A DNA stretch of 33,879 nt, from positions 1-33,879 of IMG/VR virus record IMGVR_UViG_3300046501_000410, one strand, 5' to 3'. The notes beneath the pieces were generated by a model. It had not been told where the DNA came from and did not search any database. It worked only from the letters and a program-made list of their open reading frames with translations. This document shows, piece after piece, positions 1 to 33,879 of this stretch. A program made the translations under genes and the position numbers. How positions within the stretch are numbered: the stretch's first letter is position 1; every line of letters starts with the position of its first letter. Source of the stretch: a virus.

Positions 1-246
1 AAAATTGACCGCTCCTTCACCACCGGCATACCCGGCGACGCCAACGACTGCGCGATTGCCAGCACCATCATCAGCATCGCCCAGCAGCTCAAGCACAAAG
101 TGATCGCCGAAGGAGTGGAGACCGTCGAGCAGCTCGCCTTCCTCAAAGACAGCGGCTGCGACGAAGTGCAAGGATACTTATTCTCCAAGCCCCTGCCAGC
201 GGGAGCGTTCGAGCAAGCGTTGCGCGAAAACTGGCTGCCACAATGA
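1..246 (+). CDS. EAL-domain c-di-GMP phosphodiesterase, C-terminal 81 residues (host gene, partial)
   Basis: The reading frame is open from the first base to a TGA at 244-246. The translation begins KIDRSF, contains the EGVET motif, and ends with a [15 protein letters not shown] stretch. These are the last conserved blocks of EAL domains, which hydrolyse cyclic-di-GMP to pGpG in the cytoplasm. Only the end of the domain is visible, so accompanying GGDEF, PAS or membrane domains cannot be judged. The gene stops 46 bases before tRNA-Ser and is taken as chromosomal host sequence on the left of the prophage. The family call is firm; catalytic competence cannot be judged because the N-terminal EAL signature is missing from the window. 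Confidence 0.9.
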
Positions 247-251
247 CAGTT

Positions 252-281
252 TTGCCTATGTGAGGGTGAATTCGGTATAAT
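252..281 (+). promoter_or_regulatory. Probable promoter of tRNA-Ser
   Basis: A perfect TATAAT at 276-281 is preceded by TTGCCT at 252-257 with an 18-bp spacer. The tRNA starts 11 bases after the -10 box, a suitable distance for a short leader. Confidence 0.65.
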
Positions 282-292
282 GCAGCCGATCA

Positions 293-382
293 GGAAGCGT
301 GGCCGAGCGGTTGAAGGCAGCAGTCTTGAAAACTGCCGACGGTGTGAGCCGTTCGTGAGTTCGAATCTCACCGCTTCCGCCA
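293..382 (+). tRNA. tRNA-Ser (anticodon UGA)
   Basis: The acceptor arms GGAAGCG (293-299) and CGCTTCC (372-378) pair, followed by discriminator G and an encoded CCA (380-382). The anticodon stem GCAGT/ACTGC encloses a 7-base loop with TGA at 327-329, which reads UCA-type serine codons. A long variable arm and a TTCGAATC T-loop are present, as expected for a class II tRNA. Ser tRNA 3' ends are common targets of tyrosine integrases. The integrase gene about 2.5 kb downstream makes this the likely attachment locus, but no duplicated 3' end is visible in the window. Confidence 0.97.
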
Positions 383-396
383 TCATATATCAAAGT

Positions 397-423
397 AAGC
401 CTTGTCCTAACAGGGCTTCTTCT
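397..423 (+). terminator. Probable terminator after tRNA-Ser
   Basis: AAGCCTTGT (397-405) pairs with ACAGGGCTT (410-418) across a 4-base loop, with one G-U wobble. It is followed by the pyrimidine-rich CTTCT rather than a clean T-run. The position 15 bases after the tRNA fits a tRNA terminator. If it is native to the host, the true attachment junction may lie to its right rather than inside the tRNA. Confidence 0.5.
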
Positions 424-477
424 GTCCGGCGCGTCTGCCGAACATCAAGTGCTAGCACAGCAATGCGCCCGTCGCAG

Positions 478-512
478 CCGCTAGTTGCGGAAATGGTTTC
501 CGCAACTAGCGG
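478..512. repeat. Perfect 16-bp inverted repeat with 3-bp centre
   Basis: The left arm CCGCTAGTTGCGGAAA (478-493) and its exact reverse complement (497-512) flank TGG. No T-run follows on either strand, so it is not a standard terminator. It sits between the tRNA and the promoter of the three-gene cassette, just upstream of the possible -35 box. It could be an operator, a recombination-associated site or the remnant of a mobile element end. Confidence 0.8.
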
Positions 513-519
513 TGATTGC

Positions 520-550
520 TTGCACCCCGGAATTATCAATAATGTATAAT
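520..550 (+). promoter_or_regulatory. Possible promoter of the 611-2835 cassette
   Basis: There is a consensus TATAAT at 545-550. The best -35 candidate is TTGCAC at 520-525, with a longer-than-ideal 19-bp spacer. The first cassette gene starts 60 bases further on. The perfect inverted repeat at 478-512 abuts the -35 region and could modulate it. Confidence 0.45.
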
Positions 551-610
551 TTAGTTCAAATTGGAAATTAACTTGCGGTGCTAACGCCGCCATTGTTGAA
601 TTAGAGAACT

Positions 611-1624
611 ATGCCTGACGATCGCGTGAATCAGATAAATACTGTGCTGGACTTACTGCAGGAGGCGACCAGCAAAGAAGTGGTGCAAGATTTTTTGCGC
701 AAGAAGGGACTACATCACTCCGGTACTTGGCCGGTCGTGCGCGAAAAATGGCTGGTGCCATACCTGAACGAGTTCAAGATCACTCTGGAGGAGTTGATTG
801 AATTGGTTGTCTCGTCGGAAGAGTGTGGCGACCAGCACGTATTTCTTTTTCAGTGTCAGGCGGCTGACGTTGGCGAGATGTTCGACCAGGGCCGCGTTCA
901 CGCGACGCTTCGTGCGATGGGCTTGGAGCGTTTGATCGAGGGACGGGACATCGAACGCAAACCTCCTACCCCGACGCTGGTCGAAGTGCGTTGGGATGGC
1001 GCGCCGGTTGCACAGACCTTGACCATTAAGGAAGCAGAGGTGCACAAGAAGCATGTTCTGCACAAGGAGCGCCCTCGTGGCAAACTGCTGGTGAAGTATT
1101 ACGTTGAGCAAGAGATTCGTGCTATCAACATCGCAAGGTTGCACCGCGATGGTCTGCTCGAGGTGCGTATCCAATCTCGCGATAACACCACCAAGTACGA
1201 ACGCGACGTCAATCGGTTCCTGCGCCAGATCAACCAGTTCTTCCCGATTCTGAGGTTCCGTGAGCTTTCGCTGACGCCCGCCAAATCGGCAATGTGGGCG
1301 CGGCGTGCGGAACTGGGAGATCTGTTAAGATATACTAACGCTTCAGTAGTGGATGAATCTGGGAACAAACTCCAGGCCGCAACCGGCCGCGATGGAGGGA
1401 ATTTGAATCAGAGCGCGGCGGGGCGAAGCGTCGATTTCGTCCTGAGCGATGATGAGAATGCCTATTGCTCGGACTCGAATCTTTGGTTCTCAAAGTCTGA
1501 CCATATTTCCAGCCCTGTTCACGTTTTGTTAGAAGGTAACTCGAATGAGTTTGCAGTTCCACGAAAGTGCTCAGCAGAGGATTATGAGTATGTCCTCCGA
1601 CAAATTCGACATTTTAATCGATGA
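611..1624 (+). CDS. Unknown 337-aa protein, first gene of accessory cassette
   Basis: I do not recognise a family. The start is an ATG with a modest GAGA ribosome-binding site 5 to 8 bases upstream. Residues 15-60 look like a compact helical domain with repeated Leu, Lys and Trp positions. Residues 120-225 are rich in charged, beta-like segments with many Arg and Lys. The last 100 residues are Ser- and Asn-rich and end in a basic helix. No signal peptide, membrane segment or nucleotide-binding loop is visible. The gene is more AT-rich than the phage genes to its right, which suggests separate acquisition. The next gene begins inside its 3' end, so the two are probably translationally coupled. 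Its place between a tRNA and a phage integrase suggests accessory cargo such as a defence or sensor protein, but this is inference only. Confidence 0.75.
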   Translation: MPDDRVNQINTVLDLLQEATSKEVVQDFLRKKGLHHSGTWPVVREKWLVPYLNEFKITLEELIELVVSSEECGDQHVFLFQCQAADVGEMFDQGRVHATLRAMGLERLIEGRDIERKPPTPTLVEVRWDGAPVAQTLTIKEAEVHKKHVLHKERPRGKLLVKYYVEQEIRAINIARLHRDGLLEVRIQSRDNTTKYERDVNRFLRQINQFFPILRFRELSLTPAKSAMWARRAELGDLLRYTNASVVDESGNKLQAATGRDGGNLNQSAAGRSVDFVLSDDENAYCSDSNLWFSKSDHISSPVHVLLEGNSNEFAVPRKCSAEDYEYVLRQIRHFNR

Positions 1625-1955
1625 GTTCCCCGACGAGACGGCAGCGGTGCGCCGTCTTCGGGAGGAGATCGTTCGTGCATTGGCGAGTCCTGGGAGAAAG
1701 GAATACTCCCCGACTCGCCTGTATGACTTGCTGCAGCCGTCGAATTACCGAGTCATGATCCGGTTACTCTCCAGCGCCTCCGACAAGGGCTTACTACACA
1801 AATACATACGCGTCGAATCCGCAAGTGGAAAAGGGGGGATAGGCGACTATGACTCGGTCATTGACGTCCCTCTTCAGCTTTATGACAGCCGTATCGGCCG
1901 CATGGTCGATGTCACTCAAGACCAGCTTGAGATGATCTATTCGATTGAGCGATAA
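1590..1955 (+). CDS. Unknown ~121-aa protein, possible winged-helix, second cassette gene
   Basis: The frame is open from an ATG at 1545, but that start would overlap the previous gene by 80 bases. ATG 1590 has AGAGG 9 bases upstream and overlaps by 35, so it is preferred; ATG 1584 is also possible. The N-terminus is acidic (DEFPDE). It is followed by helices and a Leu-rich stretch, YDLLQPSNYRVMIRLLSSA, then a GKGGIGDYD turn and strands, a pattern compatible with a small winged-helix domain. This is a visual impression, not a family match. The gene is cytoplasmic by appearance. It lies between an unknown protein and a membrane-linked hydrolase within a tight operon, so it may be an adaptor or regulator of the cassette. 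Confidence 0.65.
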   Translation: MSSDKFDILIDEFPDETAAVRRLREEIVRALASPGRKEYSPTRLYDLLQPSNYRVMIRLLSSASDKGLLHKYIRVESASGKGGIGDYDSVIDVPLQLYDSRIGRMVDVTQDQLEMIYSIER

Positions 1956-1965
1956 CCTGCAAGCT

Positions 1966-2835
1966 ATGGAATTCAAGAATCTGCAGGAAGCGCAGCAGCA
2001 CCTTCAAACATTCAGCGACCCAGGCGAGCGAGCGGTTGCAGAAGCAAATCTCTTTAGAGGGGCGTCTGTCCCGGCGACGGCGAAGAAACACATCGTCGTG
2101 CTCTTGCATGGGATGAACACGAACGCCGAATGGCAAGAAGCGATTGCGGAGTCGATGCGTAACTCTCCTGAGTTGGAGCCTACGGTCGTGGGCTATGGCA
2201 ACTTCAATCCTCTCAAATTTTTTGTGCCGTACATCTTCCGACGTGGGCGAATCAAGAAAGTGCTGACGGACTTGCGAGGTATAAGGGCGCGAAATCCGGA
2301 CGCGGACATTTCAATAGTCGCTCATAGCTTCGGTACATATATCGTTGCTAAAATCTTGGCCGCCAATAGCGACGTAAAACTCCATCGAATCCTGTTATGC
2401 GGAGCCATCGTGGATACAGACTACGACTGGTCCGCTGTGTCTGAGCGGTTTAGCGAGCCAGTGGTTAACGACATTGGTCGCAGGGATATTTATCCGAGTT
2501 TGGCCAAATCCTGGTCCTGGGGCTTAGGCAACAGTGGCTGCATTGGCTTCCAGAACAGTCTTGTTCGAGATCGCCATTTTATGTACGGCCATAGTGGGTT
2601 CTTGAATGTGCGGCACATGCATAAATTTTGGCTTCCTTATCTGATTGACGGGAAGGTAGTTTCATCTCGGTACTCAAGATTACGGAAAACAATGGGTTTG
2701 AAGGAGCGCGCGTTGCGCGCGCTGTCTTGGAGGTACATTGCGCTTTTTGGGGCGGGTGGTTGGGCACTTGTCCATTGGGATGTAGTGCCCTGGTGCTATG
2801 CAGTGGTGATGAACTTGTTCCGATCTATCTGGTAG
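1966..2835 (+). CDS. Alpha/beta hydrolase with C-terminal membrane segment, third cassette gene
   Basis: The protein has 289 residues from ATG 1966. A TTG at 1945 in the same frame would add 7 residues and overlap the previous gene; neither start has a strong ribosome-binding site. From the ATG, an HGM oxyanion motif occurs near residue 48 and a nucleophile elbow AHSFG with Ser121 follows. Asp174 (RRDIYP) and His209 (YGHSG) complete a plausible Ser-Asp-His triad typical of the fold. The last 35 residues hold one or two hydrophobic, Trp-rich stretches, suggesting anchoring in the inner membrane with the catalytic domain in the cytoplasm. Substrate is unknown; a lipid or ester is possible. It converges on the integrase gene with an 11-bp overlap of the 3' ends. 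As last gene of an accessory operon it could be the effector of the cassette. Confidence 0.8.
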   Translation: MEFKNLQEAQQHLQTFSDPGERAVAEANLFRGASVPATAKKHIVVLLHGMNTNAEWQEAIAESMRNSPELEPTVVGYGNFNPLKFFVPYIFRRGRIKKVLTDLRGIRARNPDADISIVAHSFGTYIVAKILAANSDVKLHRILLCGAIVDTDYDWSAVSERFSEPVVNDIGRRDIYPSLAKSWSWGLGNSGCIGFQNSLVRDRHFMYGHSGFLNVRHMHKFWLPYLIDGKVVSSRYSRLRKTMGLKERALRALSWRYIALFGAGGWALVHWDVVPWCYAVVMNLFRSIW

Positions 2836-3883
2836 GTTTAACGCGCTCACCGACGCGACGGTACACTTTCTTTGTGATCTCTTTGTCGCTATGACCAAGC
2901 AGCCGGCTTGCGTCGTCCAGGCTGTCGATTTCGCTGGCCGCCTTCGGGCGAATGTCGCGGAACTGGAAAGCCAGGATGTGCTTGGCCAGCTCGTCGTTGC
3001 CGGCTGCGGCCGCCTTGACGCTGGCCGCTGTGCGCGCGGCGTTGAACCTGTCACGAAGCATCTTAAGGGAGAGTTTGTCGCCCTTGTCCGTGCGGATCAG
3101 GTGGCCGGTCCTGCATGGAACCGGGTTAGCCAGCAGGCGGATGATGCATTTGTCCAGATCTGACTGGTGGCCGTCGTTGACCAGGCGGATACGAAGGATG
3201 CGCTGGGTCTTGCCCTGGTGGACGTGCAGCTCCCCCTGGCGCACATGGTGCTCCGTCATCTTCAGCACATCGGCGGGGCGCTGGCCGGTCAGGTAGTTGA
3301 GATCCATCGCATCGCGAAGCTCGGCGCTGCTCACCTCGTATACGGCGTCCCAGACCACTTCATCCGCGTAATAGGTGCGCGGCTTCTCCTTGTTCTTGCG
3401 CACGCCTCTGCAAGGGTTCTCACGCGTCGTGAAGCCCCATTCGCGCGCCATGTTGAACACATGGGATAGCAGGGAGATTTCACGGTTCGCGCGGACCTTT
3501 GCGGTGCGCGCATCGCGGTAGCGCGCAATGTCCTGTGGGGTGATCGCGTCGATGGGCGCCGTGTCGAATACGGCGCGCAGCTGGCGCAGCGAGCCGTTGT
3601 TCTCCCGCTGGGTATCGGCGCCCTTGTTCGGTAAGATATCGCGGATATAGCGCTCGAACACGAACTGCATCAGAGTGGCGTCGGTCGGAACCGGCGCGCA
3701 CTCCATCACTGCCCACTGCCTCTTTGCTTCGTTCAGGTCCGTGCCGAGCGGGATTTCCTTGCGCTTGCCGGCGTCGTCCCTGCCGTTGTAGTAGTAGCCG
3801 ATCCACAGCTTGCCAGAGGCAAGCTTGCGGACACGTTGAACCATGCGGGGAGGCAGCTTCTTGCCAGTAGTCTTCGGACGCAT
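2825..3883 (-). CDS. int: Tyrosine recombinase, phage integrase
   Basis: The 352-residue protein has the usual length for phage integrases. A short basic N-terminal arm-binding region is followed by a SAM-like core-binding domain (about residues 68-155) and the catalytic domain. Catalytic residues seen are Arg202 (TGQRPADVL), Lys225, Arg312 in FRDIRPKAAS, His331 (LLGHS) and nucleophile Tyr341 (VYRR). The box II His position is Arg309, a replacement seen in many phage integrases. It catalyses site-specific integration and excision, presumably at tRNA-Ser. It starts 3 bases after the DUF4224 gene stop and is the last gene of the leftward operon, so it is probably expressed from PL. Its orientation toward the tRNA is usual, but the cassette in between is not. 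Confidence 0.95.
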   Translation of the reverse strand: MRPKTTGKKLPPRMVQRVRKLASGKLWIGYYYNGRDDAGKRKEIPLGTDLNEAKRQWAVMECAPVPTDATLMQFVFERYIRDILPNKGADTQRENNGSLRQLRAVFDTAPIDAITPQDIARYRDARTAKVRANREISLLSHVFNMAREWGFTTRENPCRGVRKNKEKPRTYYADEVVWDAVYEVSSAELRDAMDLNYLTGQRPADVLKMTEHHVRQGELHVHQGKTQRILRIRLVNDGHQSDLDKCIIRLLANPVPCRTGHLIRTDKGDKLSLKMLRDRFNAARTAASVKAAAAGNDELAKHILAFQFRDIRPKAASEIDSLDDASRLLGHSDKEITKKVYRRVGERVKPTR

Positions 3884-3886
3884 TGC

Positions 3887-4147
3887 TTATCTCACCTTCG
3901 ACATGTCCATGCCCCAGCTGGAACCGGCGTTGTTGCTGGCCAGTGCGGCCGGGTTGATGCCGGACAGCTTGAGGCGCGCATACAGGCGACCGATGATAGG
4001 CATGCCGGCACGGTTCTTGAAAAATACCCACCCGTTCTTCTGTAGCCATTCCACCTGGTCTGCTTTGCGCTGACAGCCAGAGATCGTGCTGACCTCATCC
4101 TCGTCCAGCGTTTCGGATGCGATAGGGAGCTCAAACATGAAAGTCAT
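3887..4147 (-). CDS. DUF4224 small protein, possible excision or integration accessory factor
   Basis: The protein has 86 residues from the ATG at 4147, which has GGAG 6 bases upstream; an in-frame TTG at 4159 lacks this support. The sequence shows the DUF4224 pattern: an acidic start, TISGCQRKADQVEWL, then NGWVFFKNRAGMPIIGRLYARLKL split by conserved Gly and aromatic residues. The family is commonly encoded directly upstream of phage integrases, as here with a 3-base gap. The biochemical role is not established; excisionase-like or regulatory function is inferred from context. It overlaps the upstream 53-aa gene by four bases (ATGA), which implies translational coupling. Confidence 0.8.
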   Translation of the reverse strand: MTFMFELPIASETLDEDEVSTISGCQRKADQVEWLQKNGWVFFKNRAGMPIIGRLYARLKLSGINPAALASNNAGSSWGMDMSKVR

Positions 4148-4305
4148 TGCACGCTCCAATTTTTCATTGCACGGCCCTTGGCTATTTCGGATGGCGTCGC
4201 AGCCTGCAAGGCAGCGGCTACGGCTGGCAGATCTTCAAGCGCGACAATCGGGATGTCCACGTGTTCGTCTCGTGCCAAAGCGGCCTTGGTGTGTTCGTTG
4301 TTCAT
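4144..4305 (-). CDS. Small 53-aa phage protein
   Basis: An ATG at 4305 opens a 53-residue frame that begins MNNEHTKAAL and ends KNWSVQ. Both ends form ATGA overlaps: its start lies in the stop of the 95-aa gene and its stop lies in the start of the DUF4224 gene. This chain is strong evidence for a real gene even though it is short. The middle is Ala- and Leu-rich and likely helical. No family is recognised. Confidence 0.7.
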   Translation of the reverse strand: MNNEHTKAALARDEHVDIPIVALEDLPAVAAALQAATPSEIAKGRAMKNWSVQ

Positions 4306-4589
4306 TGAGTGCTTTCTGGCGTCGCTGGCGCCGGTTCCGTGTGTTGAATGATGGGTGCCAGCGTTATGTCGCTGGCGCCCAGCGGCGTGGCATCGCCGGA
4401 CAAGTAGACTGCGGTGTCAATGCGGCCGCCCAACTGCTGGAACGTGAGCGTGTGGATGAAGCGCTCGCGTTCCCGGTGCAGCACAGGGTGCGCCGTCTGC
4501 AAGGCATGCAGCAGCACGCGGTTATGCTTCTCGATCAGGTGCTGATCGTCGCCTGCAGGCGCCTGGTCGGGAGTCGGTTTCTGGGTCAT
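4302..4589 (-). CDS. Hypothetical 95-aa early protein
   Basis: The frame starts MTQKPTPDQAP and ends PATPESTQ. The protein has a central helical stretch rich in His, Glu and Arg (about residues 18-48), then beta-like residues, and Pro-rich ends. No transmembrane or nucleotide-binding motif is seen and no family is recognised. It starts 9 bases after the DUF2786 gene stop and overlaps the next gene by four bases, so it belongs to the leftward early operon. Confidence 0.7.
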   Translation of the reverse strand: MTQKPTPDQAPAGDDQHLIEKHNRVLLHALQTAHPVLHRERERFIHTLTFQQLGGRIDTAVYLSGDATPLGASDITLAPIIQHTEPAPATPESTQ

Positions 4590-4598
4590 GCCTTCTCC

Positions 4599-5294
4599 TT
4601 ATCCTGCCGCGAGCTGGAGCGGATGGCTGTTCGAAGCGATACCGGCATTAACCTTGGCTTGCCTGCCCGCCACCCATCCTTGTGCACCGTGCAGCTGAGC
4701 TACGGCCGGGTTGGCCAGGTCACGTTTGGTCGTGGCCAGCTTGCCGACCTGCGTGTACTCCTTTGCCATGTACGCCGTGATTGCGGCCGCGTGCTCCGCG
4801 TTGGGTGCGGGCGCGGTGCTGTTGCGCATCACCGCGTGCACCCATCCGACGCAGAACTGGTCGGCTGCGGCCACCTTGTTCTTGCGATAGCGTGCGAGGT
4901 TGGTCTTGGTGTACTCGGCGCGTGCCTTCACCAGCTGGCGCGCCAGAACCTCGAACGAATACGCCGCCACCTCCGCAGCGGTTCCGGGGGCGATGAAGTT
5001 GTAACCGCCGACTATGTCGCCGCCGGCCAATTGGCGCGCGAACAGCAGCTGACATCCAAACTGGTCGGCGACGATGTTGGCCAGCATCGCCTCGTATGCC
5101 GGCGGACGCTTCGATGCCCGGCTCTTGGTCCAGTGTGCCTGGACACCCGCCGCCAACAAGTCCGGTTGCTCGATGGCGAAGCGCTGCATGAGGGCCTGGG
5201 CCTGTGACATAGCGCGTGCCGCTTCCTCGGGGAAGGGCGACTTCGCGAGCGCCAGGCACGCGCGGATCTTCCGGATAGCGTCGGCTCGGTTCAT
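4599..5294 (-). CDS. DUF2786 domain phage protein
   Basis: The protein has 231 residues. The N-terminal ~45 residues (RKIRACLALAKSPFPEEAA, then AQALMQRFAIE) match the DUF2786 pattern found in many phage and bacterial proteins. The following ~150 residues form the larger domain usual in these proteins, containing an FGCQL segment and a CVGW segment. Function is unknown; the family is often found in early phage regions near recombination or replication genes. The start overlaps the stop of the 87-aa gene by four bases. It is cytoplasmic by appearance. Confidence 0.8.
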   Translation of the reverse strand: MNRADAIRKIRACLALAKSPFPEEAARAMSQAQALMQRFAIEQPDLLAAGVQAHWTKSRASKRPPAYEAMLANIVADQFGCQLLFARQLAGGDIVGGYNFIAPGTAAEVAAYSFEVLARQLVKARAEYTKTNLARYRKNKVAAADQFCVGWVHAVMRNSTAPAPNAEHAAAITAYMAKEYTQVGKLATTKRDLANPAVAQLHGAQGWVAGRQAKVNAGIASNSHPLQLAAG

Positions 5295-5554
5295 GCCGCA
5301 CCGCCTTTAGCCAGGTGCTCGCGCGCCCTCAGCAGCACATGCTGGCGTTCATGGTGGCGGGTCATTCCGTCGGTGATGATCGAGCGCTCTTCCAGCTGGA
5401 AGTTGATGTGCTGCTTTTGCGAGATCGTAAGGTGCTGGAGCATGGCTGTGATGATATGGTCGGCAGCCTGCAGTTCGTCGTGCAATTCTTTGACGGTATA
5501 TGGCGCAGTCGCTACTGCGACAGTCAATGGCGCTTTTTTTTCACTGCAGGTCAT
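5291..5554 (-). CDS. Hypothetical 87-aa early protein
   Basis: The frame begins MTCSEKKAPL and contains a helical, coiled-coil-like centre (LHDELQAADHIITAMLQHL) and a His/Arg-rich C-terminal helix. It is ATGA-coupled at both ends, to the SF3-like ATPase upstream and the DUF2786 gene downstream. No family is recognised. The coupling to the ATPase suggests related expression, but not necessarily related function. Confidence 0.7.
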   Translation of the reverse strand: MTCSEKKAPLTVAVATAPYTVKELHDELQAADHIITAMLQHLTISQKQHINFQLEERSIITDGMTRHHERQHVLLRAREHLAKGGAA

Positions 5555-6348
5555 GCCAATACCTCCAGTGCAGCTGTGCCTGTCTTGGCATGGTTGGTGC
5601 CAATCATGTCGAGGTCGTTCCTTAGCCAGTCGCCGAACGTTTCGGCGCCACCGCTGTTCAGTTCGGCGAGTACGGATTTGTAAAAGGCGGGAGGCAGCGC
5701 GGCCGGCGCGTCCAGAATGAAGAAGCGTCGATTATCGGGATCGAAAGGAAGTACGTCTTTATCGCCAGACAGAAGAACAAAGTTGGCCTTGTTGCGGACA
5801 AGTGTGCGCTCCTGCCCCTTGCGATCGATGCGGAGTTTGTCGCTGGTGAGCAGGTGTTTTATCTCAGCGAGACCACGCTTGTGGTCGAAGTCGTCAACCA
5901 GGACGTATCGCTTAGACATCAACCAGCCATTGAATGCCCCGCGCAGAGCGTTATCGTCGACAGTGGCGCTTTCCACGTGGGAGTAAAGCGCGCGCACTAC
6001 GCTACCGAAGAACAGGCTTTTGCCCGCACCTTGGCCGCCCCGTACCCAGAGGGCCGTGGTCAACTTGCTGTTGTTCGGGCTGCGTAGCGGGTAGGCCAGC
6101 CAGCGCAATACGAACAGCGCTTTGTCATGGTCTCCGTTGCAGAGATGGAGCAGCAGAGCGTTGATATTTGGAGTGGTGGTCGGTCCGGGGGCACGTACGG
6201 GCGTGTGACGTTTGATGCCGCCCCACAGGCTTGCGCCTGCAGCTGCGATCGCGCGAAGCGCCTTGATGAAGGCGGTCTTGAGGCCGATGGCAAATGCTGG
6301 AGCGGTGGCGCCAATAAGCACGGCAAAGGTTGCGACGCTGGTTTTCAT
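5551..6348 (-). CDS. Small SF3-type (DUF5906-like) ATPase with N-terminal hydrophobic segment
   Basis: Start ATG 6348 gives 265 residues and lies 17 bases after the ParB stop; an ATG at 6402 would add 18 residues and overlap parB. Walker A is GGQGAGKS (104-111), Walker B is YVLVDDFD (148-155), and a sensor/arginine segment GDKDVLPFDPDNRRFF follows at 195-210. These match the helicase domain of phage primase-helicases. The WLAYPL and GKSLFF blocks are shared with the large primase-helicase at 11007-13775, so the two are paralogous modules. There is no primase or TOPRIM part. Instead residues 5-22 are strongly hydrophobic with an AFA stretch, like a signal anchor, and residues 26-44 are amphipathic. 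A membrane-tethered ATPase in the early operon is unusual. DNA helicase activity is not proven. Confidence 0.8.
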   Translation of the reverse strand: MKTSVATFAVLIGATAPAFAIGLKTAFIKALRAIAAAGASLWGGIKRHTPVRAPGPTTTPNINALLLHLCNGDHDKALFVLRWLAYPLRSPNNSKLTTALWVRGGQGAGKSLFFGSVVRALYSHVESATVDDNALRGAFNGWLMSKRYVLVDDFDHKRGLAEIKHLLTSDKLRIDRKGQERTLVRNKANFVLLSGDKDVLPFDPDNRRFFILDAPAALPPAFYKSVLAELNSGGAETFGDWLRNDLDMIGTNHAKTGTAALEVLA

Positions 6349-6365
6349 GTGCTGTCCAGTGTTGG

Positions 6366-8222
6366 TTAGATGGATTGGTTTTTTGTGGATGGGAAGGGCC
6401 ATTGCGCCGCTGGCACGACACGTTTCTGCTTGACCTTGACCACCGGCCCTTCCGGCGCGTGCGCGCCGCCCTGGGGCTCCTCCGCCGCCTCGGAGGAGGT
6501 CGGCCGGGGCTTGAGCGTGATCTTGCTGCGGTTGGTGGTTTGGCCTTCTACCTGGCCTGCGCCAAGAGGCTCATCGGACGCGTGCATTTCCTCATGGGCT
6601 GCAATCGTCAACAGCGTCTTATAGCCCTCGTCGCTTTCAATCTCATCGCCGCGCACGAGTTGCCAAGTTTCCACGCCCAGGCACTCGCCGAGCAACATGT
6701 CCAGCATCAGCGTCTGTACTTCGCCGGCGCCGGCCTGGTCGATATATGCGCAGACGCCGTGATCGCTGCGATCTTCAAATGGATAAAGGTCGCCGATAAG
6801 GTCGTCTGGAATCGAATGCTCACTAACCATGAGCTTCGCCAATGCCCGCAGGGATTCGATCGTCAATCCGCCGATCCCGCGATGACGGAACTGGCGGTAA
6901 ATCGCCACGCGGGTTGCGGTCTCGCGTTTTGCTCTGTCCAGCCTGGCCACGCGAGCAGCTGCCGCCTCTTCCTCGCGCTCGCGCTTTGCGATAGCGGTCG
7001 GCGCCGCAGCTGCAGTTGCTTGCTGTGCATCCCAAGCTTCCTTCGACAGGCACACACCGGCCTTTTCTGCGGCCTGCTGCAAGTTGGCCTTGTCGTACAG
7101 TTTCCGCACCTTCCCGTTATCGAGCTTAACGATGGCCTTGGCCGGGGGCAGCTGGCTTTCGCTGAGAACGGCACTAAGCAGGGCCATGCGATCAACGTTG
7201 GGTGCTAAGCGGTCCAACTTCCAAAGGCCGGCATCACCAAATACGCTGGTCAGGTCGCCCAGCGTGGCGGTGGCTTCGGCGCCTTCCAGGACGGGCACGT
7301 TCTCCTTCGTGGCTATCCGGATGATGCGCTCGTCATGGGCTGCGTTCTTCTCGGCGAAGCAGTCAGGGTCAGTGCAGATATTCTTGTCCACGTCCGGATA
7401 CAGCACTGGATCGTTGCCAGTGCGCTTCGGGCAGCGCGCGCATGAGCCGGCCTTCGCCAGCAGCTTGCCATCGCCTGGCTCGAACCTGGCCTGATCCAGC
7501 GCCAGCGTGTACCGCGCCTCGATCCAGTTGCGCGCCGCGCGTACCGACATGGGCTCATTGCCATGCTGTGGTTTCAGTATCTCGCCCAGCGCCTTGGTCT
7601 GGAGCTTGGGTACCGGAATGCGTGCGATCAGCAGCGCGGTCGAGGCCGGAAGGACGTCGATGTTGTCCAGGAATTGCTCGCGTACCTCAAGGGTGAGCGC
7701 GCACAGCTTGAGCCGGCCGTAGATGTAGCTGCGGCTTTTGTTCAGGCGCTCGGCCAGCTGGTCGGCCGTGTAGCCGTGCGACATCATCAACTGCTGGTAG
7801 CCTTCCGCTTCCTCCTGCGGGTGCGGATCTTCACGCTGCAGGTTTTCCAGGATCTGCAGTTCCAGCGCATCGTGGTCAGACAGCGTGCGGGAGATTGCAG
7901 GGATGCGCTCCAGTTCGGCCATGACGGAGGCGCGGAAGCGGCGCTCGCCGGCGACGATCTCGAACTGCTGGGGCTCTTTCGCGGTTGGGGTGACTGGGCG
8001 GATGAGGATTGGCTGTGCGACGCCTTTGGCTTTGATGCTCGCGCTTAGCTGGGCCAGCTTCTCGGCATCAAAGCGCTTGCGGTTGGTGCGCGAGATACGG
8101 ATGCTGCCAAGGCTGAACTGGCCGAAGGTGCTGCCGTCGCTCATCACCAGTTCGTCAACGACGATCGGGCGGTCACTAGGGGCCGGAGCGGGTGCCGGCA
8201 GGGTGATCAGATGTGTGCTCAT
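6366..8222 (-). CDS. ParB-like nuclease/CTPase-fold protein without a ParA partner
   Basis: The protein has 618 residues from ATG 8222, with AAGGA 11 bases upstream; an open frame extends further but its residues look non-coding. After a Pro/Ala-rich start, the ParB/Srx domain spans about 35-135 with GERRFRA (92-98) and ENLQRED (126-132). An HTH region follows at about 150-175 (TADQLAERLNKSRSYIYGRL). Around residues 258-292 four to five Cys in CARC and CTDPDC patterns suggest a metal site. A long Ala-, Glu- and Arg-rich linker and a C-terminal domain complete it. Chromosomal ParB proteins spread from parS using CTP; phage orphan homologues have poorly known roles in regulation, DNA protection or segregation. 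No parA gene is visible. A 16-bp palindrome about 470 bases upstream could be its site. Confidence 0.88.
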   Translation of the reverse strand: MSTHLITLPAPAPAPSDRPIVVDELVMSDGSTFGQFSLGSIRISRTNRKRFDAEKLAQLSASIKAKGVAQPILIRPVTPTAKEPQQFEIVAGERRFRASVMAELERIPAISRTLSDHDALELQILENLQREDPHPQEEAEGYQQLMMSHGYTADQLAERLNKSRSYIYGRLKLCALTLEVREQFLDNIDVLPASTALLIARIPVPKLQTKALGEILKPQHGNEPMSVRAARNWIEARYTLALDQARFEPGDGKLLAKAGSCARCPKRTGNDPVLYPDVDKNICTDPDCFAEKNAAHDERIIRIATKENVPVLEGAEATATLGDLTSVFGDAGLWKLDRLAPNVDRMALLSAVLSESQLPPAKAIVKLDNGKVRKLYDKANLQQAAEKAGVCLSKEAWDAQQATAAAAPTAIAKREREEEAAAARVARLDRAKRETATRVAIYRQFRHRGIGGLTIESLRALAKLMVSEHSIPDDLIGDLYPFEDRSDHGVCAYIDQAGAGEVQTLMLDMLLGECLGVETWQLVRGDEIESDEGYKTLLTIAAHEEMHASDEPLGAGQVEGQTTNRSKITLKPRPTSSEAAEEPQGGAHAPEGPVVKVKQKRVVPAAQWPFPSTKNQSI

Positions 8223-8239
8223 AGAGTAGCGATCCTTGA

Positions 8240-8659
8240 TTAATCGCGGTCGTTCGCCGCGTGCTTTTTGAAATCGAAGCGCTGCGGTGCCAGCTGCGCC
8301 TTGCGGCGTGCTTGTGCCTCGGCCATGCGTTTGAGGCCGATCTGCAGCGCGGGAGTGAGGGCGGGGGTGACGGTGATGCTGCAAGGGCAATCGCCATGGG
8401 CACCGGAGGTGTCCATGTAGACGTCCATGCTGGAGCGGCCGGTTGTCACGAAGCTATGCGTTCCCGCTGCATCGCGCACGGTGACGTCGAAGATGCCGAG
8501 CAATAGGGCGAAGCGCTTTAAGGCGCAGCGCAGGTCGTCCGCGGTGTCGCCTGGGAAGCTGGACATGCCGTCGCCTTCGAGGATCTCAAGCGCGGCCGAC
8601 GCGGCGTGGAAAAGGTCTGCGGCTGGCGTACCTGGCGCGACGGTTTCGACGGCGTTCAT
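8240..8659 (-). CDS. Hypothetical 139-aa early protein
   Basis: The frame starts MNAVETVAPGTPAADLFHAA and ends in a basic tail with KKHAANDRD. The first half looks helical (a LRCALKRFALLLGIF segment). The middle has a short CPC motif and a strand-rich part. No family is recognised. It overlaps the upstream 60-aa gene by four bases and ends 17 bases before parB, so it is the second gene of the leftward operon. Confidence 0.7.
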   Translation of the reverse strand: MNAVETVAPGTPAADLFHAASAALEILEGDGMSSFPGDTADDLRCALKRFALLLGIFDVTVRDAAGTHSFVTTGRSSMDVYMDTSGAHGDCPCSITVTPALTPALQIGLKRMAEAQARRKAQLAPQRFDFKKHAANDRD

Positions 8660-8838
8660 TTCGCTTCCCCGATGCGTGCTTCGGTGAGTGCAGACGTCTG
8701 CACTGGACGCGTCAACTTGCCGAGGCCGCGCGCTGCGATATAGGCGTGACCCTTCAAACCTCTGTAGGGATCAGGCTTGGTATGGTCTTGTGTAGCGCCA
8801 GTGTTCGGCGTTTTGATTACTGATTTTGCAATGGTCAT
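8656..8838 (-). CDS. Hypothetical 60-aa protein, first gene of leftward operon
   Basis: Two adjacent ATGs occur at 8841 and 8838; GGAG lies 3 bases before the first and 6 before the second, so the second is preferred. The short basic protein contains the 16-bp palindrome at 8688-8703 within its coding sequence. It is the first gene after the PL promoter. No family is recognised; position equivalents in other phages are often small regulators. Confidence 0.6.
   Translation of the reverse strand: MTIAKSVIKTPNTGATQDHTKPDPYRGLKGHAYIAARGLGKLTRPVQTSALTEARIGEAK
8688..8703. repeat. 16-bp palindrome GTGCAGACGTCTGCAC, copy 1
   Basis: The site is perfectly self-complementary. The identical 16 bases recur at 17325-17340, and a near copy lies at 26998-27015. 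It lies in the gene between PL and the ParB-like gene. It is a candidate protein-binding site; a parS-like role is an inference from size, symmetry and neighbourhood. Confidence 0.7.
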
Positions 8839-8866
8839 CATGCGCTCCAGCTATCGAAGGAAGCCC

Positions 8867-8896
8867 ATGATAAGGCAATGCTTTACTGTTGGTCAA
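8867..8896 (-). promoter_or_regulatory. PL-type promoter of the leftward early operon
   Basis: On the minus strand TTGACC (8896-8891) and TATCAT (8872-8867) are separated by 18 bp, each matching five of six consensus bases. The first leftward gene starts 28 bases downstream. A 19-bp operator-like sequence overlaps the -10 box and spacer, which predicts repression by CI or Cro. Confidence 0.8.
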
Positions 8897-8935
8897 GCGA
8901 AAAGCAAAGCTTTGCTTGACCAAATTTGCTTGACC
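8869..8935. promoter_or_regulatory. OL-like operator region: one 19-bp operator plus GGTCAAGC half-sites
   Basis: The 19-mer at 8869-8887 matches 15 of 19 positions of the PR-proximal operator at 9773-9791 and overlaps the PL -10 box. Upstream of the -35 lie three 8-bp half-sites: GGTCAAGC at 8891-8898 and its complement GCTTGACC at 8914-8921 and 8928-8935. The last two are in direct orientation 14 bp apart. The same half-site core occurs in the operators next to cI. Confidence 0.75.
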
Positions 8936-8938
8936 TAG

Positions 8939-8961
8939 AAAAAAGCCCGCGATTTGCGGGC
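8939..8961 (-). terminator. Rho-independent terminator of the repressor gene
   Basis: On the minus strand GCCCGC pairs with GCGGGC (8961-8956 with 8950-8945) around a 5-base loop, followed by six T. It begins 24 bases after the CI stop codon and ends before PL, so it insulates repressor transcription from the early operon. Confidence 0.85.
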
Positions 8962-8984
8962 CATGTGGGGTGAGACGTTGGCGC

Positions 8985-9698
8985 TTACCGCCGGCGGGCT
9001 TTTCGGCGGTGTTCCGCCATTACCCCAATGATCACCAGCGGGGTAATGTCGCTACGGAGAGTGGGGTAGTCATCGTTGAGGGGCGCCAATTCGAAGATCA
9101 CGTTTCCATCTCTATCCGTCCCGCGGGGCCGGTATTTTTTGAAGGTTGCCTCTTCATGGCCATTCTTTGCAGCTACGTACTCACCTGGGCGCGGTTCCCA
9201 TTCGGGCTCAATAATTACGAAGTCTCCGGGCCGGAATTCCGGTGCCATCGACTCTCCCTCAATCTCGAGGGCAAACGCCCACTTCGAGTATTCGTCATCG
9301 GTGTAAAGTGCCGCGTACCCATCTCCTAGGGCGTATGGCTCAACGATCTCTCTTAATGCGCCTGCTTGTATTGCGGAAATCACGGGTATGGCTCTTCTAC
9401 CGATCGGTGCAGGGGAAACGTTGGCGTCAAATTTTGGTTGCGTGGTGGCAACTACACGCAATTTACCATATTTGGACGGCTCGGTAGCTGCGTCATTGAG
9501 AAACCAATTGATGTCCAGATCGAGTAGCTCCGAGAGCTTCAGCAAGTTGGGTTTGCTAATTCTCCCGAATGTTTCCCATCCCGTTATTGACTGCTTTGTC
9601 ACGCCGATAGCTTCAGCGATTTCTTTCTTGCTCTTGCCGCTATCTGTAATGGCCTGGCGGATCTTCTCAGACAACGTTTGGAGTGGCGTGGCAGTCAT
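8985..9698 (-). CDS. CI-type repressor, XRE HTH plus S24 peptidase domain
   Basis: The frame is open well upstream, but ATG 9698 begins a normal repressor of 237 residues: an HTH of the XRE type at about 10-65 (KKEIAEAIGVTKQSITGWE), a linker, and an S24/LexA-like domain. The autocleavage site is Ala112-Gly113. Ser150 (ESMAPEFRPGD) and Lys187 form the expected Ser-Lys dyad, 37 residues apart as in LexA. It should bind the 19-bp operators at PL and PR, keep the prophage silent and be inactivated by RecA-stimulated self-cleavage after DNA damage. It is transcribed leftward, divergent from the Cro-like gene, with its own terminator. The maintenance promoter could not be located with confidence. 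Confidence 0.93.
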   Translation of the reverse strand: MTATPLQTLSEKIRQAITDSGKSKKEIAEAIGVTKQSITGWETFGRISKPNLLKLSELLDLDINWFLNDAATEPSKYGKLRVVATTQPKFDANVSPAPIGRRAIPVISAIQAGALREIVEPYALGDGYAALYTDDEYSKWAFALEIEGESMAPEFRPGDFVIIEPEWEPRPGEYVAAKNGHEEATFKKYRPRGTDRDGNVIFELAPLNDDYPTLRSDITPLVIIGVMAEHRRKARRR

Positions 9699-9715
9699 TT
9701 GTATGTTGTCCGGGT

Positions 9716-9791
9716 AATCAAGCAATGCTTGATTGTCTGTTGATATGGACCAGTCAATCAATACTTGACCACGGTAAGGCGTTGCTTTACC
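9716..9791. promoter_or_regulatory. OR-like operator region: three 19-bp operators
   Basis: Site 1 (9716-9734) is a perfect 9+1+9 palindrome, AATCAAGCA-A-TGCTTGATT. Site 2 (9752-9770) shares 14 of 19 positions with it. Site 3 (9773-9791) is an imperfect palindrome of the same size with the GC..TGCTT core. Sites 2 and 3 overlap the PR -35 box and the spacer plus -10 box; site 1 lies toward cI and may govern its own promoter. This triple arrangement between divergent repressor genes parallels lambda OR. Confidence 0.8.
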
Positions 9792-9793
9792 AT
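9765..9793 (+). promoter_or_regulatory. PR promoter of the rightward early operon
   Basis: TTGACC at 9765-9770 and TACCAT at 9788-9793 are 17 bp apart. Both boxes are covered by operator sites 2 and 3. The predicted start of transcription near 9800 lies at the ATG of the Cro-like gene (9801). Confidence 0.7.
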
Positions 9794-9800
9794 CCATCGC

Positions 9801-10055
9801 ATGAACACTCCTTTCCAAAAAGCATGCGACATAGTCGGCGCCGCGCAGTTGGCGCAAATCCTCGGCGTTTCGCCCCAAGCGATCAGCGAATGGCGGAAAG
9901 CGAAACGTCCCATCCCCCTTGAGCGGTGCGCTCAGATCGAGCAGGCGACTGAAGTGCAAGTTACTTGCGAAGAGCTCCGGCCCGATAGGAGCGAGTTCTG
10001 GGCTTACCTGCGTCTGCCCACCAGCAATCCTGCGCCCGGCGACCGTCTGAAATGA
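9801..10055 (+). CDS. Cro/YdaS-like HTH repressor
   Basis: ATG 9801 gives 84 residues. An HTH occupies about residues 8-50 (AAQLAQILGVSPQAISEWRK then RPIPLERCAQIEQAT), the pattern of YdaS and Cro-like phage proteins. The C-terminal 30 residues are polar. It is divergent to cI and the first gene of the rightward operon, so it should act as the lytic-switch repressor at the shared operators. No ribosome-binding site is visible before the ATG and the PR start point coincides with it, so the mRNA may be leaderless. An upstream ATG at 9765 lies inside the promoter and is rejected. Confidence 0.85.
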   Translation: MNTPFQKACDIVGAAQLAQILGVSPQAISEWRKAKRPIPLERCAQIEQATEVQVTCEELRPDRSEFWAYLRLPTSNPAPGDRLK

Positions 10056-10131
10056 CGGCCCTTCGCCTTGCATAACTTAATCATAGCAATAACAAAATAC
10101 TTATAAAACCCAAGGACCCGAAGGAACTACT

Positions 10132-10608
10132 GTGGAACTGCTTTCTGCTTACCAAGAAATGATCAAGGTTCATGGCTGGAACGGCACCGCCGCCACCCTG
10201 GGCCTCACTAAGTCCGCACTCGAAGCGCGCGTCTATGAAGTCAAGGGCGTCGGCATGCGGGTTGATACTGCGATGCTGATTCAACGGTACGCCGGAACCA
10301 AGCACTTCGCCCAGGCGATCGCTTTCGCATCCGGCGGCGTGTACTGCGATTTGCCAGAACTGGATGAGGGCGTCTATGACGACCCGGAAGCTAAATTCTT
10401 GGAGGTGTCGATCGAACTGGGCGAACTCGCTGCTGCCTATAAAAAGGCGAAGGCGGATGGCGTCATCAGTCGCGCCGAGCGGAATCAGCTGCAGGGCATA
10501 GAACAAGCTATGCACAAGACCATGCGCGAGCTGACTGCGGCAATGTTTCGCCGTTACGGTCCAGATATGGTGGCAGACGCTGCAGTGAGCGAGGCCGTCA
10601 ATGTCTGA
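10132..10608 (+). CDS. YmfL-like phage regulatory protein
   Basis: The start is a GTG at 10132 with AAGGA 6 bases upstream, giving 158 residues. The first 70 residues (GWNGTAATLGLTKSALEARV then YEVKG and DTAMLIQRYAGT) match the pattern of YmfL-like proteins, putative CII-type regulators of lambdoid prophages. The region HFAQAIAFASGGVYCDLPEL is also typical. A helical C-terminal part contains a possible coiled coil. In this position it probably influences early gene choice or replication timing, but direct evidence for the family is thin. It overlaps the next gene by 8 bases. Confidence 0.7.
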   Translation: MELLSAYQEMIKVHGWNGTAATLGLTKSALEARVYEVKGVGMRVDTAMLIQRYAGTKHFAQAIAFASGGVYCDLPELDEGVYDDPEAKFLEVSIELGELAAAYKKAKADGVISRAERNQLQGIEQAMHKTMRELTAAMFRRYGPDMVADAAVSEAVNV

Positions 10609-11020
10609 TGCCAACTGCTACCCACGCCGCGACAGCATGGCCTTCGCTGGCCTGCAGACCTTATTCAATATTGGCGGCGTTGCGACCTCCGATGCATGGC
10701 GTGAGGCCGCCGGTTCCGTGCTGACTGCTTACCAGTTTCAGACGCGCGTTATCAACGTGCTGAAGTTGCATGGGCTGGTAGATCCCGGCGCCACGCACAG
10801 CATCACAGACGCCGGCAGGACCACTCTCGGCGAACCAACTTTGGCGAAGGCTCCTTCGTTCGGCGATGTGGCGCAACCACGCACCGCGCGCCCGTTTTCG
10901 CCTATGAAATCGCGTAGCCGCAGTTCAATGGTTTACCGCGAAGGTGCTTTTGACTATAGGCAATACCCATCCCTGGCCGGCGGCCAACGCATCCCGTACA
11001 AAGCTGATGGCAACACTTAA
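10601..11020 (+). CDS. Hypothetical 139-aa protein, possible winged-helix
   Basis: The protein starts MSDANCYPRRDSMAFAGLQ. Residues 15-75 (TSDAWREAAGSVLTAYQFQ, followed by VLKLHGLVD and ITDAGR) resemble a winged-helix domain with an ITxAGR wing, common in small phage proteins before replication genes. The C-terminal third is basic and Ser/Arg-rich. Its 3' end overlaps the primase start by 14 bases. A role in replication or regulation is inferred from position only. Confidence 0.65.
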   Translation: MSDANCYPRRDSMAFAGLQTLFNIGGVATSDAWREAAGSVLTAYQFQTRVINVLKLHGLVDPGATHSITDAGRTTLGEPTLAKAPSFGDVAQPRTARPFSPMKSRSRSSMVYREGAFDYRQYPSLAGGQRIPYKADGNT

Positions 11021-13775
11021 TGATGTAACAGTGCAGATGGCGGTGGACCTGCCGCCTCTGCCGTCTGGCCATCCCATACTCAACGGCAAAATCAACAAGT
11101 TCGGCAAGGGCAAAAAGGCCTGGTACAAGCTGAGCGAGATCGTGCTGCGCAACGGCCAACGTGTGGTGACCGGTTGGTATGGTCACTTCCACGGCCGCGA
11201 TCCTGGCACGGTCAAGGTGGAGTTCGATTGGACTGGGCTGAGTGAAGACGATCGCGCGGAAATCCATCGGCGCCAAGCTGAAAAGGCGCGAGAGGAAGAG
11301 CAACGCCGCCAGCGCGCAGCAGAGCGCGCAGCAGGCCGCGCACGGCAGCAGTGGATGCGCGCCGAGCCCGCATCGAGCGTCGCGCTGGTTCCGTACCTGG
11401 TGCGCAAGTGCGTGAGCGGAGACTTTGCGCGGGTCGATGAGCACGGCAACCTTCTGGTGCCGGCACGCCGCTACCTTGACGGGCGCGCCGAACTGGTATG
11501 CGTGCAGAAAATCGACAGCGAGGGCGAGAAGCGCTTCAATGGCGGAGCAGATATGGTTGGTGCGGTTTGCTTGCTGGGCAAGCTGACGCCTGAGACCATG
11601 CGGATAGGGATTGTCGAAGGCTATGCCACAGGCCAGTCCGTACGCATGGCCACCGATTGCGCCATGCCCGTCATGGTCGCGTTCAATGCCGGCAACCTGG
11701 CTGCGGTGGCACGGCAGCTGCGCACAGACTTCCCCGATGCCGAGATCATCTTCTTTGCCGACGACGATTGGCAGCTGGAGCAGCGCTTCCTGCGCGACCT
11801 ACTGGCCGAGTTCGAGGTGGCGCTCGCGCCGCCAATCGATGGCAAGGACCATGTCGTCACAACGGACTCCGGCGGCCGCGTCGAGATTCGCGCCACCTGG
11901 CGTGAGGACGCGACTGGCACAAGCTACATCGAGGCTGATGTGCGCGCCGGCCGTCGCATGCGAATGCTCAAATTCGAGAATGCCGGCATCGCTTCGGCGC
12001 GCGCAGCCGCGGATGAGGTGGGCAATGCGCGCGTCAACTGGCCGGTGTTCGCGAATCGGGGAGATAACAAGTGGACTGACTGGAACGACCTGCACGTGCA
12101 GGAGTCGCTGGACGTTGTCCGCAAGCAGTTCGCCGCCGTGCTGGCGGCTGATGCTGGCATTCAGGACACAGCGCCGGACGATTTCGTTGCGGCCTCTCCC
12201 GCGCCCACACAAGCGCCGCCCGCTGCTGCAGCGCATGTCAACGAGCCAGCACCGCCGGCGGCTCTTCCCGCTCCCACCGAAGAGGAGGCGCTGCCGCAGC
12301 TACGCGCGCCGACGCTGGAAGTGCTGCTGGCGCACTTCGCGCTGATCTACCCGACCACGGACGTATGGGACGGCCTGCGCAAGCAACGTCTCAAGCGCAG
12401 CGCCTTCACGGCATGGGTCGGCAAGGAACTGGCGGCCAGCTGGGAGAAGAGCGAGCAGCGCCGCGCGATCGTGCGCGAGTCCTTGCCGACGCTGATCGGC
12501 GGCCGCGCAGCTGAGGGAGGGGCGGGAGGCGGACGGCTGGGGGAGATGCTGAGCCAGCTTACGCTGCTGCGTGGCACAGAGACGGTGTGGGACGGTGTGG
12601 GCCAGCAGGTGATGAGCCTGGGGGCGGTACGCGCCAACTACACGACCGAGATCACGAACAAGTGGCAAGAGCATGAGCAGCGTAAGACGATCGAAGCGCG
12701 CAACCTGGTGTTCGATCCGACGCAGCAAGCGAACCCGGATACTCACGTCAACATCTTCGTCGGCTGGCCTTTGACGCCAAAGAAGAACGAGGCACTGCTC
12801 CACCCAATCCTCGCGCTCCTCGACTCGCTGTGCTCGGCGGAAGACAACGTCGATGCCTGCGTGGAATGGGTGCTGTACTGGCTGGCCTATCCGCTCCAGC
12901 ATCCCGGCGCCAAGATGCAGAGCGCGCTGCTGTTCTTCGGCGAAAAGCAGGGCACCGGCAAATCGCTCTTCTTCCAGGACATCGTGGCCCAAATCTATGG
13001 CGAGTACGGCACGGTCGCCAGTCAGCACCAGCTTGACTCCAGCTTCACGGCCTGGCGCTCGCGCAAGCTGTTCGTCCTGTTCGAAGAAGTGCTGTCGCGG
13101 GAGGACAAGTACAGCCACAACGGCACGCTCAAGTACATGATCACCGGCCGCGACATGAGCATCAACCAGAAGAACCTGCCGGAGCGCACCGAGCGCAACC
13201 ACATGAACAGCGCCTTCCTCTCGAATGAGCCGCAGCCGATTCCGATCGAGCTGGAAGACCGGCGCTTCCTGGTGATCGAGGCGCGCAAGAAGCAGGCGCA
13301 GGAGTTCTATGACGCTGTGCGCCGGTCGATCGATGCCGGCGGCGTTGAGGCGTTCTATCACTTCCTGCTCAGCCTCGATCTGGGCGACTTCAACGAGCAC
13401 ACCAAGCCACCGATGACGCTGGCCAAAGAGCGCGTGATCGAGTTCGGCCTGAACGGCTGGATGTCATTCCACCGCGCATGGAAAGACGGCTACCTGGATG
13501 CGCCTTACTGCACCTGCCTGACCGAGGACTTGTACAACGTGTACCGGCGCTGGTGCGACAAGAGCGGAGAGAAGCCGCTGACGCTGACCAAGTTCAGCGG
13601 CCTGATCGCCAGTCGGGAGCACAAGGCCAAGCGCAAGGTGGCGGTGGGCAAGAAAGCCAAGATGAGCCGGATGGTGTACGAGATTGAGAACCCCGAGGAG
13701 CCGGGCACGCTGGAGCAGCAGATCGAGTCCTTCCGAAAGAGGGCCGATGTCAGGGCCGATGGTGCACTCGGTTGA
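11007..13775 (+). CDS. Phage primase-helicase (TOPRIM plus SF3-type DUF5906 helicase)
   Basis: From ATG 11007 the protein has 922 residues; a GTG at 10944 in frame would add 21. A basic N-terminal region with an Ala/Arg/Glu-rich helix (about 85-115) precedes a TOPRIM domain: EGYATG near residue 203 and FFADDDW near 251. After a Pro/Ala linker (about 390-430) comes the helicase half. Its Walker A, GEKQGTGKS, begins near 645. Its Walker B, LFVLFEE, lies near 688, and a SNEPQPIPIELEDRRF sensor segment near 738. It should prime and unwind DNA at the phage origin in the cytoplasm. The iteron-like array directly after its stop is the likely target. The small ATPase at 5551-6348 is a paralogue of its helicase half. 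Confidence 0.9.
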   Translation: MATLNDVTVQMAVDLPPLPSGHPILNGKINKFGKGKKAWYKLSEIVLRNGQRVVTGWYGHFHGRDPGTVKVEFDWTGLSEDDRAEIHRRQAEKAREEEQRRQRAAERAAGRARQQWMRAEPASSVALVPYLVRKCVSGDFARVDEHGNLLVPARRYLDGRAELVCVQKIDSEGEKRFNGGADMVGAVCLLGKLTPETMRIGIVEGYATGQSVRMATDCAMPVMVAFNAGNLAAVARQLRTDFPDAEIIFFADDDWQLEQRFLRDLLAEFEVALAPPIDGKDHVVTTDSGGRVEIRATWREDATGTSYIEADVRAGRRMRMLKFENAGIASARAAADEVGNARVNWPVFANRGDNKWTDWNDLHVQESLDVVRKQFAAVLAADAGIQDTAPDDFVAASPAPTQAPPAAAAHVNEPAPPAALPAPTEEEALPQLRAPTLEVLLAHFALIYPTTDVWDGLRKQRLKRSAFTAWVGKELAASWEKSEQRRAIVRESLPTLIGGRAAEGGAGGGRLGEMLSQLTLLRGTETVWDGVGQQVMSLGAVRANYTTEITNKWQEHEQRKTIEARNLVFDPTQQANPDTHVNIFVGWPLTPKKNEALLHPILALLDSLCSAEDNVDACVEWVLYWLAYPLQHPGAKMQSALLFFGEKQGTGKSLFFQDIVAQIYGEYGTVASQHQLDSSFTAWRSRKLFVLFEEVLSREDKYSHNGTLKYMITGRDMSINQKNLPERTERNHMNSAFLSNEPQPIPIELEDRRFLVIEARKKQAQEFYDAVRRSIDAGGVEAFYHFLLSLDLGDFNEHTKPPMTLAKERVIEFGLNGWMSFHRAWKDGYLDAPYCTCLTEDLYNVYRRWCDKSGEKPLTLTKFSGLIASREHKAKRKVAVGKKAKMSRMVYEIENPEEPGTLEQQIESFRKRADVRADGALG

Positions 13776-14025
13776 GTGCAGGGTTGAACAGGGTATGAAT
13801 TGAACCCTGCACCGCGCTAGGCCGCATGAATGCAGGCTTGGAGCAGGGTATGCAGGGTTATCAGGGTTTCACGCATGTATGCGCGGATTCTTGTATTGAT
13901 GGATGCGTGGGCTTTTTATTCCCGCATATACAAAACAACCCTGCATCCCTGCATACCCTGCACAGAGTGAGTGTTGATGCGGGTATGCAGGGAGCAGGGT
14001 TAGAAATAGACCCTGCAAACCCTGC
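13776..14025. repeat. Iteron-like array of GCAGGGT heptamers, candidate replication origin
   Basis: This 250-base gene-free stretch between the primase-helicase and the late genes holds GCAGGGT or its complement at 13778, 13804, 13843, 13852, 13938, 13955, 13994, 14010 and 14019. Near copies lie at 13788, 13861, 13946 and 13987. Many copies are 9 bp apart; plus-oriented copies dominate the left part and mixed ones the right. GTGCAGGGTT (13776-13785) and its complement (13803-13812) form a 10-bp inverted repeat. The centre (13868-13930) is more AT-rich. Position and repetition fit an origin recognised by the upstream replication protein; this is inference. Confidence 0.6.
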
Positions 14026-14051
14026 GACAGATTGATAACGAGAGGCTGATG

Positions 14052-14807
14052 ATGAAACTGAACATAACTTCGAACTTTGCGGACTTCGCCGAGCGCCTGG
14101 CGGGGCTGGGCCGCCAGGCGCCATTCGTCGCCGCCGTGTCGCTGACGCGCACCGCCAAGGACGTGCAGCTGGCCGAGCGTGAGGAGATAGTCCGCGCCTT
14201 TGACCGTCCGGTGCCATACACCTTGAACAGCACGTTCCTGAAGGCGGCCACCAAGAGCCACCTAGAGGCGAAGGTCTGGTTGAAGGACAATCCGTTTGGC
14301 AAGGGCACGCCGGCGGACCGCTACCTGGCGCCGCAGATCTTTGGCGGCCCGCGTCGCCTCAAGGGGATGGAGCGTGCGTTGGCCGCTGTCGGACTGCTGC
14401 CAGCCGGCCACTATGCCGTGCCGGCGGCCGGTGCGCAGATGGACGCGAACGGCAACGTGAAGCGCAGCCAGATCATTCAGATCATGTCGCAGCTCAAGGT
14501 GCAGGAGCGCGCCGGTTACCAGTCGCGTGCCACCGGCAGCGCGCGCTCACGTCGTACGGTGGCGAAGCAGGGCGTGACGTACTTCGCGTTGCCGCAACCG
14601 CGGCGTGGCCTGGCCGCCGGCATCTACATGAAGCGCCAGTTCGCGCACGGTTCGGCGATCAAGCCGGTCTTCATCTTCACCACGGCCATGCAGTACCAGA
14701 AGCGGCTGCGCTTCTTCGAAGTGGGCGACGAGACCGCGCGCCAGCGCTTCCCCGAGCATTTCCAGCAGGCGTGGGCGAAGGCGACGGCCGAGGCCAAGGT
14801 GGGTTGA
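14052..14807 (+). CDS. HK97-gp10-like phage protein (neck/tail-associated)
   Basis: ATG 14052 lies 6 bases after AGAGG and is preferred over ATG 14049; it yields 251 residues. The opening (MKLNITSNFADFAERLAGLG) and the block FDRPVPYTLNSTFLKAATKS resemble a group of phage proteins often annotated as tail, neck or HK97-gp10-like. Later blocks with AGHYAVP and a basic GSARSRR segment also fit. The function is uncertain. Its place before the terminase genes, just after the putative origin, is unlike the usual place of tail-completion proteins after the capsid gene. It opens the rightward late block. Confidence 0.6.
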   Translation: MKLNITSNFADFAERLAGLGRQAPFVAAVSLTRTAKDVQLAEREEIVRAFDRPVPYTLNSTFLKAATKSHLEAKVWLKDNPFGKGTPADRYLAPQIFGGPRRLKGMERALAAVGLLPAGHYAVPAAGAQMDANGNVKRSQIIQIMSQLKVQERAGYQSRATGSARSRRTVAKQGVTYFALPQPRRGLAAGIYMKRQFAHGSAIKPVFIFTTAMQYQKRLRFFEVGDETARQRFPEHFQQAWAKATAEAKVG

Positions 14808-14900
14808 CCGCCCCCACCCCCATCAAGGTACTTCCAGCGGGTCAGCTGGACGAGGGTGATTCAGACCCCGTCGAAACGCTAGTGGGTGCCGAAAACATTT

Positions 14901-14948
14901 CCTGACAACTTGCCTGACAACTACTGAGTACATGCCAAACCTGACAAC
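14901..14948 (+). repeat. Three direct CCTGACAAC repeats around the terminase small-subunit start
   Basis: CCTGACAAC occurs exactly at 14901-14909, 14913-14921 and 14940-14948. The third lies just inside the gene that starts at 14932. In lambda, terminase small-subunit binding sites (cosB R sites) lie directly upstream of nu1, so these may be packaging recognition sites. The preceding 90 bases hold only C-rich non-coding sequence. Confidence 0.55.
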
Positions 14949-15474
14949 AATTGCAAAGTGGGCCGAGTCGCTGGGGATCTCCCGCCAGCAAGGGTACACC
15001 GCCCTGGAGCGCTGCGAGATCCCCGTCACCGATGGGAAGGTGGACGCCGAGTACGCGACCATGCTGTATCACCGGAACACGCGGCCGCGCGCCAATTCGC
15101 GGCGCGACCAGGCCGAGACCTCGGCCCCCGGCAACCTGGGGAGCGCGCCGCAGCCGGACAACACGCCTAGCTACGAAAAGAGCCGCGCCAGACGGGAGGC
15201 GGCGGAGGCGGCGCAGGCCGAGATGAAGGCGGCGGATATGGCGGGCCTGTACCTGGTGAAAGAGGATGTCGATGCCGTGGCCTATGAGGTGGCGCGCGCC
15301 ATTCGGGACGGGCTGACGAACTGTGCGCGCCGAGTCGCCAGCGACGTGGCTGGCCGAAGTTCCGCGGAGGAGTGCGAGGAGATCATCGACCGGGAACATC
15401 GTGCCCTGCTGGAGAATATGGCGCTGACCTTCAAGGCTCGCCTGGGCGTGGTCGGGGGATCGGACAGCCAATGA
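14932..15474 (+). CDS. Terminase small subunit (DUF1441/Nu1-like)
   Basis: The protein has 180 residues. The N-terminal domain (TIAKWAESLGISRQQGYTAL, then a RCEIPVTDGKVD wing) is a winged-helix DNA-binding domain of the kind in Nu1 and DUF1441 proteins. A polar linker follows, then a helical region with an Ala/Glu-rich coiled coil (about residues 80-105) and a C-terminal helical part. It should recognise the packaging site and recruit the large subunit. The gene overlaps the large-subunit start by four bases. No good ribosome-binding site precedes the ATG, whose surroundings are occupied by the CCTGACAAC repeats. Confidence 0.82.
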   Translation: MPNLTTIAKWAESLGISRQQGYTALERCEIPVTDGKVDAEYATMLYHRNTRPRANSRRDQAETSAPGNLGSAPQPDNTPSYEKSRARREAAEAAQAEMKAADMAGLYLVKEDVDAVAYEVARAIRDGLTNCARRVASDVAGRSSAEECEEIIDREHRALLENMALTFKARLGVVGGSDSQ

Positions 15475-17516
15475 CGCCCGCCATCGCCATCGTCGCCGAC
15501 GCCTTTGCGCGTGGACTGGAGCCGGACCCGAACATGACCGTCGATGCGTGGAGCGAACGCTACATGGTCATCCCTAAATCGACCGGCGCTAATGAGTACG
15601 GCAAGTACCGCGTCTCGCGCACACCGCACGCGCGCCAGGTGATGCTGGCGCTTTCCGATAACCATCCTTGCAAGCGCGTGGCACTGATGGGCGCGTCCCA
15701 GATGCTCAAGACGCAGGTTGGCCTGAACTGGTTCTGCGCCAGCGTGCACCAGTCACCGTCGAACTTCCTCTGGATTCTGCCGACTGGCAAGCTGCAAAAG
15801 AGGACCAGCACCCGTATCGCCAAGACCATCGACGCGGTGCAGGAGGTGCGTGAGCGGGTGGCGGCGCCGCGCTCGCGCGACTCCGTCAACACGATGGATA
15901 CCAAGGAATACGTCGGCGGTGCGCTGACCATCGTCACGGCCGGCGCCGCCGCCAATCTGTCCGAGCTGCCGGCGCGCCGCGTGCTGTTCGATGAGGTGGA
16001 CCGCGCGGTGATGAACGTGGATGGCGAGGGTAGTCCCGTTGCGCTGGCCGAAGCGCGCCAGACGACATTCCAGCGCAATCGCAAGGCCTACTATCCCAGC
16101 TCGCCAACAATCGAGGACGAGTCGATCATCGCCGGCTTGTATGCGCAGGGCACGCAGCACGAGGCACTGGCCGACTGCGTGCATTGCGGCCATGCGCAGC
16201 CGCTGGTGTTCGAGCGCCTGCAGCTGGCGAGCGATGGTGTCACCGCGATGTATCCATGCGCCGAGTGCGGCGCCTTCATGTACGAATCAGACAAGACGCG
16301 CATGTTCGCGCGCGGCGCCTGGTCGGAGGGCGTCGTGGGCGACGGCGAGACGGAAAGCTTCACGATCAGTGGCATGTTCCTGCCGTACGGCTGGGTATCC
16401 TGGAGCGTGCTGATGACCGAGTATGCGGCCGCGAAGGCGGCGCTGGAGAAGGGTGACGACACGCTCATGATCACCTTCTACAACACGCGCCTGGCGCGCT
16501 GCTGGGCGCGCGCGAAGGAGAAGACCAAGCATGAGGAACTCATGGCGCGTGCTGGATCCTATCTGCTGGGTTGGGTGCCCCCTGAGGGGATGGTGTTGAC
16601 CGCCAGCTTCGACACGCAGAACGACCGCCTGGAGTTCAAAGTTGTCGCATGGGGTGAAGGCCTTGAGGGCTGGATTGTGGATTTCCAAGTGATCCATGGC
16701 GACCCTGCCGACGAGGCGACGTGGCGAAAGGCCGAGGCGCTGGTGAACGGGCGCTACCGCCATGCGTACGGCGAGCTACTTCGCATTGAGGCCACGTTCG
16801 TGGACTCGGGCGGCGCCCACACACAGGACGTCTACAACTTCACCTATGCCATGCGCAAGCGCGGCGTGCACGCCATCAAGGGCTCATCCAAACCTAACCG
16901 CCCGATCATCAGCAGCAAGCCCAGCCTAGTGGATATTACCGCCAAGGGAAAATCCGAGAAGCGCGGCGGCAAGCTGTGGTTCATCGGTACGGATACGGCG
17001 AAGGATTACTTGGCAAGCCGTTGGAAGCTTAGCGAAGGGGCCGGTGCTATCCACTTCCCCGGCAACCTGCCCGAAGACTATTACAAGCAGCTGACCGCCG
17101 AGTATCGGGTGACCAAGTACAAAGGTGGCCACCGGGTCAGCGTATGGGAAATGAAGAAGGGTGACCGCAACGAAGCTGGCGACCTGATGGTCTACAACTT
17201 GGCTGCTGCGCACCATTTGGGGTTGCATAGAAAAGGTGAAGCCTGGTGGCAGTCATTGCGCGAGAAGCTGAACCCGCGAAATATGGACATGTTCAAGTCG
17301 CTGGACTTGCCAGCCGTGCCGGATGTGCAGACGTCTGCACATACTCTGGGCGAGCAGAGGGAAGCGCGCCCGGAGCATGTCGAGATCCAACCCCGAATCG
17401 CGACGCCGCTGCCAACAGCGGTGGCAGTAGCTCAGGTTGTGGCGCCAGTTGTACCCGCGCGCCCGGCTTCAGGCGGGAAGATCTCGCTGTCTGGTCTGCG
17501 CAGGGGGATGCGATGA
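15471..17516 (+). CDS. Terminase large subunit, GpA family
   Basis: ATG 15471 (ATGA overlap with the small subunit) gives 681 residues, near lambda gpA in length. The ATPase has a degenerate Walker A, GASQMLKT (74-81), and Walker B, VLFDEVD, with Asp174-Glu175. Two CxxC pairs (Cys236/239 and Cys263/266) form the zinc-finger insert common in this family. The nuclease domain begins at SFDTQNDR with Asp381. The enzyme pumps DNA into the procapsid and cuts it at packaging. The C-terminal 60 residues are Pro/Ala/Val-rich, include the coding of a 16-bp palindrome (17325-17340), and look unstructured. The gene is ATGA-coupled to the Mor-like gene. Confidence 0.95.
   Translation: MTPAIAIVADAFARGLEPDPNMTVDAWSERYMVIPKSTGANEYGKYRVSRTPHARQVMLALSDNHPCKRVALMGASQMLKTQVGLNWFCASVHQSPSNFLWILPTGKLQKRTSTRIAKTIDAVQEVRERVAAPRSRDSVNTMDTKEYVGGALTIVTAGAAANLSELPARRVLFDEVDRAVMNVDGEGSPVALAEARQTTFQRNRKAYYPSSPTIEDESIIAGLYAQGTQHEALADCVHCGHAQPLVFERLQLASDGVTAMYPCAECGAFMYESDKTRMFARGAWSEGVVGDGETESFTISGMFLPYGWVSWSVLMTEYAAAKAALEKGDDTLMITFYNTRLARCWARAKEKTKHEELMARAGSYLLGWVPPEGMVLTASFDTQNDRLEFKVVAWGEGLEGWIVDFQVIHGDPADEATWRKAEALVNGRYRHAYGELLRIEATFVDSGGAHTQDVYNFTYAMRKRGVHAIKGSSKPNRPIISSKPSLVDITAKGKSEKRGGKLWFIGTDTAKDYLASRWKLSEGAGAIHFPGNLPEDYYKQLTAEYRVTKYKGGHRVSVWEMKKGDRNEAGDLMVYNLAAAHHLGLHRKGEAWWQSLREKLNPRNMDMFKSLDLPAVPDVQTSAHTLGEQREARPEHVEIQPRIATPLPTAVAVAQVVAPVVPARPASGGKISLSGLRRGMR
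17323..17342. repeat. 20-bp palindrome containing GTGCAGACGTCTGCAC, copy 2
   Basis: The 20 bases are perfectly self-complementary and include the same 16-mer as at 8688-8703. The site lies in the low-complexity C-terminal tail of the terminase large subunit, where coding constraint is probably weak. Confidence 0.7.
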
Positions 17517-17791
17517 GCGAAGACCCGAACCCCGACATCGTGGAAGTGATCTTGATGGCGTGCCAGGCTGGGGGCTTGTCATCCGATGCTGCGAGGACTA
17601 TCGAGTCGCGCATCCGTGCCGAATATGGGGGGCTTCGCGTGCGAATTCCAAAGCGCAAAAAACATCCATCGGAGCTGGAACGAAGTGAGGCGTTTCAGGA
17701 CGGCCTGACCGGAATGGCCACAGAGGAGTTAACTGCTAAGCACAATATCAGTCGAGCGACCCTGTACCGACTCATGAAGTCGAAGGCGTAA
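17513..17791 (+). CDS. Mor-like transcription activator
   Basis: ATG 17513 overlaps the terminase stop (ATGA) and gives 92 residues. The C-terminal half (RIPKRKKHPSELERSEAF, then ATEELTAKHNISRATLYRLM) matches the C-terminal HTH of the Mor/C family, which activates middle and late promoters in Mu-like phages. The N-terminal dimerisation part is short. Genes of this type are found between terminase and portal in other non-Mu phages, so the location is not unique. It could activate late transcription. The repeated element just after its stop (17792-17812) is worth testing as a binding site. Confidence 0.75.
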   Translation: MSEDPNPDIVEVILMACQAGGLSSDAARTIESRIRAEYGGLRVRIPKRKKHPSELERSEAFQDGLTGMATEELTAKHNISRATLYRLMKSKA

Positions 17792-17812
17792 CGTCTCAAA
17801 TTGCCCTGTTTT
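17792..17812. repeat. Intergenic repeat element, copy 1
   Basis: CGTCTCAAATTGCCCT followed by GTTTT is repeated with a single mismatch at 19707-19727. The copy begins one base after the Mor-like stop codon. It lacks the complementary right arm that the second copy has. Confidence 0.7.
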
Positions 17813-17831
17813 CAAGTTCGCTCACTCCATA

Positions 17832-17855
17832 GACTTCCCTGCAAAGGGGGAAGTC
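17832..17855 (+). promoter_or_regulatory. Hairpin over the ribosome-binding site of the DUF6148 gene
   Basis: GACTTCCC (17832-17839) pairs exactly with GGGAAGTC (17848-17855) over an 8-base loop. The ribosome-binding sequence AAGGGGG (17844-17850) is partly in the stem, seven bases before ATG 17858. Folding could limit translation of the next gene unless ribosomes or a protein open it. Confidence 0.6.
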
Positions 17856-17857
17856 AA

Positions 17858-18085
17858 ATGACCGGAATCACACTTGCACAAGCACAGGCCCAGCTGGAAT
17901 CGTACCTGGCTGCCGAGACTGCAGTTCTCGGCGGCCAAGCGTACGAAATCGCAGGACGCAAATTAACCCGCGCCGATCTGCGCACTATTCAGGCTGGCAT
18001 TGAGGCATGGAACGGCCGAGTAAAGGATCTATCCGGCACGGCGCGAGGCCGCCGTCGCAGCCGCACCGTGGTAGTGGGTGGTTGA
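17858..18085 (+). CDS. DUF6148 family head protein (gpW-position)
   Basis: ATG 17858, seven bases after AAGGGGG, gives 75 residues. The sequence (TGITLAQAQAQLESYLAAET, GQAYEIAGRKLTRADL and a basic C-terminal tail) matches DUF6148, a small phage protein found just before portal genes. That is the position of lambda gpW, the head-completion protein, so a head-related role is likely but inferred. The stop is immediately followed by the portal start at 18087. Confidence 0.8.
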   Translation: MTGITLAQAQAQLESYLAAETAVLGGQAYEIAGRKLTRADLRTIQAGIEAWNGRVKDLSGTARGRRRSRTVVVGG

Positions 18086-18086
18086 C

Positions 18087-19694
18087 ATGCGAAACATGCT
18101 CCCATTTATCGCGCCTCAGAACGCGCTGGACAAGGCCATCGCGTATATCGCCCCGCGTGTGGCGGCAAAGCGCATGGCCGCGCGCGCCACCATGGCGCTC
18201 GCTGGCGGCTATGCCGGCGCCAAGATCGACCGTGCTACCCTGAACCGCTGGCAACCGGGCGGCGGCTCGCCTACCACCGACATCATCCGTGACCTGCCCA
18301 TGCTGCGTGCCCGCAGCCGCGACCAGATGCGTAACGCGCCGCTCGCGCTCGGCGCGGTCAATACCCACGTCACCCATGTAGTCGGCACGGGCCTTTCCTA
18401 CACGCCCGCCATCGATGCCTCCTTCCTGGGCCTGACCGAAGAGGAGGGCGAGGCCTGGAGCGCTGACGTGAAGCGCAGGTTTGACACCTGGGCCGCGTCA
18501 ATGGACTGCGACCTCAGCCGGCGCTTGAATTTCTATGGTCTGCAGGAACTCGCTTTCCGTACTTCGCTGGAGAGTGGCGATGCAGTCGTCATCACGCCGC
18601 GCATTGCGCGCGCCGGTGGCCCGTTGCGCCTGGCGCTTCAACTGGTGGAGGCAGACCGGGTCTGCAATCCAGACGGCGGTCAGAATACCGCGACACTGAT
18701 CGACGGCGTGGAACTAGACGAGCGCACAGGTGAGTCCGTGGCGTTCCACGTCGCGCGCCAGCACCCAGGCGATGGCCTCCTCGGCAAAAACACGTGGGAC
18801 CGTGTGGTTGCGCGCGGCAGCAGCACCGGCCGCCGGAATGTGCTGCACATCTTCAAGCCACCAAGGCCTGGCCAGGTGCGCGGCGTTCCGCTAATCGCGC
18901 CTATCCTGGAGCCGCTCAAGCAGCTGCAGCGCTGGACGGACGCCGAGCTAAATGCGGCTGTGGTCAGCGGCATGTTCAGCGTGTTCGTCAAGATGGACCC
19001 GGAAGCGTTCGATGACCTGTTTGACGATGATGCGCAGAAAGCCATCGTCGAGAAGGCGGCCAGCTGGAGCGGTGAAATGGGATCCGGCCAGGCCGTGAAT
19101 CTGCTGCCCGGCGAGAGCATTGAATCACCAACGCCCGGCCGTCCGAATCCCGAGTTCGATCCGTTCTGGTCGGCCATCGTGCGGCAGATCGGCATGGCGC
19201 TCGATCTGCCGTTTGAAGTGCTGACCATGCACTTCCAGAGCAGTTACAGCGCGGCGCGCGCCGCGCTGCTGATGGCGTGGAAAGCATTCCGTGCGCGCCG
19301 CGATTTCCTGGCCACATATCTGTGCCAGCCAGTGCTCGAGCTGTGGCTGGCGGACGAGGTTGCAGAAGGGCGTATCAGCGCGCCCGGCTTCTTTGCGGAT
19401 GAGCTAGTGCGCGCCGCCTGGTGTGGTGCCATGTGGATCGGGGACGGCCCCGGCAGCATTGACCCAGCGCGGGAAGTGGACGCGGCGGAAAAGCGCGTGG
19501 ACATGGGCATCAGCACGCTGGAGGCTGAAAGCGTGCTGCACGATGGCGTGTCGTGGAAGCCGAAGCACGCGCAGCGTGTGAAGGAAGTCGCGGCGCTCAA
19601 GGCTGCCGGCATCTACTATCCGCCGGCTGGACGCGCTGCACTGCCTACACCTCAACCGGATGACGTCAGCGGGGTATCCACAGGAAACGAGTGA
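18087..19694 (+). CDS. Portal protein, lambda gpB family
   Basis: ATG 18087 lies one base after the upstream stop and gives 535 residues; an in-frame GTG at 18078 is possible. The sequence has lambda-type portal features. The early block RARSRDQMRNAPLALGAVNT is followed by a domain with LESGDAVV and VEADRVCNP. The region GVPLIAPILEPLKQLQRWTD is next, and DLPFEVLTMHFQSSYSAAR is a hallmark of this family. The portal forms the dodecameric ring at the capsid vertex through which DNA passes and to which the neck and tail attach. The C-terminal 30 residues are Pro-rich. Confidence 0.95.
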   Translation: MRNMLPFIAPQNALDKAIAYIAPRVAAKRMAARATMALAGGYAGAKIDRATLNRWQPGGGSPTTDIIRDLPMLRARSRDQMRNAPLALGAVNTHVTHVVGTGLSYTPAIDASFLGLTEEEGEAWSADVKRRFDTWAASMDCDLSRRLNFYGLQELAFRTSLESGDAVVITPRIARAGGPLRLALQLVEADRVCNPDGGQNTATLIDGVELDERTGESVAFHVARQHPGDGLLGKNTWDRVVARGSSTGRRNVLHIFKPPRPGQVRGVPLIAPILEPLKQLQRWTDAELNAAVVSGMFSVFVKMDPEAFDDLFDDDAQKAIVEKAASWSGEMGSGQAVNLLPGESIESPTPGRPNPEFDPFWSAIVRQIGMALDLPFEVLTMHFQSSYSAARAALLMAWKAFRARRDFLATYLCQPVLELWLADEVAEGRISAPGFFADELVRAAWCGAMWIGDGPGSIDPAREVDAAEKRVDMGISTLEAESVLHDGVSWKPKHAQRVKEVAALKAAGIYYPPAGRAALPTPQPDDVSGVSTGNE

Positions 19695-19702
19695 AGTCCT
19701 AT

Positions 19703-19738
19703 GGGTCGTCTCAAATTGCCCTATTTTTGAGACGACCC
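19703..19738. repeat. Intergenic hairpin with repeat element, copy 2
   Basis: GGGTCGTCTCAAA (19703-19715) and its exact complement (19726-19738) form a 13-bp stem with a 10-base loop. Its left arm and loop share CGTCTCAAATTGCCCT with 17792-17807. It lies in the 90-base gap between portal and protease. The five T at 19724-19728 lie in the loop and right arm, and none follow the stem, so it is not a standard terminator. Confidence 0.75.
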
Positions 19739-19784
19739 GATCGATAAAGTTGGTGAACCGAAACACACCAGCGCCTATCGATCG

Positions 19785-21101
19785 ATGAATATCCTTGATG
19801 TCCTGAACGGCCCCTGGGCCATCGAGCCAAGCCGCCTGCTTGAACTGCAGGCGATCTACGCCAGCCACTTCCACGGCGAGGCTATCGACATCGCCGCGGT
19901 CGAAAAGCGACTCGGCCGCCCATTGGCGAACGAGCAGCGCAGCTACGAGATTATCGACGGGGTCGCGGTGCTGGCCATCGAAGGTGTGCTGGCCAAGAAA
20001 ATGAACATGTTCAGCGAGATCTCTGGCGGCGCAAGCTACCAGAAGGCGCAAGCATCGTTGGACGCTGCGCTGGCCGATCCGGCCGTGCACAGCATCATCC
20101 TGTCGATCGACAGCCCAGGCGGCACGGTTGACGGCACCGAGTTGCTGGCCAATGACATCCGCGCCGCGCGCAGTACCAAGCCCATCGTCACCCTGGCCGG
20201 CGGCACCATCGCCAGCGCGGCGTACTGGGTTGGCAGCGCCGCGAGCGCCGTCTACATCGCGGACTCCACAACCAACGTCGGCTCCATCGGCGTTGTCACC
20301 TCGCATACCGACATCAGCGCGCAAGAAGCTGCTCGTGGCCGCAAGACCACAGAGCTCACGGCTGGCCGCTACAAGCGCATCGCCAGCCAATACGGCGAGC
20401 TGACGGACGAAGGCCGTGACAGCATCCAGGGACAACTGGACTACATGTACTCGCTGTTCGTCGGTGCAGTTGCTGAGAACCTCGGCGTAAGCGTGGAAAC
20501 CGTACTCAACGACATGGCCGACGGCCGCGTCTTCATCGGCCAGCAAGCAATCGATGCTGGCCTCGTGCACGGCATCACCACGCTGGACGCGCTGGTGCAG
20601 AAGCTCAATGCGGACCGATTCACCAGCCCCAACCAGACAGGCGCCGCCGTACGCGCTGTTCAACTTTTCAATCACCAAGGAGGAACCATGACGATCACCG
20701 CTGAGCAAGTTCTGGCGCAAACCCCGGCCGTAGCCGAACAATTCCGCGCTGAAGGCGCCGCCACCGAGCGCGCCCGCATTCAGGCAGTCGAAGCCCAGAG
20801 CATTCCAGGCCACGAAGCACTGATCGCGAGCATGAAATTCGACGGAAAGTCCAATGCAGGCGATGCAGCGATGGCGGTGCTGGCGGCCGAAAAGGCCGGC
20901 CGTGCGAAGCATGTCGCCGCCAATGCTGCTGACGCGCCCAATCCGCTGCCTCAGGCGCCGGCCGCTACCGTCCCACCAGCGGCGGCGAGCGCAGCTGAGC
21001 CGCCGTCGCGTGCGGATCTGGACGGCAAGGCGCGTGAGTACCAAGCAGCCCATCCCGGCACTTCGTATGTGGCCGCTTACAAAGCCGTCGGCGGCCAGTA
21101 A
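19785..21101 (+). CDS. S49 family head maturation protease fused to scaffold
   Basis: The protein has 438 residues. The N-terminal ~300 are a ClpP/SppA-like S49 domain with IDSPGGTVDG, the catalytic Ser144 in GGTIASAAYW and Lys197 in GRYKRIASQYG, the Ser-Lys dyad of lambda gpC-type proteases. The C-terminal 137 residues are the scaffold, rich in Ala, Pro, Glu and Gln. It should cleave scaffold and other procapsid proteins during maturation. A second start inside the gene (20688) makes the scaffold alone. The ATG at 19785 has no clear ribosome-binding site, and a strong hairpin lies upstream. Confidence 0.93.
   Translation: MNILDVLNGPWAIEPSRLLELQAIYASHFHGEAIDIAAVEKRLGRPLANEQRSYEIIDGVAVLAIEGVLAKKMNMFSEISGGASYQKAQASLDAALADPAVHSIILSIDSPGGTVDGTELLANDIRAARSTKPIVTLAGGTIASAAYWVGSAASAVYIADSTTNVGSIGVVTSHTDISAQEAARGRKTTELTAGRYKRIASQYGELTDEGRDSIQGQLDYMYSLFVGAVAENLGVSVETVLNDMADGRVFIGQQAIDAGLVHGITTLDALVQKLNADRFTSPNQTGAAVRAVQLFNHQGGTMTITAEQVLAQTPAVAEQFRAEGAATERARIQAVEAQSIPGHEALIASMKFDGKSNAGDAAMAVLAAEKAGRAKHVAANAADAPNPLPQAPAATVPPAAASAAEPPSRADLDGKAREYQAAHPGTSYVAAYKAVGGQ
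20688..21101 (+). CDS. Internal in-frame scaffold protein (Nu3-like)
   Basis: Within the protease gene and in the same frame (codon 302), ATG 20688 is preceded by the near-perfect ribosome-binding sequence AAGGAGG, 4 bases before the ATG. It is the best such signal in this region. The resulting 137-residue protein is helical and Ala-rich, with a long Pro/Ala linker and a C-terminal helix-turn (AREYQAAHPGTSYVAAYKAV). Lambda gene C/Nu3 has the same nested organisation, giving many scaffold copies per protease. Confidence 0.85.
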   Translation: MTITAEQVLAQTPAVAEQFRAEGAATERARIQAVEAQSIPGHEALIASMKFDGKSNAGDAAMAVLAAEKAGRAKHVAANAADAPNPLPQAPAATVPPAAASAAEPPSRADLDGKAREYQAAHPGTSYVAAYKAVGGQ

Positions 21102-21136
21102 GCCACGGTCTCTTTAACCCACTTCAAGGAATCCAT

Positions 21137-21475
21137 ATGGCAGCTAGTGCTACCAAAATTTTGACGCTGAGCGTCCTGGCTCAAGCCGCGCTGCAGCAGT
21201 GCCGTGCTGTCACGGCGACCGGTGCGTTGCCAGCCGCTGGCGCGCGCTGCGCCGGCTTTACCGACTTCGCCGCAGCCATTGGCGAGCGCGTGGGCTATTG
21301 CGCGCTCGGTACCACGGTTGTGGAAGCCGGCGCCGCCTTCCCAGCCGGTTCGGCGCTCGAGTTGGACGCTCAGGGCCGCGTCATCGCGCGTATTGCCGGC
21401 GTAACCGTTGCGCATGCCCTGGAAGCGGCCGGCGCCGTCGGTCAGCGCCTCGAAGCGCTGATTGTGCCGAACTGA
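21137..21475 (+). CDS. Head decoration protein (DUF2190-like)
   Basis: The protein has 112 residues starting MAASATKILTLSVLAQAAL. The short, beta-rich, Gly/Ala-rich sequence with a GTTVVEAGAAFPAGSALE segment fits the DUF2190 or capsid-cement group. Such proteins bind the mature capsid surface at three-fold positions and stabilise it. Its place between scaffold and major capsid equals that of lambda gpD. Binding mode is not evident from sequence. Confidence 0.8.
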   Translation: MAASATKILTLSVLAQAALQQCRAVTATGALPAAGARCAGFTDFAAAIGERVGYCALGTTVVEAGAAFPAGSALELDAQGRVIARIAGVTVAHALEAAGAVGQRLEALIVPN

Positions 21476-21510
21476 TCAGCATCCCCATCCAATACCCATA
21501 AGGAAACCAT

Positions 21511-22446
21511 ATGCCTCAAATGAGCAATTCGCAGGTGCGCATCGTTGACCCGGTGCTGACCTCCGTGGCGCAAGGCTACACGAACGCCGAGTTTGTCGGC
21601 AGCGCCCTGTTCCCAACCGTGGGCGTGTCGCAGCGCGGCGGTAAGGTCATCCAGTTTGGCAAGGAAGACTTCATGCTGTATGCGACTGGCCGCGCCCCCG
21701 GCCAGAACACGAAGCGCGTTAGCTTCGGCTACCTGGGCGCGCCGTATGCGCTGGAAAGCCACAGCCTGGAAGGCGTGCTGCCCATCGAACATGCGCAAGA
21801 AGCGCAGGCAGTACCGGGCATCGACCTGGCCGCTGTCACGGTGCATGGCACGCAGAACATCATCGCGCTGCGGCTGGAGAAGCAGCAGGCCGACACCGCG
21901 CGCAACGTCGCCGCCTATGCCGCGTCGAACAAAATCACGCTATCCGGCGCCTCCCAATGGAGCGACCCGGCCAGTGATCCGGTGGCCGCGTTCGAAACCG
22001 GCAAGGAAGCAGTACGCAAGAAAGTGGGCAAGCGTGCCAACACGGCTGTCATCGGCGCGCCCGTCTTCACGGCGCTGAAACAGCATCCGAAGGTTATCGA
22101 CCGGATGAAGTACACCGGCCGCGATGTGGCGACCCCTGAGCTGCTGGCTTCCCTGTTCGGTCTGGACCGCGTGCTGGTTGGCGATGCTGTCTATGCCGAT
22201 GACACGGGCAACTTGGCCGATGTGTGGGGCAAGGATGTGGTGCTGGCGTACACGGAAGTCGGCACTGTCGCCGAGAAGGGCAAACCTTCCTATGGCTACA
22301 CCTACCAGCTGGAAAACTACCCGGTCGTTGAAGTCCCGTACTTCGACCGCAGCAGCAAGAGCTGGGTCTTCCCCGTCACCGATGAAGTCGCGCCGATTAT
22401 CGCTGGTGCCGATTCCGGCTACCTGATCACGAACGCAGTTGCGTAA
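21511..22446 (+). CDS. Major capsid protein
   Basis: The protein has 311 residues, with AAGGAAAC before ATG 21511. It is assigned by position (after scaffold and decoration genes) and by features of HK97-fold capsid proteins: an early LFPTVGVSQRGGKVIQFG region, a central helical spine (IIALRLEKQQADTARNV) and TAVIGAPVFTALKQHP. A C-terminal block with YTYQLENYPVVEVPYFD and DEVAPIIAG also fits. No transmembrane or N-terminal delta domain is obvious, consistent with a separate scaffold. Confidence 0.88.
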   Translation: MPQMSNSQVRIVDPVLTSVAQGYTNAEFVGSALFPTVGVSQRGGKVIQFGKEDFMLYATGRAPGQNTKRVSFGYLGAPYALESHSLEGVLPIEHAQEAQAVPGIDLAAVTVHGTQNIIALRLEKQQADTARNVAAYAASNKITLSGASQWSDPASDPVAAFETGKEAVRKKVGKRANTAVIGAPVFTALKQHPKVIDRMKYTGRDVATPELLASLFGLDRVLVGDAVYADDTGNLADVWGKDVVLAYTEVGTVAEKGKPSYGYTYQLENYPVVEVPYFDRSSKSWVFPVTDEVAPIIAGADSGYLITNAVA

Positions 22447-22455
22447 GGACCGACC

Positions 22456-22617
22456 ATGAAAATTCTGATCACTTCCCCTGTTGAACATGACGGCAAGCGC
22501 TTGCCGCTGGATAAGGTGGTAGACCTGCCGGACGATGCCGCACTCGCGCTGGTGGCTGCTGGTGTGGCCGAGCGCCTGGGCAAGGGCAGGGCAGCCGACG
22601 ACACCGAAAAGGTCTGA
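22456..22617 (+). CDS. Small 53-aa head-region protein
   Basis: ATG 22456 starts MKILITSPVEHDGKRLPLDK and the frame ends with TEKV. Nine bases separate it from the capsid gene and 7 from the next start. The pattern (short strands, then DLPDDAALALVAAGVAERL) is a known small family in this place in many phages; its function is not established. It is short but fills the gap exactly and shows coding character. Confidence 0.75.
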   Translation: MKILITSPVEHDGKRLPLDKVVDLPDDAALALVAAGVAERLGKGRAADDTEKV

Positions 22618-22624
22618 GTCACAC

Positions 22625-22909
22625 ATGATCGGCTCCGACCTGACCCCCTTCTTTGTGCCTGGTGAATTTGTGCTGGAGGGTGACGCACTCAACGGCGCGC
22701 CCGTCGCCGGCATCTTTGACGCGGCCTACGCCGTGACGGGGGAGGGCATGGGAATGGCTGACACGCACCCGGTCTACACCATGGCGAGCGTTGCAGTACC
22801 GGCCCAGTCCGTCGGCCTGGTGCTGGTCTGCGCTGGTGCCCGCTACGAAGTGGTTGACACGCAGTCAGACGGCACAGGCGTGACGTTGCTGATCCTGGAA
22901 TGCCTTTGA
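22625..22909 (+). CDS. Head-tail joining protein (gpFII-like)
   Basis: ATG 22625 gives 94 residues. The sequence is beta-rich with alternating hydrophobic residues (VYTMASVAVPAQSVGLVLVC then YEVVDTQSDGTGVTLLILE), similar in length and character to lambda gpFII attachment proteins. These sit between the connector and the tail. The stop codon overlaps the next start by one base. Confidence 0.65.
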   Translation: MIGSDLTPFFVPGEFVLEGDALNGAPVAGIFDAAYAVTGEGMGMADTHPVYTMASVAVPAQSVGLVLVCAGARYEVVDTQSDGTGVTLLILECL

Positions 22910-23340
22910 TGCCCAGCGCGTTCTCCGACATCACCGGCGCTTTGGTTGCCCTGCTCGAAGCCACACCACCGCTGGTGGCGCGGGTCTATCGCGCGCGGGA
23001 TCGCCAAATCCCGGAAGGCGCGGACAGCGCCCTGAACGTGCAGTTCGACGGCGGCGTGCCCGATCGCGGGGCAATCAAGGATGCGCCGGTGGACTGGCGC
23101 TCAAGGTTCACGATCGAGTGCTATGCCAGGACAGTGGCCGGTGCGCCGGACGAGGCGGTGGATCCCCTGATCGTCGGCGTCTACGAGCGGCTTGCCGCTG
23201 ATACCACGCTTGGCGGACTGGTGGACGACATCGAGGGACCGATGATCGAGGCCGACTACAGCAGCGACGGCAAGAAAGCAGGGTGGGTGCGCATGACATA
23301 TGTGATCGCCCATCGCACCACAAATTTACTACTGGGATAA
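22909..23340 (+). CDS. Tail terminator / minor tail protein (gpU/Z-position)
   Basis: The protein has 143 residues from ATG 22909. It has an alpha/beta pattern starting with a helix (SDITGALVALLEATPPLVAR) and strands such as RSRFTIECYAR and KKAGWVRMTYVIAH. Position before the tail tube gene suggests a terminator that caps the tail and joins it to the head. The exact equivalent in lambda (gpZ or gpU) cannot be decided by eye. Confidence 0.65.
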   Translation: MPSAFSDITGALVALLEATPPLVARVYRARDRQIPEGADSALNVQFDGGVPDRGAIKDAPVDWRSRFTIECYARTVAGAPDEAVDPLIVGVYERLAADTTLGGLVDDIEGPMIEADYSSDGKKAGWVRMTYVIAHRTTNLLLG

Positions 23341-23342
23341 CC

Positions 23343-23501
23343 ATGGCAACGAAGAATACGAAACTGGCCGGGACGGCCGATACCGATGCGGTCGTTCCGC
23401 CCGCACTGCCAGGTGGCGGCTCGTGGCGCTGGACTGGCGCGGAATGGGTGAAGGCGAGTTCGCCGGACGAGGCCGTTGTTACCAACACTACCGAGGAATA
23501 A
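23343..23501 (+). CDS. Small 52-aa tail-region protein
   Basis: ATG 23343 lies 2 bases after the previous stop, and the frame ends 3 bases before the tail tube start. The protein is Thr-, Pro- and Gly-rich with GGGSWRWTGAEWVKA. The Trp-rich centre is shared by small phage proteins in this location, but I know no function. It fits the tight packing of the operon. Confidence 0.65.
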   Translation: MATKNTKLAGTADTDAVVPPALPGGGSWRWTGAEWVKASSPDEAVVTNTTEE

Positions 23502-23504
23502 ACC

Positions 23505-24473
23505 ATGCCACGCTATATTCGAAATACCGTCATCCTGGCTAAGGTCGAGACCACGGCAGGCGCCGACGCGCTGCCGACCGGCGCCGCCAACGCGATCCTG
23601 GTCTCCGACTTCAGCATCACCCCGCTGGAGGCCCAGAACATCGACCGCAACCTGGTGCGCGGCTACTTCGGCGCCAGCGAGCAGCTGGTTGGCCCGGCCA
23701 GCGTCAAAGTCAGTTTCTCGGTCGAACTGGCCGGCTCTGGCACCGCCGCCACCGCCCCGGCCTGGGGCGTGCTGCTGCAGGGCTGCGCGGCCGGCGAGGG
23801 CCTGCTCGTTACGCCGAACCGGGTCGAGTACTCGCCGGTGTCCGCCGCCCTCAAGACGCTCACCATCTACTACTACGACGACGGCGTGCTGCACAAGCTG
23901 CTGGGCGTGATGGGCGACGTCACCATCAGCGCCAAGATCGGCGAGCGCCCGATGCTCAAGTTCGACTTCGTCGGCCTCGACGGCGGGGTCAGCGCCGCCA
24001 GCGCCAGCGGCACCTTCACCGCCTGGAAGAAGCCGGTGGCGATGACCAAGGCCAACGTGGTCGACATCACGCTCGGCTGCACCTACGCCGCCGGCGCGAT
24101 TTCCGGCGGCGTCGTCTATCCGAGCACCGGCCTGGAGCTCAAGTTCGGCAACTCGGTCGGCTACACGGCGCTGCTTTCGAGCGAGACGGTCGACATCACC
24201 GACCGCGACTCGACCGGCTCCATCGAGCTGGACCTGACGGCGGCGCAGGAGGTGACGCTGATGGCGACCGTCAAGGCCAGCACCACCCAGGGCCTGGGCT
24301 TGACCATCGGCACCGCGGCCGGCAACAAGATCATCCTGTACGCGCCCGCGACCCAGCTGCTGGCGCCGAAGAAGGTCGACAAGAACGGCAAGCGCCTGAT
24401 CGGCTTCGACACCCGCTTCGTGCCGACCCCGGCCGGCGCCGGCAACGACGAATGGGTGATCGTCACCCAGTAA
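23505..24473 (+). CDS. Major tail tube protein
   Basis: The protein has 322 residues, almost all beta-strand-like, with repeated Gly, Thr and Val patterns (VSFSVELAGSG, LKTLTIYYYDD, AKIGERPMLKFDFVGLDGG). The position between head-tail joining genes and the tail chaperones is that of lambda gpV. It should polymerise into the tail tube around the tape measure. Third codon positions are almost entirely G or C over the central part, more so than in the flanking genes, which may reflect separate acquisition or strong expression. Confidence 0.82.
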   Translation: MPRYIRNTVILAKVETTAGADALPTGAANAILVSDFSITPLEAQNIDRNLVRGYFGASEQLVGPASVKVSFSVELAGSGTAATAPAWGVLLQGCAAGEGLLVTPNRVEYSPVSAALKTLTIYYYDDGVLHKLLGVMGDVTISAKIGERPMLKFDFVGLDGGVSAASASGTFTAWKKPVAMTKANVVDITLGCTYAAGAISGGVVYPSTGLELKFGNSVGYTALLSSETVDITDRDSTGSIELDLTAAQEVTLMATVKASTTQGLGLTIGTAAGNKIILYAPATQLLAPKKVDKNGKRLIGFDTRFVPTPAGAGNDEWVIVTQ

Positions 24474-24510
24474 TGGCGCCCGCCTCATAACCTGAACGAA
24501 AGAGAAAAGC

Positions 24511-24870
24511 ATGGCCTATAAATTATCCGTCGCAGATGTTGTTCACGTCCCCGTGGTATTCACCCAGCCGGACGGCAACAAGACCAAGAAATTCGACTTC
24601 ACCCTGACCTGCGAGCGCAAGGGTGTGGATGAATGGACCGCCTCCATCAAGAACGAGGAGGGTGAGTTCTCGCCCGAAAAGATCAAGGAAAAGATGCTCG
24701 ATCTCGCCACCGGCTGGTGCGAACGGCAGAACTTCGTGCTGGAAGAGGACGGCACCCCGGCCAAGTTCTGTCGCGACGCGTTCGAGTACATGGTGGACCA
24801 GCCTGGCGTGCTCAACATCATCTTCAAGGCCTACGGCATTGCGAGCGCGGCAAAGGCAAAAAACTCGTAG
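24511..24870 (+). CDS. Tail assembly chaperone, short form (gpG-like)
   Basis: The protein has 119 residues, is acidic and helical (a DEWTASIKNEEGEFSPEKIK region), and ends KAKNS. It lies between tail tube and tape measure, as in lambda gene G. Its final codons contain the A AAA AAC slippery sequence, so a share of ribosomes should shift to -1 and make the long form. The short form should coat the tape measure during tail assembly. Confidence 0.85.
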   Translation: MAYKLSVADVVHVPVVFTQPDGNKTKKFDFTLTCERKGVDEWTASIKNEEGEFSPEKIKEKMLDLATGWCERQNFVLEEDGTPAKFCRDAFEYMVDQPGVLNIIFKAYGIASAAKAKNS

Positions 24871-25235
24871 CGGCTGCGCGCCTTATGGCGCGTGGCCAGC
24901 TGCGCTTCCCCGAACAGGATGAGAGCGCGCAGGCGCCGGCCGACGAGATAGCGGAGGCGCTGGCGGCTGTTGGCTTGTGCCTGGAGGACGCGGCGGACGT
25001 GATGGCCGAGGACGAATTTTATCTTTGGCCGGAGAACGTGGCGGTATTCAATTTTTGGATGCTGGTGCAGACGCAGTGGATGAGCGATAGCGGGGTTCGC
25101 ACCGGACTGAATCACGCCAGCGTCGAAGCGGATATGCGGATGGCCGGCGTGAAGAAGAAGCACCGCGCGGAGTATTTCCGACTGGTCGTCGCGATGGAAT
25201 GCGGCGCGCTGGATGAGTGGTCCAAGCAACGATAA
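24511..25235 (+). CDS. Tail assembly chaperone, long form by -1 frameshift (gpGT-like)
   Basis: Translation follows the short form up to the AAC codon at 24862-24864. It then slips back one base and continues from CTC at 24864 in the -1 frame to the stop at 25235. The product is 118 plus 123 residues, about 241. The downstream part also has an ATG at 24885, but without a ribosome-binding site. The T-like part is acidic, with an EDAADVMAEDEFYLWPENV segment and a helical C-terminus. In lambda, the ratio of G to GT matters for correct tail assembly, and the T domain recruits the tube protein. This is the expected product rather than a directly shown one. Confidence 0.85.
24858..24897 (+). promoter_or_regulatory. 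Programmed -1 ribosomal frameshift element
   Basis: The slippery heptamer A AAA AAC is at 24858-24864, in the correct phase (GCA AAA AAC). A 7-base spacer with the zero-frame TAG follows. Then an 11-bp stem pairs 24872-24882 with 24887-24897 around the loop TTAT; two of the 11 pairs are G-U. All three parts of a classical stimulatory signal are present. Confidence 0.9.
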
Positions 25236-25249
25236 AGGATAGGACAGCA

Positions 25250-28200
25250 ATGGCGTACACAACGGGAGGCGGCACTATCATCCGGATCGGTGTCGAGGGG
25301 GCGAATACCACCGAGGCCCAAATCGATCGTGTCGCTGGATCCATGGACCGGGCCGGCGGCGCTGTCGGTTCGCTGACGCAGATGTTCACGCGGCTTGCCG
25401 CCCCCATCGCCGCCACGGCCGCCGCCTATCTGGGCCTCTCGTCGGTGGTGGACGGCGTGCACGCGTCGATCGAGCGTCTGGCCCAGCTGGACGACTCGGC
25501 GCAGAAGACCGGCTCGTCGGTCGTGGAGAGCCTGTCCCGGCTGCAAAAGGTAGCCATGATGACCGGGACCGATTTCGGCCTGGTCGACAAGGCAATCTTC
25601 AACCTGGGCAAGACCCTGGGTGGCACGGATGAGGAATCGAAGAAGGCCCGGGCCGCGCTGGCCGACCTGGGCATCACCGCCAAGGATATCGAGGAACAGG
25701 ACACGGCCGCGCTGTTCATCCAAATTTCGAAGAGCCTGCAGGATTACCAGGATAGCGCCGGCAAGTCCGCCACCTTGAACGGCATCTTCAAGAAGTCGGC
25801 CGAAGATCTGGCGCCGTTCTTGAATGACGTCGCCGAAAACGTCGGGAAATTCAAGGGCCGGACGGCGGAATCCGCCGCCGCCGCCTCCACGTTCCAGGAC
25901 AACCTGGGGCTGCTCAAGGTTCGCTCGTCCGAACTGTGGGACACGCTCGCGGAAAGCTTGCTCCCGACGCTGGACACGTTCACCGGAAAATTGGCGGACG
26001 GCAGCGGTGCGCTGGGCCAGCTCACCGGTTACGTCGACGCGCTCGCCAAAGACGGAACTTTCAAGGCATGGGCCGAAGATGCGGCCAACGCCATCAATGC
26101 CCTGGTTGCCGCTGTCGTGCCCGCAGCTAAAATCACCGCCGCATACTTCGCTATCTTCGTGGCCGCGCCGGCGTTGTACTCGACCGTCGCGGGCGCGCTC
26201 TTCACCCTGACTGCCGCGGTGGCGACCTACGCGATGAATGTGCTGATCGGCCAGACCAACACCATCAAATTCAATACTGCGCTGTTCGGTACGAGTGTCG
26301 CGGCCGAGCTGGCGGCAGGTTCACTCTCCAAGGTTCGCCTGGCCGGCAACGTGCTTTTCGCTGCGTTCGCCGGCTGGGAGATCGGCACCTGGCTGCGTGA
26401 GCAGTTCGTGGAGGCACGCGTCGCTGGTTTGGCGTTCGTCGGCGCCATGCTGACGGGCTGGGAGTACGTGAGTTATGCGGCAAAGATGGCCTGGGAGGGA
26501 ATCAAGTTCACGTGGCAGGCGACCCTCAATACCATGCGCGCCGGCTTCGCTGGCTACCTATCGGTCGTGGCGGATGGACTTGCCAAGATTGGCGCCAAGC
26601 AGACGGCTGATGATGTTGCAGCGTTTGCTGAAGCGATTAGGAATGCCGGCGGTGCGCAGCAGACGTTCGCTCAGCAGACAGCGGAACTGACGGCCGAACA
26701 TCATGCCGCGCTCGACGCGATCGATCAGAACATTGTCGAGCTGGTCCAGTACGAGTTGAGCACGGCCAGCGCGACGACAGCCGACGCTGGCGCCGCTGAC
26801 CAGAAGAAGAAAAATATCAAGGTCAGTGCAGACAACAGCGACGCCATCAAGAAGGAGGCTGAAGCCTACGCCGGACTCATTTCGGGCATCAAGGCCAAGG
26901 TGGCAGAAAACCGCCTTGAGCTGGCCCTTGGCGAAGATGCGACGGATAGCCAGAAGGCATCGATCAAACTGGACCAGGAGCTGGCGGCCGGAAAACTTGT
27001 GTTGACGTCTGCACATTTAGCTGCAGCTCGCTCGGTGCTGGTCGAGCAGGCCTCCACGGAGGTATTGCTGAAGGCGCAGAAAACCGAAAAGGACGTGTTT
27101 TCCTGGATCGTTCAGAGCACGCAGGCGCGCCTTGCATCGAAGGCCGCGCTGGAAAGCGAGTATGCGCTCTACGGCCAGAGCAGTGATGCGCGCGAGCTGG
27201 CGAACGTGGGGCTCAAGGCCGAGGCCGAGCTGGAGAGGTTTCTTGCGGACGAGCGCAAGGCGGGCAAGACCATTACCGAGGAAATGCTGGGCCAGTTGCG
27301 CGTTGAAAAGGACCTGCGCGTCAGCGTGGAGCAGGCCACCCTGGCCCAGACCAAAGCGCTCAGCTATGCCGGCCAGCTGCACCAGGAGAACGCGCGCTTC
27401 GCCGCAGAGTCCATCCTGGATGAGAAGGCGCGCGCCGCCGCGCTGCTGGCCATCGACGCCGACACGTGGCAGCAGCGTATTGCGCTGACCGCCGAGGGCA
27501 CCGACGCGCGCCAAAAGCTGGAAGAAGAATACGCGACATGGTACAAAAACCAACTGGCCAAGCCGCAGATCGATGAGCAGAAAAAGTTCTGGGACTCCAT
27601 CGACAAGACCGCGCACGACACTTTCGTGAGTATCGCGGACGGAAGCAAAGACGTGGCGCAGCGACTGAAGGATGCCTTCAAAAATATATTCTTTGATTGG
27701 CTATACCAGCAGACCCTGAAGAAGTGGATCATCAGCATTGGCACCAGCTTTGGAGGGGGTGGCGCGGCTGGTGCCGTAGGCGGGGCCGCATCCGGGACTA
27801 GCAGCGTGTTGAGCGCATTCGGCAGCGCGACGAATCTGTACTCAGTTGGCAAAACCATTTTCAACGGTTTCAATTCGGGAATCACCAGCACCATCGGCGG
27901 CATCGCCACCACTTTTGGCAACAGCATCGGCAGCGCTGCGGCATCGGCCTGGGGCACCGGCCTCACGCTCACCAGCACGCAGGCAGCAGAGGCCGCTGCT
28001 GCATACACTTCGGCCGCAGCCACCGCATCGGCAGCGGGTGAATCTGCGGCAGCCAGCACCTACGCATCGACGGCCGGCGGTCTGACGGGCGGCGCGGGCG
28101 CCGCATCTGCGATCCCGATCATCGGCTGGATCATCGCCGGCATGGCCGCCGCCGACGGCTTCCGAAAGCAGGGCTTCGACCCGAACAATGGCACGACGAA

Positions 28201-30103
28201 TGCGCTTGGGCAGGTGGCAGCGCCACTTCCACTGTTTACCAACAATGCTTTGCAAAGTCTCGGTGTCAGCGCTTCCTTAGCGAATATTTTGAGTGGGGCA
28301 TCGCTCAATACCAAATTATTCGGCAGGGCCAATCCTGTTGTGGAGCGCCAGGGCCTGCAGGGCACAATCACGGCCGGCGGTATCGACGCGGAGAACTACG
28401 CGGACATCTTGGAAAAGGGCGGCATATTCCGCTCGGATAACCGCTACGAGAAAACGGCGGCCATTGATCAAGGAACAGACGCAACATTCGATTCGACCGT
28501 CCAAGCGATAGCGGCGACCATCAAGGGGTTCGGCAAATCGCTCGGTGTCGAGGCGGACCAAATCGATGCCTATTCGAAGTCGTTCAAGGTCGAGCTGACC
28601 AGCGACGACGTGAAAAACCAAGAGCTGGTAGCGAAGCTGTTTGGCGATTTCGGCGATGAACTGGCAAACAACCTGGTGCCGAACCTCGGCGCACTAGCCG
28701 CTAAAGGTGAAACGGCCAGCACTACATTGCAGCGCGTTACCGGGGACTTCCTGGTGGTGCAGGGCGCTCTGGACGCGCTCGGCGTCACTTCGCAGCAGGC
28801 GTTCGGCGCGATCGGCGTCGCTTCGCTTGCTGCGCGCGAGCAGCTGCTGAAGTACGCCGGTGGCACCGAAGCCCTGGCGAGCCAGGTATCCTACTTCACA
28901 CAGAACTTCCTCACTTCGGCCGAGCAGCTGGCGCCAGTTCAAAAGCAGGTCAACGAGCAACTGGCGTCTATGGGCTACTCCCAGTTGAAGACGGTTGACG
29001 ATTACAAAAAGGCCGTGCTGGATCTCGCCTCGTCCGGGCAGATCGCATCCGAGAGTGGCGCCAAGACATACGCCGCGTTGCTTGCGTTGGCGCCTGCATT
29101 CAAGACGGTCGCCGATGCGACGAACGAAGCACAGCGCGATATGCTTGCGCAGCGCGCCGATCTGCAGAAGGAGCTAGACGGGCTGACAAAAACTTCGGTT
29201 CAGCTACTGGCCGAGCAGCGCGCGGCGCTCGATGCCAGCAACCAGTCCCTATTCGACCAGGTGCAGGCGGCGAAAGCGGCCAAGGCAGCTCAGGATGCGG
29301 CCAAGACCGCGATCCAAGGCGCGATCGAGCGCACGGCCGCATTCGCCGACTCCATGAAGAAGCTCGGTTCTGATCTGCTGGGCGGCGAGCTGTCCATCCT
29401 CAACCCAATGGACAAATACAAGCAGTCTCGGGCCGAGTACGAGAACAACCTCACCCTGGCGCGCGCGGGCGACGTCGATGCGCAGGGCAAGCTGGCCAGC
29501 CTGGCCACGGCTTTCTTGAACGCGTCGAAAGCTGTCAATGCCAGCAGCGGCGACTACACGTCCGACTTCATCAAGATACAGAACGATGCCGAGGCGGCCA
29601 GCAAGTGGGCGTCGCAGCAGGTTGACCTGGGCAAGGCGACGCTGGACGCCTACAACAAGTCGATTGGCGTGCTGGCCGACATCAATGCTGGCGTGGCCAC
29701 CGTGGCTGATGCGATCCGCGCGCTGGCGGATGCCGGCGGCTTCGTGAAGATTGCGGGTTCGCACGAATCTGGTCTGACCCGTGTGCCGTATGACGGGTAT
29801 CCGATGGTGGCGCATGAGGACGAGGCCGTTATCGACGCGCCGGCCATGGCCGCCATGCGGAGGTACTTCGGGCGCGCGCCATCCACCGGCGGCGGCAATC
29901 AGGACGCCGTGGTGGCGGAAATGAAGGCGCTGCGCGCCGAAGTGGCGGCCCTGCGCAAGGAGCAGGCTCAGCAGCATGGTGCCAGCGTTCAGGCGAACTA
30001 CGACGCCAATAACCGTGCCGCCGACAAGGTCAACTCGGGCGCTAATCGCTCGGCTACCGAAGCCGCCTGGCAGAAGCAATCCCGAAGGGCTGCAACCGTA
30101 TGA
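25250..30103 (+). CDS. Tail tape measure protein
   Basis: ATG 25250 follows an AAGGATAGGA sequence and yields 1617 residues; earlier in-frame codons overlap the previous gene. The protein is long and helical. Hydrophobic stretches lie at about residues 280-340, and a Gly/Ala/Ser-rich, membrane-active-looking region at about 825-970. Coiled-coil-prone parts lie at about 550-790 and 1300-1380. Near the C-terminus the block HESGLTRVPYDGYPMVAHED is a typical ending of these proteins. It sets tail length; at about 0.15 nm per residue, known from other siphoviruses, a tail near 240 nm is expected. It overlaps the next gene by four bases. One near-copy of the 16-bp palindrome lies inside it (26998-27015). 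Confidence 0.95.
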   Translation: MAYTTGGGTIIRIGVEGANTTEAQIDRVAGSMDRAGGAVGSLTQMFTRLAAPIAATAAAYLGLSSVVDGVHASIERLAQLDDSAQKTGSSVVESLSRLQKVAMMTGTDFGLVDKAIFNLGKTLGGTDEESKKARAALADLGITAKDIEEQDTAALFIQISKSLQDYQDSAGKSATLNGIFKKSAEDLAPFLNDVAENVGKFKGRTAESAAAASTFQDNLGLLKVRSSELWDTLAESLLPTLDTFTGKLADGSGALGQLTGYVDALAKDGTFKAWAEDAANAINALVAAVVPAAKITAAYFAIFVAAPALYSTVAGALFTLTAAVATYAMNVLIGQTNTIKFNTALFGTSVAAELAAGSLSKVRLAGNVLFAAFAGWEIGTWLREQFVEARVAGLAFVGAMLTGWEYVSYAAKMAWEGIKFTWQATLNTMRAGFAGYLSVVADGLAKIGAKQTADDVAAFAEAIRNAGGAQQTFAQQTAELTAEHHAALDAIDQNIVELVQYELSTASATTADAGAADQKKKNIKVSADNSDAIKKEAEAYAGLISGIKAKVAENRLELALGEDATDSQKASIKLDQELAAGKLVLTSAHLAAARSVLVEQASTEVLLKAQKTEKDVFSWIVQSTQARLASKAALESEYALYGQSSDARELANVGLKAEAELERFLADERKAGKTITEEMLGQLRVEKDLRVSVEQATLAQTKALSYAGQLHQENARFAAESILDEKARAAALLAIDADTWQQRIALTAEGTDARQKLEEEYATWYKNQLAKPQIDEQKKFWDSIDKTAHDTFVSIADGSKDVAQRLKDAFKNIFFDWLYQQTLKKWIISIGTSFGGGGAAGAVGGAASGTSSVLSAFGSATNLYSVGKTIFNGFNSGITSTIGGIATTFGNSIGSAAASAWGTGLTLTSTQAAEAAAAYTSAAATASAAGESAAASTYASTAGGLTGGAGAASAIPIIGWIIAGMAAADGFRKQGFDPNNGTTNALGQVAAPLPLFTNNALQSLGVSASLANILSGASLNTKLFGRANPVVERQGLQGTITAGGIDAENYADILEKGGIFRSDNRYEKTAAIDQGTDATFDSTVQAIAATIKGFGKSLGVEADQIDAYSKSFKVELTSDDVKNQELVAKLFGDFGDELANNLVPNLGALAAKGETASTTLQRVTGDFLVVQGALDALGVTSQQAFGAIGVASLAAREQLLKYAGGTEALASQVSYFTQNFLTSAEQLAPVQKQVNEQLASMGYSQLKTVDDYKKAVLDLASSGQIASESGAKTYAALLALAPAFKTVADATNEAQRDMLAQRADLQKELDGLTKTSVQLLAEQRAALDASNQSLFDQVQAAKAAKAAQDAAKTAIQGAIERTAAFADSMKKLGSDLLGGELSILNPMDKYKQSRAEYENNLTLARAGDVDAQGKLASLATAFLNASKAVNASSGDYTSDFIKIQNDAEAASKWASQQVDLGKATLDAYNKSIGVLADINAGVATVADAIRALADAGGFVKIAGSHESGLTRVPYDGYPMVAHEDEAVIDAPAMAAMRRYFGRAPSTGGGNQDAVVAEMKALRAEVAALRKEQAQQHGASVQANYDANNRAADKVNSGANRSATEAAWQKQSRRAATV
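26998..27015. repeat. Near-copy of the GTGCAGACGTCTGCAC palindrome, copy 3
   Basis: This stretch matches 16 of 18 positions of the palindromic copy at 17324-17341; the two mismatches (TT for CA) are in the left arm. It lies within the tape measure gene. Confidence 0.5.
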
Positions 30104-31581
30104 CCGATCAAGATTTCATGGCATGGCTGCTCGACTCGGACGCGGCCCCGGTGACGCTGGTGGAGGTCGTGGTTGATATCGACGGCACCGACACCACGCT
30201 CTACCTGTCCAGTGCACCTTATGTGACCGGGCCGGCCGAGACCCCGCCGAATCTGGCATACCTGCCGGTGCTCGGCGGCGGCCTGCCGATCACAGAGCAG
30301 GTCTCGCTGAACGGTGATGCTGGATTGGTATTCGGCGACCAGGAGCTGGTGAACCACGATGGCTCGCTGGACGCATGGCTCGGCTACGTGTGGCGCAACA
30401 AGCCAAATCGACAGTGGATCGGCGACGCGCGCTGGCCGCGCGCGGATTTCCGCTTGGTCTTCGACGGTTTGGTGGATGACCTGGACCCGACCAAGGGCCG
30501 CAACACGCTCAACATCAAGCTGCGCGACAAGATGCAGAGATTGAATGCGGCGGTCACGGAGGTCAAACTTGGCGGCGCGTCGCCCAATGCGGACAGCATC
30601 GTGCCGGTGCCGTTCGGCGAAGTGCACAACCAATCCCCGCTGCTGGAGAACTCGGCGACGCTGACCTACCGCGTCGGCACGGGTCCGCTGCAGATCATCG
30701 ACGAGGTGCGCGATGTCGGCATGCCGGTGTTGGCCAGCATCGACAACGCCACCGGCGGCATCACGCTCCAGTCCGGACTGGCGCCGCAGTCGCTGACCGT
30801 CAGCGTGGCCGGCGTCAAGAGCGCGGCCGGCGTCTACAGCAACCGCATCTCACCGCTGGTGCAGCTGATCGTCACCGAGTACGGTAGCGCCGCCCAGCGA
30901 TTCACCGCGGGCGATTTGGACGCCGCGAACCTTGCCGCGTTTGATGCCGCGCACCCGCAACCGGTGGGCCTGCTTGTGGCCGACAACACCTCCTGCTTCA
31001 CGGCCATTAAGCAGCTGGCGGCCAGCGTCGGCGCGCAGCCGATCATGTCCGCCACGGGCAAGCTGCGGCTGATCCAGATCGCGCTTCCCGCACCGGGTGC
31101 TGTGACCGAAATGACGGTGCACAGCATGCGCGAGCATACATTCCGCCCGGTGGAGCGCCTGGAAGTGATGGGCGCGGTCAAGATCGCCTTCTGCAAGAAC
31201 TGGACCGTGCAGGCCAATATGACGACCGACCTCCCGGCGGCGCACAAGGACCTGTACGGCACAGAATGGTTGACGAGGACCGTCAGCGACGCCGCGGTGC
31301 TGGCGCGCTACAAGCTCGACGCGGATCCGGATCAGCGGGATACCTGCTTGCTGGTTGGCGCCGATGCCCAGGCCGAAGCACAGCGTGAACTGGACCTGCG
31401 TAAGGTTCAGCGCACCGTCTATCAGTGGGAAGGCACACCCGACATGCTCACGTTGGCATTGGGCGCCGCCGGTCGCGTAACGCATCCGCGCTACGGCCTG
31501 GCAGGCGGGCGTGATTGCGTTGTGGTGATGCTGGCCAAGAACTGGCAGGAGCGCCGCGTCACCGTCGGGGTGATGGTATGA
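30100..31581 (+). CDS. Tail tip / baseplate-type protein
   Basis: The protein has 493 residues, starting MTDQDFMAWLLDSDAAPVTL. This opening and the segments RADFRLVFDGLVDDLDPTKG and NADSIVPVPFGEVHN resemble a group of prophage tail proteins that directly follow the tape measure. It likely belongs to the tail tip complex that closes the tube and organises the host-binding fibres, replacing the separate lambda M, L, K and J genes. No peptidase motif is visible. It is ATGA-coupled to both neighbours. Confidence 0.72.
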   Translation: MTDQDFMAWLLDSDAAPVTLVEVVVDIDGTDTTLYLSSAPYVTGPAETPPNLAYLPVLGGGLPITEQVSLNGDAGLVFGDQELVNHDGSLDAWLGYVWRNKPNRQWIGDARWPRADFRLVFDGLVDDLDPTKGRNTLNIKLRDKMQRLNAAVTEVKLGGASPNADSIVPVPFGEVHNQSPLLENSATLTYRVGTGPLQIIDEVRDVGMPVLASIDNATGGITLQSGLAPQSLTVSVAGVKSAAGVYSNRISPLVQLIVTEYGSAAQRFTAGDLDAANLAAFDAAHPQPVGLLVADNTSCFTAIKQLAASVGAQPIMSATGKLRLIQIALPAPGAVTEMTVHSMREHTFRPVERLEVMGAVKIAFCKNWTVQANMTTDLPAAHKDLYGTEWLTRTVSDAAVLARYKLDADPDQRDTCLLVGADAQAEAQRELDLRKVQRTVYQWEGTPDMLTLALGAAGRVTHPRYGLAGGRDCVVVMLAKNWQERRVTVGVMV

Positions 31582-32591
31582 CGACCCTGGTCAATGATCG
31601 CGACATCCTGATCCAGGGCACGGTGCCGCGCTTCGCGCCGCCGACCGATCGCGCGCTGCTGGTGGCCTCCAGCGCGCAAGTGTTCAAGGTCGCCGCCAAT
31701 AATGTCGGCTCGCCATCGTCCATCGACCTGACGGCCAGGCTGCTCAACATGGTTGGTACCGTCGCCTGGTCTGCGAGCGGCGGCAGCAGTTTGAGCGTGG
31801 CTGGCAACACGGCGACGCTGAATTTTTCCAGCATGGTGGGCATTTCATGCACGGTCACGGCGACGATCACGGTAGATGGCCAGGTCTACACCTCCACACA
31901 GATCATTACCAAGGTCAACGACGGCGTGACTGGTAAAAGCTCGCGCCGCGCGTACAGCAAAACGACGCTCACGTCGCTGAGCAGCACGCCGACTACGATC
32001 ACCACGGCTGGCGACACGTCGTATCCACCACTCGATAGCTGGGGCGCCGGTACGGTGTGGGGGGGCTCGCCGCACCAGCTCGTGGCGGGTGAGCGGGATA
32101 TGCTCACGGACGGAAGTTATGACCCATTCACCGATACGACCACTTGGCAGGTACCGTACTTGGTTTATCTGAAAGTCGCGCAGCTCTCGACGCTCGCGCT
32201 CGATGCCGGCAATATCACGGCGGGCGACTTCTACGGCACCACCATGCACGGCGGTACCGGCTACCCGACAAACGCTTTCGCGTGGCCAACCAACGGCGGC
32301 ACGGGCTTCCACTTGAGTTCGGCGGGCCTGTTGCTGGGCAATGCCAACCTCGGAAAATACGCGCGGCTCGATTCTAATGGCGACATCTATACGCCCCAGT
32401 TCACCAGCATCAATGGCGTGGCCGTCTACTCGGGCACCTTCAACATCGCCAACCTGGCGGCCGTGAGCGCGCTGATCGGCCTGCTGCGCACCGCGACCAG
32501 CGGCGGCCGCATGGAGCTCGCGGACAACGTGCAGAAGGTCTTCGATACCAGCAATGTCATGCGTATCAGGCTGGGCAATTTGAGCCTTTAG
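31578..32591 (+). CDS. Tail fibre-like protein with Ig-like segment
   Basis: ATG 31578 overlaps the previous stop and gives 337 residues. Residues 35-115 have the strand pattern of an Ig-like domain (VAWSASGGSSLSVAGNTATL then SCTVTATITVDGQVYTSTQI). The middle part is Gly- and Thr-rich (a TTMHGGTGYPTNAF motif), and the C-terminal region (KYARLDSNGDIYTPQFTSIN, then NIANLAAVSALIGLLR) resembles the end of lambda-J-type tip proteins. It is probably a host-contact or fibre protein at the tail tip. Confidence 0.7.
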   Translation: MTTLVNDRDILIQGTVPRFAPPTDRALLVASSAQVFKVAANNVGSPSSIDLTARLLNMVGTVAWSASGGSSLSVAGNTATLNFSSMVGISCTVTATITVDGQVYTSTQIITKVNDGVTGKSSRRAYSKTTLTSLSSTPTTITTAGDTSYPPLDSWGAGTVWGGSPHQLVAGERDMLTDGSYDPFTDTTTWQVPYLVYLKVAQLSTLALDAGNITAGDFYGTTMHGGTGYPTNAFAWPTNGGTGFHLSSAGLLLGNANLGKYARLDSNGDIYTPQFTSINGVAVYSGTFNIANLAAVSALIGLLRTATSGGRMELADNVQKVFDTSNVMRIRLGNLSL

Positions 32592-32594
32592 ACC

Positions 32595-32867
32595 ATGGCA
32601 TTCGGACTCCAAATTTTCGATTCAAGCGGGAACTTCCAGTTGGATGTGGGTGACCTCACGTTCCGGTACCGGGCTTCTTACGCCTACACCGCCGATGGCA
32701 CAAACGACGTGCTGATCAGCGCGCCGGGCGCCGTGCCGGGCCGGTACTTCGCCATCACCATGACGGTCAACTCCGGACTCCCCGTAGTGGAGACGGACCA
32801 GATCCGCATCAAGCGCGCCTTCTTCGGCGGAGGCACCGCCGCCACCGTTCACCTTTTCAGCCTATGA
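32595..32867 (+). CDS. Small FGLQIF tail protein A
   Basis: The protein has 90 residues starting MAFGLQIFDSSGNFQLDVGD. The FGLQIF(D/N)xxG pattern is repeated at the start and in the middle of the next protein. The rest is beta-rich (YFAITMTVNSGLPVVETD). It overlaps the next gene by four bases. Such small proteins behind tail tip genes are found in other prophages without known function; a tail surface or fibre role is inferred. Confidence 0.72.
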   Translation: MAFGLQIFDSSGNFQLDVGDLTFRYRASYAYTADGTNDVLISAPGAVPGRYFAITMTVNSGLPVVETDQIRIKRAFFGGGTAATVHLFSL

Positions 32868-33571
32868 GCTTCGGCCTCCAAATTTTCAACAGCTTCGGCG
32901 ATGTCCTGATCGACAGCGAGAACCAGAATTACAGTCTGCTGGGCGCAGGCACCGTATCGGTTGCTGCTGGCGGTTCGGATATTTCGTTTTCCGCCGCAGT
33001 GGACGCGCCGCCCCTGGTGTTCGCTCGGTTCCAGTCCAGCACGCAGTACGTCGGCTTGACGACGCTGGACCTGTCCACCGCGCGGCTGTCCGTGTTCGGC
33101 TCGACCGTGGCCAACCCCGGTGACGACTACCTGCGCAGCCAAGCTGGCACGGTGGAGTACAAGGTGTTCGGCGTGGCCAAGAGCCTGGCGCCGAGCGGCG
33201 GCTTCGGCTTGCAGTGCTTCGACGGCGCCGGCGTGCTGGTCTTCGACTCGAACAGGCCGGGCCCGCGCGTGTCCGAGGTGGCGATCAATACGACGATCAC
33301 CGCGCCGTCCGACTCCAATCGGCAGCCGCAGGCTCCTGCATTGGCGCACAGCAGCGGTGGCTCGCCGTGGATGCTGCTCAATAACACGCTCAACCCTTTC
33401 GGCTTCGTCTTCCTGCAAGACACGCCGGCGACGGTATCCGAACTGCTGCGCCCGTGCGTGCGCAGCGAGGCCGCGGGCTTCGTACGCATGGCTTGCGCCA
33501 GCGCTGGCCAGATCGGCACCGGCGGCTCTTACTGGCCATCTATTCCGATCCCATTCCCACTCATTAAATAG
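32864..33571 (+). CDS. FGLQIF tail protein B, two-repeat paralogue
   Basis: The protein has 235 residues. It begins MSFGLQIFNSFGDVLIDSEN and has a second copy of the motif near residue 123 (GGFGLQCFDGAGVLVFDS). It is therefore an extended paralogue of the preceding 90-aa protein. Beta-rich segments dominate, and the C-terminus is Pro-rich (YWPSIPIPFPLIK). It probably belongs to the distal tail. Translation is coupled with the upstream gene. Confidence 0.75.
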   Translation: MSFGLQIFNSFGDVLIDSENQNYSLLGAGTVSVAAGGSDISFSAAVDAPPLVFARFQSSTQYVGLTTLDLSTARLSVFGSTVANPGDDYLRSQAGTVEYKVFGVAKSLAPSGGFGLQCFDGAGVLVFDSNRPGPRVSEVAINTTITAPSDSNRQPQAPALAHSSGGSPWMLLNNTLNPFGFVFLQDTPATVSELLRPCVRSEAAGFVRMACASAGQIGTGGSYWPSIPIPFPLIK

Positions 33572-33579
33572 GAGGCAAC

Positions 33580-33879
33580 ATGCCCATTCTGCACCCCACC
33601 AATGCGCCCAACGGCATCAGCCTGGGCTACCACCTCGCGATCAAGCTGGAGGCCGATCTGGTCAGCGGTAAAGCGGTCGTGACCGTAGCATCGCATGCCG
33701 ATGAAGCGGGTTTCCTCGCCGGCCTGCCGCTGGCCTGGCACTGGTATGTTCCGCTGGAGACAACCGTGTTCAGCGGGACCGGCTCGCTGCTGGAGGAGCT
33801 GCAAGGGGCCCTGGTCGCGCAGGCGGACAGCCCGTTCTTCGGCGGCCAGATTGTCGCCGACAACAGTGACACGCTGGAG
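33580..33879 (+). CDS. Unknown phage protein, 5' part (100 codons seen)
   Basis: ATG 33580 follows AGGAGG four bases upstream and the frame stays open to the window edge. It begins MPILHPTNAPNGISLGYHLA and continues with beta-like segments (GKAVVTVASHADEAGF, LAWHWYVPLETTVFSG). No family is recognised. Its place at the end of the tail block suggests a tail or fibre accessory protein. Confidence 0.75.
   Translation, partial: MPILHPTNAPNGISLGYHLAIKLEADLVSGKAVVTVASHADEAGFLAGLPLAWHWYVPLETTVFSGTGSLLEELQGALVAQADSPFFGGQIVADNSDTLE

Follow-up and report, generated by a model that had tools for sequence, protein, structure and literature searches.

A large group of temperate phages appears, from sequence comparison, to carry a ParB protein without ParA together with its own 18-bp candidate docking sequence. 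This palindrome is very probably the cognate parS-type loading site of the protein, which would serve regulation or organisation of the phage genome rather than ParA-driven segregation. Phages and prophages commonly encode such orphan ParBs, and most annotations call them partition proteins despite the missing ParA. A sequence-only reading of the 33,879-nt stretch of phage DNA analysed here (the window) had proposed a parS-like set used without ParA for DNA organisation, segregation or regulation. All sequence-based checks favoured a parS-like set of this kind; the 18-bp motif, the constrained copies inside parB, the even family-wide spacing and the predicted CI-repressed parB operon are new here.

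Palindromic sites in the window

The 16-bp palindrome GTGCAGACGTCTGCAC occurs exactly at 8688-8703 and 17325-17340 and with two mismatches at 26999-27014, in agreement with the two perfect copies and one imperfect copy reported before. Compared with the family 18-bp motif, site 1 (8687..8704, AGTGCAGACGTCTGCACT) and site 2 (17324..17341, TGTGCAGACGTCTGCACA) have no mismatches and the degenerate site 3 (26998..27015, TGTGTTGACGTCTGCACA) has two; none is assigned to a strand. All three lie within reading frames, site 1 near the 3′ end of a 61-aa ORF (8656..8841, minus strand), site 2 near the 3′ end of terL (15372-17516) and site 3 within the tape-measure gene (25217-30103). Site 3 is a weak copy and, going by the window alone, the least certain of the three. 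With only three copies, one of them degenerate, the palindrome might be a chance repeat of a compositionally favoured word. However, these three are the only window matches to GTGCAGACGTCTGCAC at up to three mismatches against 0.29 expected, none of 100 shuffles of the window sequence gave three matches, and the palindrome recurs across the family, leaving chance a negligible probability. Of the central GACGTC, which was earlier set beside the CACGTG of parS, the ACGT is shared with canonical parS (TGTTTCACGTGAAACA); the flanking bases differ.

Linkage of the palindrome to ParB

A search of viral contigs with the window ParB alone returned no relatives, whereas a profile of 10 relatives found them. 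In 84 loci collected through the similarity of their ParB proteins, with copies inside parB counted separately, 50 exact and 66 one-mismatch sites were found outside parB, compared with means of 0.003 and 0.04 for permuted control palindromes. The full motif, W-GTGCA(G)ACGT(C)TGCAC-W, spans 18 bp and is sharp; its flanks carry no information, and 144 distinct non-parB contexts have only the 18-bp palindrome in common. Lineage variants of the site are TTGCAGACGTCTGCAA, GTGCATACGTATGCAC and GTGCACACGTGTGCAC. The palindrome was present in 50 of 50 whole virus records and the reversed-word control in 0 of 50. The mitomycin-inducible phage VarioGold, whose ParB is VG_p35, has six sites at up to two mismatches.

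Phages with a related primase or terL contain 17 sites in 125 kb where they carry this ParB and 4 in 1646 kb where they do not. The palindrome is thus nearly absent from ParB-less phages sharing these genes, and in relatives it accompanies ParB at differing gene positions, both as the sequence-only reading supposed. Three of the 99 primase/terL loci without ParB hold one or two sites, and the corresponding records have no ParB_N match. One such site-bearing locus, L414, starts near the primase, so its parB may lie off the end of the record. Among records of at least 30 kb that contain the 16-mer and whose fetched stretch lacks ParB, 14 of 18 encode the protein elsewhere. A few records (G357, G360, G348 and G359) have the palindrome without ParB; G357 stops right after the upstream site, and in G360 a large NTPase gene occupies the parB slot.

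In host genomes, sites were found in 19 of the 21 that encode this ParB, clustered near parB where contigs allow. The count in hosts lacking it, a single site in 16 genomes (~77 Mb), likewise favours linkage to the protein. G126 encodes this ParB, and its draft assembly has no site at up to two mismatches. The genome-contig scan was dominated by chromosomal ParBs, and these loci were used as a negative control: they carry canonical parS and lack the palindrome, with TGTTTCACGTGAAACA found in 48 genome-contig loci and absent from the phage ParB loci. Judged by the related phages, the palindrome is a ParB-linked, parS-like candidate site. No published description of its sequence was found in the literature searched, and it is not described in two reports on other ParB phages (PMC5871888, PMC4490671).

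Copies inside parB

Many relatives have a copy of the palindrome embedded within parB itself, unlike the window, whose parB has none. A synonymous-codon test gave 33 exact in-parB copies against 0.23 expected. Within the copy, Ser is encoded by AGT in 47 of 48 cases (7% gene-wide) and Ala by GCA in 68 of 73 (23% gene-wide), showing that the choice among synonymous codons is fixed to a degree for which codon usage does not account. The copy encodes a conserved C4 (Zn) motif, ADVCTD, and the palindrome core includes the AatII site GACGTC, so the palindrome could be read as a coding or composition word or as a restriction site. This is extremely unlikely given the locked codons, by which a coding artefact was ruled out for the in-parB copy, and the many distinct contexts outside parB. 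The AatII reading was rejected because the lineage variants GTGCACACGTGTGCAC and GTGCATACGTATGCAC lose GACGTC yet stay palindromic.

The ParB protein

The parB product (618 aa; 6366..8222, minus strand) is assigned by Pfam domains, CTP motifs and a structural model. Matches to ParB_N (PF02195, E=2e-23) and HTH_ParB (PF17762, E=4e-11) confirm the ParB-like identity proposed earlier. The CTP motifs are intact and read GV.QPILIRP, AGERRFRA and ENLQRED, with the pocket patterns GERRxRA and ENxQRxx..EEA present, and the CTP-motif residues G92, R95, N127, R130, E137, E138 and A139 are invariant among 62 ParBs. The model resembles Caulobacter ParB and Noc (Z 17.1 for both) and KorB (Z 15.9). It has a coiled coil at 395-451 and C-terminal helices, and residues 1-20, the region that in Noc would hold an amphipathic membrane-targeting helix, are of low confidence. 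Pfam gave no match to a C-terminal dimerisation domain. An extra C4 motif is formed by C261-C264 and C283-C288. The HTH recognition helix contains SYIYGR. The Caulobacter contact residue N178 is apparently replaced by G or A beside an invariant Tyr. The 18-bp palindrome would be the target of a diverged ParB HTH. A ParA-binding motif was found in the N terminus of 0 of 62 relatives, and a search for ParA (PF13614) found it in 0 of 51 records with a control of 14 of 14, upholding the description of the protein as an orphan.

The parB operon

The parB frame (6366-8390) opens at a distant TTG; the ATG at 8222 is the likelier start, which places site 1 ~466 bp upstream of parB. Site 1 had been described as just upstream of the gene. 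It does lie upstream, but at this distance and with a 139-aa ORF without family match (8240..8659, minus strand) in between. Many relatives have a site at the same position upstream of parB, and in several the site precedes the end of a small parB-strand ORF by 29-38 nt. The 61-aa ORF with site 1 is the first of the leftward operon, and the predicted promoter of this operon (TTGACC-18-TATCAT; 8867..8896, minus strand) overlaps a CI-operator-like repeat at 8871. A predicted intrinsic terminator (8944..8962, minus strand) lies between the operon and cI, which encodes a CI-type repressor with HTH and S24 peptidase (8985..10073, minus strand; likely start near 9698). CI-operator-like repeats flank cI on both sides, at 8871 and 8905 and at 9718 and 9754. 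The parB gene is predicted from this arrangement to lie in a CI-repressed early-left operon, which suggests lytic or early use of ParB. A tyrosine integrase (2825..3883, minus strand; protein family match) is also present, and the phage is therefore predicted to integrate.

Layout of the sites

Across the family, the median gap between sites is 8.5 kb, and the sites are more evenly spaced than random (P ~0.0003, near relatives removed). A typical phage has 3-7 sites ~6-12 kb apart in a genome of 35-45 kb, with nearly all DNA within 7.5 kb of a candidate site. Sites at or near the terL 3′ end are also found in G028, G034, G035, G036, G037 and G043. Most sites are intragenic; 27 of 127 are intergenic by rough gene calls, compared with 7.2% of the sequence, an enrichment compatible with loading at scattered places as well as with a degree of promoter control. 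The same enrichment, and the CII relatives found in many of these phages, would also fit if the palindrome served as operator for a different phage-encoded protein accompanying ParB, for instance CI, CII or an uncharacterised regulator. We consider such an operator improbable, since the palindrome is nearly absent from phages with the same primase or terL but without ParB, is synonymously constrained within parB in many relatives, and agrees with ParB sites in length, symmetry and central ACGT. CI in particular was rejected, as its own promoters bear the different operator-like repeats described above.

The layout also bears on partition, in which ParB and its sites would segregate an episomal or phage-plasmid form of the phage, via a host ParA or by hitchhiking. 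Homology to ParB-parS points in this direction, as does a relative whose deposited record is a circular plasmid of Comamonas (36.9 kb), where six sites are found if up to two mismatches are allowed. However, the sites are dispersed rather than clustered, neither ParA nor its binding motif was found, an integrase is present and relatives sit integrated in chromosomes. The predicted CI repression of the parB operon further argues against simple lysogenic segregation. Partition is unlikely on balance, although less so than an operator of another protein, and the parS-type loading site remains the preferred reading.

Comparison with known systems

Like chromosomal ParABS systems, the phage system combines the ParB_N CTP-binding fold and an HTH with a 16-bp palindromic site having a central ACGT. 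It differs in the undetected ParA and ParA-binding motif, in its dispersed sites and in a phage-borne ParB with the extra C4 motif and C-terminal region; TGTTTCACGTGAAACA has no match in the window at up to three mismatches. Noc-NBS of Firmicutes nucleoid occlusion also pairs a ParA-independent orphan ParB paralogue of similar fold with dispersed palindromic sites, but the tiling here covers a phage genome of 35-45 kb, and NBS (TATTTCCCGGGAAATA) has no window match at up to three mismatches. KorB, a CTP clamp of ParB fold encoded by the mobile plasmid RK2, uses 16-bp OB sites, including ones far from its target promoters (PMC11790492), and has KorA as its clamp-locking partner; OB-like TTTAGCSGCTAAA is not enriched in the window (one two-mismatch match, 0.35 expected). 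VirB of Shigella is likewise a CTP-using orphan member of the ParB kin encoded by a mobile element, and it works in gene regulation instead of DNA segregation (PMC10770331), but both protein length and virS site differ from those of the phage. The phage ParB belongs to the broad class of ParB-fold proteins on mobile elements that miss the ParA motif (PMC12704722). Palindromes are unmentioned in the main text of that study, whereas a candidate binding site and its genome-wide layout are identified here. We judge the phage system to be a new ParB-parS variant that is KorB- or Noc-like in its working.

Proposed role and significance

From these features we infer how ParB may bind, switch with CTP, slide, be timed and act. 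ParB dimers would use the diverged HTH to recognise the 18-bp palindrome; they would then bind CTP and form a closed clamp able to slide along the adjoining DNA. The spacing of the sites, with nearly all DNA close to one, would allow ParB to mark or coat the whole phage genome selectively. Given the predicted CI repression of parB, marking would probably take place on induction or infection, and would serve to regulate or organise the genome as a whole, in the manner of KorB, Noc or VirB, instead of segregating the prophage with the help of ParA. More tentatively, and with somewhat less than even confidence, the system may represent an undescribed ParA-independent lytic-phase marking, in which evenly tiled ParB loading coats the phage chromosome and not host DNA.

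One large orphan-ParB family thus gains a candidate DNA target, an even tiling of ~8 kb and a likely expression window, which together make the function of an orphan phage ParB directly testable. The apparent replacement of N178 by G or A beside the invariant Tyr makes this ParB-site pair of changed specificity useful material for the evolution of ParB recognition, and the palindrome provides a computational marker for these phages. If lytic-phase marking is true, it would give the phage a means of telling its own DNA from that of the host, of use in transcription control, antisilencing, replication or packaging.

Palindrome copies in the window

The window, taken from an IMG/VR virus record, contains GTGCAGACGTCTGCAC at the three places located by the sequence-only reading: perfectly at 8688-8703 (within a 61-aa ORF) and 17325-17340 (within terL), and with two mismatches at 26999-27014 (within the tape-measure gene). 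Each copy thus falls inside a reading frame. No further match with up to three mismatches is present in the window (0.29 expected by chance), and none of 100 shuffles of the window reached three matches. One copy had been placed just upstream of parB (minus strand, 6366-8222). It is indeed upstream, but not immediately so: with the most likely start, the ATG at 8222 (618 aa), the distance is ~466 bp, and a 139-aa ORF lies in between.

The palindrome accompanies ParB

Relatives were retrieved by ParB protein profile without using the palindrome, giving 84 loci together with two phages and two plasmid records. Outside parB, the counts for the palindrome in these loci were 50 exact and 66 with one mismatch, against means of 0.003 and 0.04 for 300 control palindromes from half-site permutation. 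All 50 whole virus records contain it at up to one mismatch (1-7 sites each); the reversed word occurs in none. The reverse search with the exact 16-mer across IMG/VR returned 119 stretches, 22 already with a ParB relative inside; 14 of 18 further records (at least 30 kb, fetched stretch lacking ParB) encode ParB elsewhere. Loci fetched by the primase and large terminase of the window split cleanly by ParB presence, the palindrome being rare without this ParB (4 sites in 1646 kb, n = 99) compared with loci encoding it (17 sites in 125 kb, n = 6). Within one bacterial family, 22 of 294 genomes encode this ParB. Of the 21 examined, 19 contain sites with no more than one mismatch (86 in total); on long contigs (G341, G151, G204, G203 and G300) these concentrate near parB. 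Sixteen host genomes without this ParB (~77 Mb) contain a single site. Among loci taken from bacterial genomes, almost all of them with chromosomal ParBs, 48 showed canonical parS and none the palindrome; canonical parS is absent from the phage ParB loci and the window.

Among records with the palindrome and no ParB, G357 stops just past its upstream site, and in G360 the slot of parB holds a gene for a 1012-aa NTPase; G348 and G359 are exceptions without explanation. The draft assembly G126 encodes ParB and has no site at up to two mismatches. In G360 (L404-L405), which keeps its palindromes, this left-operon slot (31586-34621) encodes a P-loop (LLVGEPGSGKSVALRH) protein, possibly NACHT/AAA-type defence cargo. 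In close primase relatives without ParB, the corresponding arm encodes a large protein resembling, by eye, a cytosine-C5 methyltransferase (L446, 996-3182; L460, 2934-5027).

Motif, variants and layout

The 144 distinct contexts outside parB define an 18-bp motif, W-GTGCA(G)ACGT(C)TGCAC-W, with no information beyond these 18 bp; its central ACGT is common to canonical parS. Lineage variants keep the palindromic symmetry: GTGCACACGTGTGCAC is found in Aval, and half-variants of it in the Comamonas plasmid and phage VarioGold; G299 has GTGCATACGTATGCAC, and in G305 TTGCAGACGTCTGCAA is repeated around parB. The G305 prophage (L408-L409), whose ParB is diverged, has this site four times, once as CTGCAGACGTCTGCAA, which makes it a natural case for studying site-protein co-evolution. 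The palindrome sequence was not found in the literature searched. The main text of a 2025 orphan-ParB survey does not mention palindromes (PMC12704722), and the VarioGold paper gives its ParB by domain name only (PMC9658991).

The recurrent site positions, which relatives combine differently, are within parB and upstream of it, close to the start of the ORF before terS, close to the terL 3' end and close to the major tail gene. After merging of sites less than 2.5 kb apart, the sites are spaced more evenly than expected at random (1.164 vs. 1.314 ± 0.045; P ~0.0003 once near relatives were removed, which lowers phylogenetic dependence without eliminating it). The median gap is 8.5 kb, and the share of a genome no more than 7.5 kb from a site has a median of 99%.

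In many relatives, the in-parB copy lies at ~codon 270, overlapping the stretch that encodes the C4 motif (ADVCTD). A synonymous-codon test ruled out a coding artefact: the Ser codon is AGT in 47 of 48 (7% gene-wide), the Ala codon is GCA in 68 of 73 (23% gene-wide), and exact copies occur in 33 of 86 genes vs. 0.23 expected from codon usage. The codon bias and the exact copies thus show selection at the DNA level. The window has lost this copy.

ParB protein and its predicted expression

The window ParB has ParB_N and ParB HTH domains, with CTP-pocket motifs invariant or almost so in 62 relatives. Consistent with the proposed action without ParA, no ParA-binding motif was found in these 62, and ParA (PF13614) was not found in 51 records (control 14 of 14). 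Residues 27-241 of the AlphaFold2 model (pLDDT 85.9) match KorB at Z 15.9, and both Caulobacter ParB and Noc at Z 17.1. The parS contacts K171, S172 and R173 of Caulobacter ParB (PMC7383237) are largely kept as K162, S163 and R/K164. In our alignment of the GKSR motif, G or A stands in place of Caulobacter N178, beside the invariant Tyr168, which fits an altered site specificity.

In the window, repeats resembling CI operators lie at 8871 and 8905 and, as a second pair, at 9718 and 9754. A predicted leftward promoter (8896-8867, minus strand) overlaps one of them, and a predicted terminator divides cI from the parB operon. On the model of lambdoid phages, parB is predicted to be an early gene, repressed in lysogens. 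Of the full primase-helicase at 10944-13775, the 283-aa ORF adjoining parB (5551-6402, minus strand) resembles the helicase part (DUF5906) alone, as a partial second copy within the parB operon. Beyond the integrase, an alpha/beta hydrolase-like gene (1945-2835, plus strand) and a second gene (611-1624, plus strand) are possibly host flank or cargo.

Proposed role

The site is conserved, tightly linked to ParB, confined to phages with this ParB and evenly tiled; the CTP motifs are intact and ParA is undetected. Noc and VirB are further ParA-independent ParB relatives. The phage ParB would load at the palindromes, close with CTP and then slide. Because the sites are tiled and the clamps would slide, ParB may cover the entire phage genome, in lytic or early growth. 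Clamps of this type on mobile elements can regulate promoters from a distance, as for KorB (PMC11790492). Genome-wide regulation or organisation is favoured over segregation as the probable role of this phage ParB.
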